DNA of 64,000 nucleotides from Candidatus Marithrix sp. (GTDB lineage: Bacteria; Pseudomonadota; Gammaproteobacteria; Beggiatoales; Beggiatoaceae), in NCBI GenBank assembly GCA_016744775.1, contig JADGDS010000001.1, positions 285,628 through 349,627 on the forward strand, given 5' to 3'. Positions 1-64,000 of this stretch are shown here, piece by piece. The notes below the pieces were generated by a model that made no database searches, was not told the origin of the DNA, and saw only the letters and a list, made by a program, of their open reading frames with translations. Position numbers and translations under genes: made by a program. Within the stretch, counting starts at the first letter, position 1. Every line of letters starts with the position of its first letter.

Positions 1-58
1 GTAAAAGCATGGCAATTAGGGCAGTTAAATCTGAATCTTACAGTAAACTCTAATACAT

Positions 59-210
59 TGTCAATAAACTAAACCTTGTCACAAGCCCCAAGACCTGTCA
101 GGTTTTAAAAACCTGACAGGTCTAAAGTTGAAGAAGTGCTAGGTTATATTAATCTCGGGTATTAGACCCGACAGGTCTTGAGACTTGTAACAAGGTTTAG
201 TTTATTGACA
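59..210. repeat. Long inverted-repeat element with nested hairpin
   Basis: Outer arms 59-85 and 184-210 are inverted copies of 27 nt with one mismatch. Pairing continues inwards through the AAGACCTGTC core (90-99) and its partner near 169-178. Inside the left half, 91-103 and 111-123 form a perfect 13-bp hairpin around an AT-only loop. Related palindromes occur at 4314-4340 and 31624-31657, so this belongs to a dispersed family. It has no transposase and looks like a miniature element or structured spacer DNA. Confidence 0.75.
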
Positions 211-375
211 GTGTGTCGAATTGATTACGGTGGACAAATTGAAATTGGTATTTATAATTATAAATAGTTTATAAATTTCTGCTAAGAAGATAAGCGGTAA
301 TTTCAAGTTGTCAGCAAAACATCAAGTGTTATACAATCCTGAAAGATGGCGTTGTCACACCACAGCACCCGAAAT

Positions 376-401
376 GTTGGGCTTCCTTTCGTCAGCCCAA
401 C
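376..401. repeat. GTTGGGCT/AGCCCAAC hairpin downstream of the ExeA-like gene
   Basis: Arms 376-383 and 394-401 are a perfect 8-bp inverted repeat with a 10-nt loop. It lies about 25 nt past the stop of the minus-strand gene ending at 427, so it may help end that transcript. There is no clear T-run, so intrinsic termination is uncertain. The sequence type resembles the dispersed GTAGGTTGGGCTGA palindromes common in proteobacterial and cyanobacterial genomes. Confidence 0.5.
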
Positions 402-426
402 CTACTTATTTTGACAATATATACAT

Positions 427-1992
427 TTAGCGTAGCAATGGTTCCCCTTTCAAAGCCTGCAATGCTAACAATGTTTGTTCCCCAATCACTCCATCAGCTT
501 TTAAATTATGTTCAGCTTGAAAAGCAATCACTTTTCTTCTTAAAGAATAATTAAAAAAGGTTGATCTGGATTTAATATTTAATTGCTTTCTGATCCACCT
601 AACTGCTTTATGAGTAATTCCAACTTTTAATACAGGCATTGGTAACATTGGAGGTTTCCATAAGATTAGAAATTGCCCTAGCCATAATTTGTTAATTTTA
701 TTAATTGGTATCTCAAAGTTTCTATCAGCAACAGCTAAACTAGCAATATTATCTTGTAAATGTTTGACTACTATATGATATTGCATTCCTTCTGAAGTTA
801 CTAACTCAATTATAGCCGGACGATTCAAATAGCGTAAATCATCCCATGTACCTATTTTTAAATAACAAGCTAATCCTTGCTTAGCAGCACGTTCACAAGC
901 TTTCTCTCCAGCTAATTCTAAATAATCAGCTCCCCATAATTTAAATAGAGTTCTAAAAGCTGTTTCTGTACTCGTTACATTTAATAAATATTCTAAATTT
1001 GATACTGGTTTATTATCAATAGCAGTTGGCAGTATGGGAGAAACTATAGGTTCAGAACTAGAAACAGTAGATAGCTCTTGATTACTAAAATCAAGAGTTG
1101 GTTTTAATAACCAAATAATAAAAGAACTTAAGACTAAAACACTAATAAATAAATATATTTTAGGATTAAATATTCTAATAGCTTTGCCACTAATCTCTTC
1201 TATAGCTTGACGGATAATCTCTGCATTTATTTGATTTTTATTATTTACATAACCACCTAATAAAGCGCGATCACAAAGAATATTAATTAAGCGGGGTACA
1301 CCAGCAGAATAACGGTAAATTAATTTAAGAGCAGAATCGGAAAATAATGAACGTGAGACTAATCCACTAATAGCTAAACGATGATTAATATAAGCTTTAG
1401 TATCTTTTGCAGATAAAGGTAAAATATGATAACGCGCTGTAATACGCTGTGATAATTGACGTAGATTATTACCCTTTAATAACTTATTAAGTTCTGGTTG
1501 CCCAACTAAAATTATTTGTAATAATTTATGATCACCAGTTTCTAAATTAGTTAATAACCTAATTTGTTCTAATGCTTCTGCACTCAGATTTTGCGCTTCA
1601 TCAATTATAAATACTGTACGATGACCAACCCTATCAGCCGTCAACAAATAACTAGTAAGTTTATCAATAAAATCTTTATGCTGATATTGTTCCAGACTAT
1701 AACTAATTCTTAATTCATCAAATAAGGATGCCAATAATTCTATTGGAGATAGACAAGGATTGAGTAATAAGGCAACATCAAAATTGTGAGGTAATTGTTC
1801 AATTAGACTACGACATAAAGTCGTTTTACCAGTACCAACTTCACCGGTTAATAAGATAAAACCCGGACCTTCATTGACACCATATATAAGATGTGCTAAA
1901 GCCTCACTATGTCCTGTGCTTGAATAAAAATAATGTGGATCGGGAGTTATAGAAAAAGGTGCTGCATTCAGCCCAAAATGTGCTGTGTACAT
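427..1992 (-). CDS. GspA/ExeA-like AAA ATPase with peptidoglycan-binding domain
   Basis: A 521-residue inner-membrane ATPase of the GspA/ExeA family. In type II secretion, ExeA works with ExeB to remodel peptidoglycan so the secretin can assemble. The N-terminal AAA domain shows Walker A GEVGTGKT (about 50-57) and Walker B VFIIDE (about 127-132). One membrane segment lies near 279-296. A periplasmic part follows, ending in a peptidoglycan-binding module of the PG_binding_1 type (about 470-515). I chose the ATG at 1990-1992 because the family begins with MYT..FGL...PFSITPDP. A longer open frame to 2040 would run into the tRNA-Leu gene. No other type II secretion gene is visible, so use of this protein by a secretion system is inference; related proteins also occur alone. 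Confidence 0.85.
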   Translation of the reverse strand: MYTAHFGLNAAPFSITPDPHYFYSSTGHSEALAHLIYGVNEGPGFILLTGEVGTGKTTLCRSLIEQLPHNFDVALLLNPCLSPIELLASLFDELRISYSLEQYQHKDFIDKLTSYLLTADRVGHRTVFIIDEAQNLSAEALEQIRLLTNLETGDHKLLQIILVGQPELNKLLKGNNLRQLSQRITARYHILPLSAKDTKAYINHRLAISGLVSRSLFSDSALKLIYRYSAGVPRLINILCDRALLGGYVNNKNQINAEIIRQAIEEISGKAIRIFNPKIYLFISVLVLSSFIIWLLKPTLDFSNQELSTVSSSEPIVSPILPTAIDNKPVSNLEYLLNVTSTETAFRTLFKLWGADYLELAGEKACERAAKQGLACYLKIGTWDDLRYLNRPAIIELVTSEGMQYHIVVKHLQDNIASLAVADRNFEIPINKINKLWLGQFLILWKPPMLPMPVLKVGITHKAVRWIRKQLNIKSRSTFFNYSLRRKVIAFQAEHNLKADGVIGEQTLLALQALKGEPLLR

Positions 1993-1999
1993 ATAGGAA

Positions 2000-2086
2000 T
2001 GGTACCTGGGACCGGACTCGAACCGGTACAGTGTTTCCACCGAGGGATTTTAAGTCCCTTGCGTCTACCAATTTCGCCACCCAGGC
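2000..2086 (-). tRNA. leuZ: tRNA-Leu (anticodon UAA)
   Basis: The reverse complement folds as an 87-nt class II tRNA with acceptor GCCTGGG/CCCAGGT, anticodon loop CTTAAAA giving UAA, a long variable arm, a T-arm with GGTTCGAGTCC, and an encoded 3' CCA. It is the last gene of a three-tRNA operon. The symbol follows the E. coli glyW-cysT-leuZ order. Confidence 0.96.
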
Positions 2087-2097
2087 ATTGGCATTAT

Positions 2098-2168
2098 AGG
2101 CTGAAACCGGAATTGAACCGATGTACACGGTTTTGCAAACCGCTGCATAACCACTCTGCCATTCAGCC
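2098..2168 (-). tRNA. cysT: tRNA-Cys (anticodon GCA)
   Basis: The reverse complement gives a 71-nt tRNA with acceptor GGCTGAA/TTCAGCC, discriminator U, an anticodon loop containing TTGCAAA (GCA), and a T-arm with GGTTCAATTCC. The 3' CCA is not encoded, unlike its two neighbours. It lies between tRNA-Gly and tRNA-Leu. Confidence 0.95.
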
Positions 2169-2177
2169 ATTGAAATC

Positions 2178-2253
<76 letters not shown>

Positions 2254-2289
2254 GTTTTGAAATAATTGCGACATTCTACCATCAGAAAT

Positions 2290-3279
2290 TTATTTGTCAA
2301 GCATTTTTTTTATTTCATGAATTAATTTTGGTCCATTATATATTAATCCAGTATAAATTTGAACTAAACTGGCTCCAGCTTGAAATTTTTCTTTAGCATC
2401 AGCGGCAGTCATGATACCGCCTACAGCTATTATTGGAATTTTGCCTTTTAGGATTGCATTTAATTGTTTTATGATGTCAGTACTTTTTGTTGATAAAGGT
2501 GATCCACTTAAACCACCAGTTTCATTTATATAAGCTTCAGAGATTAAATTGTCTCGCGATAGCGTAGTATTAGTAGCAATAACCCCATCTATTTTAGATG
2601 CTAATAATGTATTAGCAATATCCTTAACTTCTTCCTGAGTTAAATCTGGAGCTATTTTAACCACTAATGGCACATATTTATTATGTTTACTAGCCAATTC
2701 CTGTTGAGCTGTTTTTAAAGCCTTCAGCATAGAATCTAATTGATCAGCTTGTTGTAATTGACGTAATCCCGGAGTATTAGGAGATGAAATATTTATTGTA
2801 ATATAATCTGCAAATGGATATGCTTTTTCTAAGCCTATTAAATAATCATCTATTGCTTCTTCTAAGGGAGTATTAAAATTTTTACCAATATTAATACCTA
2901 AAATACCCTTAAATTTTGCCGCTTTGACATTTTTTAATAATTGATCAATGCCATGATTATTAAATCCCATACGATTAATAATAGCTTGATTTTTTCTTAA
3001 ACGAAAAAGACGTGGTTTAGGATTACCGGGCTGAGCTTCAGGTGTAATTGTACCTACTTCAATAAATCCAAAACCCAAACTTGCTAAACAATCAATATAT
3101 TCAGCATTTTTATCCAAACCAGCGGCTAATCCAACTGGATTTGGAAACTTTAAACCCATCACTGTGCAAGGTTTATATGATGGAATTTTTTTATTAAATT
3201 TAAATTTATGAAGAAATTTTAAACTATTTAAAGCTAAAGAATGAGCTGTTTCTGGGGGTAATAAAAGTAATAAGTTCAT
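2290..3279 (-). CDS. pyrD: Dihydroorotate dehydrogenase (quinone), class 2
   Basis: PyrD oxidises dihydroorotate to orotate with FMN and membrane quinone, the fourth step of UMP synthesis. The 329-residue protein has the class 2 layout: a short N-terminal helix rich in Leu that contacts the membrane, then a TIM barrel. Visible family motifs are [23 protein letters not shown] (FMN and orotate region), the active-site loop [14 protein letters not shown] with the catalytic Ser of class 2 enzymes, and the C-terminal phosphate-binding stretch IIAVGGIM. The start is the ATG at 3277-3279, which overlaps the TGA of the upstream cupin gene as ATGA. A longer reading frame would only extend into that gene. 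Other pyrimidine genes are 15 kb away. Confidence 0.95.
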
Positions 3280-3773
3280 ATTTTTGTTAGAATATAATTT
3301 TGCAATTCTTGCCACAATTTTGGGAAACGTGCTTGCACATCTTGCGAAGTAATCAACGCCAGATCCGCATATTCAAATCCGGGAGAAACGGCTTCACTGA
3401 TTATACCAAATTCGCCCTCTTCCAAAATAGCGGTTTTCCAACAACCACCCTTCACCAACAATTGCAATTGTTCACCGGCTGCGGGATTGTTGCCAAGCCG
3501 TACCCGTTGTAACTGCCCATCAGGATGCACAATCAAATAAGTCAGTGATGAACCGGTATGAAAATAGTGGATAATGTCAGCAGAATTTACATGCAAATAA
3601 TCAGTTGGGCTATCATCAGTCAGCATATAAAAAATAGAAGTCATCAAATAGCGTGGAGTTTTTGCATAAGGAATCGCCTCATGCGTATAATCAGATTGAT
3701 AGGTGCGTCGAAAATAACCGCCTTCTACATGCGGTTCTAATTGTAATTGCGTTATCCATTGGGTTTTGTTCAT
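3276..3773 (-). CDS. Cupin-fold protein, DUF985 family
   Basis: A 165-residue protein of the DUF985 / Cupin_5 family, a single-domain beta-barrel of unknown function. The family signature is clear near the N-terminus ([16 protein letters not shown]) and later in [20 protein letters not shown]-like text, with the [28 protein letters not shown] block near the end. Some cupins bind sugars or metals, but no substrate can be assigned here. The stop codon overlaps the pyrD start by four bases (ATGA), so the two genes are co-transcribed and probably translationally coupled. Confidence 0.85.
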
Positions 3774-3866
3774 AAGAAAATATCAGGTTAGGATTAATGA
3801 TTGTGAATATATTCTATATTATCATGTAATCTAACATCAATAGATGACCAAAAGGATTTTTAAAAT

Positions 3867-4286
3867 ATGTACCAAAAATTATTTAAAAACTTTGAAAATG
3901 TAAAAAACTTAGGTGGTAAAGCGTGGGAACATGCAATAGCTGTTGATTTTTTTAATACCAGTAATATAGAAGACTGTTCTATTCATTGCTTTCATTATCA
4001 ACAAATGCTGGAATGTTTTTTTAAACATATTTTAGAAACTAAAAGTCCTATTGGTTCTTATTCTAAAACACATAAGCTCAACAAATTATTAGAAGAACTT
4101 ATTTTCTTAACGGCATTTAAAACTGATAAATCTAAATATCGCGCTGATTTACTTGCTATTACGGTTTGTGCAGCCGAATATAGGTATAATTTTGATTTAT
4201 ATTGTAAAGCTTATTTTGAAAGCGTGGTTGTTTGTGATGAATTACTTACAGAACTTATTAAATTTGAAGCTGACGAAAACTCGTAA
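3867..4286 (+). CDS. HEPN-like domain protein
   Basis: A 139-residue all-helical protein. The segment around residues 38-55 (HCFHYQQMLECFFKHIL) followed by KTHKLNKLLEEL matches the core pattern of HEPN proteins, where QQ..E..LK..L precedes a KTHDL-type motif. A possible counterpart of the HEPN RNase motif (Arg then 4-6 residues then His) is not convincing, since AEYRYNF carries no His, so nuclease activity is doubtful. HEPN proteins often pair with a MNT nucleotidyltransferase, but none is adjacent. The gene stands alone, divergent from the cupin-pyrD pair and convergent with prmB. Confidence 0.6.
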   Translation: MYQKLFKNFENVKNLGGKAWEHAIAVDFFNTSNIEDCSIHCFHYQQMLECFFKHILETKSPIGSYSKTHKLNKLLEELIFLTAFKTDKSKYRADLLAITVCAAEYRYNFDLYCKAYFESVVVCDELLTELIKFEADENS

Positions 4287-4313
4287 CAGGTGAACATTTT
4301 CATATATTGTCGA

Positions 4314-4340
4314 GTTCCAAGATCTGATAGGTCTTGGAAC
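4314..4340. repeat. Palindromic repeat between convergent genes
   Basis: GTTCCAAGA (4314-4322) and TCTTGGAAC (4332-4340) form a perfect 9-bp inverted repeat around a 9-nt loop. The loop and right flank (TCTGATAGGTCT, ACTTGTAAC) match parts of the repeats near 31646 and 173-190. It lies between the 3' ends of the HEPN-like gene and prmB and could act as a bidirectional transcript end, though it lacks a T-run. Confidence 0.6.
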
Positions 4341-4359
4341 TTGTAACCAGAGTTTTAGA

Positions 4360-5250
4360 TTAATAACTTTTTAATTGTTCCGCAGTCAATAAAAAAACCC
4401 CTTCTCCTCCACGTTGAAAGTCTAACCACATAAATGGCAATTCATGTTCCATCAAATATTTTTGACTTAAACCAACTTCAACTATTAATATACCATTAGC
4501 TGTTAAATGTTTAGCTGCTTGGCGTAAAATTAGTTCCACTAATAATAAGCCATTGTCACCAGCCTCTAAGCCTAAGCGCGGTTCATGATGATACTCTTTG
4601 GGCATGGTTGCTAATTCTTCAGCGTCAACATAAGGTGGATTACAAACTATTAAATCATAGACTTTGCCATCTAAATTAGAAAACAAATCTGATTGTATTG
4701 CATTTACTCGTTCATTTAATCCATAAGTTTCAATATTTTGTTGTGCAACCTCAAGTGCATCTGCTGAAATATCAACAACATCAATTTTTGCATTTGGAAA
4801 TAACATTGCGCTAGCAATAGCGATACAGCCACTACCAGTACATAAATCTAACATATAATTAACTTGATCAGCCTCAACCCAAGGCTCAAAACCTTGTTCG
4901 ATTAATTCTGCAATTGGAGAACGCGGAATTAATACACGTGAATCTACATAAAAGTCTAAATTACTAAACCAAGCTTCATTAGTTAAATAAGGTGTAGGAA
5001 TAGCTTCTTTAATTCGTCTTTGTAATATATTATATACTTGTTGTTTTTCTGAACTTGTTAAACGACTATGCCATAAAATATTAGGAATTTTTTCATTAGC
5101 TAAATTGAGTGTATGTAAAACTAGTACAGCGGCATCATCTATAGCATTATCAGTTCCATGCCCAAAAAATAATTCAGCTTTATTAAATTCACTTGCTCCC
5201 CAACGTATAAAATCACCTATAGTATGTAATTGTTTAATAATTTGTTCCAT
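4360..5250 (-). CDS. prmB: Ribosomal protein L3 glutamine methyltransferase
   Basis: PrmB methylates a glutamine side chain of ribosomal protein L3 using S-adenosylmethionine. The 296-residue protein has the PrmB-type N-terminal helical domain (IGDFIRWGASEFNKAELFFGHG). It is followed by a Rossmann methyltransferase with the SAM loop LDLCTGSGCIAIA and the catalytic NPPYVDAEE motif. The start at 5248-5250 (MEQIIKQLHTIGDF) matches the family; the reading frame is open for 61 more codons, but that part shows no homology and crosses the divergent STAND gene. PrmB is preferred over PrmC because of this N-terminal domain and the VDAEE context. Confidence 0.92.
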   Translation of the reverse strand: MEQIIKQLHTIGDFIRWGASEFNKAELFFGHGTDNAIDDAAVLVLHTLNLANEKIPNILWHSRLTSSEKQQVYNILQRRIKEAIPTPYLTNEAWFSNLDFYVDSRVLIPRSPIAELIEQGFEPWVEADQVNYMLDLCTGSGCIAIASAMLFPNAKIDVVDISADALEVAQQNIETYGLNERVNAIQSDLFSNLDGKVYDLIVCNPPYVDAEELATMPKEYHHEPRLGLEAGDNGLLLVELILRQAAKHLTANGILIVEVGLSQKYLMEHELPFMWLDFQRGGEGVFLLTAEQLKSY

Positions 5251-5276
5251 ATGCTTTCCTATGTTAAGATATAAAA

Positions 5277-8200
5277 ATGAGTGATTATCCCTACCCCGGT
5301 TTACGCCCATTTCAACGCAGCGAAACAGATATATTTTTTGGACGTGAAGAACATACTGACCAATTATTAGAAAAATTGGGAGAAACCCATTTTCTTGCCG
5401 TGATTGGACCCTCTGGTTGTGGTAAATCTTCACTAGTGCGAACAGGGCTATTGGCAGGTTTAGAATCTGGTTTTCTTGCTACGGCAGGGCAACATTGGCG
5501 GATCGCAGATTTTCGCCCCGGTAATCGTCCTTTCTTTCGTCTTGCTAAAGCTTTATTAGTTGATAAAGCTTTAGGCCCTGAATATACTAAGCCATTTTCT
5601 AGTGCAACGGAAAGTTTAGCTTTTTTACAGGCTCAACTACGCCGTGGTCCTCTTAGCATCCATGAAATTTTAGCAGAAACACCATTACCAAAACAAACTA
5701 ATTTATTATTATTAGTTGATCAATTTGAAGAAATATTCCGCTATTATCAATATGAATCAGCCGATGAAGCAGTATCTTTTATAGCATTATTATTAGCCTG
5801 TAGTCAACATAATGCAATTTATATTGTCATAACAATGCGTTCTGATTTTATTGGTGATAGCAGCTTATTTTACGATTTACCTGAAAAAATTGGTCAAGGG
5901 CTTTTTCTAACTCCTCGCCTAACTCGTGAACAAATACATGATGCCATTACTGAACCAGCTCTAGTCTTTGGTGCTAGCATCGAAGCAACTTTAGTCAATC
6001 GTTTGCTAAATGAAATTGGTAATGATCCAGATCAATTACCACTTTTACAGCATAGTTTAATGAGAATGTGGGATTTATCGAATCGTAATGATAATCCTAC
6101 AATTAATTTAAGTCATTATGAACAAATTGGTGGATTAAGCAAAGCTTTATCTAAACACGCTGATGAAGCTTATGCCGAAATTACTGATAAAAAAATTGTC
6201 AGAATATTATTTTGTAATTTAACTGAACGGGGAAAAGGGCATCGTGATATTCGTCGCCCAGTTAAATTACAAGATGTAGCAGATCAAGCAGAAGTATCTT
6301 GGCAACAAGTTGCTGAAGTAGTTGAAACTTTTAGAAAATATAGTTTTTTAACCCCAGATAAAGCACAAGAATTAGACGCTAATAGTATTATAGATATAAG
6401 TCATGAAAGTCTAATTCGTCAATGGCAACGTTTAACAGAATGGCTTCAACAAGAAGCAGAATCAGTTGATTTTTATAAGCGTTTAGAAGATAGTGCCTAT
6501 CGTTGGAATAATAAACAAGCTGATTTATTATCAGGTATTGAATTAGATATAGCCTTAGCATGGCGTAATCGTACTCAAGCAAATCAAGCATGGGCAAAAC
6601 GTTATGGCATACAAGAAGGTAAATATTTTGACCTAACTATAAAATTTTTAAAAACTAGCGAAAATAAAAGGCTAACACAAGAATATAAAAAACGCTTAAA
6701 GGCAGCAGCAACAAGACAACATGAATTAAAAGAAGCGCGAAAACAAACTGCCTTAATATGGGCAATATCAGGATTTATAGTTGCTATTGGACTTGCCTTT
6801 TGGGGAATTTCAGAACGTCATCAAGCCTTATTCGCACAACAACAAACTGCACAATTAGAACAAGATCGCAGACTAAGTTTATTTAATTCGCAGCTGACAC
6901 ATGCCGCTTTATTAGCCCGCGATGAGGAATACCTCACAGCTAAGCAGGTTTTAAATAAAACATATAAAATTGATAAGGATATTCCAGCACAATATCACCA
7001 TTCTCGTAATTTACTCGCTTGGTTTAATCAATTAATGGGTGCAAAACCTGTACAAATTTATAAGGGCGCAAATACCCAATTATTAACGCTTGCCATTAGC
7101 CCTGACGGTAATACCTTAGCAACAGCAGGTGAAAGCGGTACTATTGTATTATTTGATGTTAAAACAGCTAAACTGATTAAACGTTTAAAAAAACACAGTC
7201 AAAATATTCAAGCCTTAGTTTTTCACTCTGATTTTTTAATTAGTGCTGGTGATGATAAACAAATTATATTTTGGTCATTAGCAACTGCTAAACCTAAAAT
7301 GATATGGAAAGCCCCTGCCGAAGTTAATGCTTTAGCCATTAGTCCCAATGGGGATATTCTAGCCAGTGGTGGTGAAGATAATAATATCACCTTATGGAAT
7401 ATCAATACAGGTCAAGTACTTACAGTTTTAAAAGGTCATAAACAAGCTATATCTACAAATGGTTTAGCATTTGCATCTAATGCTTATATCTTAGGTAGCA
7501 CTTCTAATGATCATACAGCCCGTCTTTGGAATGTCACACCTGACACTCAAATAACAGATCAAAATGTAAGTTTATTAGGACATACAGATATATTACAAGG
7601 AATAACTTTTAGCCCGGATGGAAATAAAGTAGCTACTAGTAGTGCTGATGGTAGTGTGCGTTTATGGGATGTCAAGACAGGTAAAGCCTTACGTGTTCTT
7701 ATTGGGCATAAAAATACCGTATTTGGAGTGCGTTTTCTTGCAAATGGTACTGATTTAATTACAGCCAGTCAAGATCGAACTTTACGATTATGGGATATTG
7801 AAACCGGTATTACCAAGCGTGTATTACAGGGGCATACTGGCGGTGTAACAGATGTCGTAGCTAAATCTGGGCAAATTTTTAGTGCTAGCCATGATGGTAA
7901 AATTATGCGTTGGAATGCAAACATAGCTGATCAACGCATACTGAATTTAGCCAGTGAACCAGCCTCTGCCGCAATTTCTCCAGATGGAAAATATATCGCT
8001 GTAGGCTTTGCTAATGGCGCACTTCATTTATATTCCTTGGCTGATATGACTTTATTATGGCAAGATAACATTGCTCATAGTGATGATATACAACGAATTG
8101 TATTTAGTTCAGATTCAAGTCTGCTAGCCACTGCCAGCTTTGATAAAACCGCTAAATTATGGCAACTTAGTAATGATAGATTGTATGAAAAACAAATATT

Positions 8201-8861
8201 TACCGGCCATAAAAAACCTATAAATTCTCTGGCATTGTCTCCTGATAATAGTACTTTAGCTACTGCTAGTTACGATGGTAAAATTGGTTTATTTAGGATT
8301 GCTAGTGAAGAAAAACATTTTCAACAAATATATACAAAACGTGTGTATTCAGTTGAATTCAATAAAGATGGAAAACAGTTACTTACAAGCGGTAGAGATG
8401 CTAATATTCAAAGAACTTATACACGTTTATGGCAAATAAACGATAGTTTATCATTAAAATTAATAAGAAAATTTCCCAAAATCTCAGATAGAATTTTATG
8501 GAGCAGTTTTAGCCCAAATAATCAATGGGTTGCAAGCGTAGGACGTGATTGGATTGTTCATATTTTTTCCAACAATAACAAGCACATACATAAGCGTTTA
8601 ATTGGACATCAAAACTCAATTTTACGAGCAATTTTTAGCCCAGATAACAAGCAAATTGCCACTGTTAGCGGTGATGCTACTGTGCGTTTTTGGGATTTAA
8701 ACAATGATGAAGAATTATTCAAGCTACGTTTACCAACTCAAATAGATCATGGAGCAGTTTTGTGGGATTTTTATTTTCGTTGTACATCAAAGAGTTGTTC
8801 ACTAGTAGTACCGCTTACCAATGGTAAATTAGTCCTTTATAATTTAGGGAAAATTTACTAA
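5277..8861 (+). CDS. STAND-type ATPase with 14-blade WD40 region (copy A)
   Basis: A 1194-residue signal-transduction ATPase of the nSTAND1-WD40 type. The start motif YPYPGLRPFQ..E..IFFGRE precedes Walker A GPSGCGKSS (about 44-52) and Walker B LLLLVDQFEE (about 143-152). A helical winged-helix-like region follows (ISHESLIRQWQRL). A single hydrophobic segment near 491-511 may be a membrane anchor. From about residue 592 to the end I count 14 WD40-type blade ends (VLFDV, TLWNI, RLWDV and so on), which fits two seven-bladed propellers. Such proteins act as ATP-driven sensors that oligomerise on ligand binding, often in conflict or defence. This copy has no TIR gene coupled to it, unlike its paralogue at 11356. 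It starts 26 nt from the divergent prmB. Confidence 0.88.
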   Translation: MSDYPYPGLRPFQRSETDIFFGREEHTDQLLEKLGETHFLAVIGPSGCGKSSLVRTGLLAGLESGFLATAGQHWRIADFRPGNRPFFRLAKALLVDKALGPEYTKPFSSATESLAFLQAQLRRGPLSIHEILAETPLPKQTNLLLLVDQFEEIFRYYQYESADEAVSFIALLLACSQHNAIYIVITMRSDFIGDSSLFYDLPEKIGQGLFLTPRLTREQIHDAITEPALVFGASIEATLVNRLLNEIGNDPDQLPLLQHSLMRMWDLSNRNDNPTINLSHYEQIGGLSKALSKHADEAYAEITDKKIVRILFCNLTERGKGHRDIRRPVKLQDVADQAEVSWQQVAEVVETFRKYSFLTPDKAQELDANSIIDISHESLIRQWQRLTEWLQQEAESVDFYKRLEDSAYRWNNKQADLLSGIELDIALAWRNRTQANQAWAKRYGIQEGKYFDLTIKFLKTSENKRLTQEYKKRLKAAATRQHELKEARKQTALIWAISGFIVAIGLAFWGISERHQALFAQQQTAQLEQDRRLSLFNSQLTHAALLARDEEYLTAKQVLNKTYKIDKDIPAQYHHSRNLLAWFNQLMGAKPVQIYKGANTQLLTLAISPDGNTLATAGESGTIVLFDVKTAKLIKRLKKHSQNIQALVFHSDFLISAGDDKQIIFWSLATAKPKMIWKAPAEVNALAISPNGDILASGGEDNNITLWNINTGQVLTVLKGHKQAISTNGLAFASNAYILGSTSNDHTARLWNVTPDTQITDQNVSLLGHTDILQGITFSPDGNKVATSSADGSVRLWDVKTGKALRVLIGHKNTVFGVRFLANGTDLITASQDRTLRLWDIETGITKRVLQGHTGGVTDVVAKSGQIFSASHDGKIMRWNANIADQRILNLASEPASAAISPDGKYIAVGFANGALHLYSLADMTLLWQDNIAHSDDIQRIVFSSDSSLLATASFDKTAKLWQLSNDRLYEKQIFTGHKKPINSLALSPDNSTLATASYDGKIGLFRIASEEKHFQQIYTKRVYSVEFNKDGKQLLTSGRDANIQRTYTRLWQINDSLSLKLIRKFPKISDRILWSSFSPNNQWVASVGRDWIVHIFSNNNKHIHKRLIGHQNSILRAIFSPDNKQIATVSGDATVRFWDLNNDEELFKLRLPTQIDHGAVLWDFYFRCTSKSCSLVVPLTNGKLVLYNLGKIY

Positions 8862-8929
8862 AGCCTATCCTTGGAATGAATTTTGCCAAATAGCTTTTCA
8901 ACATAAACGAGGATAGCTAAAAGGGCTGT

Positions 8930-9088
8930 ATGATGAACAAAAAACACACTCATTCAATTTTATCTGCATTAATAGTAACAGGCGTATTATTGTCAAGCTT
9001 AATGTTTGCGCCAATTAGTCAGGCAAAAATAAAAGAATCACAGTCTGAAAAAGAATATCAATCCCTATCAGTACATTATCTTCCTTAA
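8930..9088 (+). CDS. Small predicted secreted peptide A
   Basis: A 52-residue open frame, MMNKKHTHS..., with a textbook Sec signal: a basic start, the hydrophobic core ILSALIVTGVLLSSLMF, and a likely cleavage after APISQA. The mature peptide would be only about 20 residues and highly polar (KIKESQSEKEYQ). Peptide B at 9362 shares the pattern AP-I-x-QA followed by (K/R)ESQ-x-K-x-YQ, so the two appear to be related by duplication. It lies 68 nt after the STAND ATPase copy A. Function is unknown; it could be a secreted signal, a toxin-like peptide or a partner of the WD40 sensors. Confidence 0.6.
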   Translation: MMNKKHTHSILSALIVTGVLLSSLMFAPISQAKIKESQSEKEYQSLSVHYLP

Positions 9089-9190
9089 ATAATAATTTAA
9101 TTGATTGGCAAAATTATTGCATTATTAAAAATTAACTAAGTTAAAAGAAGTATTTGAAGGATATATATGTATTAAACATAATTATATGTC

Positions 9191-9284
9191 TAAACTTTTT
9201 ATCAAAAAAAATGGCCCCTTCCCTCCCTCAAGGGAAAGAGCCTCTCCCGTCGAGTCGATCTAGGGGAACCTGATAAAAAGTTTA
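9191..9284. repeat. Miniature inverted-repeat element with GC-rich core
   Basis: TAAACTTTTTATCA (9191-9204) and TGATAAAAAGTTTA (9271-9284) are a perfect 14-bp terminal inverted repeat. They bound a 66-nt core that is much richer in G and C than the surroundings and includes a small TCCCT/AGGGA hairpin and a CCCC/GGGG pair. No target-site duplication is obvious. It sits between the two small secreted-peptide genes. It could be a MITE or an RNA hairpin structure. Confidence 0.65.
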
Positions 9285-9361
9285 TTCTATAACTACGTAA
9301 AATATAAATATATTCATTAACTTGGTTTTTTATTTTCAATTCTATTTAAGGAAAAATTATC

Positions 9362-9604
9362 ATGTATAATATAACAAATATTATTACAAAAAGCAAGAGT
9401 TTTATAATATTATTATTATCAACAATATTCGTTTTGGCACCTATTATAGGTCAAGCTAGTATGAGAGAATCTCAAACTAAGAAGTACCAACTAAAATTAC
9501 TTTATTCTCAAAATAATACATATAATTCATATTCTTACAAAGGGAATAAACGTTTTGCAGCTCGTAAAAATAAATCAAATAAGTCTAACAAAACTCGCCG
9601 CTAA
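9362..9604 (+). CDS. Small predicted secreted peptide B
   Basis: An 80-residue protein with a signal peptide (SFIILLLSTIFVLAPIIGQA) and a short, strongly basic mature part ending in KNKSNKSNKTRR. The region just after the predicted cleavage (MRESQTKKYQ) resembles the same region of peptide A (KIKESQSEKEYQ). AAGGAAAAA about 10 nt upstream can serve as a ribosome-binding site. A strong intrinsic terminator follows 40 nt after the stop. The function is unknown; the basic tail suggests binding to an acidic surface, nucleic acid or cell wall polymer. Confidence 0.7.
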   Translation: MYNITNIITKSKSFIILLLSTIFVLAPIIGQASMRESQTKKYQLKLLYSQNNTYNSYSYKGNKRFAARKNKSNKSNKTRR

Positions 9605-9643
9605 ACAAGATGAAAAATTTCATAACAATAAAAATATTTAGAG

Positions 9644-9668
9644 CGGGTTCATAACCCGTTTTTTTTTT
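9644..9668 (+). terminator. Rho-independent terminator after peptide B
   Basis: CGGGTT (9644-9649), loop CAT, AACCCG (9653-9658), followed by ten T residues. This is a textbook intrinsic terminator and it separates the peptide genes from the TIR-STAND-TIR operon. Confidence 0.9.
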
Positions 9669-9863
9669 CCATTCTTAAATCCCCTTCAGCATTAAGTAGA
9701 TCATCATGATATAATTCATATATTATTATATACCTTGATAAATTATTAGCTATGACCAACCATAATATATGGATTAGTTAATTAATTAATTTGCTATTAT
9801 TTTGTCATAATAACTGACATATCACATGTTATTTTTTATAATTGATATTATACCAAGCCATAT

Positions 9864-9889
9864 TAATTAATATTAAGTAATATTAATTA
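9864..9889. promoter_or_regulatory. Perfect AT palindrome, candidate operator
   Basis: TAATTAATATTA (9864-9875) and TAATATTAATTA (9878-9889) are perfect inverted copies with a 2-nt centre. The palindrome overlaps the -35 to -10 area of a possible promoter (TATAAT at 9888-9893) for the TIR gene at 9932, a position suited to a repressor site. In AT-rich DNA palindromes arise by chance more easily, so this is tentative. Confidence 0.4.
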
Positions 9890-9931
9890 TAATGATATTA
9901 CTCTCATTTTTTATAAAAAATAGAATCATTC

Positions 9932-11359
9932 ATGCCAGTCTATGTACCTAATTGCAAGCACGATATCTTTGTGAGCTATGCCCATGTTGATAATGAGCCG
10001 CTCATTGGTGCCGATCAAGGCTGGGTGACTACCTTAGTCAATAGTTTGAAAATTCTTTTAAGTAAAAAACTAGGTAGTGCTGATGCCTTTTCCTTCTGGA
10101 TGGATCATAAATTACAAGGAAATAGTACTGTAACCGCAGACATTGTTAAACAATTAGAAGGAGCGGCTACATTATTATTAATTTTATCGCCTGCTTATAT
10201 TGAGTCACAAAAGTGTATGCTGGAATTGAATATATTTTTGGCTCAATTTAAAGAAGTTAATAACCGTGTGTTTGTAGTCGAACATGATGTAGTAGATGAA
10301 AAACCTTCGGGATTAAATGATTTGCTTGGTTATAAATTTTGGCTCTTAGATGATTTTGGTAATCCACGTATTTTAGCATTTCCAAAACCTAATCCAGAAG
10401 AATACCAATACTATCAAAAGCTTGATGATTTATCGCGTCAGCTTGCTGCTCAACTAAAAAATTTAAAACAAGAATATGAAAATGCTAGCCCTACAATTAC
10501 ACCTATTAACAATACTGTCAATTCAAAACAAACCATTTTTTTGGCAGAGGTAACACAAGATTTAGAAGAACAGCGTCAAGAAGTTAAACGTTATCTTGAA
10601 CAACAAGGTTTAGAAATATTACCTAATAAACAATATTCATTTGCTAATATTCAACAAGATTTAGACCAAGATTTAGCAAAATCTTGCTTATTTGTGCAAC
10701 TACTGAGTGGTCAAAATACTCATGCTTATCCTCAGTTTCAATATGAACGCGCAAAAACGGCTGATTTACCAATGCTTCAATGGCGTAGCCCAACATTAGA
10801 TCTAAGTAAAATTGTTGATGATCCTAACTATTATCAGCTTTTAGAAAGTAGTTCTGTAATAGCCATAGGTTTTGTAGAATTTCAAGCGATGATCATTAAA
10901 AAATTGCAACCAACAAAGGAAAAATCGAAGTTCATTGGAACTATTAGCGATAGTTTGGTATTTATTAATGCAGCACTAGAAGATATAGAACTAGCTAATA
11001 AAATTAAAGATTTTTTAGACCAACAAGGTGTTGGTTATTGTATGCCGCTTGAAGATTTAACAGGTGTTAAGGCTTCAGAAATACGTCAATATTTGGAACA
11101 AAATTTACTTTCTTGTGATGCGGTATTGTTGCTTTATGATAATACTTCAGTATATTGGGTAAATGAACAGTTATTATATTGCCGCCGTATGCAAGGGCGA
11201 CGCGATCAACCTTTAAAATTAATCGCGGTATATGATGTTCCATCATCAGAAAAGCCAAATTTAAGCGTTAAATTACCCAATATGCAGATATTCAATTGTC
11301 CATCAAATGATATTGAAACTTGTGTATCCCAATTTTTGCAAAATTTACAACAAAAATGA
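9932..11359 (+). CDS. TIR-domain protein with extra TIR-like C-terminal domains
   Basis: A 475-residue protein. Residues 8-150 form a TIR domain: HDIFVSYAHVDNEP at the start, FWMDHKLQGN, LLLILSPAYI, and CMLEL, whose Glu98 is at the position of the catalytic glutamate of NAD-cleaving TIR domains. Two further blocks look TIR-like: about 205-300 (IFLAEVTQDLEEQRQEVKRYL) and about 335-470 (LVFINAALEDIELANKIKDFL), the latter without an evident catalytic Glu. TIR proteins of bacteria often destroy NAD or make cyclic ADP-ribose signals when triggered by phage. The stop overlaps the start of the STAND ATPase as ATGA, so the two are translated in tandem. Confidence 0.85.
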   Translation: MPVYVPNCKHDIFVSYAHVDNEPLIGADQGWVTTLVNSLKILLSKKLGSADAFSFWMDHKLQGNSTVTADIVKQLEGAATLLLILSPAYIESQKCMLELNIFLAQFKEVNNRVFVVEHDVVDEKPSGLNDLLGYKFWLLDDFGNPRILAFPKPNPEEYQYYQKLDDLSRQLAAQLKNLKQEYENASPTITPINNTVNSKQTIFLAEVTQDLEEQRQEVKRYLEQQGLEILPNKQYSFANIQQDLDQDLAKSCLFVQLLSGQNTHAYPQFQYERAKTADLPMLQWRSPTLDLSKIVDDPNYYQLLESSSVIAIGFVEFQAMIIKKLQPTKEKSKFIGTISDSLVFINAALEDIELANKIKDFLDQQGVGYCMPLEDLTGVKASEIRQYLEQNLLSCDAVLLLYDNTSVYWVNEQLLYCRRMQGRRDQPLKLIAVYDVPSSEKPNLSVKLPNMQIFNCPSNDIETCVSQFLQNLQQK

Positions 11360-14300
11360 GCGATTTTCCTTATCCGGGCTTACGCCCGTTTCAACGCGAT
11401 GAAACTGACATTTTTTTTGGACGTGAAGAGCATACTGATCAATTAATAGAAAAACTTGGAAAGACACAGTTTATTGCAGTAATTGGACCTTCAGGATATG
11501 GTAAATCTTCATTAGTACGAACTGGTTTATTGGCAGGTTTAGAATCTGGTTTTCTTTCAGAGGCTGGAGTTCATTGGCGTATTGCTGAATGTCGCCCGGG
11601 CAATCGTCCGTTTCTAAATTTAGCTCAAGCCTTATTAGTTCCAAAGGCTGTACCAGAATATGCTGCTCCTTTCACAAGCCATAGCGAAAGTTTGGCTTTT
11701 TTACAAGCTGACTTACGTCGTGGACCATTAAGTTTACAAGAATTAGTATTACCTAATAATACTAATTTATTAGTTTTAGTAGATCAGTTTGAAGAAATTT
11801 TTCGTTATTATCATCAAGGTGCAGCCGATGAAGCTGCTGCATTTGTAGCATTATTATTAGCTAGTTGTAAAAATAATATATATGTAGTAATTACATTACG
11901 ATCTGATTTTTTAGCAGATTGTGCTATGTTTTATGATTTACCAGAGGCTCTCAATCAAGGTTTATTTTTAACACCCCGTCTAACTCGCCAACAATTACAT
12001 GAAGCTATCGAAATTCCTGCTAAGGTATTTGGTGGAAATGTTGATGAGCATTTAGTAAATAGTTTACTTAATGATATAGGTAATAATCCTGATCAATTGC
12101 CATTGCTACAACATGCTTTGATGCGAATGTGGAATTTGGCTAATGCGGAAAATTCAGAATCTGTAATTTTAACTATTACTCATTATGAGAAGATTGGACG
12201 TTTAAATACTGTATTATCTAAACATGCTGAAGAAGCTTATCAGGAACTTAATCCTAATCAGCAAAAAATTGCCGAAATATTGTTTTGCAATCTGACTGAA
12301 CGTGAAGATGGACATCGTGATACACGTCGCCCAGTTAAATTGCATGAAATTGCTGAACAAGCAAATGTATCATTGGAACAAGTAACTAATGTCGTAAATA
12401 TATTTAGACAAAAAGGTCGTAGTTTTATTATTCTAACGCCAGATAGTTTCTTAGATATTAGTCATGAAAGCTTAATTCGTCAATGGCAACGTTTAAAGCA
12501 ATGGATAGAGAAAGAAGCAGAATTTGCAGAATTATATAAACGTTTAGAAGATAGTGCTTATCGTTGGGAAATACAACAAGCTGAATTATGGTCAGGAATT
12601 GAGTTAGAAATGGCTTTAGCATGGTATCATCAGATGATGCCTACTGCGGCTTGGGCAAAACGTTATAGTAAACAAGGCATTGAGTCTTTTGATTTGGCTA
12701 TGCGTTTTTTAGATGAAAGTGAGAAAAGACAACAACAAATTCGCCAAAATGAGTTAGAACAAGTACGTCAAAAAGCTGCTATAGAACAAAAGGCTATTGT
12801 GGCACATAAAACTGCAATCAGAGCTTTAATAGCTTTTATGGTAGCCATGGCTTTAGCAGCGTGGGGTTATTGGGAACGTAACCAAGCTGTAATCGCCGAA
12901 AAATCCGCTGTGTCAGCACAACAACATGCTGAAAAAGTAGAACAAAATCGTACTAATAGTTTATTTAAATCTCTTTTAATTCATGCGGCGCTGTTAGCTA
13001 GGGATGAAGATTATGCAAATGCTAAACAAATTTTAAATCAAACTCGTGAATTAGATCCTGATATTGCTATAGAACATCGTCATAGTCGTGATTTATTAAC
13101 ATGGTTTAGTAAATTGATGGGTGAAGCACCGCTGCAAATATATCATGGTGCTGATGCACAATTATTAGCTGTAACAGTCAGTGATGATGGCAAAACTATA
13201 GCCGCTGCTGGCGAAAGAGGCACTTTAGTTTTATTTGATACTGAAAAAGGTAAATTATTAAAACGTTTACAAGGACATACTGAAAATGTACAGGCGATTG
13301 TATTTGTAGCTGATACTAAAGTTTTAATAAGTGCTGGGAATGATAAACGTATTATTGCATGGTCATTAGAAACCGGTTTACCGCTGTTAGAATGGGAAGC
13401 TCCAGAAATTGTTAGTTCTTTAGCAATCAGCCCCGATGGAAAATTATTGGCTAGTGGCGGTGAAGATAATAATATTACTTTATGGAATGCAGAAACCGGT
13501 GAACAATTAAAAGTTTTAACCGGGCATAAACAAGCAATATCTACTAATAGTTTAGCTTTTAGCCCAAATGGTAAAATATTAGGTAGTGCTTCTTATGATA
13601 ATACTGCTCGTTTATGGTTTTTAGAACAAAATAGATCAGTGACTTTAAAAGGGCATACTGATAAATTACAAGGTATTGTATTTAGCCCGGATGGTTTAAC
13701 AGTGGCAACTTGTAGTGTTGATGCTAGTGTACGTTTATGGAATATAAGAACCGCAAAAACATCTAGTGTTTTATTGGGGCATAAAAATAAGGTCTTTGGA
13801 TTATATTTTATTGATAATGGTAAATATTTGGTTACCGCAAGCCAAGATCGTACATTAAGAATCTGGGATACTGAAAGTGGTATCACTAAACGGGTTTTAC
13901 AGGGTCATACAGCCGGAGTCACTGATATTCTTGCTAAAACAGGACAAATATTTAGTAGTAGTAATGATGGTAAAGTGATGCGTTGGCAATCAGCATTACC
14001 TTATCAATACATTATAGATTTACCTAGTGAACCTGCATCAGTAGCCATTTCACCAAATGGTAAGCGTTTGATAGTAGGTTTTGCTGATGGTACATTACGT
14101 TGGTATTCTCAGCCGGGATTAAAATTATTATGGGAAGATATAGCTCATTTAGCGGATGTACAGCGTTTAGCTTTTAATACAAATGGTAGTTTATTAGTTT
14201 CAGTAAGTTTAGATGGTAGCGCGAAATTATGGAAAGTCAAAGATGATAATTTAGAAATGAAAAAATTGTATTTAGATCATAAGGAAGCAATTAATGCTGT

Positions 14301-14919
14301 AACTTTTTCTCCTGATAGTAAAAAGATTGTAACCGCTAGTTATGATGATAATATTGGAATCTTTGATCTAAATAGTAACACTGTTAAGTTTTATCCATCG
14401 GATCAAGATGAGGATTTTAATTCGGTATCTTTTGATAAAACTGGTAGAAAATTACTAACTGCTAGTGATCACCATATGCGTCTTTGGTCAATTAATGGAA
14501 GTTTGCTTACACTATTACAAGCATTTCCTAAAATGCCTGATATGATTATGTGGGCCGCATTAAGTCCAAATGGAAAATTAGCAGCCAGTGTTGGGCGAGA
14601 TTGGCTAGTGAATGTTTATTCTACTAGTAATAGTCAATTTTATAACTTATTTGTTGGGCATGAACAGACTATACATCGTGCCATTTTCACTCCTGATAGC
14701 CATCAATTAATCACAGCCAGTGGTGATGCAACTATACGTTTTTGGCATTTTATCAATGATGGAGAATTATTTTCTTTACGACTTCCAAGTCAAGTGGAAG
14801 AAGGCGCACCTTTATGGGATTTTAATTTTCGCTGTACACCAACTGGTTGTTGGTTAGCCGTGCCGCTAACTCGCGGTAAATTAGTATTATATGAATTGGG
14901 GGATATTTATAAACAATGA
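11356..14919 (+). CDS. STAND-type ATPase with 14-blade WD40 region (copy B)
   Basis: An 1187-residue paralogue of the ATPase at 5277, colinear along its whole length. Walker A is GPSGYGKSS (about 44-52); Walker B is in LLVLVDQFEE. A single hydrophobic segment lies near 485-505, after a Gln/Lys-rich helix, and 14 WD40-type blades (about 590-1187) fit two propellers. I chose the ATG at 11356, which overlaps the upstream TIR stop. The reading frame is open for 12 more codons that lie inside the TIR gene and lack homology to copy A. Its own stop overlaps the next TIR gene as ATGA. The flanking TIR genes suggest that this ATPase is the sensor and switch and the TIR proteins are effectors acting in trans. 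Confidence 0.9.
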   Translation: MSDFPYPGLRPFQRDETDIFFGREEHTDQLIEKLGKTQFIAVIGPSGYGKSSLVRTGLLAGLESGFLSEAGVHWRIAECRPGNRPFLNLAQALLVPKAVPEYAAPFTSHSESLAFLQADLRRGPLSLQELVLPNNTNLLVLVDQFEEIFRYYHQGAADEAAAFVALLLASCKNNIYVVITLRSDFLADCAMFYDLPEALNQGLFLTPRLTRQQLHEAIEIPAKVFGGNVDEHLVNSLLNDIGNNPDQLPLLQHALMRMWNLANAENSESVILTITHYEKIGRLNTVLSKHAEEAYQELNPNQQKIAEILFCNLTEREDGHRDTRRPVKLHEIAEQANVSLEQVTNVVNIFRQKGRSFIILTPDSFLDISHESLIRQWQRLKQWIEKEAEFAELYKRLEDSAYRWEIQQAELWSGIELEMALAWYHQMMPTAAWAKRYSKQGIESFDLAMRFLDESEKRQQQIRQNELEQVRQKAAIEQKAIVAHKTAIRALIAFMVAMALAAWGYWERNQAVIAEKSAVSAQQHAEKVEQNRTNSLFKSLLIHAALLARDEDYANAKQILNQTRELDPDIAIEHRHSRDLLTWFSKLMGEAPLQIYHGADAQLLAVTVSDDGKTIAAAGERGTLVLFDTEKGKLLKRLQGHTENVQAIVFVADTKVLISAGNDKRIIAWSLETGLPLLEWEAPEIVSSLAISPDGKLLASGGEDNNITLWNAETGEQLKVLTGHKQAISTNSLAFSPNGKILGSASYDNTARLWFLEQNRSVTLKGHTDKLQGIVFSPDGLTVATCSVDASVRLWNIRTAKTSSVLLGHKNKVFGLYFIDNGKYLVTASQDRTLRIWDTESGITKRVLQGHTAGVTDILAKTGQIFSSSNDGKVMRWQSALPYQYIIDLPSEPASVAISPNGKRLIVGFADGTLRWYSQPGLKLLWEDIAHLADVQRLAFNTNGSLLVSVSLDGSAKLWKVKDDNLEMKKLYLDHKEAINAVTFSPDSKKIVTASYDDNIGIFDLNSNTVKFYPSDQDEDFNSVSFDKTGRKLLTASDHHMRLWSINGSLLTLLQAFPKMPDMIMWAALSPNGKLAASVGRDWLVNVYSTSNSQFYNLFVGHEQTIHRAIFTPDSHQLITASGDATIRFWHFINDGELFSLRLPSQVEEGAPLWDFNFRCTPTGCWLAVPLTRGKLVLYELGDIYKQ

Positions 14920-15713
14920 ATTACAAAAACGATATTTTCATAAGCTATGCCCATGTAGATAATGAACCTTTTCCGGGTGCGGATAAAGGATGGGTAACAA
15001 CATTTGTCAATGGATTAAAAACTGAATTAGGCAGACAATTAGGCAGATCTGACGCTTATTCATTATGGATGGATTATGATTTACGCGGTAATCAACCAGT
15101 TACCGCTGATATTGATAATCAATTAAATAGTTGTGCGACTTTAGTCTTAATTTTGTCGCGCGGTTATTTGGCTTCATCATGGTGTTTATTAGAATTAAAT
15201 ACCTTTTTAGCTCAGGTGGGTAATGGTTCAGGGCGAATTTTTGTGGTTGAACATGATTTTATACCGCATGAAGAACGTCCACCAGAATTTAACGATTTAT
15301 TAGGTTATCCTTTTTGGGTGAAAAATCCAGATACTGGCAGAATCCGTACCTTGGCAATTCCTAAACCTAACCCTGATCGAGAACCGGAATATTATCAAAT
15401 ATTAAACGAATTAGGGCGAGAATTAACTACCACGCTAAATAAATTAAAAAACGAAGCTGATAAAAAACCAGACGCTGGTGGTTTAGCAGCGATGAAGCAA
15501 AAGCGTCTGCAAAATGAAAAGCAACGTATTGAAGGAGAATTAAAGCTCAAAAATAAAGAATATGAATCAGTTTTAACTTCTATGAGTAATCCACGTATTC
15601 CTCAGACAACGAAAACTAATTTGAATAATAAGTTAGATCAACTGGAAACTGAAATTGGAGCTTTAGAATCGGAATTGGAACAAATTAACAGTCAATTGAA
15701 TAAGTTTAGTTAG
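14916..15713 (+). CDS. TIR-domain protein with coiled-coil tail
   Basis: A 265-residue protein. Residues 4-150 are a TIR domain closely related to that of the protein at 9932: NDIFISYAHVDNEP, WMDYDLRGNQ, LVLILSRGYL and SSWCLLELN with the putative catalytic Glu93. The WC..EL motif is more canonical here than in the first TIR protein. Residues about 185-265 are a heptad-rich coiled coil (KQKRLQNEKQRIEGELKLK), which could mediate dimerisation or docking onto the STAND ATPase. The start is coupled to the upstream stop by ATGA. It is the last gene of the operon; a 63-nt gap with A-rich tracts separates it from tonB. Confidence 0.88.
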   Translation: MNYKNDIFISYAHVDNEPFPGADKGWVTTFVNGLKTELGRQLGRSDAYSLWMDYDLRGNQPVTADIDNQLNSCATLVLILSRGYLASSWCLLELNTFLAQVGNGSGRIFVVEHDFIPHEERPPEFNDLLGYPFWVKNPDTGRIRTLAIPKPNPDREPEYYQILNELGRELTTTLNKLKNEADKKPDAGGLAAMKQKRLQNEKQRIEGELKLKNKEYESVLTSMSNPRIPQTTKTNLNNKLDQLETEIGALESELEQINSQLNKFS

Positions 15714-15776
15714 CAAAATTTTAAAAAAAATATTATAATAAAGAGTTATTAAAAAAAAACATTTAACTCAATCAGC

Positions 15777-16646
15777 ATGACTAGTAGTTTTATTGATCCA
15801 GATACCGAAAGATTCACAGTGGCTATATTTGTTGCAGCTATTATACATGCTATAATTATTTATTTAGTTGGTTTTGAAATGCCAAAATCAGCTAAACATT
15901 TGACAACTACCACTATGGAAGTAATATTAATTCAGAAACGTACTGAAGATTCACCAGCAAAAGCCGATTATTTAGCACAAGTATCTCATAAAGGTGGTGG
16001 TAATCAACCTGAAGAATTACGCCCTGTTACTCCTACAATTGCTCCTTTTCCAGCAAGTTCTGCTGCAATTGTATTCAATTCTCCATTACCACAATTGCCA
16101 AAGACTAAAAAATCTCAAATTACAGCTTTAACTACTACAAAACAATCTATACATAAAATAATACAAAAAAATGATTCTTCACCAAATTTATTGAATACTA
16201 AAGATAACTTATCATTGTTAAATGCAAGTGTTGCTAATATTGCCAGTATTCAAGCAGAATTAAATAATAAATTTGAAGAATATAGTAAGCGTCCACTTCA
16301 TAAATTTATTAGTTCTAGTACTAAAACATATAAATATGCAAAATATATGGATACTTGGCGTAGAAAAGTTGAAGATATTGGTAATTTAAATTATCCTGAT
16401 AAAGCGCGTCGCAAAAAATTATCAGGTTATTTAATTTTAGATGTTGCACTTAATTCTAATGGTACAATATACAAAGTTGAAATTAAACAAGCGTCACCGT
16501 ATAAAATATTAGATGAGGCAGCATTACGTATTGTGCATTTTGCTGCACCATTTGAAGCTTTTCCAGAAAATATACAAAAAGACACTGATATTTTACATAT
16601 AACCCGTACTTGGGAATTTCGTTACAATAATTTAACGAGTAGATAA
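15777..16646 (+). CDS. TonB-family energy transducer
   Basis: A 289-residue protein with the TonB layout: a short cytoplasmic start, one membrane anchor near 13-33 (TVAIFVAAIIHAIIIYLVGF), a long Pro/Ser/Thr-rich periplasmic linker, and a C-terminal TonB domain (about 195-285) with the pattern YPDKARRKKLSGYLILDVALNSNG. TonB carries the proton-motive energy of ExbBD to outer-membrane receptors. No exbB or exbD is nearby. Its place directly before algH matches Pseudomonas, where a tonB homologue precedes algH-ruvX-pyrR-pyrB-pyrC', so it is probably the housekeeping copy for this locus. The exact receptor partner is unknown. Confidence 0.85.
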   Translation: MTSSFIDPDTERFTVAIFVAAIIHAIIIYLVGFEMPKSAKHLTTTTMEVILIQKRTEDSPAKADYLAQVSHKGGGNQPEELRPVTPTIAPFPASSAAIVFNSPLPQLPKTKKSQITALTTTKQSIHKIIQKNDSSPNLLNTKDNLSLLNASVANIASIQAELNNKFEEYSKRPLHKFISSSTKTYKYAKYMDTWRRKVEDIGNLNYPDKARRKKLSGYLILDVALNSNGTIYKVEIKQASPYKILDEAALRIVHFAAPFEAFPENIQKDTDILHITRTWEFRYNNLTSR

Positions 16647-16658
16647 GACTATATCATT

Positions 16659-17222
16659 ATGATAGAAACTAGTGATTTCACTAATCAATTTTTAATTGCT
16701 ATGCCTAATTTAGCTGATCCTAATTTTTTTCAAACAGTCACTTATATTTGTCAGCATAATCAAGAAGGTGCAATGGGTATTGTTATTAATCGTCCATTAG
16801 ATATTGATTTAGATATAGTTTTTCAAAATATGGATATTGAAAGCGATGATATATTAATCAATAATACTGCTGTGTTTGAAGGTGGACCAGTGCAACCAGA
16901 ACGTGGCTTTGTTATTCATCAACCTGATAAAAAATGGGATGTTATGATGAATATAAATGATGACTTTTGTTTAACTACTTCACGCGATATTGTCAATGCT
17001 ATGGCGAATGGTAATGGACCAAAAAAATCTTTAATTGCACTTGGTTATTCTGGTTGGGGTGCTGGTCAATTAGAGGAAGAATTAGTAAATAATATTTGGT
17101 TGACTACTCCAGCTAATCAAAATATTATTTTTAATACTCCACCAGAAGAACGTTGGCACGCTGCCGCTGCTTCTATTGGCATAGATATAAATCTATTATC
17201 AAGTGAAGTAGGACATAGTTAA
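16659..17222 (+). CDS. algH: AlgH/YqgE family protein (UPF0301)
   Basis: A 187-residue protein of the UPF0301 family. Conserved blocks visible are NQFLIAMPNLADPNFFQTV at the start, GAMGIVINRPL, VFEGGPVQPERGFVIH, and LGYSGWGAGQLEEEL, followed by the NIIFNTPPEERW segment. It has been linked to alginate regulation in Pseudomonas, but its molecular role is not settled. It starts 12 nt after tonB and ends 2 nt before ruvX, inside the conserved tonB-algH-ruvX-pyrR-pyrB-pyrC' order. Confidence 0.95.
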   Translation: MIETSDFTNQFLIAMPNLADPNFFQTVTYICQHNQEGAMGIVINRPLDIDLDIVFQNMDIESDDILINNTAVFEGGPVQPERGFVIHQPDKKWDVMMNINDDFCLTTSRDIVNAMANGNGPKKSLIALGYSGWGAGQLEEELVNNIWLTTPANQNIIFNTPPEERWHAAAASIGIDINLLSSEVGHS

Positions 17223-17224
17223 TT

Positions 17225-17611
17225 ATGTATATCATGAGTTTTGATTATGGTAGTAAACGAATTGGAATCGCAATAGGTCAAAATATTACGGCTACTGCTA
17301 GCCCTTTAGAAATAGTGACAACTAAAAACAATAAAATTAATTGGTCACGTATTGATTTTATAATTAAAGAATGGCAACCAAAAGAATTTGTGATTGGCTT
17401 GCCAAAATATGCTGATGGTTCAGATAATACTATAACAGTAGCAGTTAAGAGTTTTATTAAACAATTATCAGCCCGTTATCAATTACCAGTTCATAGCATT
17501 GATGAAACTCTATCTTCAGTTGCTGCTGCTGAAAGAACTAAAAGTAATGAACTTTTAGATGCAGTTGCTGCTCAAATTATCCTTGAAACTTGGTTTAGCG
17601 AATGTCAATAA
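17225..17611 (+). CDS. ruvX: RuvX/YqgF, RNase H-fold nuclease involved in rRNA maturation
   Basis: A 128-residue RNase H-like protein; the E. coli homologue YqgF takes part in 16S rRNA 5' end processing, and the family was first annotated as a Holliday junction resolvase. Acidic active-site motifs are in place: FDYGSKRIGIAIG (first Asp), VIGLPKYADGS, and the DETLSS motif with the later LLDAVAAQIILETW (final Asp). Either 17225 or the ATG at 17234 (MSFDYG) could be the start; 17225 is only 2 nt from the algH stop. The 3' end overlaps pyrR by 10 nt. Confidence 0.94.
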   Translation: MYIMSFDYGSKRIGIAIGQNITATASPLEIVTTKNNKINWSRIDFIIKEWQPKEFVIGLPKYADGSDNTITVAVKSFIKQLSARYQLPVHSIDETLSSVAAAERTKSNELLDAVAAQIILETWFSECQ

Positions 17612-18099
17612 ATCATATTGAAATGCTGCTTTTTAGCATGGCGAACGAATTAAAACAACGACACATAAATCGTGATGAATTATTAATGGTAGGCATACAG
17701 ACAGGCGGTGTCTGGGTAGCAGAACGTCTGCATAAATTATTAGATTTATCACAACCATTAGGGAAATTAAATATTGCTTTTTACAGAGATGATTTTAGTC
17801 GTATTGGTTTACATCCTTATGTAAATGCAACCACCTTACCACTTGAAGTAGATGACCGTCATATTATTTTAGTTGATGATGTCTTGCATACTGGACGTAC
17901 AATACGAGCTGCTCTTAATGAAATTTTTGATTATGGTCGCCCTGCCAGCGTGACGCTTGTGATATTGATCGATCGTAATGGACGAGAATTACCTATTCAA
18001 CCAGATGTTCTAGGTTGTTCAATATCTTTAGAACAAGGAAAGCATATAAAATTATGTGGTCCCGATCCATTATCTTTAGAGATTCGTTCAAACTCATGA
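17602..18099 (+). CDS. pyrR: PyrR, bifunctional regulator / uracil phosphoribosyltransferase
   Basis: A 165-residue PRTase-fold protein. The PRPP-binding loop [17 protein letters not shown] is complete and [10 protein letters not shown] is the usual PyrR stretch. In Gram-positive bacteria PyrR binds pyr mRNA to control attenuation; in Pseudomonas-type operons it modulates pyrimidine gene expression. No clear PyrR-binding RNA hairpin is visible upstream, so the regulatory role here is open. The start overlaps ruvX by 10 nt and the stop overlaps pyrB as ATGA. Confidence 0.93.
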
Positions 18100-19064
18100 A
18101 TTCCATTCAATTAAACAATCAAGGTCGTCTTAAACATTTTTTAGATATTGAAGGTTTAAATCGTAAGTTACTAATTAATATATTAGATATTGCAGATTCA
18201 TTTCTTAATATCGACACTAAAGCAGTAAAAAAAGTTCCATTACTACGTGGTAAAACAGTAGTTAATTTATTTTTTGAACCAAGTACTCGCACCCGCACTA
18301 CTTTTGAATTAGCAGGTAAACGTCTGTCAGCAGATGTCTTAAATTTTAATATTAATAATTCTTCGACCAGTAAAGGCGAAGCTTTAATTGATATGTTGCG
18401 TAATTTGGAAGCTATGCATTGTGATATGTTTGTTATTCGTCATAATGCAGGTGGAGCTGCAACTTTTATGGCGCAACATGTTGCACCTCACATTAGCATT
18501 ATTAACGCCGGTGATGGTCAACATGCTCATCCAACTCAGGCAATGTTAGATATGTTTACTATTCGTCAAAATAAAGGAGATTTTGCGCCGCTGTCAGTTG
18601 CTATTGTTGGTGACATTCTTCATTCACGAGTAGCACGTTCTAATATTCACGCTTTAAATATTTTAGGTGTTTCTGAAGTGCGTGTAGTTGCACCAAAAAC
18701 TTTAATACCTACTGGTATAGAAACTTTGGGTGTAAAAGTGTTTAATGATTTAAAAAAGGGATTAGATGGTGTAGATGTGATTATTATGTTACGTCTGCAA
18801 CGAGAACGTATGAAAAGTGCCTTATTACCTAGTGCCTATGAATATTTTCAATCTTATGGATTAACAGAATCAGCATTAAAAGTAGCTCATCCTGATGCAA
18901 TTGTAATGCACCCGGGTCCTATTAATCGTGGAGTTGAAATTGATTCTAGCGTCGCAGATGGTCCACGTTCTGTAATTTTACAACAGGTTAATAATGGTGT
19001 AGCAATTAGGATGGCTGTTATGGCAATTAGCTTAGGTGCGGTATCCGAACAGGATAGTAATTAA
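18096..19064 (+). CDS. pyrB: Aspartate carbamoyltransferase catalytic chain
   Basis: PyrB joins carbamoyl phosphate and aspartate to N-carbamoylaspartate, the first committed step to pyrimidines. The 322-residue protein shows the carbamoyl-phosphate motif [14 protein letters not shown], the [12 protein letters not shown] block, and the C-terminal [12 protein letters not shown]. No pyrI regulatory chain is present. Instead the next gene encodes a dihydroorotase-like protein, as in the Pseudomonas class A holoenzyme. I chose the ATG at 18096, which overlaps the pyrR stop (ATGA). A longer open frame starting at 18015 lies inside pyrR. The downstream gene starts at the base after the stop. Confidence 0.96.
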
Positions 19065-20342
19065 ATGGATACTATAAGTATTATTGAAGGGCGGGTAATT
19101 GATCCCGCCACTAACTTGGATTTAGTCACAGATTTACACATTGCTGATGGTAAAATAATTGCTATCGGCAATGCTCCTGCTGATTTTACAGCAGCTAAAG
19201 AAATTAATGCGAAAAATAAAATTGTATGCCCCGGTTTCATAGATTTAAGCGTCCGATTACGAGAACCCGGAGCAGAATATAAAGCTACTATTAGAAGTGA
19301 AACAGAGGCTGCTGCTAAGAATGGAATTACCACAGTTTGTTGCCCTCCAGATACTGATCCAGTTATAGATTCACCAGCTATAGCTGAATTATTACAACAA
19401 CGATCTGCAAAAGCAGGTATGGCAAAAGTTTTACCCTTAGCAGCTTTAACCAAAGGTTTAAAAGGTGAACATTTAGCCGAAATGGGTATTTTAAAACAAG
19501 CTGGTTGTATTGCTGTCAGCGATGTACGACCAATTGTTAATACTAATGTATTACGTCATGCTTTGGAATATGCAGCTACTTGTGATTTAACAGTATTTTT
19601 ACATCCTATTGATCCTTGGTTAGGAAATTCAGGTTGCGCTCATGAGGGTGTTGTCAGTACTCGTTTAGGCTTAACAGCTATTCCTGAACAGACTGAAACT
19701 ATTGCTGTAGCTCGTGATTTATTGTTAGTGGAAAACTCAGGTGTAAGGGCACATTTTTGCCGTTTATCTAGTGGCAAATCGGTAGAAATGATACAGCAAG
19801 CCCAAGATAAGGGTTTAGCTGTAACGGCTGATGTTAGTATCCATCATTTATTGTTATCAGATATAGATATTCATCTCTATGATAGTCAATGTAAAGTTTG
19901 TCCACCTTTACGTAGTTCTTTGGATAAACAAGCTTTAGGTGATGGTTTAAAAAATAATATTATTAATGCTATTTGTTCTGATCATCAACCTCATGAAGCT
20001 GAAGCCAAATTAAATCCATTTTCGATGGCAGCGGCTGGTATTTCAGGTTTAGATACCTTATTACCACAATGTTTACGTTTTGCAGAACAAATGGGTATGG
20101 ATTTAATTACTATCCTTAGTTATTTAACTGAGAAACCGGCTGCAATTTTAGGTATAGATGCCGGTACTTTGCAAGTAGGTAAGGTAGCTGATATATGTAT
20201 TTTTGATCCTAATAAAAATTGGACGTTAAATCAAGATACTATGTATAGTATGGGCAAAAATTCACCATTTTTCGGTCAAGAATTAAAGGCTAAGGTATAT
20301 TTTACTATTATTAATGGAAAAGTAGTTTATGAGTATTTATAG
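19065..20342 (+). CDS. Dihydroorotase-like subunit of ATCase, probably inactive (PyrC'/PyrX type)
   Basis: A 425-residue amidohydrolase-fold protein of the dihydroorotase family. Active enzymes have HxH before LREPG to bind zinc; here the sequence is [13 protein letters not shown], so both histidines are missing. The later conserved parts remain recognisable: HPIDPWL, HEG, and CSDHQPH with its Asp. In Pseudomonas the equivalent inactive protein is needed to assemble the PyrB dodecamer. The adjacency to pyrB with zero spacing supports the same structural role. A catalytic pyrC must then lie elsewhere in the genome. The 3' end overlaps engB by 14 nt. Confidence 0.9.
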
Positions 20343-20910
20343 ACAAGCTCAATATTTATTAAATGCCCATAAATTATCTCAATTGCCTGAAGATCAAGGA
20401 ATTGAAGTAGCATTCGCGGGGCGTTCTAATGCTGGAAAATCTAGTGCTATTAATGCTATTACTGGACAACGCAGCTTAGCACGTACTAGTAAAACTCCCG
20501 GAAGAACTCAGCATATTGTACTGTTTACCCTCGATGAAGATCGACGTTTAGTTGATTTACCCGGCTATGGTTATGCTAAGGTACCTTTAGCAATGAAATT
20601 ACATTGGCAAAAAACTTTAGAACGTTATTTGCATACACGTAAATGTTTACGTGGTTTAATATTGATGATGGATATACGTCATCCTTTAACCGAGTTTGAT
20701 CAACATATGTTGAATTGGTGTAACCAATCAAATATGCAAGTACATATACTGCTAACTAAAGCAGATAAACTTAGTTATGGTAAAGCCTCCATGGTATTAC
20801 AACAAGTACGTAAAAGCATAGCAGAAAATAATACTATTCAATTATTCTCTGCTATGAAACGTACTGGGATTGAAGAAGTACATACGCGCTTAGATGAATT
20901 TTTTAATTAA
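20329..20910 (+). CDS. engB: EngB/YihA ribosome biogenesis GTPase
   Basis: A 193-residue TRAFAC-class GTPase that acts in 50S subunit assembly. Motifs: G1 [10 protein letters not shown], the conserved TSKTPGRTQ switch I, G3 DLPGYGYA, and G4 TKAD, followed by FSAMKRTG (G5-like). Length is typical. It starts inside the pyrC' gene (14-nt overlap) and is followed by carA after 18 nt. Confidence 0.95.
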
Positions 20911-20928
20911 AAAATTACGGAGTTTATT

Positions 20929-22011
20929 TTGAAACATGCTGCTTTATTAGCCCTTGCAGATGGTAGTTTATTTTATGGCGAATCAATAGGTATTGCCGGA
21001 CAAAGTGTTGCTGAAGTCGTATTTAATACGGCTATGACAGGTTATCAAGAAATTTTAACAGATCCATCTTATGCTCAACAAATTGTTACTTTAACTTATC
21101 CACATATTGGTAATGTTGGTGTTAATCCTGAAGATGAAGAATCGCAAGGAGTATTTGCTGCTGGTTTAGTCATTCGCGATTTACCAATATTAGAAAGTAA
21201 TTGGCGTTCTACAGAAACTTTAGAAAATTATTTGATACGTAATCAAGTAGTTAGTATTGCTGGTATTGATACCCGACGCTTAACACGCTTATTACGTGAA
21301 AAAGGCGCACTAAATGGATGTTTAGTCGCTGGTGAAAATATTGATGCTGAAGCTGCAATTCAAGCCGCTAAAGACTTTGCTGGCTTACAAGGCATGGATT
21401 TAGCCAAACAGGTTTCTACTAAAGAAACTTATGTTTGGCAATCAGATGCTACTAAATATCATGTTATCGCTTATGACTTTGGAGTCAAGCGTAATATTTT
21501 AAAAATGTTAGCAGAGCGTGGTTGTCGTGTAACAGTCGTACCAGCTCAAACCCCAGCTTCTGAGGTTTTAAAGCAAAATCCAGATGGTGTCTTTTTATCA
21601 AATGGCCCCGGTGATCCTGAACCTTGTGATTATGCTATCGCCGCAATTCAACAAATATTAGCCGCCAATATTCCAGTTTTTGGCATATGCTTAGGTCATC
21701 AATTATTAGGTTTGGCTAATGGTGCCAAAACTACAAAAATGAAATTTGGTCATCATGGTGCTAATCACCCAGTACAGGATTTAGCCTCTGCTTCTGTCCT
21801 AATTACCAGCCAAAATCATGGCTTTGCAATTGATGAATCTAGTTTGCCTTCTAACTTAAAAGCTACTCATCGTTCTTTATTTGATGGTTCTTTACAAGGT
21901 ATTAAACTTGTTGATAAACCTGCTTTTAGTTTTCAAGGTCATCCTGAAGCTAGCCCCGGTCCGCATGATGTCGCACCTTTATTTGATCAATTTGTGGAGC
22001 TAATGAAATGA
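20929..22011 (+). CDS. carA: Carbamoyl-phosphate synthase small (glutaminase) subunit
   Basis: CarA hydrolyses glutamine and passes ammonia to CarB to make carbamoyl phosphate. The 360-residue protein has an N-terminal domain ([34 protein letters not shown]) and a class I glutaminase domain with the nucleophile in [11 protein letters not shown] and the His-Glu of [11 protein letters not shown]. The start codon is TTG at 20929, supported by GGAG six bases upstream and by alignment of the first residues to the family. The stop overlaps carB as ATGA. Confidence 0.96.
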
Positions 22012-25000
22012 AACGTACTGATTTAAAATCAATTTTAATTATTGGTGCCGGACCAATTGTCATTGGTCAAGCTTGTGAGTTTGATTATTCTGGGGCACAA
22101 GCTTGTAAGGCTTTACGTGAAGAAGGTTATCGTGTCATCTTAGTCAATTCAAATCCAGCTACTATTATGACTGATCCTCAGATGGCTGATGCTACTTATA
22201 TAGAGCCTATTCTGTGGCAAACTGTTGCTAAGGTTATTGAACAAGAACGTCCTGATGCTATTTTACCTACTATGGGTGGGCAAACCGCTTTAAATTGCGC
22301 CTTGGATTTGGAACGTGAAGGTATATTAGCCAAATACAATGTAGAAATGATCGGTGCTTCTAGTGAGGCTATCGAAAAAGCGGAAAATCGGGATAAATTC
22401 CGTACTGCGATGCTGAATATTGGCTTAGAAATGCCATTTGCTATGATTGCACACAATATGGATCAGGCTTTTGAGGCGCAAAATAAAATTGGTTTTCCAC
22501 TGGTAATTCGTCCTTCTTTTACTTTAGGTGGTAGCGGTGGTGGTATTGCTTATAATCGTGAAGAGTTTGTTGCTATTTGTGAACAAGGTTTGGAGTTGTC
22601 GCCTACCAATGAATTATTGATTGAAGAATCAATAGCTGGATGGAAAGAATTTGAAATGGAAGTGGTGCGTGATTGTAAGGATAATTGCATCATTGTTTGT
22701 TCCATCGAAAACCTTGATCCTATGGGTATTCATACTGGTGATTCTATCACCGTAGCTCCAATTCAGACTCTGACTGATAAGGAATATCAAATTATGCGTA
22801 ATGCCTCGATTGCGGTATTGCGTGAAATTGGTGTTGATACTGGTGGTTCTAATGTCCAATTTGCGGTTAATCCTACAGATGGCAGGATGATTATTATTGA
22901 AATGAATCCGCGAGTTTCGCGTTCATCAGCTCTAGCTTCTAAAGCCACTGGTTTTCCAATTGCTAAGATAGCGGCTAAATTAGCTGTAGGTTATAGCTTG
23001 GATGAGCTGACGAATGATATTACTGGTGGTGCTACTCCGGCTTCTTTTGAACCTAGTATTGATTATGTGGTAACAAAGATACCGCGCTTTGCTTTTGAAA
23101 AATTTCCACAAGCTGAAGCGATTTTATCTACACAGATGAAATCGGTTGGTGAAGTTATGGCTATTGGACGAACTTTTCAAGAGTCATTACAAAAGGCTTT
23201 GCGTGGTTTAGAAGTCGGTGTTTATGGTTTAGATTCTCATACTGATTCTGAAATTGATTTACGCGATAAGTTGCAAAGGGTTGGACCTGAGCGTTTGTGG
23301 TATGTAGCAGATGCTTTTAGATTGGGATGGTCTTTGGAACAAGTTCAAGAATTAACCGCAATTGATCCGTGGTTTTTAGTTCAAATACTCAACTTGGTAG
23401 ATGAGGAACAAAGTTTATGTATTGGTTGTTTTGATAAATTAGACGCAGACCGTATGCGTAATTTAAAACGTAAAGGTTTTTCTGATCATCGCTTAGCTGA
23501 GTTATTCGGTGTAGAAGAACAAACTTTTAGAAATTTACGCCATAAGTTAAATATTCGTCCAGTATTTAAGCGGGTTGATTCTTGCGCTGCTGAATTTGCA
23601 GCTAGTACTGCTTATATGTATTCTACTTATGAGGAGGAATGCGAGGCTAATCCAACTGATCGCAATAAAATTATAATACTTGGTGGTGGTCCTAATCGTA
23701 TTGGTCAAGGGATTGAGTTTGATTATTGTTGTGTTCAAGCCGCACTTGCATTACGAGAAGATGGTTATGAAACCATTATGATCAATTGTAATCCTGAAAC
23801 GGTTTCTACTGATTATGATACTTCTGATAGGTTATATTTTGAGGCTTTAACCTTGGAAGATGTGTTGGAAATCATTGATCTTGAAAAACCTAAAGGGGTT
23901 ATTGTTCAATATGGTGGGCAAACTCCGTTAAAATTAGCAAGAGCATTAGAAGCTGCTGGTGCGCCAATTATTGGAACTAGCCCAGATTCGATTGATTTGG
24001 CTGAAGATCGTGAACGTTTTCAAAAACTGATTAATGAGCTTGGTTTACGACAACCACCTAATAGAATTGCTCGTAATGCTGAACAGGCTGTTGATTTAGC
24101 GAACGAAATAGGCTATCCTTTAGTGGTACGTCCATCCTATGTTCTAGGTGGACGCGCGATGGAAATCGTATATAATCAACAAGAATTAAAGATATATATG
24201 CGTGATGCGGTTGCTGTATCTAATGATTCACCGGTATTATTAGATCACTTTTTAGAAGATGCGATTGAAGTTGATGTTGATGCAGTATGTGATGGTAAAC
24301 AAGTTTTAATCGGTGGCTTAATGGAACATATTGAACAAGCTGGTGTACATTCTGGTGATTCAGCATGTTCTTTACCTCCTTACGGATTATCAGCTATGAT
24401 ACAAGATCAATTGCGTGAGCAAATGACTCGTATGACAACTGCATTAAATGTGGTAGGATTAGCAAATGCACAATTTGCTATTCAAAATAAAACCATTTAT
24501 GTTTTAGAAGTAAATCCACGAGCATCGCGCACCGTACCATTTGTATCAAAAGCTACTAGCTTATCTTTAGCACAAATAGCGGCACGTTGTATGGCTGGAT
24601 CTAGCTTAGTAGAACAGGGTATAACTGAGCAATATGTGCCTAATTATTATTCTGTAAAAGAAGCAGTATTTCCGTTTGCGAAATTTGCTGGAGTTGATCC
24701 ATTATTAAGTCCAGAAATGAAATCAACTGGAGAAGTAATGGGTATTGGTCGTACTTTTGGTGAAGCCTTTGCTAAATCACAATTAGCCGCAGGTAGTAAT
24801 TTACCAAATACGGGTTTAGCATTATTAAGTGTACGTGATGCTGATAAACCTGCCGCTGTTGATATTGCAAAAGATTTACTTAATTTAGGCTTTGAGCTTT
24901 TAGCAACACGAGGAACTGCAGAAGCACTTCAGTTAGCAGACATTCCTTGCAGTGTTGTTAAAAAAGTTAATGAAGGCAGACCCCATATAGTTGATCGTAT

Positions 25001-25223
25001 AAAAAATAATGAAATTAGTTTTATTGTAAATACTACAGCAGGTAAACAAGCAATAGCAGATTCTTATGCTATTCGTCGCACTACGCTACAGCATCAAGTA
25101 ACTTATACTACTACTATTGCTGGTGCTAGAGCTACGGTTTTGGCATTAAAAACTTTAAATGCTACTGATGTTAATAGTTTACAAAATTTACATAAAGAAT
25201 TAAAAGGAATCGCGACAATATGA
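22008..25223 (+). CDS. carB: Carbamoyl-phosphate synthase large subunit
   Basis: A 1071-residue enzyme with two homologous ATP-grasp halves. The first half ([21 protein letters not shown]) makes carboxyphosphate and carbamate; the second ([20 protein letters not shown]) phosphorylates carbamate. The C-terminal MGS-like allosteric domain is present ([24 protein letters not shown]). Length fits the family. It is coupled to carA and greA by ATGA overlaps and supplies PyrB in the same gene run. Confidence 0.97.
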
Positions 25224-25696
25224 GAAAATCACCGATGACGATTACAGGCGCACAAAAGTTGCGTGGTGAATTACATGAATTAAAAACTGTAGCACGCCCT
25301 AAAGTCATTCAAGCAATTGCCGAAGCACGTGAACTTGGAGACTTGAAAGAAAATGCTGAATATCATGCAGCGCGTGAACAACAAAGCTTTATTGAAGGGC
25401 GTATTGTTGAAATAGAAAGTAAATTATCCAATGCAGAAATTATTGATATTGCTAACATTAATGCAGGAGATAAGGTAGTTTTTGGTGCCACTGTAGAATT
25501 AGCTAATCTTGATACTGATGCAGAAGTTAAATATCAAATTGTAGGCGATGATGAAGCCGATATTAAAGCTAATATGATTTCTATTAGTTCACCAATTGCA
25601 CGTGCTTTAATTGGTAAATTCGTAGATGATATTGTTGTGGTACAAGCGCCTAGCGGTAAAACAGAATACGAAATTTTAGCAGTTAATTATAAATAG
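25220..25696 (+). CDS. greA: Transcription elongation factor GreA
   Basis: GreA stimulates RNA cleavage by stalled RNA polymerase. The 158-residue protein has the N-terminal coiled coil with the conserved [21 protein letters not shown] tip and the C-terminal FKBP-like domain ([20 protein letters not shown]). The start at 25220 overlaps the carB stop (ATGA) and gives the same short leader before MTITG as in E. coli GreA. carAB-greA is a common gammaproteobacterial order. Confidence 0.97.
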
Positions 25697-25713
25697 AACA
25701 ACTAGGGAATTAC

Positions 25714-27219
25714 ATGGAATTTAATGTTAAGAGTGGTCATCCAGAAAAGCAACGTACAGCTTGTATTGTAGTAGGAGTTTATGAACCACGCCGCTTATCT
25801 GACGTTGCAAGACGGATTGATGAAGTCAGTAATGGACAATTATCTGCTATTTTACGCAGAGGAGATTTAGAAGGTAAAGCCGGTCAAACTTTATTATTAC
25901 ATAATATTGAAGGCACTATGGCTGATCGTGTCTTATTGGTAGGATGCGGGCGTGAACGTGAATTAGGCGATAATCAATATCGTCAAATTATTCGTCAGGC
26001 TATACAGACTTTACATGAAACTGGTTCAATGGAAGCTGTTTGTCATTTAACTGAATTAAATGTACGTGGACGTGATACAGCATGGCGTATTCGACAAGCC
26101 ATTGAAGCTGCACAATCAGCATTATATACTTTTGACCAGTTAAAAAGTCAACAAGAAACAACACGACGACCATTGCGTAAAATTGTCTTTAGTGTCGCCT
26201 CACGTCGTGAATTACAACTAGCTGAACAAGCCAGTTTTGAAGCACAGAAAATTGCTGATGGTGTAAAATTAGCAAAAGATTTAGCAAATTTACCATCTAA
26301 TCATTGCACACCGACTTTTTTAGCTGATAAGGCAAAAAGTTTATGTAGTCTGCATGATAATTTGTCTTGCAAAATTCTAACTGAAACTCATATGCAAAAG
26401 CAAGGCATGGGTGCTTTATTAGCTGTAGCTAAAGGTAGCAAACAAAAACCACGTTTCATTGTTTTAGAATATAAAAATAATAAGAACAAAGATCCTATTG
26501 TGTTAGTAGGTAAAGGTGTAACCTTTGACTCTGGCGGAATTTCTCTTAAACCAGCAAAAGATATGGACGAGATGAAATATGATATGTGTGGTGCTGCCTC
26601 AGTATTTGGAACCATCTCTGCCGTTGCTGAATTACAATTACCGTTAAATGTCATTGGAATTATTCCTGCTGTTGAAAATATGCCCGGCAGTCAGGCTGTT
26701 AAACCCGGAGATATTGTCACTAGTTTATCCGGACAAACTATTGAAATTTTAAATACTGACGCTGAAGGGCGACTTATTTTATGTGACGCTTTAACTTATG
26801 CTGAAAGTTATAAGCCAGATGTTGTGATTGATATAGCGACACTAACTGGGGCATGTGTAGTTGCTTTAGGTAAGCATCCTCACGGATTAATGAGTAATCA
26901 CAACCCATTAACGAATGATTTATTATCCGCTGGTAAATTTAGTGGCGATAGAGCTTGGGAATTACCATTGTGGGATGATTATCAATGTCAAATTGATAGC
27001 CCATTTGCTGATATTGCCAATATAGGTGGACGAGATGCTGGTACAATTACTGCAGCTTGTTTCTTATCACGTTTTACAAGAAAGTATAATTGGGCACACT
27101 TAGATATTGCAGGCACAGCTTGGACATCAGGCAAAAAGGACAAAGGAGCAACTGGTCGTCCAGTACCATTATTAACACAATACCTAATTAATCGCAGTAG
27201 CGATGATAGCTCCAGTTAA
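25714..27219 (+). CDS. pepA: Cytosol (leucyl) aminopeptidase PepA
   Basis: A 501-residue M17 metallo-aminopeptidase that removes N-terminal residues; PepA of E. coli also binds DNA in Xer recombination and carAB control. The catalytic domain shows [16 protein letters not shown], the central [17 protein letters not shown] motif that binds the two metal ions, and [12 protein letters not shown]. The holC start lies within its 3' end (17-nt overlap), the usual pepA-holC arrangement. Confidence 0.96.
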
Positions 27220-27622
27220 TTTTTATATTTTACATACAACTAATTGGCAAGCAAAAGATCGTCTAGCTTGCCAATTGGTTGAAAAAGCTTGGCAACAAGG
27301 CAATCGTATTTATATACATACAGGATCTTTAGCTGCTGCACAACATATTGATATGTTGCTATGGACATATAAAGAAGAAAGCTTTTTGCCACACAGCATA
27401 TCATCAACAGATCCAATATGTATTGGTTATACCGAACAAGTTCCTGAAAATATGGACGTTTTAATTAATTTAAATGAAACAATACCAGCTTTTATCAGCA
27501 AATTTAAACGTATTGCAGATATTGTTGATGATATAGAACCAGCGCGTGAAGCTGGAAGGCGACGTTATCGTTTTTATAAACAACAAGGGCATGAATTAAA
27601 TGTTCATCAAATTAATCGTTAG
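27203..27622 (+). CDS. holC: DNA polymerase III chi subunit
   Basis: A 139-residue protein of the HolC family, which links the clamp loader to SSB during replication. Family features: FYILHTTNW near the start, [35 protein letters not shown], and a tail ending in [15 protein letters not shown]. It overlaps pepA and is followed two bases later by a DUF29 gene. Confidence 0.92.
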
Positions 27623-27624
27623 CG

Positions 27625-28098
27625 ATGGTTTTTATGGAAACAAATAATCTTTATGAGCGTGATTTTTATGCTTGGATTATGCATAATGTTAAGTTACTTA
27701 AATTCGGTAAATTATCAGAAATTAATACCGATATTTTGATTGATGAATTAGAAAGTATGGCGAAACGGGACAAACGAGAATTAATCAGTCATTTAATTAT
27801 TCTACTAGCACATTTATTAAAGTGGCAACTTCAATTAAAAACTTTTTCTGAAATATATAGGAATTTTCATAGAACTAGTTGGAACAATACAATTGCTGAA
27901 CAACGTATGCAAATTATAGAACAATTAGAAATGAGTCCTAGCTTAAAAGCTTATTTATCCGAAGCCTTAGAAAAAGCCTATCCTAAAGCAGTCCAATTAG
28001 CACATAAAGAAACTAAATTATCTAAAGAAAGTTTTCCGACAAATTGTCCTTACTCGTTAGAACAAATATTAGATGATGATTTTTATCCATCTATTTAA
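27625..28098 (+). CDS. DUF29 family protein
   Basis: A 157-residue protein of the DUF29 family, common in cyanobacteria and filamentous proteobacteria and of unknown function. The signature LYERDFYAWIMHNVKLLKFGK, then ELESMAKRDKRELISHLIILLAHLLKWQ, and the C-terminal CPYSLEQILDDDFYP are typical. The start could be 27625 or the ATG at 27634 (METNNLYERD), which is closer to family starts. It is the last gene of the run that begins with tonB. Confidence 0.85.
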   Translation: MVFMETNNLYERDFYAWIMHNVKLLKFGKLSEINTDILIDELESMAKRDKRELISHLIILLAHLLKWQLQLKTFSEIYRNFHRTSWNNTIAEQRMQIIEQLEMSPSLKAYLSEALEKAYPKAVQLAHKETKLSKESFPTNCPYSLEQILDDDFYPSI

Positions 28099-28142
28099 TT
28101 CTTATTATTGTTTATGCCCTATAGGTGAATTAATCTTGATTG

Positions 28143-29021
28143 ATGATCATAAATTTTTTTAAAAAAATATTAAATTGGTTAAAATCAAAGCTACCATACT
28201 TTATCGTGACTTTACTAATATTACTATTAATATTAGTATTTTTTTATAAACGTGTTGTTATCACTATCCAATCAGGTGAAGCAGGCGTTTTATATATGCG
28301 CTTTTTGGGTGGAACCGTTACTGATTATGTATATCCAGAAGGCATTCATCTCATAGCTCCTTGGGATAAGATGCAAATTTATAATGTCAGAATTCAGACT
28401 CAATTCCATGATTTTGAAGTGCTAACCAATCGTGGTTTACCAATTCAATTGAGTTTAGCTATTCGTTTTCATCCAGAATATGAAATGCTAGCTGTTCTCC
28501 ATCAGCAAGTAGGTCCTGATTATATTAATACTATTATCATTCCTGCAATTGAATCTATTTTACGTAAAGAAATTGGTCATTATAATCCAGAAGATATTTA
28601 TATCAACAAAGACAATTTTCTAACCGAAATTATTATGAAAGCCTTAGATGAATTGGGGCAAAAATTTGTGAAAATTAATGACGTTGTCATTCGCGCAGTT
28701 ACCTTGCCAGATTCTATCAAAAAAGCCATTGAAAACAAATTAGTTAAAGAACAACAGTATCAAGCTTATCATTTTCAACTCAAAATAGCAGAAGAAGAAG
28801 CAAAACGAAAACGTATTGAAGCACAGGGTATTAGCGACTATCAGAAAATTATTTCTGAGACACTTAATCAAAAAATTATGAAGTGGCATGGTATTCAAGC
28901 CACCTTAGAATTGTCCAAATCTGAAAATGCTAAAGTTATTGTTATTGGTGCTGGTAAAGATGGATTACCCATTATTGGCAATATCCCTCTTGAGCAGGCT
29001 ATAAAAAATGGAAAAAAGTAA
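28143..29021 (+). CDS. SPFH/prohibitin-family membrane protein
   Basis: A 292-residue protein with one N-terminal membrane helix (about 17-36, IVTLLILLLILVFFY) and an SPFH/Band 7 domain (VVITIQSGEAGVLYMRFLGG, PEGIHLIAPWDKMQIYNVR). A helical, Lys/Glu/Gln-rich part follows that would form oligomeric rings. Prohibitin-like proteins organise membrane microdomains or guard proteases. TTG at 28140 precedes the ATG at 28143, either could start translation. AGGTG lies 13-17 nt upstream. The stop lies inside the next gene (14-nt overlap), so the two membrane-associated proteins are linked. Confidence 0.85.
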   Translation: MIINFFKKILNWLKSKLPYFIVTLLILLLILVFFYKRVVITIQSGEAGVLYMRFLGGTVTDYVYPEGIHLIAPWDKMQIYNVRIQTQFHDFEVLTNRGLPIQLSLAIRFHPEYEMLAVLHQQVGPDYINTIIIPAIESILRKEIGHYNPEDIYINKDNFLTEIIMKALDELGQKFVKINDVVIRAVTLPDSIKKAIENKLVKEQQYQAYHFQLKIAEEEAKRKRIEAQGISDYQKIISETLNQKIMKWHGIQATLELSKSENAKVIVIGAGKDGLPIIGNIPLEQAIKNGKK

Positions 29022-31269
29022 ATTATCAATAATTATCAAAATTATAGGTATGATTACTATTTTACTAATTCATGCCTGTAAATATTCTGATGATGATGAT
29101 GATGATCCGAAAAAAGAAAGAATAAAAATAGCCAATAATCCTGATACAATTCAACCAATTGTAATTGGTATTTCATGGTCTGATGAAGATAGTAATTTTG
29201 TGAAAGGAGCTAAATTAGCTGTAATAGAAATCAATAATAAGAAGGGCAAAATATTAAATAGAGAACTTCAACTTATTGTCAATGATAAAGAAAAAGCTGT
29301 TAATTCACTGAAGCTCAGACCATCACAACATCTTGCGGTTAATGTTGCCAATGAATTTGCAAGCAATCCTCAAGTAGTTGCAGTTATTGGACATAGATCT
29401 TCTAAACTTGCGTTTCCGGCTTCTATTGTTTATCAGTCTAATGGTATTGTTTTCCTAGCACCCACTTCTACAAACCTCAATTTGACCACTCACAATTTTA
29501 ATTATGTTTTTCGGCTCAGCCCACATAACGAAGAAATAGGAAAACAGTTAGCCGCTTATACTCATAAAGCCGGTTACAAAAAAATAATTGTCCTAAATGA
29601 TCGAGGTAGTTATGCGATTGAATTATCCAATTCATTTATTTATAATGCAGTTGAAAAATATAATATCGAGATTATTTTGCGTCGCTCCTTTTTTAGTAGT
29701 AGAAACGATTTCACTAAAATATTAGTTGAGTTAAAACGAAGTGGAGAATTTGATGCTATTTTTGTCTCTACTGGTGCGAATATAGCGGCACAAATTTATC
29801 AACAAAGCCGTGATATGAATATTATGGAACCCTTTATTGGTGGAGATGCCTTAGAGTCAGAGATATTTTTGAACGCGGTTAAAGAATGGGAAAGTTTCGA
29901 TGGTTCTGAAATATTTACCAAAAAGTCAGTTGTACCAACAGTATTTAACCCAAATAGCTTAGCCAAAACCACACAATCATTTATCAAAAATTTTGAACAA
30001 AAATATCAAGGAGAACAAGCTAATCGTATGGCAGCATTGGGCTATGATGCTGTTAAGTTGCTAGAACATGCAATAAAAAGATCCCAATCAAGCGTTCCAA
30101 TCAAGATTGCAGAGACACTGCGATATATGCAACATTGCCAAGGTGTAGCTGGACAATATCAGTTTCAAACCAATGGTGATGTAATTAATAAACAATTATA
30201 TTTTAAATATTTCAAAGGTCAGCAATTTGAATATGAGACTTTAAAATCAGAAAAGTTTAGTTCATTGGAAGAAGAATGTGGAAATATTGATCACGATAAA
30301 GACAATATTCCTAATAACCTAGATCGTTGTCCCAATAATAACACCGCCGAAATTTCAAAGGGCGTTTATCAAAAGGGAGCATTAAGAGGTTGCCCAATTG
30401 ATAGTGATAGAGATAAAATTGAAGATTATCGTGATAATTGTCCAAACAATCTTAGCAATGAAATTAGTAAAGGGGTTAATTCAGATGGTTGTCCAATAGA
30501 TAGAGATAATGATACAGTGCCTGATTATCGTGATGATTGTCCAAATAATCTCAGTCATGATATTAGTAAAGGTATAGATTTAAAAGGTTGTCCGCTCGAT
30601 ACTGATACTGATACCGTGCCTGATTATCGTGACAATTGTCCAAATAATATCACTAATGAAATTAGTAAAGGTGTAAATTTAAAAGGTTGTCCGCTTGATA
30701 CTGATACTGATACCGTGCCTGATTATCGTGATAATTGTCCAAATAATCTTACTAATCAAATTAGTAAAGGCGTAGATTTAAAAGGTTGTCCGGTTGATCA
30801 TGACCAAGATGGTGTACTAGATTATAAAGATTTATGTGAAGGAACACCAATAACAATCGCCATTGAACTAAATGGTTGCCCAGTTATAGTAGAAAAAGAA
30901 AAACATATTCTATCCGGTAAAGCCAGTTTTGCCTCTGGCAAAGAAAAATTAAGCAAACAAGCACAAATTTTTCTTAAATCTATGGCTCAAAGGCTAGATT
31001 TGGAATTTTTGATAAAAGTATATATTATAGGTCATACTGACAGTGTTGGCTCTATTCTCTTTAATCAAAAATTATCGAAAAAACGGGCAAATAATATTGC
31101 GAAATATTTGATCATTCAAGGTATTGATAGTGACAAAATAGAAGCAATAGGTATGGGTGAATCTGAACCAATAGCCTCTAACGAAACTTCAGATGGTCGG
31201 GATAAAAATCGTAGGATTGAAATTAGGGTTACATATTTTAAAAAAAAAGGATTGACTAATGCCAACTAA
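29008..31269 (+). CDS. LivJ-type receptor / TSP3 / OmpA-domain fusion lipoprotein
   Basis: A 753-residue three-part protein. The start has a signal with a possible lipobox (LLIHAC) and a run of six Asp residues. Residues about 45-415 form a periplasmic binding protein of the branched-chain amino acid (LivJ) type: PIVIGISWSDEDSNFVKGA, VAVIGHRSS, and LGYDAVKLLEHAI. Residues about 425-615 are thrombospondin type 3 calcium-binding repeats (DxDxDxxPDxxDxCPNN), with four near-identical 33-residue units. The end (about 625-750) is an OmpA-like peptidoglycan-binding domain (VYIIGHTDSVGS, DGRDKNRRIEIRV). This could anchor a ligand-binding domain to the wall as a sensor or scaffold rather than a transporter part, since no permease or ATPase is near. 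It overlaps the SPFH gene. Confidence 0.85.
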   Translation: MEKSKLSIIIKIIGMITILLIHACKYSDDDDDDPKKERIKIANNPDTIQPIVIGISWSDEDSNFVKGAKLAVIEINNKKGKILNRELQLIVNDKEKAVNSLKLRPSQHLAVNVANEFASNPQVVAVIGHRSSKLAFPASIVYQSNGIVFLAPTSTNLNLTTHNFNYVFRLSPHNEEIGKQLAAYTHKAGYKKIIVLNDRGSYAIELSNSFIYNAVEKYNIEIILRRSFFSSRNDFTKILVELKRSGEFDAIFVSTGANIAAQIYQQSRDMNIMEPFIGGDALESEIFLNAVKEWESFDGSEIFTKKSVVPTVFNPNSLAKTTQSFIKNFEQKYQGEQANRMAALGYDAVKLLEHAIKRSQSSVPIKIAETLRYMQHCQGVAGQYQFQTNGDVINKQLYFKYFKGQQFEYETLKSEKFSSLEEECGNIDHDKDNIPNNLDRCPNNNTAEISKGVYQKGALRGCPIDSDRDKIEDYRDNCPNNLSNEISKGVNSDGCPIDRDNDTVPDYRDDCPNNLSHDISKGIDLKGCPLDTDTDTVPDYRDNCPNNITNEISKGVNLKGCPLDTDTDTVPDYRDNCPNNLTNQISKGVDLKGCPVDHDQDGVLDYKDLCEGTPITIAIELNGCPVIVEKEKHILSGKASFASGKEKLSKQAQIFLKSMAQRLDLEFLIKVYIIGHTDSVGSILFNQKLSKKRANNIAKYLIIQGIDSDKIEAIGMGESEPIASNETSDGRDKNRRIEIRVTYFKKKGLTNAN
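30388..30783 (+). repeat. Four tandem 99-nt repeats encoding TSP3 units
   Basis: Units start at 30388, 30487, 30586 and 30685, each beginning GGTTG(C/T)CC and coding for 33 residues of type GCPxDxDxDxxxDYRDNCPNN. The third and fourth are almost identical in DNA, indicating recent duplication or slippage; the copy number may vary between strains. Confidence 0.85.
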
Positions 31270-31281
31270 AGCATATATAAT
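31252..31281 (+). promoter_or_regulatory. Sigma70-type promoter for the mini-protein gene
   Basis: TTGACT (31252-31257) and TATAAT (31276-31281) with an 18-nt spacer, the best promoter match I see in the window. The -35 box lies inside the end of the preceding lipoprotein gene. Transcription would start near 31288, leaving a leader of about 105 nt before the ATG at 31394. Confidence 0.65.
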
Positions 31282-31393
31282 AGACTATGCACGGTAAACT
31301 GCCTGAATATAGCTCTATGTGGTATCATGCCGTGAGAACAAAACCTAAGATTTATTGTTTAACTATACTTTAAAATTAAAAAGGAACTATAAA

Positions 31394-31591
31394 ATGGCAA
31401 CAGAAACAGTACTTGCTAATACCGCAGCAACACATCCTATAGCAGCTCTTGGCGCGACTAAGGCATTTCTTATAGCTCATCCAATTGGAGTGGCCGTAGT
31501 TGGTGCTAGTCTAATCGGTGCCGGCACTTATTGGGCAATGAATAAATTCATGGGTGAAAAGGAAGAAGCAGCAGCAGCTGAGGCGGCTTAA
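31394..31591 (+). CDS. Small glycine-rich hydrophobic protein
   Basis: A 65-residue protein, MATETVLANTAATHP..., with one hydrophobic segment (about 24-49, AFLIAHPIGVAVVGASLIGAGTYWA) rich in small residues in a Gly-zipper pattern. A short Glu/Ala tail (EKEEAAAAEAA) ends the protein. AAGGAAC lies 8 nt before the ATG and a strong promoter lies upstream. Such small membrane peptides can oligomerise or serve a membrane partner; the P-type ATPase at 32766 is the nearest candidate, but this is inference. The longer open frame from 31355 lacks homology and a ribosome-binding site. Confidence 0.75.
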   Translation: MATETVLANTAATHPIAALGATKAFLIAHPIGVAVVGASLIGAGTYWAMNKFMGEKEEAAAAEAA

Positions 31592-31970
31592 TTGCTAACA
31601 CATAAATATACATAACTTTTTAAAGACTTGTCAGGTTTTTAAACATCTGATAGGTCTGCCCTTATTTTTAACTCACTAGAATTACCAACTCTAATATAAA
31701 TTTTATATAAATAATTGCTTTATATTTAATATAAGCGCCCTGGAATATCTTAGATAATCAAATATAAAAAAAACTAAAGCTTAGTTTGACTAATTGCAAT
31801 TGATCAAAATAGATATTATCTATATAAAAATAATTTATTAAGTAGGCTGAACTTAGACCACAAACAACTAATTTTTTTTGTGCAATACAGTCAGCTTGAC
31901 CAGAACTTATGAGAATATATATAAGTTTATAAAAGCGGATTGTATATTTATACTCATAAAGGATAAATAA
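31592..31970. other. Intergenic region before the VOC gene
   Basis: Contains one member of the dispersed palindromic repeat family (31624-31657) shortly after the mini-protein gene. The rest is AT-rich. A minus-strand open frame over 31758-31997 exists but shows no family features and no ribosome-binding site. No RNA gene is recognised. Confidence 0.5.
31624..31657. repeat. Degenerate copy of the dispersed palindromic repeat
   Basis: AGACTTGTCAGGTTT at the left and a partly complementary right arm ending in CTGATAGGTCT form an imperfect hairpin around a TTTAAA centre. The left arm resembles the hairpin at 91-123 and the right arm matches 4322-4333. It could act as a weak terminator after the mini-protein gene. 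Confidence 0.55.
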
Positions 31971-32750
31971 ATGCAAGATCCCATCATCTATCCCCATGGC
32001 ACTTTTTGCTGGGCAGATTTAGGAACAACCAACGTTGAATCAACCAAAACATTCTATGCTGAACTTTTTGGCTGGGAAATTGATGAAACAATTGTTGGAT
32101 CATGGACTTATATAAAATATACTATAGACAATAAAGAGGTAGCAGCTCTATACAACATAATTGAAGAACAAATAGAAAAAGGCTATCCTGTAGCTTGGAT
32201 TGCTTATATAGCAGTAGATAATGTAGATAATCATGTCAAAAAAATAAAAGCATTGGGTGGGAAAATACTTCGTGGACCATTTGATGTATCCGACCAAGGA
32301 CGCACAATTTCCTTGCAAGATCCGACCGGAGCAACTTTTTATCTATGGCAAGCTGCGAAACATAAGGGAGCAGGGCAAGTCAATAAACCTGGAACAGTTA
32401 CTTGGTATGAATTGGCAACTAATGATGTAGTAAAAGCGCGTACATTTTACACTCAATTGTTAGGCTGGGAAGCAGAAACTCAAACAATTAATGGAGAGCT
32501 TTACACCATATTTACAAGCAATGGACGAAAAGTTGCTGGTATGGTTAAATTAACTGAACCTAGTACCAAACCACATTGGCGTATCTATTTTTCCGTTGAA
32601 GATTGCGATGTCACTATTCGTAAAGCTATTGCTCTGGGAGGTGAAGTTAGTGTTACAACAACCAGTATTTCAAATATGGGTGACTTTGCAGTGCTGCGTG
32701 ATCCACAAGGAATTGGATTTGGTATTACTACTAGTTTTTTTATTGATTAA
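31971..32750 (+). CDS. Double-domain VOC (glyoxalase-like) protein
   Basis: A 259-residue protein with two VOC modules (about 8-125 and 135-255). Each has the pattern W.(D/E)L.T.D/NV..(S/A)..FY..L.GWE, seen as WADLGTTNVESTKTFYAELFGWE and WYELATNDVVKARTFYTQLLGWE. Members resemble the CFP30B/hydroxylase-type glyoxalase proteins of actinobacteria. VOC proteins bind metals and act in resistance or in modifying small molecules. It lies 15 nt before the P-type ATPase and could be co-transcribed with it and the thioesterase. The substrate is unknown. Confidence 0.85.
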   Translation: MQDPIIYPHGTFCWADLGTTNVESTKTFYAELFGWEIDETIVGSWTYIKYTIDNKEVAALYNIIEEQIEKGYPVAWIAYIAVDNVDNHVKKIKALGGKILRGPFDVSDQGRTISLQDPTGATFYLWQAAKHKGAGQVNKPGTVTWYELATNDVVKARTFYTQLLGWEAETQTINGELYTIFTSNGRKVAGMVKLTEPSTKPHWRIYFSVEDCDVTIRKAIALGGEVSVTTTSISNMGDFAVLRDPQGIGFGITTSFFID

Positions 32751-32765
32751 AGAGAAATATTAAAA

Positions 32766-34916
32766 ATGTTTTTGATTGGCATTGCAGCCCTAACAGGTAC
32801 TCTTACGTTTTTTGGTGTCAAAAAACTCGATAAAAAAAAAGAAAAGCTCCTAGCGGAGATAAGCCAACGATCAAATACTGATAGTGAAACCAATAAGGCA
32901 CTTGTCCCAAATACTATCAGTGAACTTGATAATCTGTGGCAGAAATTCATGATAGAAAAAATTGATCCGCAATTAGGAAAAAAACGCGATCAACAAAAAA
33001 AAGAACTGATAGCAAGCGAAGAAGAACTAAAAATTAGTGTTTCTGAAAAACGGCTGAATCGCAATCTTGGGCTATCAATAGCAGCACTAGGAACTGCAAC
33101 TGTAGGATATTTATTTTATCCTCCCTTAATTATTGCCAGTGTCTTAGGCATAATTTCCCTCACTATACCAATCTATAAAAGTGCATATAAATCACTTACC
33201 AAAGAAGGTCGTGTGAAATTAGACCTTACTGGTGCGCTCTACATAACTGGAACTTGGCTCAGTGGCCATGTCATAATTGGCGCATTGGGTGAAATCATTT
33301 ATTACATGAATGAAAAACTTATTTTTATCACCCAAGACCGCTCCCACAATGCTTTAATCAATGTATTTGGTCAACAGCCAAGTTTCGTTTGGCTTCTTGT
33401 AAATGGGACAGAAATTGAAACACCAATCGAAGAAATAAAAGTTGGCGATACTATTGTAGTGAACACTGGTCAAACAATTCCCCTAGATGGCTATATAATT
33501 GATGGCATAGCTTCCATTGACCAACATAAATTAACAGGTGAATCACAGCCAGCCGAAAAAGTTAATGACGACCCAGTATTTGCATCCACAGTTGTGCTAG
33601 CGGGCAGAATCTATGTTAAAGTTGAAAAAACTGGATTGGAAACCACCACTGCCCAAATCAGCGAAATCCTTAATAAAACTACTAGTTACCAAGCTGATAT
33701 AGAATCTAAAGGTCTCCAAATTGCCCATAAATCAGCACTCCCCACGCTACTGCTAAGTGGTTTAGCTTGGCCCACTGTTGGTGCCAACGGTGCTGTTGCC
33801 ATTGTTATGAGTAATTTTGGACTAAACATTAAAATGACAGCTCCCATCACCATGTTAAATTTTCTCAAAGTTGCCTCTGAAAAAGGTATTCTAATAAAAG
33901 ATGGGCGTTCCTTAGAATTGCTAAACGAGGTTAATACTGTTATCTTTGATAAGACAGGCACATTGACGCTAGAACAACCCAAAGTGGCTCGAATTTTTAG
34001 CTGCTATTCATCTATTGATGAGGATCAGCTTTTAACCTACGCAGCTGCTGCTGAATGTAAACATTCACATCCCATAGCTAAATCTATTCTGGCAGCTGCA
34101 AATGAGCGTCAATTAAACTTGCCAGAAATTGAAGATGCTAAATATGAAGTTGGCTATGGTATCAAGGTGAAAATATCAAACAAATTGATTCTAGTGGGCA
34201 GTCACCGTTTCATGGTGTTAGAAGACATTTCCATTCCTGATGAAATACAGAAGTTACAAATAGATTGTCATGAACAAGGCCATTCAATAGTTATGCTAGC
34301 AATAGATGATAGACTGGTTGGTGCAATTGAACTTCAACCTACAATACGTCCTGAAGCTAAACATATTATTCATGAGCTACAGCAACGCAATCTATCATTG
34401 TATATTATCTCAGGTGATCAAGAACAACCAACTCGAAAACTGGCTCAAGAACTTGGAATTGAGAACTACTTTGCTAACACACTACCAGAAAACAAAGCAG
34501 CCTTAGTTGAACAACTGCAACAAGAGGGTCGGTCAGTATGCTTTGTTGGTGATGGAATTAATGATGCCATTGCTCTGAAAAAAGCTAATGTTTCTGTTTC
34601 CCTTAGTGGAGCAACAACAGCAGCCACAGATGCAGCACAAGTTGTCTTTATGGATGGAAGTATTCATCAAATTCCTGAACTATTCAGCTTAGCTCAGGAA
34701 TTTGACACAAATATGAAAACAGGTTTTGCAGCAGCTATCATTCCAAGTACTACAGTCATTGGTGGCGTTTTTTTATTTCACTTTGGCCTAGCAAGTGCCC
34801 TTGCGGTACATACACTCGGTTTGATTACCAATATGAGCATTGCTATGAAGCCGTTAAATAAAAAACATGATCTACAGACAGCAAAAATAGAACAAAATAA
34901 ATCCAATAATGAATAA
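32766..34916 (+). CDS. Atypical P1B-like P-type ATPase without CPx motif
   Basis: A 716-residue P-type ATPase. Essential motifs are present: LTGES in the actuator domain (about 255), DKTGTLT with the phosphorylated Asp (about 395), the P1B-type HP motif in HSHPIAK, and VGDGINDA (about 594). The transmembrane segment before DKTGTLT, where metal pumps have CPC, CPH or SPC, reads SNFGLNIKMTAPITM instead, so the usual metal-binding residues are missing. There is no N-terminal heavy-metal domain; a Lys/Glu-rich coiled region follows a first hydrophobic segment. Transport specificity is therefore unassigned. Its 3' end overlaps the thioesterase gene by 8 nt, which ties it to the biosynthetic region; a role in export or resistance is inference. 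Confidence 0.85.
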   Translation: MFLIGIAALTGTLTFFGVKKLDKKKEKLLAEISQRSNTDSETNKALVPNTISELDNLWQKFMIEKIDPQLGKKRDQQKKELIASEEELKISVSEKRLNRNLGLSIAALGTATVGYLFYPPLIIASVLGIISLTIPIYKSAYKSLTKEGRVKLDLTGALYITGTWLSGHVIIGALGEIIYYMNEKLIFITQDRSHNALINVFGQQPSFVWLLVNGTEIETPIEEIKVGDTIVVNTGQTIPLDGYIIDGIASIDQHKLTGESQPAEKVNDDPVFASTVVLAGRIYVKVEKTGLETTTAQISEILNKTTSYQADIESKGLQIAHKSALPTLLLSGLAWPTVGANGAVAIVMSNFGLNIKMTAPITMLNFLKVASEKGILIKDGRSLELLNEVNTVIFDKTGTLTLEQPKVARIFSCYSSIDEDQLLTYAAAAECKHSHPIAKSILAAANERQLNLPEIEDAKYEVGYGIKVKISNKLILVGSHRFMVLEDISIPDEIQKLQIDCHEQGHSIVMLAIDDRLVGAIELQPTIRPEAKHIIHELQQRNLSLYIISGDQEQPTRKLAQELGIENYFANTLPENKAALVEQLQQEGRSVCFVGDGINDAIALKKANVSVSLSGATTAATDAAQVVFMDGSIHQIPELFSLAQEFDTNMKTGFAAAIIPSTTVIGGVFLFHFGLASALAVHTLGLITNMSIAMKPLNKKHDLQTAKIEQNKSNNE

Positions 34917-35673
34917 TAAGAAAACAAAATTTAATACTTGGGTGACAGGTAATAATTTTAATCCTAGAGCACGTTTACGCTTATTTTGTTTTCCATATGC
35001 TGGTGGAGGTGCATCTCTTTTTCATGCTTGGGCAAAAATGTTGCCAGATGATGTAGAGGTTTGTCCAATTCAACTTCCCGGTAGGGAAAACAGGTTAAAG
35101 GAATCTCTGTTCACTCAATGGCCAGAACTGTTGCAACATTTAAAGATAGTGCTTCAGCCTATGCTAGATAAACCCTTTGCATTTTTTGGTCACAGCATGG
35201 GAGCACTGATTAGTTTTGAATTAGCTAGACTACTTCGCCCTCAATATAATATTACGCACTTATTTGTTTCAGGATGCCCAGCACCTCAATTGCGTTATTT
35301 TAAATCTCCTATTCATCAACTTCCTGATGCTGAGTTCATAGAAGCTTTGCAGCAGCGTTATCAAAATATTCCACAAGCAGTGTTGCAGGAAAAGGAAATG
35401 ATGGCACTATTTCTACATACCCTTCGAGCGGATTTAACACTAGTTGAAACATACAACTATGTTGCTAGTGAACCACTTGATTGTCCTATCTCCGCATTTG
35501 GTGGATTACAAGATAAAACTACTAGTCGAGATCAGCTTGCAGCTTGGAGTGAACAAACATCTAATACTTTTACTCAGCATATGCTGCTGGGGGACCATTT
35601 TTTCTTGAAAAGTGCTAAGAATTATTTGTTACAACTTGTTTCTCAATGTTTGCAGTCAGTCAACTACCCCTGA
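34909..35673 (+). CDS. Type II thioesterase of NRPS/PKS clusters
   Basis: A 254-residue alpha/beta hydrolase of the type II thioesterase family, which removes wrong acyl groups from carrier proteins. Motifs: LFCFPYAGGGASLF, QLPGRE, GHSMG with the nucleophile Ser96, Asp in GGLQDK, and His in LLGDHFFL near the end. Length is normal. The last codons (VNYP and stop) lie inside the left end of the IscB element, so the gene's original end was probably replaced by the insertion without loss of the active site. It overlaps the P-type ATPase gene by 8 nt and likely serves the NRPS-PKS line that starts at 41246. Confidence 0.92.
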   Translation: MNNKKTKFNTWVTGNNFNPRARLRLFCFPYAGGGASLFHAWAKMLPDDVEVCPIQLPGRENRLKESLFTQWPELLQHLKIVLQPMLDKPFAFFGHSMGALISFELARLLRPQYNITHLFVSGCPAPQLRYFKSPIHQLPDAEFIEALQQRYQNIPQAVLQEKEMMALFLHTLRADLTLVETYNYVASEPLDCPISAFGGLQDKTTSRDQLAAWSEQTSNTFTQHMLLGDHFFLKSAKNYLLQLVSQCLQSVNYP

Positions 35674-35932
35674 GCTAAATAATGGGCTTGAATCGTGAGA
35701 TTCGAGATAGGTCTTAGGACTGAATAGGTGATTAGGCTAAGTGTTAACTCACTACGTTGTTTAAGTTATGACACCCGTGGATGCCTCCCAAGTCTATGGC
35801 TCTGTCTCCAAGTATTAAAAGATCTCAACTGGTCGGTGTGCTTGGACTGACAAGCTTTTACAACATTGCCGATGGGAATCTACCTCGAAAGAGGAATAGT
35901 TCAATTTTAACGATTAACATAAAGGTTTTAAA
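35659..35932 (+). ncRNA. Omega-RNA (HEARO-type) region of IscB, copy 1
   Basis: A conserved stretch directly upstream of iscB, repeated with few changes at 37147-37425. Position, length (about 270 nt) and several potential stems fit the HEARO/omega-RNA that guides IscB. In this family the guide is the 5' end of the RNA and comes from DNA flanking the left end; here that would be about 35643-35658, inside the thioesterase gene. Compared with copy 2, the first stem is damaged: the right arm CAGGGG is replaced by TAATGGG. The boundary at 35659 is where the two copies begin to match. Confidence 0.75.
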
Positions 35933-37117
35933 ATGGAAGTTTTTGTAATGAATCAGCATGGCGAAGCGTTGATGCCGTGTACTCCAAGAAAAGCAAGACT
36001 ATTGCTTAAAAGCGGCAAGGCTAAGGTCGTTCGCCGTAATCCATTCACTATCCAGCTTAAGTATGGCTCAACAGGCTATAAGCAGGATTTGACCTTGGGT
36101 GTTGATACAGGTCATTCGGAGGTAGGGTTATCTGTTGTGTCAGAAACCAAGGAGGTGTTTTCAGCAGTTGCCAAAATGCGTAATGACATCTCTGAAAAAA
36201 TGGATACAAGACGCATGTACAGAAGGCAGAAAAGAAACAGGCTTAGATACCGAAAGCCACGTTTTAATAACCGTTCAGCAAGTACCATAAAAGGACGTTT
36301 AGCACCCTCTGTCCAATGGATTGTAGATGCTCACACAAGGATGATTAACCAGTTTAAATCCTTGCTACCTATTACAAAGCTTGTTTTAGAAACAGGTTTA
36401 TTCGATATGGCAAAGATGAAGAATCCAGAGATAAGAAACAAACAATATCAAAAAGGTGTTCAATATGGTTTTGAAAACACGAAAGCCTATATTTTAAGTC
36501 GGGATAGCCATCAGTGCCAAAGCAAAAAGAAGGGTTGTAGCAACAAATTAGAAGTCCATCATATCAAATATCGTTCACAAGGCGGTTCTGATGCGCCTAA
36601 CAATCTTATCACGCTTTGCCAAAAGCATCACAAGGCATTGCATGGAGATAAGTTGAAGCTAAATATCAAGTCTCATAAAAGCCTTAAATCAGCCACCACA
36701 ATGAACGTTATCAGGAAAAGACTATTAAAAATATTTCCCGATGCGATTGAAACGTTTGGATACATCACCAAGGCAAATCGTTACCAGCACGGCATAGAGA
36801 AAACCCATTCAAATGATGCCTTCATTATTGCTGGTGGGACAATTCAAAAAAGAGCAAAAGAAAGAACAATCGGCTTTAAACGAAAAAATAACCGTTGTTT
36901 GCAGAAGAATCGAAATGGATACGCTCCAGCTATTCGACGACAAAGATACAAGATTCAACCAAAAGATTTAGTTAAATTTGAAGGCAAACAATATCATGCA
37001 GTGGGCATACAAAACAAAGGGGGTTATTTAAAAATGACTGATGGCGTGAAAACCATGGTTAAATCAGTAAAAAAGGTGAAAATAATCTTTTCTCAAAAAG
37101 GTTTGGTTTATGTATGA
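35933..37117 (+). CDS. iscB: IscB, RNA-guided HNH/RuvC nuclease
   Basis: A 394-residue OMEGA nuclease, the ancestor type of Cas9. Order of parts: PLMP-like start (ALMPCTPRKARLLLKSGKA, about 12-30), RuvC-I with Asp58 (LGVDTGHS), an Arg-rich bridge helix (about 92-112, RRMYRRQKRNRLRYRKPR), RuvC-II Glu153 (LVLETGLFD), an HNH domain (about 195-238) with LEVHHIKYRSQGGS and LCQKHHKALHG, and RuvC-III (THSNDAF, His292 and Asp295). All catalytic residues appear intact, so the protein may be active. It cuts DNA matched by the omega-RNA encoded just upstream. It has inserted between the thioesterase and the rest of the biosynthetic cluster. Confidence 0.92.
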   Translation: MEVFVMNQHGEALMPCTPRKARLLLKSGKAKVVRRNPFTIQLKYGSTGYKQDLTLGVDTGHSEVGLSVVSETKEVFSAVAKMRNDISEKMDTRRMYRRQKRNRLRYRKPRFNNRSASTIKGRLAPSVQWIVDAHTRMINQFKSLLPITKLVLETGLFDMAKMKNPEIRNKQYQKGVQYGFENTKAYILSRDSHQCQSKKKGCSNKLEVHHIKYRSQGGSDAPNNLITLCQKHHKALHGDKLKLNIKSHKSLKSATTMNVIRKRLLKIFPDAIETFGYITKANRYQHGIEKTHSNDAFIIAGGTIQKRAKERTIGFKRKNNRCLQKNRNGYAPAIRRQRYKIQPKDLVKFEGKQYHAVGIQNKGGYLKMTDGVKTMVKSVKKVKIIFSQKGLVYV

Positions 37118-37146
37118 AGCAAGAAACCAATTTCTGTTGCTCTATC

Positions 37147-37425
37147 GTCAACTACCCCTGAGCTAAAGACACAGGGGCTTGAATCGTGAGATTCGAGATA
37201 GGTCTTAGGACTGAATAGGTGATTAGGCTAAGTGTTAACTCACTACGTTGTTTAAGTTATGACACCCGTGGATGCCTCCCAAGTCTACGGCTCTGTCTCC
37301 AAGTATTAAAAGACCTCAACTGGTCGGTGTGCTTGAACTGACAAGCTTTTACAACATTGCCGATGGGAATCTACCTCGAAAGAGGAATAGTTCAATTTTA
37401 ACGATTAAATTTTAAAGATTTGAAA
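37147..37425 (+). ncRNA. Omega-RNA (HEARO-type) region, copy 2
   Basis: A near-identical copy of 35659-35932, beginning GTCAACTACCCCTGAGC. It keeps an intact first stem (CCCCTG at 37155-37160 with CAGGGG at 37172-37177). The sequence just before it (about 37131-37146) is the flank of the first iscB gene, so its predicted guide differs from that of copy 1. It precedes a truncated iscB, yet the RNA region is complete and could load onto the IscB made by copy 1. Confidence 0.7.
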
Positions 37426-37788
37426 ATGGAAGTTTTTGTAATTAATCAGCATGGCAAAGCGTTGATGCCGTGTACTCCAAGAAAAGCAAGACTATTGCTT
37501 AAAAGCAGCAAAGCTAAGGTCGTTCGCCGTAATCCATTCACTATCCAGCTTAAGTATGGCTCAACAGGCTATAAGCAGGATTTGACCTTGGGTGTTGATA
37601 CAGGTCATTCGGAAGTAGGGTTATCTGTTGTGTCAGAAACCAAAGAGGTGTTTTCAGCAGTTGCCAAAATGCGTAATGACATCTCTGAAAAAATGGATAC
37701 AAGACGCATGTACAGAAGGCAAAAAAGAAACAGGCTTAGATACCGAAAGCCACGTTTTAATAACCGTTCAGCAAGTACCATAAAATAA
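37426..37788 (+). pseudogene. Truncated iscB copy (N-terminal 120 residues)
   Basis: Matches the first 120 residues of the full IscB with only a few changes (for example Met6 to Ile, Glu11 to Lys, Gly28 to Ser). It stops right after the bridge helix, where DNA identity ends at 37785 and an unrelated AT-rich sequence supplies the stop. It keeps the PLMP region, RuvC-I Asp and bridge helix but lacks RuvC-II, HNH and RuvC-III, so it cannot cleave DNA. It might still bind omega-RNA, which is untested. Confidence 0.88.
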
Positions 37789-37864
37789 ATATATAGTTTT
37801 TCAAACATTTTTTATTAGTATAAAGTATAAAAAATTTTATTAGTATAAAAAAGGATAATGTAGT

Positions 37865-38275
37865 ATGATAAAACTTGCTTGGTTTGAGATTCCAGTCATC
37901 AATCTGGATCGAGCAGTGAAATTCTATAATCATATTTTCAATATTGAGATTCCTATTTTGGATAAACGTGCTAACTATGGTAGCATGGTTGGGTTATTGG
38001 TTAACCAGAATGGCATAATAGGTACCTTGACACAAAATAACCGTAATCCTTATATCCCTAGCCAAAGAGAAGGAAGCATTCTATATCTCAATGTTGGTGA
38101 TGAAGACCTTAATGTTATATTGAGTAGGGTGGAAAAAGCTAACGGTAAAATTCTTTTACCAACCACCCCAATTGAACCATCAGGAAATAAGGGGTATGTA
38201 GCTTGGATTATGGACAGTGAAGGAAATAGAATTGGTTTACATACAAAAAATTCTAAAAGGAAAATACACTTATGA
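37865..38275 (+). CDS. Single-domain VOC family protein
   Basis: A 136-residue glyoxalase/bleomycin-resistance-fold protein. The VOC pattern is seen in WFEIPVINLDRAVKFYNHIF and the end YVAWIMDSEGNRIGLHT. Its stop overlaps the start of the next gene (ATGA), so it is co-expressed with the three NmrA-like reductases. Family members bind metal ions and either act on or bind small molecules; a tailoring or self-protection role for the metabolite is possible. AAAAAGGATAATG upstream provides a ribosome-binding site. Confidence 0.85.
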   Translation: MIKLAWFEIPVINLDRAVKFYNHIFNIEIPILDKRANYGSMVGLLVNQNGIIGTLTQNNRNPYIPSQREGSILYLNVGDEDLNVILSRVEKANGKILLPTTPIEPSGNKGYVAWIMDSEGNRIGLHTKNSKRKIHL

Positions 38276-39129
38276 GTAACAAAATTCTTGTTATTGGTGC
38301 AATGAGTAATGTAGGGCGCCCTTTGATAAAATTTTTAACAAACAAAGGAGAATATATCAAAGCTGCAACTCGTAATCCAAGTCTATATCCAGCTACTCTT
38401 GGGGTAGAAGCTATAACTTTTGACTTTGATAAACCTGAAACCTACATGCCTGCCTTAGAAGGGACTAATCGACTAGTTTTGATGCCTAGAGGCTTGGATA
38501 CAGAGCCTGAAACAACAGCCATTCCATTGATTGATCAAGCCATAAAAATGGGAATACATTATATTGTTCTTATATCAGGCATAGCTATTGAAGAAATGGA
38601 AAAAGAGGGCTATGGCTTATTATCGTTAGAAAAATATTTAATTAGTTCAGGTATAGATTATACTATTTTACGTCCAAGTTGGTTTATGTCACTATTCATC
38701 AGGGGATTTATCAATCCTAAACAAAAGGATCGGATTTGTCTTCCTGTTGAATATGCCAAGATAAGCTTTATTGATCCATATGATGTTGCTGCAGTTACTG
38801 CTTCTACATTAATAGAAACTGGACATCAAGGAAAGACATACACTTTAACAGGTAGCGAAGCTTTAAGTTTACAAGAGTGCGCTGATATTATATCCCAAGG
38901 AGTAGAATACAATATTCCATATATTCCCATAACAGAAGATGAAATGCGTCATGAATACAAAACATGGGGCCAAATGTCTTCAAAACAGATAGAATATATG
39001 ATGTGGTTTTTCAAAGGAGTACGGGAAGGATGGTACACAGATATTTATTCTTCAGTTTCAGAAATTATTAAGCGTGAACCAATCACATTTAAACAATTTG
39101 TTGAAAAAAATGCGGATATTTGGAAATAA
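38272..39129 (+). CDS. NmrA-like NAD(P)-binding protein, paralogue 1
   Basis: A 285-residue atypical short-chain dehydrogenase of the NmrA / NAD(P)H-binding type. The dinucleotide loop is altered (GAMSNVG instead of GATGNVG), while YTILRPSWFM and YTLTGSEALS, typical of the family, are present. It is the most divergent of three tandem paralogues (38272, 39146, 40019). Such proteins are reductases or redox sensors; the substrate is unknown. Start coupled to the VOC gene by ATGA. Confidence 0.85.
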   Translation: MSNKILVIGAMSNVGRPLIKFLTNKGEYIKAATRNPSLYPATLGVEAITFDFDKPETYMPALEGTNRLVLMPRGLDTEPETTAIPLIDQAIKMGIHYIVLISGIAIEEMEKEGYGLLSLEKYLISSGIDYTILRPSWFMSLFIRGFINPKQKDRICLPVEYAKISFIDPYDVAAVTASTLIETGHQGKTYTLTGSEALSLQECADIISQGVEYNIPYIPITEDEMRHEYKTWGQMSSKQIEYMMWFFKGVREGWYTDIYSSVSEIIKREPITFKQFVEKNADIWK

Positions 39130-39145
39130 ATAGGAACAAACAAAA

Positions 39146-40015
39146 ATGAATGATAAAATTCTTGTACTTGGCGCGACAGGTAATGTAGGTACTTCTCTTG
39201 TTCAGTACCTAGTAGAAAAAGGCGAAAGCGTCAAAGCAGCTATCTATCCACCTGAATTGGAAAAATATAATACACCAACTAGAGTAGAAGCAGTTCCTTA
39301 TGACTATTATAAGTCAGAAACACACGCACCAGCCTTACAAGATGTGGATCGTATCTATATCATTAGTAAGGACACAGATATTGAACCAGATAAAGTGCTT
39401 AACCCATTCATAGATAAAGCCAAGGCTGTTGGGGTAAAACAGATCGTTCTCATGACAGGAATGGGGGTTGAACGGGCCAGTGATAAACTTGGCTATCGGC
39501 GGTTGGAAAAATATGTGATAGCTTCTGGAATTGATTATACCATTTTACGGCCCAATTGGTTTATGCAAATTTTTAAGGCACCATTTATTTTGGCCACTAT
39601 CAAGCGTCATGGTAGCATATCTTTACCTGCTGGTCATGGTAAACTCAGTTTTATTGATGCACATGATATTGCGGCTATGGCAGCAGAAGCTCTAACTGAA
39701 GAAAAGCATAGGGGCAAAGAGTACACATTGACTGGTGGAGAAGCCTTAAGCTTTGCCGAAGGGGCAGAAATTATTTCCAAAGTTACCAAACGCACAATTA
39801 ATTATTGTGAATCATCTATTGATGAACTACACAAAGTTATCTCTGAAATGGGTGGATATCCTGGGCCCATTGATCAGATAGAACGAATGTTTTATACTGT
39901 ACGAGAAGGCATGGTTGCATCTATTGATATGAGCGTTCATGAAGTTTTGGCACGGCCTCCGATCAGCTTTGAGCAATTTGTTCAGAATAATGCTCATGTT
40001 TGGCAGGAGCTATAA
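39146..40015 (+). CDS. NmrA-like NAD(P)-binding protein, paralogue 2
   Basis: A 289-residue member of the same family with the intact Rossmann loop LGATGNVG, the YTILRPNWFMQ motif, and YTLTGGEALSFAEGAEII. It is more similar to paralogue 3 than to paralogue 1, sharing the GVERASDKLGYRR / GVEQAGDELGYRR block and the GGYPGPI/L motif. The spacing to neighbours is 16 and 3 nt, so the three genes form one transcript. Confidence 0.87.
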   Translation: MNDKILVLGATGNVGTSLVQYLVEKGESVKAAIYPPELEKYNTPTRVEAVPYDYYKSETHAPALQDVDRIYIISKDTDIEPDKVLNPFIDKAKAVGVKQIVLMTGMGVERASDKLGYRRLEKYVIASGIDYTILRPNWFMQIFKAPFILATIKRHGSISLPAGHGKLSFIDAHDIAAMAAEALTEEKHRGKEYTLTGGEALSFAEGAEIISKVTKRTINYCESSIDELHKVISEMGGYPGPIDQIERMFYTVREGMVASIDMSVHEVLARPPISFEQFVQNNAHVWQEL

Positions 40016-40018
40016 TGT

Positions 40019-40876
40019 ATGGATAATAAATGTTTGGTGATTGGTGCAACTGGCAGTATTGGTTCACCTTTAGTGCAATCTCTAGTTGAAAAAGGCGAAA
40101 GCATCAAGGCTGCTACACGCAATCCTGATAACTATATAGCCCAAACTAATGTTGAGCCTGTGTACTTTGATTATGATAAGCCAGAAACATTGACATCAGC
40201 TTTAGAAAAGGTAAATAGGGTATTCATGATAACTAAACCGAACGATCATGAACCTGATAGAACGCTTAATCCATTTATAGAAAAAGCACAGTTAGCTGGC
40301 GTTAGGCATATTGTTTTGGTTACAGCCTTGGGTGTTGAACAGGCAGGAGATGAACTTGGCTACCGTAGAGTTGAAAAACATTTAATGGCTTCAGGAATAG
40401 ATTATACTATTTTACGTCCCGGTTGGTTTATGCAGTCCTTCATATCAGGTTTGATTTTATCAACAATAAAACAACACCATAGGATCTATTTGCCTGTCGC
40501 TGATGCTAAAATAAGTTTGATTGATAGTCGCGATATTGCTGCAGTAGGGGCAGTTGCCTTGACTGAAGCTGGGCATAAAGGAAAAGAATACACCTTAACT
40601 GGTGGCACAGCATTAAATTTTGTTGAAATTGCTGAAATTTTATCCCAAGTTACTCAGAGTACCATTGAATATGTTAATGTATCCACGAAAGAATTAAGCA
40701 AAATTATTTCTGAAGTAGGCGGATATCCGGGTCCACTTGAACTGATGGAACGTTTTTTTCAGTCAGTACAAAAAGGTAACTTTGCCTTGATTTCCCCAGC
40801 TGTTTCCGAAGTGTTAGGGCGTGATCCTATAAGTTTTAAACAGTTTGCCAGAGAAAACACAACTTTTTGGAAATAA
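40019..40876 (+). CDS. NmrA-like NAD(P)-binding protein, paralogue 3
   Basis: A 285-residue third copy with the loop IGATGSIG, YTILRPGWFMQ, and YTLTGGTALNFVEIAEIL. It starts 3 nt after paralogue 2. It is the last gene before a 369-nt gap that precedes the NRPS gene. A role in tailoring the polyketide or in detoxifying intermediates is inferred only from location. Confidence 0.87.
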   Translation: MDNKCLVIGATGSIGSPLVQSLVEKGESIKAATRNPDNYIAQTNVEPVYFDYDKPETLTSALEKVNRVFMITKPNDHEPDRTLNPFIEKAQLAGVRHIVLVTALGVEQAGDELGYRRVEKHLMASGIDYTILRPGWFMQSFISGLILSTIKQHHRIYLPVADAKISLIDSRDIAAVGAVALTEAGHKGKEYTLTGGTALNFVEIAEILSQVTQSTIEYVNVSTKELSKIISEVGGYPGPLELMERFFQSVQKGNFALISPAVSEVLGRDPISFKQFARENTTFWK

Positions 40877-41245
40877 AATCAATTAATAGTTTTTAAAGAA
40901 ATTATTTTTTGATAAGGTATTATCCAACTAAGACTCATATAAATAGAATAGTTAAAATACCTGATTCACTTAGTAGCTATTTATTATAGAGTTCATTTAG
41001 ATATATAAATGATCTAAACCTATGCTCAGTCTAGCTAAAGCTACATTTATCTTTAGATAAACAATTCACTTCATTTAGCAGTATTACTGCGTATAAGTAT
41101 TACTTTTTCAATAAGTATATCACAAGATTATATCTTTATATATCTATCTAAAAGATATAATATAAATTATAAAAAAATAAATGCGGGAAGGGGAGTACAA
41201 GCACAATGTCCTCCTCAAGCAATTATACTGGAGAAATTTAATATT
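40877..41245. other. Intergenic region before the NRPS-PKS genes
   Basis: AT-rich; a TATAAT at 41156-41161 could be a -10 box but no good -35 box precedes it. The frame of the NRPS gene is open upstream of its TTG start to at least 41180 without an ATG, and LEKFNI just before the start still resembles condensation-domain text (LERQLAYW type). So translation may begin further upstream, or the gene may have lost its original 5' part. A 12-codon ATG frame at 41206 (MSSSSNYTGEI) ends at 41241, close to the TTG, and may allow translational coupling. Confidence 0.5.
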
Positions 41246-43900
41246 TTGGCACATTGGCAAAAACACATCAACAATGAATATCAGTTGCTAAATCTACCAA
41301 CAGATTACCCAAGATCGGGGGAACTTTCACCAGATTTAAGTTCCTATAGTTTTACATTAAGTGATCACACAGCATTACAACTAGAAAAATTAGCACATTC
41401 AGAGGGAACAACACTTTATACAATCCTCTTGGCGGCTTTTCAGGTATTACTTTATCGCTACAGTAGTCAGGAACAATTTTTTGTAGGTTCTCCATCACAG
41501 GGACAGTGTATTTCCAATACCACGCTGGATCGCAGTTGGATTATTTTATTAGCAGAACTTTCTAAGCCACAAACTTTTCGGTCATTTTTGACCCAAATGC
41601 AACAACAGGTTGATACTGCCTTTGAATATAAAATAGATTCATTCGGAAAATTAATCGCAAATTCTCCAGAGGAAGCAAATGCTAGCAATACACAGTTCTT
41701 TCAGTCTGTGTTTGCTCTACACAGTTCTAATATTTTGCCTAAAGATGCTTCTAGCATATGGGAAAAAATAAACTATGACTTAAAGGCAAGATTTGATCTG
41801 ATCTTGATAGTTACTAAGGCCAACGGGGAACTACATGTTTCATTGATATACAGTTCAGAGTTATTTGAAGTGGCAACTATTGTCCGTATGGCAGGTCATT
41901 ATCAGACCCTGTTACAAGGAATAGGGGCTAATCCAGAACTGAGCATTTCACAGTTACCATTGCTCACTGAAGCTGAACAACATAAGATGTTAGTGATTTG
42001 GAACAATACCCAAGTTACATACCCTCAAGATAAATGCGTTCATCAGTTATTTGAAGAACAGGTAAACAAAAACCCTGATGCAGTGGCACTGGTTTTTGAT
42101 GAGCAACAAATAAGCTATCGGGAACTCAATGCCCGTGCTAATAAACTAGCACATTATTTGCTAAAATTAGGTCTTGGAACAGAAGAATTGGTTGGGCTAT
42201 GTGTTGAGCGCTCGTTTGAGATGATAATTGGTCTGTTAGGGATTCTAAAAGCTGGTGGAGCCTATGTCCCGATTGATCCTACTTATCCGAAAGAGCGTTT
42301 GACTTTTATCTTACAAGACAGCCATGTTTCGGTTTTGCTGACTCAAGATAAATTTGCTAGCAAATGGAACCAAGGAATCATACCTGATATTTATAACATT
42401 ATAAATAATGTTGTTTGCTTGGACAGCGACTGGGCTACCATATTCCAAGAAAGTGAACAAAATATCGGCTGCCTGACCAAAATTGATCATTTGGCATATG
42501 TAATTTACACATCAGGAACAACAGGTAAACCTAAGGGTGTTTTAATACCTCACAAAGGATTGCTAAATTTAGTTTTCTGGCATCAAAACACCTTTAAAGT
42601 CACCTCAAGTGATCGTGCAACCCAATTGGCAAATATTGCCTTTGATGCCTCAGCTTGGGAAATATGGCCCTATTTAACTGCTGGTGCTAGCCTTTATCTT
42701 GTTAGGCAGGAAATTATGATTTCACCAACATATTTGCGGGACAGCTTGGTTTCAAATGGCATTACAATTAGTTTTTTGCCCACACCACTGGCTGAAACAA
42801 TTTTATCTTTGGAATGGCCCAAAGAATTAGCTTTGCGATATATGTTGACAGGTGGTGATCGACTGCGCGAATTTTTGCCATCATCGCTTCCCTTTCAATT
42901 GGTCAATAACTATGGACCTACTGAGAATAGTGTTGTTACCACTTTTGGATTTATGGGTAGTGATAAATTTAAGCGGCCATCAATTGGTCGTCCAATTGAT
43001 AATAACCTAGTATATATTTTAGATGATCATTTACAACCAGTACCCATTGGGGTTCCGGGTGAGTTATATGTTGGTGGTGCTGGTCTTGCTCGGGAATATT
43101 TAAATAGACCTGATTTAACTAAAGAGAAATTCCTTCCAAATCCATTTGATAAGGGGCTAATTTATCGAACTGGCGATTTGGTTAGCTACAGACCTGACGG
43201 CAACATAGAATTTCTAGGACGTATTGACCATCAGGTAAAAATTCGTGGTTACCGCATTGAATTGGCAGAAATAGAATCATTGCTCTGTCAACATGCCCTT
43301 GTACAGGATGCTGTTGTTTTGGCAAGGGAGGATATCCTGGGTGATAAATATTTAGCAGCTTACGTTGTGCCTGTCAACTTAAGCGTTTTTCAGGAACGTG
43401 ATTTACATAATTATCTATCTAGCCAATTGCCCAATTATATGGTGCCTACAGCATGGGTTATTATGCCTGAATTGCCATTAAATTCTAACGGTAAACTAGA
43501 TCGTCATGCACTTCCAGTGCCCCAAAAAAACCGCTCTACATTGGAAGAAAACTTTATTATGCCTCAAACTGAAGCTGAACAACATATTGCCACAATTTTA
43601 CAGAATGTGCTTCAGTTAAACCAAGTCGGAATTAATGATAATTTTATGGATTTGGGGGCCAATTCTATTATATTAGGCAAAGTACACAGCCAACTGGTCA
43701 AGTACTTTGGGGACAAATTATTATTGATTGATTTGTTTAAGTATCCAACAACCTATCTTTTAGCCCAATATTTAAGCAAGTTTCAGCAAGTAAGCAAACA
43801 GCCTCAAACCAAAATTAGAAAACGCAGCAATCGAACTGCATTAAAACAACAAAAACACCTGCGACGCCAAGCTCGTACATCCAAAAAAACCTTAACATAA
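41246..43900 (+). CDS. NRPS loading/starter protein: partial C - A (Leu) - PCP
   Basis: An 884-residue synthetase. The first about 240 residues are only the second half of a condensation domain (HWQKHINNEYQLLNLPTDYPR, LYTILLAAFQVLLYRYS); the catalytic HHxxxDG part is absent, so this is likely a starter module. The adenylation domain (about 265-765) has YTSGTTGKPKG, FDASAWEIW (about 465), NNYGPTEN (about 553), YRTGDLVSYRPDG and NGKLDRHALP. Reading the specificity positions by eye gives DAWFLGNVVK, the known leucine code. The PCP carries its Ser in DLGANSIILG (about 805). The C-terminal tail is strongly basic. The start is TTG with GGAG 12 nt before it. PKS1 begins 5 nt downstream. Confidence 0.9.
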   Translation: MAHWQKHINNEYQLLNLPTDYPRSGELSPDLSSYSFTLSDHTALQLEKLAHSEGTTLYTILLAAFQVLLYRYSSQEQFFVGSPSQGQCISNTTLDRSWIILLAELSKPQTFRSFLTQMQQQVDTAFEYKIDSFGKLIANSPEEANASNTQFFQSVFALHSSNILPKDASSIWEKINYDLKARFDLILIVTKANGELHVSLIYSSELFEVATIVRMAGHYQTLLQGIGANPELSISQLPLLTEAEQHKMLVIWNNTQVTYPQDKCVHQLFEEQVNKNPDAVALVFDEQQISYRELNARANKLAHYLLKLGLGTEELVGLCVERSFEMIIGLLGILKAGGAYVPIDPTYPKERLTFILQDSHVSVLLTQDKFASKWNQGIIPDIYNIINNVVCLDSDWATIFQESEQNIGCLTKIDHLAYVIYTSGTTGKPKGVLIPHKGLLNLVFWHQNTFKVTSSDRATQLANIAFDASAWEIWPYLTAGASLYLVRQEIMISPTYLRDSLVSNGITISFLPTPLAETILSLEWPKELALRYMLTGGDRLREFLPSSLPFQLVNNYGPTENSVVTTFGFMGSDKFKRPSIGRPIDNNLVYILDDHLQPVPIGVPGELYVGGAGLAREYLNRPDLTKEKFLPNPFDKGLIYRTGDLVSYRPDGNIEFLGRIDHQVKIRGYRIELAEIESLLCQHALVQDAVVLAREDILGDKYLAAYVVPVNLSVFQERDLHNYLSSQLPNYMVPTAWVIMPELPLNSNGKLDRHALPVPQKNRSTLEENFIMPQTEAEQHIATILQNVLQLNQVGINDNFMDLGANSIILGKVHSQLVKYFGDKLLLIDLFKYPTTYLLAQYLSKFQQVSKQPQTKIRKRSNRTALKQQKHLRRQARTSKKTLT

Positions 43901-43905
43901 AGTGT

Positions 43906-46900
43906 ATGAACAAAATGTTAGCTTTAGAAGAAATTCAAGATTCAGATATTGCCATTATTGGAATGGCGTGCAGTTTTCCGGGTGCTAGAGATATAGATAC
44001 ATTTTGGCAAAATATGTGCCAAGGTGTGGAAACGATAAATGTCTTTGCAGATAATGAAATTGCTAAAAGTGACCGTGCTTTTTTGAACCAAACCAATTAT
44101 GTGAAAGCTGGCTCTATTTTGTCTGGTATAGAAAATTTTGATGCTGCTTTTTTTGGTTATAGCCCTAAAGAAGCAGAAACTATGGATCCCCAACACCGCG
44201 TTTTTCTCGAATGTGCATGGGAAGCTTTGGAAAGTGCTGGGTACAATTCAGATAGCTACCAAGGGGCAGTGGGCATTTATGCGGGTTCAGGACCTAATAC
44301 TTACTTTCTTAATAATGTTTTTCCGGGTCGTGAGTTCGCAAACTGTCGTTCATTTTTTGAACCAATGAATGATCTTCATCTGACACTGGGCAATGAAAAG
44401 GATTTTTTGACCACTCGCGTCTCTTACAAACTTAATTTAAAGGGACCAAGTTTCAATGTGCAAACAGCCTGTTCAACATCACTTGTGGCAGTTCATCTCG
44501 CTTGTCAAGCTTTGATGAGTGGTGAATGTGACATTGCTTTGGCTGGTGGTGTTTCAATCCGTGTTCCTCAGCAAGTAGGCTACTTGTATCAAGAAGGCAT
44601 GATTTTCTCACCTGATGGTCACAACCGGACATTTGATGCCAAAGCTCAAGGAACAGTCTTTGGCAATGGAGCTGGTGTTGTGGTGTTGAAATCATTAAAT
44701 GAGGCAATTGCTGATGGTGACAATATCTACGCTGTTATCAAAGGTTCTGCTATAAACAATGATGGTGCTGATAAAATTGGTTATACAGCTCCAAGTGTAG
44801 ATGGGCAAAAAGATGTTATATCAGAAGCATTAGCAGCTGCTGATATTGATGCAGAAACAATTAGTTATATAGAAGCACATGGAACTGGAACTTCTATAGG
44901 AGATCCTATAGAGATTGATGCCTTGACTCAAGTTTTTCGCGAATATACTAGCAAAAAAGGATTCTGTGCTGTAGGAACAGTAAAAACAAATGTTGGACAT
45001 CTAATGATGGCAGCTGGGATATCTGGCTTGATTAAGACTATTTTATCACTTAAGTATAAGCAAATTCCACCTAGTCTGCATTTTAATGAACCCAATCCGC
45101 AGATTGATTTTGCCAACAGTCCATTCTATGTTAATACTCAGTTATCTGAATGGGAAACCAATGGTATTCCACGCAGGGCTGGTGTGAGTTCTTTTGGTAT
45201 GGGAGGTACTAATGCCCATATTGTTTTAGAAGAAGCACCAAAAATACCAGAAGTTGTAAATGATCTAGATCGCGACTTTCATCTACTAACATTATCTGCT
45301 AAAAGTCAGCTTGCTTTACACGCGCTTGCTCAGCGTTATGATGATTACTTGAACGATCATCCAGAGCTATCTTTGGCGAACATATGTTTTACTGCCAATG
45401 TTGGACGCAAGCATTTTAATCATCGTCTCGCTTTGGTTGGGCAATCAGTTCAGCAAATTCGTGAGCAGTTGAATAATGTTGTCAAACAAGATGCCACATT
45501 GGAAAATAATTATCAAAAAACTGGCACCAAACAAATTGCTTTTTTATTTACAGGGCAAGGTTCTCAGTATGAGGATATGGGACTCAGACTTTACGAAACC
45601 CAACCCACTTTCCGCAAAGTTATTGACCAATGTGATGAGATTCTACGCTCTTATTTGGATATACCACTACTTGAAGTTTTATATGTAGGTGATAAATCAT
45701 CTACTGCTAGTGACAATGTGCGATTAAATCAGACTGCCTACACCCAACCTGCGCTTTTCGCACTAGAATATGCGCTGGCTGAGTTGTGGAAATCGTGGGG
45801 GATTGAACCTGATATTGTTATGGGTCATAGCGTAGGGGAATATGTTGCTGCCTGTGTGGCTGGTGTCTTCAATTTGGAAGATGGTTTAAAGTTGATTGCC
45901 GAGCGTGCTCGCCTAATGCAAAGTCTCCCTCAAAATGGTGAAATGGTTGTGGTTATGGCAAACTATGAATTAGTAAAAGATGCCATAGAACCTTATAAAC
46001 AACAAGTTTCAATTGCTGCAATCAATGGCCCAGATAATATTGTTATTTCTGGTGAGCAACAGTGCATTCAGTCTATACTGGCAAATCTTAGAGGATTTAA
46101 AACCAAAAAGTTACCTGTTTCTCACGCCTTCCATTCACCATTGATGGCCACAATGTTGGCAGATTTTGAGCTTCAAGCACAAACAGTTGCTTTTTCGCCA
46201 CCACAAATTAAACTCATTTCAAACGTGACTGGAAAATTGATTGGTGATGAAGTAGCAACATCAACTTACTGGTGTCAGCATGTTTGCAGCTCCGTTAAAT
46301 TTGCAAATAGCATGGTAAGCTTAAACCAGCTAAATATTGATGTGTTGATTGAAATTGGTCCTAATCCAATCTTATTGGGTATGGGCAGACAATGTTTACC
46401 TGAACATGATGGACTATGGTTACCAAGTTTACGTTCAGGGCAAGCCGATTGGCAACAACTTTTAAGTAGTCTTGGCCAACTATACACTGCTGGTGTCAGG
46501 GTTGATTGGGAAGGTTTTAATCAAGATTATACACACCAGCGTGTAGAACTACCAACCTATCCATTTCAAAGACAACGTCACTGGCTTGATGATATCAGTG
46601 AGATTCCATCTCAATACTCTTTAAATAAACAAAATGATAGCAAAAATCATCCCTTACTTGGTCAACAATTATATTTAGCTGGCAGTGATGATTTATACTT
46701 TGAGTCTCGCATCAACCCAAATTGGAAGCATTTAACTTATCTGGCAGATCATAAAGTTGCTGATATAGTGCTAATGCCCTTAACTGCATACTTAGAAATG
46801 GCTTGGGCGGCTGGTATAGCAGTTTTCAATTATGATAATTTTGCAGTGGAAAATGTTTTTGTCCATCAAGCTTTAATTTTACCAGAAGATGAACTCAAAT

Positions 46901-49900
46901 CTCTGCAATTAATTTTGAAAAAAACTGAAAATGCGAGCGTTTATCTTTTTGAAATTTATTGTTCCTTAGTGGATACCTCAGTTGATCCTAGTTGGACTCA
47001 ACTTGTTTCTGGACAATTAACTAACAATTTCTCTGAAATATCATTCCCTAATAATAATCATAAAGAAAAGTTAGCAGAAATTAACTTTGAGGAATTGCAA
47101 GCCCGTTGTACTGAACAAATATCTCCTACAGATTTTTACACTAGCTATTACATGGACTATGGTCCCAGCTTTAAATTAGTCCAGCAATTCTGGAAAAATG
47201 ACAATGAAGTGCTGGCACAACTCGAAGTTCCGTCAGTATTATTAGACAATTATTACCTACATCCAGCCATATTGGATGCTGCTGGTCATATTTTAGGTGA
47301 ACTTTTACCCCGCGATAGTTATCTTCCCATGGTGGTAGAACAATTACGGATTTATAGTCAGCCTAACACAATTTTGTGGAGCTATGGCAAAATTCGACAT
47401 GATCCATCTGGTAATATGGACACTATAGCTGGTGATGTGTGGTTATTTGATGAACAGGGTAATATCATTGCCAGTATGTTAGGAACAACTGTTAAACGAG
47501 CTGATCCTACACTTCTACAAAAGACTGAAAATATCAAAGACTATTTGTATAATGAGAGTTGGCAAATAAAAGCTGCGACAACAATCAACTTGGATAAAAA
47601 TACACAAGGCAAATGGTTAATCTTTGCCGATCAACTTGGTATTGCTACTGAGCTAGCAGCTAGTTTATCACAATCAGGACATTCACCAGTTTTAGTTTAT
47701 CATGGGGAGGTTTATGAGCAGCTAAGTAAAACCCATTATTGTCTGAATCCCGGTGAACCTAGTGATTTCCAACAATTAATTAAAACATTACAATCTGATG
47801 TGCTTTATCAGGGTATAGTTCACTTGTGGAGTTTAGATGAACTATCTAACGATTATGATGTATCAAATTTATTATCCTGTGGAAGTATTTTACATTTAGT
47901 CCAAGCATTATCCCAAACTAATATATCTTCTCATCTATGGTTAGTCACCCAAGGTGCACAACCTGTTGGTGAGCCAACGAAATTACAAATTCAACAAGCA
48001 CCTGTATGGGGACTGAGTCAGGTTATCAACTTAGAGTATCCAGAATTTCATTGTGCATCATTGGATTTAGAAAATAGAACACCAGCCAAAGCAGCAGCTC
48101 AGCACTTAATAACAGAATTATTATCTTCTGATCGTGAAACACGCATCGCCTACCGTCATGGAGTCCGCCATGTAGCACGGTTACAGCCATTTACTGCCAA
48201 TAACGAAATGTTTCAGGTAAGGATGGAGAATTATGGTCTCCTCGAAAATCTTCAATTAAAACCCATGACGCGCTGCCAACCTGGTCCAAATAAAGTAGAA
48301 ATTCAGGTTCGGGCGGCTGGTTTGAACTTTCGGGATATCCTCAATGTTTTAGGAATGCTGAAGACATATTATGCAGAACAGCTAGGAATTCACAATGCCA
48401 GTGATATACCGTTGGGATTTGAGTGTGCCGGAACAATTGTTGCGGTTGGTGCTGAAGTAACAAATTATAAAGTAGGTGACAATGTCATTGCATTGGCTGA
48501 TGGCAGTCTTGCTAGTTTTGTGATTGTGCCAGTGGAAAATATTGCACACAAACCAGAAAAACTAAGTTTTGAAGAAGCTGCCACAATTCCAGTTGCCTTT
48601 TCCACTGCTTATTATGCACTGCACCATCTAGCCAATATCAAAGCCACAGACCGAGTACTAATTCATGCTGCAGCCGGTGGTGTCGGTCAAGCTGCTGTAC
48701 AATTGGCTAAACGTGCTGGTGCTGAGATTTTTGGTACTGCTAGCCAGCCAAAATGGGACTATCTAAAATCAATGGGGGTATCTCATGTAATGAACTCTCG
48801 CACTACTGAGTTTGCTGATAATATTAATAATTTGACAAATGGACTAGGAGTTGATATTGTTGTAAACAGTTTAAGTGGAGAATTCATTGAGAAAAGTTTT
48901 GATATAATAGCTGAAAATGGACGTTTTATTGAGTTGGGAAAAATGGATATATGGGATGATCAACAGGTTCAAGCACATAGTCCCGGTGTTAGTTATTTTC
49001 CCTTTGATTTTAGAGATGAATATTTGGCTGATCCTGATCTGGTGCCTACAATTTGGGATAAATTAGTAATAGCTTTTAATGAAGGGTCATTGAAACCTTT
49101 GCCACATACTATTTTTCCCATTCAGGATGTGGTCGAAGCTTTTCGTTTTATGCAGCAAGCAAAACATGTGGGTAAGATAGTCCTTTCTATGCCTGAGGTG
49201 AATTCAAATAAAACTGAGATACACCAAGATGGGAGCTATTTGATTACTGGTGGTCTTGGAGGCTTAGGGCTTAAAGTTGCAAATTGGTTAATTGACCAAG
49301 GGGCACAACATTTGATATTGACTGGACGACAGGGAACAAATTCAACACAAGCTCAGACTGCTGTTCAAGAAATGAGACAACGTGGTGCCAATGTTTTAGT
49401 AGTTAAGGCTGATGTTTCTAAGCTAGATGATGTGACACATCTATTAGAAAAATGTCCAAACTCCTTGCGCGGCATTTTTCACGCTGCGGGTGTTTTAGAT
49501 GATGGCATACTTGAACAACAATCATTGGCACGATTTGAACAGGTAATGGCACCAAAGGCAGCCGGAGCATGGTATTTGCATAACTTGACCCAGCATTACC
49601 CTCTGGATTTATTTGTTTGTTTCTCTTCTACCACCGCTATATTAGGCTCACCGGGACAAGGAAATTATGCTGCCGCTAACGCCTTTTTAGATGCATTAGT
49701 CCATCATCGTCGTGCTTTGGGTTTGCCGGGGCTTTCGATCAATTGGGGGGGGTGGGCAGAAGTTGGCATGGCTGCTAGATTGAGCGAGCGCGTTCGACAA
49801 CGTTTTATCAGTCAAGGTATGAATTTCATAGCCCCTGAATTAGGTTTACAAATCTTGGGGGAATTAATTAGCAAAAATGCAACTCAGGCAGTTGTCATGT

Positions 49901-50421
49901 CACTAGATTGGTCCAAGTGGCTACGGCAAATTCCAAAAATTACACCATTTTATGATCATTTTGCTCGTGCTGGAATGTCTGAAAAGACAGTTGAGGCTGA
50001 TACTTCACCACAAGATTTCCGGGGAAAAATAGAGGATGCACCACAAAACCAACGTCGTAATATGTTGCTAGCACTTGTTCAGGAACTGGTGAACAAAGTG
50101 TTAGGTAAAGGACCTTCAGGAGAACCATTGGGATTGCAACAAGGCTTTTTTGAATATGGTATGGATTCGCTGACATCTATCGAGTTGCGAAATTATCTCC
50201 AGACAAGTTTTGGTTGTTCTTTATCCTCAACTTTGGTTTTCAACTATTCAACCATTGAAACTTTGGTGGATTATCTAGCTACTGAAGTTTTGGCATTAGA
50301 TGAATCTATATCTGAAGAGACACAACCAGAAGAAAAAGATGATGTTCTAGCAACAGAGGTTAAACAGCTTTCAGAAGAAGAAGCTGAAGCTTTGTTGATT
50401 GATGAATTAGAAAAAATTTAA
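43906..50421 (+). CDS. Type I PKS 1: KS-AT-DH-ER-KR-ACP
   Basis: A 2171-residue, fully reducing module. KS: TACSTSLVAVH (Cys about 188), EAHGTGTSIGDP, KTNVGH. AT: GHSVGEY (Ser about 640) and HAFHSP, the malonyl-type signature. DH: His in LADHKVADIVLMP (about 948; Asp replaces the usual Gly four residues later) and Asp in HPAILDAAGH. ER: GLNFRDILNVLGM and HAAAGGVGQAA (about 1585). KR: ITGGLGGLG (about 1780), active Tyr in GQGNYAAANAF, and LDD in AAGVLDDG, which marks a B-type KR. ACP: GMDSLTSIE (about 2087). It should accept leucyl from the NRPS and add one fully reduced two-carbon unit. It lacks the N-terminal coiled coil seen on PKS2-4. The C-terminus has an acidic docking helix (LSEEEAEALLIDELEKI). 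Confidence 0.95.
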   Translation: MNKMLALEEIQDSDIAIIGMACSFPGARDIDTFWQNMCQGVETINVFADNEIAKSDRAFLNQTNYVKAGSILSGIENFDAAFFGYSPKEAETMDPQHRVFLECAWEALESAGYNSDSYQGAVGIYAGSGPNTYFLNNVFPGREFANCRSFFEPMNDLHLTLGNEKDFLTTRVSYKLNLKGPSFNVQTACSTSLVAVHLACQALMSGECDIALAGGVSIRVPQQVGYLYQEGMIFSPDGHNRTFDAKAQGTVFGNGAGVVVLKSLNEAIADGDNIYAVIKGSAINNDGADKIGYTAPSVDGQKDVISEALAAADIDAETISYIEAHGTGTSIGDPIEIDALTQVFREYTSKKGFCAVGTVKTNVGHLMMAAGISGLIKTILSLKYKQIPPSLHFNEPNPQIDFANSPFYVNTQLSEWETNGIPRRAGVSSFGMGGTNAHIVLEEAPKIPEVVNDLDRDFHLLTLSAKSQLALHALAQRYDDYLNDHPELSLANICFTANVGRKHFNHRLALVGQSVQQIREQLNNVVKQDATLENNYQKTGTKQIAFLFTGQGSQYEDMGLRLYETQPTFRKVIDQCDEILRSYLDIPLLEVLYVGDKSSTASDNVRLNQTAYTQPALFALEYALAELWKSWGIEPDIVMGHSVGEYVAACVAGVFNLEDGLKLIAERARLMQSLPQNGEMVVVMANYELVKDAIEPYKQQVSIAAINGPDNIVISGEQQCIQSILANLRGFKTKKLPVSHAFHSPLMATMLADFELQAQTVAFSPPQIKLISNVTGKLIGDEVATSTYWCQHVCSSVKFANSMVSLNQLNIDVLIEIGPNPILLGMGRQCLPEHDGLWLPSLRSGQADWQQLLSSLGQLYTAGVRVDWEGFNQDYTHQRVELPTYPFQRQRHWLDDISEIPSQYSLNKQNDSKNHPLLGQQLYLAGSDDLYFESRINPNWKHLTYLADHKVADIVLMPLTAYLEMAWAAGIAVFNYDNFAVENVFVHQALILPEDELKSLQLILKKTENASVYLFEIYCSLVDTSVDPSWTQLVSGQLTNNFSEISFPNNNHKEKLAEINFEELQARCTEQISPTDFYTSYYMDYGPSFKLVQQFWKNDNEVLAQLEVPSVLLDNYYLHPAILDAAGHILGELLPRDSYLPMVVEQLRIYSQPNTILWSYGKIRHDPSGNMDTIAGDVWLFDEQGNIIASMLGTTVKRADPTLLQKTENIKDYLYNESWQIKAATTINLDKNTQGKWLIFADQLGIATELAASLSQSGHSPVLVYHGEVYEQLSKTHYCLNPGEPSDFQQLIKTLQSDVLYQGIVHLWSLDELSNDYDVSNLLSCGSILHLVQALSQTNISSHLWLVTQGAQPVGEPTKLQIQQAPVWGLSQVINLEYPEFHCASLDLENRTPAKAAAQHLITELLSSDRETRIAYRHGVRHVARLQPFTANNEMFQVRMENYGLLENLQLKPMTRCQPGPNKVEIQVRAAGLNFRDILNVLGMLKTYYAEQLGIHNASDIPLGFECAGTIVAVGAEVTNYKVGDNVIALADGSLASFVIVPVENIAHKPEKLSFEEAATIPVAFSTAYYALHHLANIKATDRVLIHAAAGGVGQAAVQLAKRAGAEIFGTASQPKWDYLKSMGVSHVMNSRTTEFADNINNLTNGLGVDIVVNSLSGEFIEKSFDIIAENGRFIELGKMDIWDDQQVQAHSPGVSYFPFDFRDEYLADPDLVPTIWDKLVIAFNEGSLKPLPHTIFPIQDVVEAFRFMQQAKHVGKIVLSMPEVNSNKTEIHQDGSYLITGGLGGLGLKVANWLIDQGAQHLILTGRQGTNSTQAQTAVQEMRQRGANVLVVKADVSKLDDVTHLLEKCPNSLRGIFHAAGVLDDGILEQQSLARFEQVMAPKAAGAWYLHNLTQHYPLDLFVCFSSTTAILGSPGQGNYAAANAFLDALVHHRRALGLPGLSINWGGWAEVGMAARLSERVRQRFISQGMNFIAPELGLQILGELISKNATQAVVMSLDWSKWLRQIPKITPFYDHFARAGMSEKTVEADTSPQDFRGKIEDAPQNQRRNMLLALVQELVNKVLGKGPSGEPLGLQQGFFEYGMDSLTSIELRNYLQTSFGCSLSSTLVFNYSTIETLVDYLATEVLALDESISEETQPEEKDDVLATEVKQLSEEEAEALLIDELEKI

Positions 50422-50447
50422 TCTTTTTTTATGATATACAAATAGAC

Positions 50448-53400
50448 ATGAACAATTCAGAACAATCAAAGAAAATATCCCCTACAAAGCAGGCACTATT
50501 AGCTTTGAAAAAGTTGCAAGCTAAGGTTGATGCTTTGGAATATGCTAGAACTGAACCTATCGCCATTATAGCTATGGGCTGCCGTTTCCCCGGTGGAGTT
50601 AATAATCCAGAACAATTTTGGGAATTATTACGTAACGGGATAGACGCGATCACTGAAGTCCCAAAAGAACGATGGGATATTGATGCTTTTTATGATCCAG
50701 ATCCAGAAGCATCAGGTAAAATGTACACACGATATGGTGGCTTTTTAGACAAAATTGATCAATTTGATCCCCAATTTTTTGGTATTGCCCCTCGCGAGGC
50801 TGTAATGCTTGATCCGCAACAGCGTATCTGGCTGGAGGTTTGTTGGGAAGCCTTGGAGCGGGCAAATATTCCCCAAAAAAGTATTATTGGAAGCAATACT
50901 GGTATTTTTGTTGGGACTGAACATCATGATTATTTGGACCAAGTAACACATTCTACTAATCAAACTGATATGCATACTGCAACTGGCAATATGCTTAGTA
51001 TTGTTTCTGGTAGATTAGCTTATTTTCTAGGCACAGAGGGTCCAACAATGACCATTGATACCGCTTGTTCTGCCTCCTTAGTTGCTATTCACTTGGCATG
51101 TCAAAATTTACGAGCTGGTGAATGTGAGCTAGCATTGGCTGGTGGTGTTAATTTAATCTTGAGTCCACTGATGAGCCTTTTAGGTTCTCGTGCGCGTGCT
51201 TTGTCCCCTGATGGTCGTTGCAAAGCCTTTGCAGCATCTGGTGATGGTTATGGACGTGGGGAAGGTTGTGGTGTTCTTGTACTTAAACGTGTTTCAGATG
51301 CCATATCTGATGGAGATAACATTCTGGCTGTTATCACTGGCTCAGCTGTTACTCATGATGGACAGAGTAGTGGCTTAACAGTTCCTAATGGTCTTAGCCA
51401 GCAACGTGTGATACGCAATGCGTTGGAAAATGCGGGTATTAAGCCTAATGAAGTCCAATATGTGGAAGCTCATGGAACGGGAACATCTTTAGGTGATCCT
51501 ATTGAAGTAGAAGCCTTGGGTACTGTTTTTGGTGAGCGAAAAGAACCCCTAGTAATAGGTTCAGTCAAAACCAATTTAGCTCACCTAGAAGCTGCTGCTG
51601 GTGTTGCTGGTGTTATCAAAACTGTGTTAGCCATTCAGCACGGAGAGATTCCGCCACATTTACATTTTGACAAACCAAGCCCACACATTGATTGGGATAA
51701 GTTATCAGTAGAAATACCTACAACTGTTCGTTCTTGGCCAACAAATGGCAATAAGCGTACTGCTGGTGTGAGTTCATTTAGTCTCAATGGAACCAATGTA
51801 CATGCAATTTTACAGCAGCCACCATCTCTGGAGGTGCAGTCATCAGTAAATATAGAACGTCCCTTACACTTGTTGACCATTAGTGCTCAAACTGAAAAAG
51901 CACTAGTTGCACTTAGTCAACGCTATGAGAAATACTTTGAAGCTACGCTAAATCAACCCAATGATATTAAACCAACTTTGGCTGATATATGTTTTTCTAC
52001 TAATGTAGGTAGAACCCATTTTAAACACCGCTTAAGTTTTGTCGCAAGCTCATTAGTACAAGCTCATGAAACCATAGCGGCTTTTAATAATGGAGAAAAG
52101 CAGGGAATTGTATTTAAAACACCAACTAAAGTACGGGGTATTGGCGAACAAGCGAAAGTGGCTTTTCTTTTTACTGGACAAGGAAGTCAGTATGTTAATA
52201 TGGGTCGCCAACTTTACTATACTCATCCCACCTTTCGTCAAGCGATTGAGCAATGTGACAATATTCTACGTACTTATTTGGAAATACCACTAGTTGAAGT
52301 GTTATATATAGGCGATAAATCGCCATTATTAAATCAGACAGTCTATACTCAACCAGTACTTTTTGCCTTAGAATATGCCCTTGTAAAATTGTGGAAAAGT
52401 TGGGGTATTGAACCAGATGTAGTAATGGGTCATAGTGTTGGTGAATATGTAGCCGCGTGTGTGGCTGGCGTGTTCAGTTTGGAAGATGGCTTAAAATTAA
52501 TTGCAGAACGTGGCAAACTAATACAAGCCCTCCCCCAAGATGGTGAAATGGTTGTTGTTGAAACCAACGAAGCCGAAGTCCGTAATATCATTCGTCCCCA
52601 TGCTCAATATGTTTCAATCGCAGCCCTCAATGGTCCTCAAAACACTGTTATTTCAGGTATGCGTAATATTGTTCAAACAGTGGTTGAAACCTTCAAAGCT
52701 GCCGGAATTAAGACAAAAAAACTAACTGTTTCTCACGCTTTCCATTCACCTTTGATGGAACCAATGATATCCGAATTTGAGCGTGTTGCCTGTGAAGTTA
52801 GCTACTATTCACCACAGATACCACTAGTTTCTAACCTAACTGGAGAAATAGCTTCAGTAGATATTGCATCACCTGAGTATTGGTGCCGTCACATTCGACA
52901 ACCAGTTCGTTTTGCGGATGGAATGCATATTTTACATAATCAAGAATATGATATTTTTATAGAAATTGGACCAAAACCTGTTTTGTTAGGCATGGGACAG
53001 CAGTGCTTACCCGGCAATACAGCAGTTTGGCTGCCAAGTTTACGCCAAGGAGAAGATGATTGGCAACAAATGTTAAACACTTTAGGACAATTATATGTGC
53101 ATGGTGTTGCGGTGGATTGGTCCGAATTTAACAATGGCTACTGCTATCGTAAAGTGGTTTTACCAACTTACCCTTTTCAACGCAAACAGTATTGGATTAA
53201 GGAACAGATCAGTGGTGCTGATGAGTTAACTAAAACACCCATTGTTGATATGCTTTATCAAGGGGATGCCAAACAGTTGACTCATTTAATTGATAAAACT
53301 GATTCTTTATCTCAAGAAGAGAAAAAATTATTACCAAAGATCATGCAGCAGTTGGTTGAACAACACCAACAACAATTATCTCAGGCTAAGCACCAAGAAG

Positions 53401-55298
53401 AAAATAAGGATAATTTCTTGTATGAAATCACTTGGCAACCCAAGCCGCGTCAAGATATACCAATAGCAGCCCTTGAGACAGGGAGTTGGTTGATTTTGGC
53501 AGATCAAACTAAGGTTGGACAAACACTGGCTGAATTACTGATAGAACAAGGACAAACTGTTTTTTTAGTTTATGCAAATGAAGTATATATCAACAATGAT
53601 AGTGTTTGGCAATTAAATCCTGCTAGTCCTACTGATTTTGAACGTTTATTTAAGGAAATTTCTTTAACAAAGCCTTTGCAGGGTATTGTTCACTTGTGGA
53701 GTATAGATGTTGGATTCTCTGAAGATTTTACAACTGCTTCCCTTGATAACACTCAACTTTTGACTTGTGGTAGCAGTTTACACTTGATACAAGCAATTAT
53801 CAAGCAGAGCTTAAAACCCAAACTGTGGTTTGTGACACAAGGGGCAGTATCTATTGGTGACCATCCTGTGTCAGTAGCGCAAGCTTCTTTGTGGGGATTA
53901 GGTAAAGTGATTGCACTGGAATATCCACAATTATGGGGTGGTATGCTGGATTTGCCACTTCCATCAGATCAAACAACCACAGATGATTGGGCAGTAACGA
54001 TACTTACCGAAATATGGGATGCTCAGAGAGAAGATAAGTTAGCTTTCCGAGCTGGGCAGCGCTATGTTGCTCGTATAGGATCTTTTGAAGATGACAGAAA
54101 GAATGATGTTATATTGCCAAGATTGCACTCAGATGCAAGTTATTTAATTACTGGTGGTTTGGGGGATTTGGGTATGCATGTTGCGAGGTGGCTGATCAAG
54201 CAGGGAGTAAAACATTTAATTTTGACAGGACGAGGTGGGGCAACTGGCAAAGAGGGTGTGGTTGATCAATTAACTCAAATGGGTGCTGAAGTTAAGGTTG
54301 TAAAAGCTGATGTTGCAAATGCAGAAGATGTGACAAAGATGATGATCGAAATTGAAACATCAATGCCTCCACTACGCGGTATTGTTCATGCAGCTGGCCT
54401 ACTTGATGATGGTATTTTGCTCCAACAAAGTTGGGAACGCTTTAAAAAAGTTATGGACCCAAAAATTGCAGGGAGTTGGCATTTATATACCCAAACTAAA
54501 ACATCTCCTCTTGATTTTTTTGTCTTATTTTCTTCTGCAACCTCATTGCTTGGTACTGCAGGTCAAGGAAGTTATGCAGCTGCTAATGCATTTATGGATG
54601 CCTTGGCTCAACATGGTAAGGTGCAAGGAAAACCATTCTTAAGTATTTGTTGGGCTGGCTGGGATGCAGGTATGGCAGCACGTTTGGATAAACACCATAT
54701 GCATAGGGGAGCTAATAAAGGTATTAATTTAATTTATCCTAAAGATGGATTGCAAGTATTTGGAAAATTATTGAATTTACTTCCATCAAGTGTAATTGGT
54801 GTATTGCCTATAGATTGGGCTGATTTTGCTGATAACCCATTGGCACAACAACCATTATTTTCAAATTTTATCGAAACTAGTCAAACAGAACAGATTAATA
54901 TTATTTCCCTATTGGAGAAAGCACTTCCATATGAACGTGTAGAAATATTAAAGAATTACTTGAAAACTGCAGTGGCTAAAGCATTAGGAACAGATGAGTT
55001 ACCAGATGCCCAACAAGGCTTTTTTGACATGGGAATGGATTCGCTCATAGCAGTTGAATTAAGTAATAAATTGCAAAAGAATTTAAATATTAATTTTCCC
55101 TCTACTATAATTTTTGAATATCCAAGTGTTAACGCTTTGAATGAATACCTACTGAATGAGGTGCTTTCCTTAACTGAACCAGAAGTTAGCACTGTTTCAT
55201 CACAAAAAAACGATTTATCTGAAAAAAATTTATCCCAATCTGAGTTGGTAAATTTAATTGAACAAGAATTAGCAGAAATTATGGAGATGGATAAATGA
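50448..55298 (+). CDS. Type I PKS 2: KS-AT-KR-ACP
   Basis: A 1616-residue module. An N-terminal coiled coil (ALLALKKLQAKVDALE) precedes KS with TACSASLVAIH (Cys about 206) and EAHGTGTSLGDP. AT has GHSVGEY (about 660) and HAFHSP (malonyl type). KR has ITGGLGDLG (about 1233), active Tyr in GQGSYAAANAF and LDD in AAGLLDDG (B type). ACP has MGMDSLIAVE (about 1527). No DH or ER is present, so the product is a beta-hydroxy thioester. The stop overlaps PKS3 as ATGA. Confidence 0.95.
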   Translation: MNNSEQSKKISPTKQALLALKKLQAKVDALEYARTEPIAIIAMGCRFPGGVNNPEQFWELLRNGIDAITEVPKERWDIDAFYDPDPEASGKMYTRYGGFLDKIDQFDPQFFGIAPREAVMLDPQQRIWLEVCWEALERANIPQKSIIGSNTGIFVGTEHHDYLDQVTHSTNQTDMHTATGNMLSIVSGRLAYFLGTEGPTMTIDTACSASLVAIHLACQNLRAGECELALAGGVNLILSPLMSLLGSRARALSPDGRCKAFAASGDGYGRGEGCGVLVLKRVSDAISDGDNILAVITGSAVTHDGQSSGLTVPNGLSQQRVIRNALENAGIKPNEVQYVEAHGTGTSLGDPIEVEALGTVFGERKEPLVIGSVKTNLAHLEAAAGVAGVIKTVLAIQHGEIPPHLHFDKPSPHIDWDKLSVEIPTTVRSWPTNGNKRTAGVSSFSLNGTNVHAILQQPPSLEVQSSVNIERPLHLLTISAQTEKALVALSQRYEKYFEATLNQPNDIKPTLADICFSTNVGRTHFKHRLSFVASSLVQAHETIAAFNNGEKQGIVFKTPTKVRGIGEQAKVAFLFTGQGSQYVNMGRQLYYTHPTFRQAIEQCDNILRTYLEIPLVEVLYIGDKSPLLNQTVYTQPVLFALEYALVKLWKSWGIEPDVVMGHSVGEYVAACVAGVFSLEDGLKLIAERGKLIQALPQDGEMVVVETNEAEVRNIIRPHAQYVSIAALNGPQNTVISGMRNIVQTVVETFKAAGIKTKKLTVSHAFHSPLMEPMISEFERVACEVSYYSPQIPLVSNLTGEIASVDIASPEYWCRHIRQPVRFADGMHILHNQEYDIFIEIGPKPVLLGMGQQCLPGNTAVWLPSLRQGEDDWQQMLNTLGQLYVHGVAVDWSEFNNGYCYRKVVLPTYPFQRKQYWIKEQISGADELTKTPIVDMLYQGDAKQLTHLIDKTDSLSQEEKKLLPKIMQQLVEQHQQQLSQAKHQEENKDNFLYEITWQPKPRQDIPIAALETGSWLILADQTKVGQTLAELLIEQGQTVFLVYANEVYINNDSVWQLNPASPTDFERLFKEISLTKPLQGIVHLWSIDVGFSEDFTTASLDNTQLLTCGSSLHLIQAIIKQSLKPKLWFVTQGAVSIGDHPVSVAQASLWGLGKVIALEYPQLWGGMLDLPLPSDQTTTDDWAVTILTEIWDAQREDKLAFRAGQRYVARIGSFEDDRKNDVILPRLHSDASYLITGGLGDLGMHVARWLIKQGVKHLILTGRGGATGKEGVVDQLTQMGAEVKVVKADVANAEDVTKMMIEIETSMPPLRGIVHAAGLLDDGILLQQSWERFKKVMDPKIAGSWHLYTQTKTSPLDFFVLFSSATSLLGTAGQGSYAAANAFMDALAQHGKVQGKPFLSICWAGWDAGMAARLDKHHMHRGANKGINLIYPKDGLQVFGKLLNLLPSSVIGVLPIDWADFADNPLAQQPLFSNFIETSQTEQINIISLLEKALPYERVEILKNYLKTAVAKALGTDELPDAQQGFFDMGMDSLIAVELSNKLQKNLNINFPSTIIFEYPSVNALNEYLLNEVLSLTEPEVSTVSSQKNDLSEKNLSQSELVNLIEQELAEIMEMDK

Positions 55299-58200
55299 GC
55301 CAAACCTCTGAAGACTTATCTGCTCTACAACGAGCACTTTTATCGTTAAGGGAAATGCGAGCTAAACTTCAAGCACTTGAAAATGCAAAAAACGATTCAA
55401 TTGCCATTATCGGAATGAGTTGCCGTTTTCCCTCTGATGTTGAGACTCCAGAGGAGTTCTGGGATATGCTGTGTAATGGTATTGATGCTGTTAGAGAAGT
55501 ACCCAAAGAGCGATGGGATATTGATGCTTATTATGATCCACATCCAGAAGTCCCGGGTAAAATGTATACCCGCTATGGATCTTTTTTATCACAAGTTGAT
55601 CAATTTGACCCGCTGTTTTTTGGCATTTCGCCTCGCGAAGCCATTAGTATGGATCCACAACAACGGTTGCTTTTGGAACTTAGTTGGGAAGCTTTAGAAC
55701 GAGCTGGTTATGCGCCAACCAAGCTTCCAATCCAAACTGGTGTTTTCATTGGTATGAGCGAAAACGATTATATGACTCTACCAATGCCAAAGGATACACC
55801 AGTAACTGTTTATGATGGTAGTGGTAATGATCTTTGTTTTGCCTCTGGGCGACTTTCTTATATTTTAGGAATTCAAGGTCCTAACCTAGCATTAGATACA
55901 GCCTGTTCTTCTTCATCAGTGGCTATTCATCTAGCAGTGCAGAGTTTACATAATGATGAATGTGAATTAGCACTTGCAGGTGGAGTCCACCTCAATCTAT
56001 CTCCAGAAACAACTGTTTTATTATCCCAATCTGGAGCACTTTCGCCAGATGGACGTTGTAAAACTTTTGATGCCTCTGCTGATGGTTATGGACGTGGTGA
56101 AGGTGGTGGCATCTTCATCTTAAAACGTCTATCTAAAGCAGTGGCAGATGGTGATAACATTTTAGCTATCATTCGTGGTACAGCTACTAACCATGATGGG
56201 CGTAGTAGTGGTTTAACTGTGCCTAACAAAATAGCTCAAGAATCCTTAATTAGGCAAGCTCTAAAAAATGCACAAGTAGAACCCAATAAGGTTAGTTTTG
56301 TGGAGGCACATGGCACAGGCACATCTCTGGGAGACCCTATTGAAATCAGAGCATTAGATGCTGTGTTTGGTAAAGAACGCATAAATCCTCTGATGGTTGG
56401 TTCTGTCAAGACTAATATTGGTCATTTAGAAGGTGCTTCTGGTGTTGCTAGCCTTATGAAAGTCATATTAGCTTTACAACATGGAGAAATACCAGCCAAT
56501 CTACATTTTAAGCAGCCTAATCCTCATATTAACTGGGATATGTTTTATCTCACTGTGCCTACAAAACGCACATCTTGGTCAGCTGAAAATCAGTTGGCTG
56601 GCATGAGTTCTTTTGGTTTGAGTGGTACTAATGTTCATATGGTTATAGAAGCAGCCCCCAATGTGGACAAGGATAATGTACAATCCCCAGAACGCCCATT
56701 GAATTTATTGACACTATCAGCCAAAACAAAAAAAGCTCTAGTAGATTTGGCAAAACTATATACTGAACACTTGGCGACTAATCCGAGCTTGCCCAATGTC
56801 TGTTTTACAGCTAACACTGGCAGAGCGCACTTTGAACATCGGCTAAGTATTGTAGCAGATTCAAATACAGATCTTATAAATCATCTATCTGCTTTCAGCC
56901 AAGGTGTTGAAACCGCAGTTTCAGTGCCCAGTGACGAGAGACCTAAAATTGCATTTCTATTCACTGGACAAGGCGCACAATATGTGAACATGGGTCGCCA
57001 ACTCTATGAAACTCAACCTAGTTTTCGTAAAACGCTGAATCACTGTAGTGAAATTCTACAAGCTTATCTGGATCAACCTCTGTTTGATGTTTTGTTTCCA
57101 ACAGCACAAAATAATCAATCACTAATAAACCAGACTGCCTATGCTCAACCAGCCTTATTTGCTTTAGAATATGCACTTGCTGAGTTGTGGAAATCTTGGG
57201 GAATTGAACCTTCAATTGTTATGGGACACAGTGTGGGTGAATATCTAGCGGCTTGTGTGGCAGGCGTTTTCAGTCTAGAAGATGGCTTGAAATTGATTGC
57301 AGAACGTGGACGGTTAATGCAGAGCTTGCCACAAGACGGCGAAATGGTGGCAGTACATGCCAACGAGGCACAAGTACGTTCGGCAATTCAAACATATGAT
57401 ACAGTTTCTATAGCGGCCTTAAATGGCCCATTGAATGTGGTTATTTCTGGTGAACGTGAAGCCATACAAAAAATTGTTACCAAGCTAGATGCCGAAGGGT
57501 TCAAAACGAAAAAGCTAGTTGTTTCTCATGCTTTCCATTCTCAACTTATGAGACCAATCTTGGCTGAGTTTGAACAGATTGCCAAACAGGTTAGTTATGC
57601 CTCTCCAAAAATTGGGCTAATTTCAAATTTAACAGGGGAATTAAATAATGCTGATGTTGCTACGGCTGATTACTGGTGTCAGCATGTGCTACAACCTGTC
57701 CGTTTTGCAGATGGAATGGCAACTTTACAGCAAAGGAATGTAGATATTTTTGTGGAAATTGGTCCTCAACCCATTTTGTTAGGGATGGGCAGACAATGTT
57801 TTCCTGATGATAACAGGCTTTGGTTGCCTAGCTTGCGTCAGGTAGATGATGATTGGCAGCAAATGTTGAGCAGTTTGAAAACCTTATACCTTCAAGGGGT
57901 AGATGTAGATTGGTTTGGATTTGACCGTGATTATGCTCGCAGTAGGGTGGTATTACCTACTTATCCCTTTCAACGAGAAAGATACTGGTTACGCCAAACT
58001 CCATCAGCTGATTTATTTGAAGGTAAGCAAGATTGGCTTTATAAAGTTATTTGGCAATATCAAGAGCTTGATATGCCTGCTATTTCTTCAGAAGAAGCTG
58101 GCAGTTGGCTAATTTTTACTGACAAGGATGGAGTGGGTGAACAGTTAGCGAACAAACTTAAAGCACAAGGACAATTCTGTAGTTTGATAGCTAATGATGG

Positions 58201-59857
58201 ATCCAATAGCTTGCAGCATGTGTTGTCAGAACCGCTAGCTTATAAAGGCATTATTTATCTGTGGGCTGTAGATGAATTGCAAAATAGTGAAAAATATGAA
58301 ACTGCACAATTTCATTGTGTTAAGATTTTGCATTTACTTCATGCCATGAACAAGGTTGGAAAAAGTTCTCATTTGTGGCTGGTGACGCGAGGTAGTCAAG
58401 CAGTTGAAGGATATGAGGCTGTCCTTGGAGTGGAACAAGCTCCGTTGTGGGGATTGGCCCAAACTATTATGTTGGAATATCCAGAATTACAATGTGTTTG
58501 TACCGACTTGCCAGCAGTTGCTCATCAAATGGATGAAGCTCAGGTACTGTTCAATCAAATTTTATCTAATGATAATGAAGATCAAGTTGCCTTTCGCCAA
58601 AGTAAGCGGTATGTTGCTAGATTGGTAAGAGAACCTGTCAATAATGTACAAGCAACACAACAAATTATTCAATCAAATAACAGTTACCTTATTACAGGTG
58701 GACTTGGAGGTATTGGGCTTCAGATCGCCCATCATTTGGTCGAACAAGGAGCACAATATTTAACTCTTACTAGTCGAAAAGGTGCAGTTTCTCCTGTGGC
58801 ACAAAAGGCGGTCCGTGAATTGGAACAAATGGGTGCCAAAATACTGGTAATCAAAGCTGATGTCGCTAATCCAGAAGATATGGCAATGGCACTTGTTCAA
58901 ACACGGGCTGTTGCACCTTTGCGTGGAGTTATTCATGCTGCTGGCATTGTAGATGATGGCATTCTGCTCCAGCAATCAGAAAAACGATTTGAGCGAGTAA
59001 TGTTGCCAAAAATTCAGGGTGGATGGAATCTGCATATATTAACGCAAGATGATAAACTAGATTTTTTTGTCTTATTTTCATCTATTGCTTCATTATTTGG
59101 TTCATCTGGTCAAGGCAATTATGCTGCTGCAAATGCTTTTTTGGATGCACTTGCTCACTATAGACATGGTCTTGGTTTGCCCGCTTTGAGCATTAACTGG
59201 GGTCCTTGGGCAAAAGTTGGCATGGCAGCCCGACTTGGAACAAAGGCTGAAATTAATAATGAAGGGATGAATTTCATAAATCCAAAACAAGGTTCTGCTA
59301 TCTTTACTGATTTATTAAATGTACAGCCTACAGTGCAGATAACGGTTATGCCAGTTGATCTGCCAAAGTTTCAAGAACATTTTTCTCAATCTTTATTGTG
59401 TTCACGTTTGGTTCCTCAAAAGTCAACTGATCAGTTAGTCGAGACTTTTGAGAAAAAATTTGTGGAACGTATTGCTACTCTATCAGTTGAAGAAGCGTGG
59501 GAATGTATGATTACCGAAATTGGACAGGTAGTCATAGAAACATTGCGTTTGGGTTCATCCCATAACTTTGATCCTAAACAAAGATTATTTGAACTGGGAA
59601 TGGACTCCTTAATGGCAATTGAGCTGAGAAGTAGACTACAATCCATACTGGGACAACCGCTGTCAGCTACAGTGGTGTTTGATTACCCATCAGTAGATGA
59701 ATTAGCCCGCTATGTGAGTGAGGAAATATTGTGCCTTAAAAACACACAGGTTAGCATGGATAATGACATTTACCTAAAAGAAATTGATGACTTAGAAAAA
59801 TTATCAGAAGATGAATTGGAAGCCCTTCTTATAGAGAAAATTGCTACATTTGATTAA
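55295..59857 (+). CDS. Type I PKS 3: KS-AT-KR-ACP
   Basis: A 1520-residue module with the same order as PKS2. N-terminal coiled coil (ALLSLREMRAKLQALE); KS with TACSSSSVAIH (Cys about 203); AT with GHSVGEY (about 640) and HAFHSQ; KR with ITGGLGGIG (about 1131), Tyr in GQGNYAAANAF and VDD rather than LDD (still B-type position); ACP with LGMDSLMAIE (about 1434). The C-terminal LSEDELEALLIEKI is a docking-type helix. It should add a second beta-hydroxy unit. Translationally coupled to PKS2. Confidence 0.95.
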   Translation: MSQTSEDLSALQRALLSLREMRAKLQALENAKNDSIAIIGMSCRFPSDVETPEEFWDMLCNGIDAVREVPKERWDIDAYYDPHPEVPGKMYTRYGSFLSQVDQFDPLFFGISPREAISMDPQQRLLLELSWEALERAGYAPTKLPIQTGVFIGMSENDYMTLPMPKDTPVTVYDGSGNDLCFASGRLSYILGIQGPNLALDTACSSSSVAIHLAVQSLHNDECELALAGGVHLNLSPETTVLLSQSGALSPDGRCKTFDASADGYGRGEGGGIFILKRLSKAVADGDNILAIIRGTATNHDGRSSGLTVPNKIAQESLIRQALKNAQVEPNKVSFVEAHGTGTSLGDPIEIRALDAVFGKERINPLMVGSVKTNIGHLEGASGVASLMKVILALQHGEIPANLHFKQPNPHINWDMFYLTVPTKRTSWSAENQLAGMSSFGLSGTNVHMVIEAAPNVDKDNVQSPERPLNLLTLSAKTKKALVDLAKLYTEHLATNPSLPNVCFTANTGRAHFEHRLSIVADSNTDLINHLSAFSQGVETAVSVPSDERPKIAFLFTGQGAQYVNMGRQLYETQPSFRKTLNHCSEILQAYLDQPLFDVLFPTAQNNQSLINQTAYAQPALFALEYALAELWKSWGIEPSIVMGHSVGEYLAACVAGVFSLEDGLKLIAERGRLMQSLPQDGEMVAVHANEAQVRSAIQTYDTVSIAALNGPLNVVISGEREAIQKIVTKLDAEGFKTKKLVVSHAFHSQLMRPILAEFEQIAKQVSYASPKIGLISNLTGELNNADVATADYWCQHVLQPVRFADGMATLQQRNVDIFVEIGPQPILLGMGRQCFPDDNRLWLPSLRQVDDDWQQMLSSLKTLYLQGVDVDWFGFDRDYARSRVVLPTYPFQRERYWLRQTPSADLFEGKQDWLYKVIWQYQELDMPAISSEEAGSWLIFTDKDGVGEQLANKLKAQGQFCSLIANDGSNSLQHVLSEPLAYKGIIYLWAVDELQNSEKYETAQFHCVKILHLLHAMNKVGKSSHLWLVTRGSQAVEGYEAVLGVEQAPLWGLAQTIMLEYPELQCVCTDLPAVAHQMDEAQVLFNQILSNDNEDQVAFRQSKRYVARLVREPVNNVQATQQIIQSNNSYLITGGLGGIGLQIAHHLVEQGAQYLTLTSRKGAVSPVAQKAVRELEQMGAKILVIKADVANPEDMAMALVQTRAVAPLRGVIHAAGIVDDGILLQQSEKRFERVMLPKIQGGWNLHILTQDDKLDFFVLFSSIASLFGSSGQGNYAAANAFLDALAHYRHGLGLPALSINWGPWAKVGMAARLGTKAEINNEGMNFINPKQGSAIFTDLLNVQPTVQITVMPVDLPKFQEHFSQSLLCSRLVPQKSTDQLVETFEKKFVERIATLSVEEAWECMITEIGQVVIETLRLGSSHNFDPKQRLFELGMDSLMAIELRSRLQSILGQPLSATVVFDYPSVDELARYVSEEILCLKNTQVSMDNDIYLKEIDDLEKLSEDELEALLIEKIATFD

Positions 59858-59908
59858 CAAAAAATTAAGCTCGTAGTAGGAAATATATTAAAGATAGGAT
59901 ATTTGTTT

Positions 59909-60760
59909 ATGAAACAATTCAAGAATAAAGTTGCTGTGATTACAGGAGCTGCGAGCGGGATTGGGCGTGCAATTGCTGAGCTTTGTGTGCAAGAGGGAAT
60001 GAAAGTGATTCTAGCTGACATTGAAAAAGGTGTATTAGCTGAAACAGAAAAGGCTTTGCAGGCACAAGGGGGAATTGTTATAGCTGTGCAGACGGATGTC
60101 TCAAAAGCAGAGGATATAGAAAAATTGGCACAGAAAACACTTAATGCGTTTGGTGCTGTGCATCTGCTTTTTAACAATGCAGGAGTTGTGCCAAATGGTG
60201 GTAGCACTGTCTGGAAAAGCCAGTATGCAGATTGGGAATGGGTTCTAGGTGTCAATCTCTATGGAGTTATCCATGGGCTACAGACATTTGTTCCTATTAT
60301 GTTAGAACAAGATACTGAGTGTCATATTGTTAATACTGCTTCGATGGCAGGATTAGTATCATATGAGTGTTTGGTGACTTATCATGTAAGTAAACATGCT
60401 ATTGTGGCACTTTCTGAGAATTTATATCATTCGCTTGCACAGCAAAAAGCAAAGGTGAAAGCCTCGGTACTCTGCCCGGGTTGGGTAAAAACTAATTTTT
60501 TAAATGCAGAACGCAATTGCCCTCCAGCACTAAGTGTTCAGAGGAACATGACACCAGTCAGTATTAGAAATATACAAGAGGCACAGAACAGTATGGCTGA
60601 AAATGGCTTATCACCACACAAGATTGCAGATATGGTTTTTGCCGCCATCCGGGAAGAGAAGTTTTATATTATCACCCATCCAGAATTAAAGGATATGGTA
60701 CGACAACGGATGGAGGACATTTTAGAAGAACGCAATCCAACACCAATTGAGCAGCTTTAA
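59909..60760 (+). CDS. Free-standing short-chain dehydrogenase (SDR)
   Basis: A 283-residue classical SDR. Cofactor loop TGAASGIG (about 12-19), LFNNAG, the catalytic Ser in NTASMAG and Tyr-Lys in YHVSK (Tyr about 158), and PGWVKT are visible. The ATG at 59909 follows AGGA by 9 nt and is preferred over the TTG at 59903. Position between PKS3 and PKS4 suggests a tailoring oxidoreductase for the metabolite, for example oxidising a hydroxyl, but the substrate is not known. Confidence 0.9.
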   Translation: MKQFKNKVAVITGAASGIGRAIAELCVQEGMKVILADIEKGVLAETEKALQAQGGIVIAVQTDVSKAEDIEKLAQKTLNAFGAVHLLFNNAGVVPNGGSTVWKSQYADWEWVLGVNLYGVIHGLQTFVPIMLEQDTECHIVNTASMAGLVSYECLVTYHVSKHAIVALSENLYHSLAQQKAKVKASVLCPGWVKTNFLNAERNCPPALSVQRNMTPVSIRNIQEAQNSMAENGLSPHKIADMVFAAIREEKFYIITHPELKDMVRQRMEDILEERNPTPIEQL

Positions 60761-60774
60761 CACAGAGATTATTT

Positions 60775-63700
60775 ATGAGTGAGACCAAGGATACATCTAA
60801 ACATCAAGCATTGTTGCAAGCTTACCAAGCTATCAGGAAATTAGAAGCTAAACTGAAAGCAATTGAACAAAATAAACCAGAACCTATTGCCATTATTGGT
60901 ATGGGCTGTCGTTTTCCGGGTGGAGATAATCCAGATAATTTTTGGCAAACATTACAAAATGGGGTGGATACCACTACTGAACATCCTACAGAACGCTGGA
61001 ATATTGAACCATACTACGATCCTACACCGGGTTTGCCGGGTAAGATATATGTGCGCAGGGGTGCTTATATTAATAATGTAGATCAATTTGATCCCAATTT
61101 TTTTGGTATTTCTCCCCACGAAGCAGAAAATATGGATCCCCAACAGCGTCTTGTATTGGAAGTTACTTGGGAAGCCCTTGAGAACGCCAATATCCCCCCA
61201 GATCAACTACAAGGATCTCGCACTGGAGCCTATGTAGGGGTATCAAACACAGACTATTTATTATTGGCTGCTAACAAAATTGGTTTTGATCAATATCTTG
61301 GTCTGGGAGTAGATCCAAGTCTCTTGGCAGGCAGATTATCCTACATTTTAGGACTACAAGGGCCCAGTATGACAATTGCTACAGTTTGCTCATCATCCTT
61401 GGTAGCTATTCATCTTGGGTGCAGTGCTTTGAATGCCAAAGAATGTGATATAGCCCTTGCGGGCGGAGTGCATTTGAACCTAGCTCCTCAATCTACTATG
61501 TATGTTTCCATGATGCAGGCTCTTGCATCTGATGGCCGTTGCAAAACTTTTGATGAGAGTGCTGATGGTTATGGTCGTGGCGAAGGATGTGGCATGATTG
61601 TTATGAAGCGTTTGTCCACTGCCTTAGCAGATGGTGATAATATTTATGCTGTGATTCCTGGTTCTGCTGTGAATCACGATGGCCCTAGTGCTGGTTTGAC
61701 TGTGCCGAATGGCCCCGCTCAGGAAAAGGTTTTGCATCAAGCCCTAAATGTGGCTGGAGTATCACCAACAGCAATCAATTATATAGAAGCCCATGGTACT
61801 GGTACTCCCTTAGGAGATCCAATTGAAGTTGGTGCTTTGAACCGTGTCATGTGCAAAGGCAGAGCACAAAATAATCCGCTCATAATTGGTTCGGTTAAAA
61901 CTAATATTGGTCACTTAGAAGCAGCAGGAGGCATTGCTGGATTGATAAAAATTGTTTTATCTTTGCAACATAAAGAAATTCCACCTCATCTTCATTTTAA
62001 CCAACCTAATAAGCATATTGATTGGGATGAATTGCCAATAGTTGTACCTACAGTAAGCAGACCATGGTCAAATGAAGAACGCCTAGCAGGGATTAGTGCT
62101 TTTGGAATGTCTGGCACTAATGCTCATATAATTGTTGGAGAAGCACCAACCAGCGAACAAGCACCTGTCACCATAGAACGTTCACGGCATTTATTTACAT
62201 TGAGTGCTAAGACTCCAGAAGCATTGACTGCATTAGCAAAACGCTACACTCAGCATTTGATTGCACATCCTTCACTTTCTTTGGGGGATGTTTGTTTTAC
62301 AGCAAATATTGGACGAACACATCATAATTATCGTTTAAGTGTAGTGGCTAAATCTTCAGCAGAATTATCTCAAAAACTAAGTGATTTTAGTGAGGGTTCA
62401 ACAAATGGGGTATTGCAGGGCAACTTATCATCCAATTGGAATAAGCCTAAAATCGCTTTTCTGTTTACTGGGCAAGGTTCTCAGTATGTCAACATGGGTA
62501 AAGAACTCTACAATACTCAACCAACATTTCGTAATGCTTTTGATCGTTGTAATGAAATTTTGCGCTCTTATTTGGAATATTCCCTCTTTGATATACTGTA
62601 TCAACAGGAAAGCAATATAGATAATACAGTTTATGCTCAACCTGCTATATTTGCTATCGAATATTCATTGGCTGAGCTTTGGAAATCGTGGGGAATTGAA
62701 CCTTCAATTGTGATGGGTCACAGTGTTGGGGAATATGTGGCAGCCTGTGTGGCAGGTGTTTTCAGCTTGGAAGATGGCTTAAAATTAATTAGCGCACGCG
62801 GGAAATTGATGGGTGCTTTGCCCCAAGATGGTGCTATGTTTGCCATTGCAGCAGATGAGAAGCAGGTAGCTATGGCAATTAAACCATATTCTAATCAGGT
62901 TTCAATTGCTGCTGTTAATGGCCCACAGAATGTGGTTATTTCTGGCCAATCAAGTGCCATTCAAATAATTATAGCAAAGTTACAGCATGATGGCATCAAA
63001 ACAACCCCACTTTCAGTTTCACATGCTTTCCATTCTCCATTAATGGATCCCATGTTGGAAAACTTTAAACAGATTGCTAGTATGGTAAAGTATGCACCAC
63101 CTCGCATTAAGATAGTTTCTAATCTAACTGGAAATTTGGCAACCACTGAGATAACTACTTCGGAATATTGGTGTGAGCATGTGCGGCAGACAGTAAAGTT
63201 TGCACTTGGTATGAACACTTTGTACCAACAAGGTATAAAATATTTTGTAGAACTTGGTCCTAAACCAACTCTATTGGGGATGGCTCAGCAGTGTTTAGAG
63301 TCAGTAACTGATAATATATCTACTTTTAATTTGTTGCCTAGCTTGCGTTCAAATCAATCAGATTGGCAGACCTTGTTAACCAGTCTAGGGACATTATATG
63401 TTCATGGTGCAAAGGTTGATTTGAGTGGCTTTGACCATGATTATATTCGACATAAAGTAACATTGCCTACATATCCTTTTCAGCGCCAGCGATATTGGCT
63501 AACTCATTCTGAAAGGGGTTTTAATACTCCTCAGCTTAGTCCTTTAATTGACCAGATGGTGCGTTCCCCTTTACTTTCTGAGATATTGTTTGAGGCAAGT
63601 TTTAGCCTTCAATTGCGACCTTTTTTAACTGATCATCAAATTTATGACAGGGTGGTAGTTCCAGCAGCGGCTTATATTTCATTTGTGTTGAGTGCAGTAG

Positions 63701-64000
63701 AATTGGCTTTTGGAACTCAGGCTTGTCAGTTAGAAGATATTGTGTTTCCAGAACCTATGGTTATTTCTGAAGATCATACTCGGACTGTGCAATTGGTTTT
63801 TATTCCTGATGAAAGCACCATGCTAGATGACTCTGAAGAGAATAAACTATTTTCCTTTAAGTTGATTAGTTTTACTGATAAAGATAAAAAGGTTCACGCA
63901 ACTGGGCAACTTAGTCTTTTATATGATCAATCTATTCAAAGAAATGTTTCAATTCAAGAATGGCAGGATGCTTGTCAACATGCTATATATGGACAAGAAT
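60775..64000 (+). CDS. Type I PKS 4, partial: KS-AT-DH... (runs off the window)
   Basis: An open frame of at least 1075 codons with no stop before the window end. N-terminal coiled coil (ALLQAYQAIRKLEAKLKAIE); KS with TVCSSSLVAIH (Cys about 204; Val replaces the usual Ala), EAHGTGTPLGDP and KTNIGHLEA; AT with GHSVGEY (about 647) and HAFHSP (malonyl type). A DH domain begins near 940 with LTDHQIYDRVVVP, again with Asp at the usual Gly position. The rest (probably KR and ACP, perhaps ER or a release domain) lies beyond 64000. The start is the ATG at 60775, 14 nt after the SDR. Confidence 0.93.
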   Translation, partial: MSETKDTSKHQALLQAYQAIRKLEAKLKAIEQNKPEPIAIIGMGCRFPGGDNPDNFWQTLQNGVDTTTEHPTERWNIEPYYDPTPGLPGKIYVRRGAYINNVDQFDPNFFGISPHEAENMDPQQRLVLEVTWEALENANIPPDQLQGSRTGAYVGVSNTDYLLLAANKIGFDQYLGLGVDPSLLAGRLSYILGLQGPSMTIATVCSSSLVAIHLGCSALNAKECDIALAGGVHLNLAPQSTMYVSMMQALASDGRCKTFDESADGYGRGEGCGMIVMKRLSTALADGDNIYAVIPGSAVNHDGPSAGLTVPNGPAQEKVLHQALNVAGVSPTAINYIEAHGTGTPLGDPIEVGALNRVMCKGRAQNNPLIIGSVKTNIGHLEAAGGIAGLIKIVLSLQHKEIPPHLHFNQPNKHIDWDELPIVVPTVSRPWSNEERLAGISAFGMSGTNAHIIVGEAPTSEQAPVTIERSRHLFTLSAKTPEALTALAKRYTQHLIAHPSLSLGDVCFTANIGRTHHNYRLSVVAKSSAELSQKLSDFSEGSTNGVLQGNLSSNWNKPKIAFLFTGQGSQYVNMGKELYNTQPTFRNAFDRCNEILRSYLEYSLFDILYQQESNIDNTVYAQPAIFAIEYSLAELWKSWGIEPSIVMGHSVGEYVAACVAGVFSLEDGLKLISARGKLMGALPQDGAMFAIAADEKQVAMAIKPYSNQVSIAAVNGPQNVVISGQSSAIQIIIAKLQHDGIKTTPLSVSHAFHSPLMDPMLENFKQIASMVKYAPPRIKIVSNLTGNLATTEITTSEYWCEHVRQTVKFALGMNTLYQQGIKYFVELGPKPTLLGMAQQCLESVTDNISTFNLLPSLRSNQSDWQTLLTSLGTLYVHGAKVDLSGFDHDYIRHKVTLPTYPFQRQRYWLTHSERGFNTPQLSPLIDQMVRSPLLSEILFEASFSLQLRPFLTDHQIYDRVVVPAAAYISFVLSAVELAFGTQACQLEDIVFPEPMVISEDHTRTVQLVFIPDESTMLDDSEENKLFSFKLISFTDKDKKVHATGQLSLLYDQSIQRNVSIQEWQDACQHAIYGQE

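Follow-up and report, generated by a model that had tools for sequence, protein, structure and literature searches.

The described systems closest to the locus studied here include two kinds. The N-acyl (dehydro)tyrosines comprise the thalassotalic acids, the kyonggic acids, the stieleriacines and the mycobacterial tyrazolones (PMC12479983), and ThiF and nitroreductase genes accompany the genes for N-acyl dehydrotyrosines (PMC12479983). The second kind is the modular cis-AT hybrid NRPS-PKS line of cyanobacterial type, with which the present locus shares its domain types, the layout of one module per protein, a TubC docking domain and TE release. As a machine, the locus is an ordinary cis-AT NRPS-PKS line of a familiar type; it is the product that is likely to be novel. 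We consider it fairly probable that the genes form a complete, colinear NRPS-PKS-NRPS line that would make an acyl-tyrosine with a leucine-derived amino-polyol chain, followed by a flavin oxidase directed at the tyrosine.

The window, that is, the whole stretch of 64,000 nucleotides analysed (G000:C9:285628-349627), lies on a contig that extends beyond it. Reading the contig on placed the end of the line about 8 kb outside the window. Eight genes form one run on the plus strand, from window position 41246 to an extrapolated 71864, with intergenic spacings of -4 to 45 bp. The first encodes the loading protein (41246-43900, TTG start), made of the C-terminal half of a C domain, an A domain specific for leucine by its code and a PCP. 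It is followed by three PKS proteins assigned from Pfam domains and motifs, each with a malonyl-type AT: module 1 (KS-AT-DH-ER-KR-ACP, 43906-50421), module 2 (KS-AT-KR-ACP, 50448-55298) and module 3 (KS-AT-KR-ACP, 55295-59857). A free-standing SDR of the PRK06194 family (59903-60760) precedes module 4 (KS-AT(malonyl)-DH-KR-ACP, 1800 aa), which begins at 60775, crosses the window end at 64000 and stops at L001:11805 (extrapolated 66177; base 1 of L001 is window position 54373). Outside the window, still on the plus strand, lie the terminal NRPS gene, encoding TubC-C-A(Tyr-like)-PCP-TE (1353 aa, L001:11802-15863, extrapolated 66174-70235), and a gene for an FAD oxidase of VAO/PCMH type, predicted to act on 4-alkylphenols (540 aa, L001:15870-17492, extrapolated 70242-71864). 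The module 4 and NRPS genes overlap by 4 bp, and 6 bp separate the NRPS gene from that of the oxidase.

The preliminary description had read the window part as a partial C domain, A and PCP, then the PKS modules, the SDR and a partial KS-AT-DH protein. Pfam reproduced this order, with domain E-values of about 1e-98 to 1e-5 across the window proteins, and the open reading frames were found at the same positions. The further steps that it expected outside the window proved to be the rest of the DH-KR module, the tyrosine-type NRPS with its TE, and the phenol oxidase. NRPS (A, PCP) and PKS (KS, cis-AT, ACP) modules share one gene run, as in hybrid cis-AT lines. In the whole genome, these four are the only modular KS domains; the two remaining KS matches fall in reading frames of FabF size (428 and 409 aa). 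Because the genome holds no other modular KS, we take the line to be complete.

Catalytic motifs are preserved along the line. The Cys/His/His residues are intact in the KS of all four modules (module 2 reads NLAH in place of NIGH and keeps the His). The GHSVGEY and HAFH motifs, found in every one of the four ATs, are of malonyl type, as had been claimed. Each of the four KRs carries the Tyr, the Ser and an LDD-type motif (B-type). Both DH domains retain His and Asp, in a HxxxDxxxxP motif in which D replaces the usual G. The ER of module 1 has its NADPH motif. In module 2 the stretch between AT and KR is 80 aa longer and contains no DH. The C domain of the terminal NRPS reads HHIVCDD, and the GWSLG and GDH motifs of its TE mark it as a release domain. 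Pfam found a methyltransferase domain in no protein of the line, and the earlier statement to this effect holds.

Adenylation codes were extracted on the frame of a PheA fragment, which itself gave the expected code. The A domain of the terminal NRPS (A2) gave DASTIAAVCK, which we take to be a tyrosine code; a literature search for it in this role found no paper. The code favours tyrosine as the A2 substrate and by itself would also accommodate phenylalanine, and tyrosine is preferred because a phenol oxidase adjoins. The A domain of the loading protein (A1) has the code DAWFLGNVVK, which is among the commonest in the Leu/Ile/Val group (PMC12283262) and is that of four predicted leucine domains in the scytocyclamide synthetases (PMC7524897). 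Activation of leucine by A1, and hence the leucine priming proposed in the preliminary description, is supported at the level of the code.

Assuming that the modules act colinearly, a product structure can be predicted. Leucine would be attached to the first PCP as a free aminoacyl thioester, a mode that we infer because the C remnant lacks its catalytic lobe. Module 1 would turn the leucine carboxyl carbon into CH2, giving a 4-amino-6-methylheptanoyl unit, modules 2 and 3 would leave hydroxyls, as their B-type KR motifs suggest, and module 4 would leave an E-alkene. The last module would then add tyrosine to the chain, after which the TE would either free (2E)-10-amino-5,7-dihydroxy-12-methyltridec-2-enoyl-tyrosine or cyclise it. 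The computed masses are 437.2646 for [M+H]+ of the predicted free product (C23H36N2O6) and 419.2540 for the cyclised form. The oxidase would abstract a benzylic hydride from the phenol to give a quinone methide, which could become 2,3-dehydrotyrosine (435.2490) or, with addition of water, beta-hydroxytyrosine (453.2595). Addition of the 7-hydroxyl to C3, forming a tetrahydropyran, is speculation. The leucine start stands, and so do one fully reduced and two beta-hydroxylated extensions, which the module domains and KR motifs support. The overall picture has changed, since the tyrosine-type NRPS, the TE and the phenol oxidase that follow beyond the window would make the leucine unit the start of an acyl-tyrosine. 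Two other products were considered. A dihydroisocoumarin like xenocoumacin or amicoumacin requires that the leucine carbonyl be retained as an oxygen function, and is ruled out by the fully reducing module 1. Legioliulin was weighed and discarded as well.

The loading protein raises the question of activity. Its C domain spans only profile positions 196-456 (Pfam), without the lobe that carries the HHxxxDG motif, and a search for this lost N-lobe in the 11 kb upstream gave chance matches only. In the cyanobacterial genome G413, the matching stretch (51-53% identity) starts roughly at residue 900 of a protein of 1810 aa, so that the half C domain looks like the remnant of an internal module. 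Because of the truncated C domain and the TTG start, the line may be inactive, and expression is the main doubt. The line could thus be eroding: an ancestral leucine module would have lost the catalytic half of its C domain together with its upstream loader, and production would have ceased. The AT-rich gap upstream fits this scenario, as do the missing lobe and the internal position of the G413 counterpart. We nevertheless find it unlikely. All downstream domains have kept their catalytic residues, none of the eight genes contains a stop or a frameshift, GGAG stands 12 nt before the TTG, and a loading module can do without a C domain.

Upstream of the loading gene, three tandem NmrA-like NAD(P)-binding paralogues (38272-40876) directly precede the line and could be pathway reductases or unrelated. 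Further upstream, a type II thioesterase (GHSMG, 34909-35673, plus strand) is a possible proof-reading enzyme of the line; its membership is uncertain because an IscB element and the NmrA-like genes lie in between. The IscB-type elements are in tandem (35659-37788). The first has a HEARO RNA (35659-35883) and a full RRXRR-HNH protein (35933-37117), and the second a HEARO RNA (37147-37374) with the N-terminal RRXRR part only (37420-37788). P-type-ATPase-like proteins with similar N-termini flank the line on both sides (32766-34916 and L002:4572-6494) and are found close to the oxidase in two further genomes (L050:4301-6340 and L051:5406-7448); the Pfam check concerned the window copy only. Directly after the oxidase, on the minus strand, lies a split PEP-utiliser/PPDK_N pair (L001:17504-19966), whose relatives include PEP synthase and ligases of the PigC/RedH kind. 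No more than 12 kb from the line, L002:2727-9271 encodes an ABC transporter above the cyclic peptide exporter cut-off, a decarboxylase resembling diaminobutyrate decarboxylase and an EctB-type diaminobutyrate aminotransferase. At the other end of the window, two nSTAND1 NTPase-WD40 proteins (5277-8861 and 11320-14919) flank a TIR-domain protein (9932-11359), an arrangement suggestive of a role in signalling or defence. A search of the whole assembly, given as about 98% complete, with the model for bacterial 16S rRNA had no match.

The terminal oxidase contains an FAD-binding domain of PCMH type (PF01565). Its homologues include p-cresol methylhydroxylase, eugenol oxidase and vanillyl-alcohol oxidase, and it matches the solved structures 8s7s, 1dii, 5fxd and 1vao, in part over most of their length. 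The Tyr of the KNWGYG motif (GYG column) and a Tyr-Arg pair (YR column) are kept in all 16 aligned homologues; in VAO and PCMH, these positions are the phenolate binders. The residues to which FAD is covalently bound in VAO are apparently not kept, as judged by eye. The oxidase is predicted to act, probably, on the tyrosine of the product.

The association of the oxidase with the terminal NRPS recurs. In two other genomes (L014 and G017:C86), a C-A-PCP-TE protein with a DAST[IV]AAVCK code is likewise followed immediately by the oxidase. The pair is preceded by a fully reducing PKS module in L014, a 'Candidatus Thiosymbion' symbiont, and by a ThiF-nitroreductase fusion in G017, where the pair is a single module and could yield nothing but an N-acyl amino acid. 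This fusion recalls the ThiF and nitroreductase genes that accompany N-acyl dehydrotyrosines (PMC12479983). Of 23 distinct A domains from the compared loci, the three with the DAST[IV]AAVCK code are those next to the oxidase, in a sample that is small and includes many loci chosen as relatives of the terminal NRPS. Our literature searches found no precedent for VAO-type enzymes in NRPS pathways. The FAD oxidase might instead serve a different pathway or the breakdown of phenols, and not act on the product of the line; its close cyanobacterial homologues (63-70%) are indeed mostly not beside NRPS genes. Against this stand the gap of only 6 bp to the NRPS gene, the same adjacency with tyrosine-type codes in two further genomes, and the biosynthetic nature of the remaining neighbours. 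We judge a bystander role improbable and retain the oxidase as the predicted last enzyme of the line.

A strong homologue of the oxidase was found in 27 of 342 genomes of one cyanobacterial order. In about 9 of 20 oxidase neighbourhoods an acyltransferase of one type lies nearby. Four of these were tested and score above the NCBIfam threshold for exosortase-acyltransferases; another exceeds that of Pfam Acetyltransf_5, and FeeM itself gave scores under its threshold. Other neighbours are a Nif11 precursor with a tryptophan-halogenase-type protein (L114), a protein of the halogenase type (L116), and a modular PKS with a type III PKS (L097, with the same layout by similarity in L099-L101). A small protein beside the oxidase in L018 and L017 has a predicted structure with a mean pLDDT of 30. 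In G008 and G060 (L050:688-4304), the homologue lies beside a MoaF-like protein and a protein that resembles amidinotransferases by eye. The factor common to these neighbourhoods, as an association only, would be a phenol or a possible tyrosine substrate. Recurrence of the NRPS pair, together with the cyanobacterial neighbours (acyltransferases of the N-acyl-amino-acid-synthase type, Nif11, type III PKS), suggests an oxidase family for tyrosine and phenol natural products. More tentatively, and as a proposal that we hold open to considerable doubt, this VAO/PCMH branch may be a general tailoring enzyme, acting on acyl-tyrosines from NRPS lines, N-acyl amino acids made by GNAT enzymes, Nif11 RiPP precursors and type III PKS phenols, and here the finisher of a new class of amino-polyol acyl-tyrosines. 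The genomic neighbours of the group all suggest phenolic substrates, which points to a possible tailoring step common to several kinds of pathway.

The best matches of the loading protein reach 49% in 43 genomes of the same family (25 genera, 2-9 Mb, many NRPS matches) and 53% in 334 cyanobacterial genomes. Neither set yielded a close relative of the whole line, and the examined matches have other neighbouring genes. A further comparison of the loading protein with 274 genomes, at a strict threshold and without a positive control, gave no match. The building blocks are common, and the line could be a described pathway or a close variant of one; with no close whole-line relative in these genomes, best matches at these identities in different surroundings and no pathway of this order found in literature searches, we regard this as very unlikely. 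Nothing in the literature or the genomes searched contradicts the earlier remark that no known pathway has this order. The analysis offers a specific predicted structure with exact masses for a bacterial family rich in NRPS genes.

Compared with cyanobacterial-type lines, the loading protein is closest to their leucine modules (53%), whereas here the loading module has half a C domain only, and the order Leu / fully reducing / KR / KR / DH-KR / Tyr-TE was not found elsewhere. The lipo-leucine NRPS-PKS cluster of G413 shares the leucine-type module (51-53%), followed by PKS proteins and then by C-A-PCP-TE; there, however, the leucine module is internal to the 1810-aa protein, the PKS proteins are two, and a different oxidoreductase stands at the end. 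With the 4-phenol oxidases of the VAO/PCMH family, the oxidase of the line has in common its sequence homology, the KNWGYG Tyr and the Tyr-Arg pair, but it falls in a distinct group, mostly located beside biosynthetic genes. Like the N-acyl (dehydro)tyrosines (PMC12479983), the predicted product is an N-acyl-tyrosine, possibly dehydrogenated by an oxidoreductase. In those systems, the chain is attached via an N-acyl amino acid synthase, and ThiF and nitroreductase genes are present; N-acyl amino acid synthase, ThiF and nitroreductase genes (NasY type) were absent from the examined genes beside the line. Here, by contrast, the chain would be built from leucine by the PKS and joined by the NRPS, and the oxidase is of the VAO/PCMH type.
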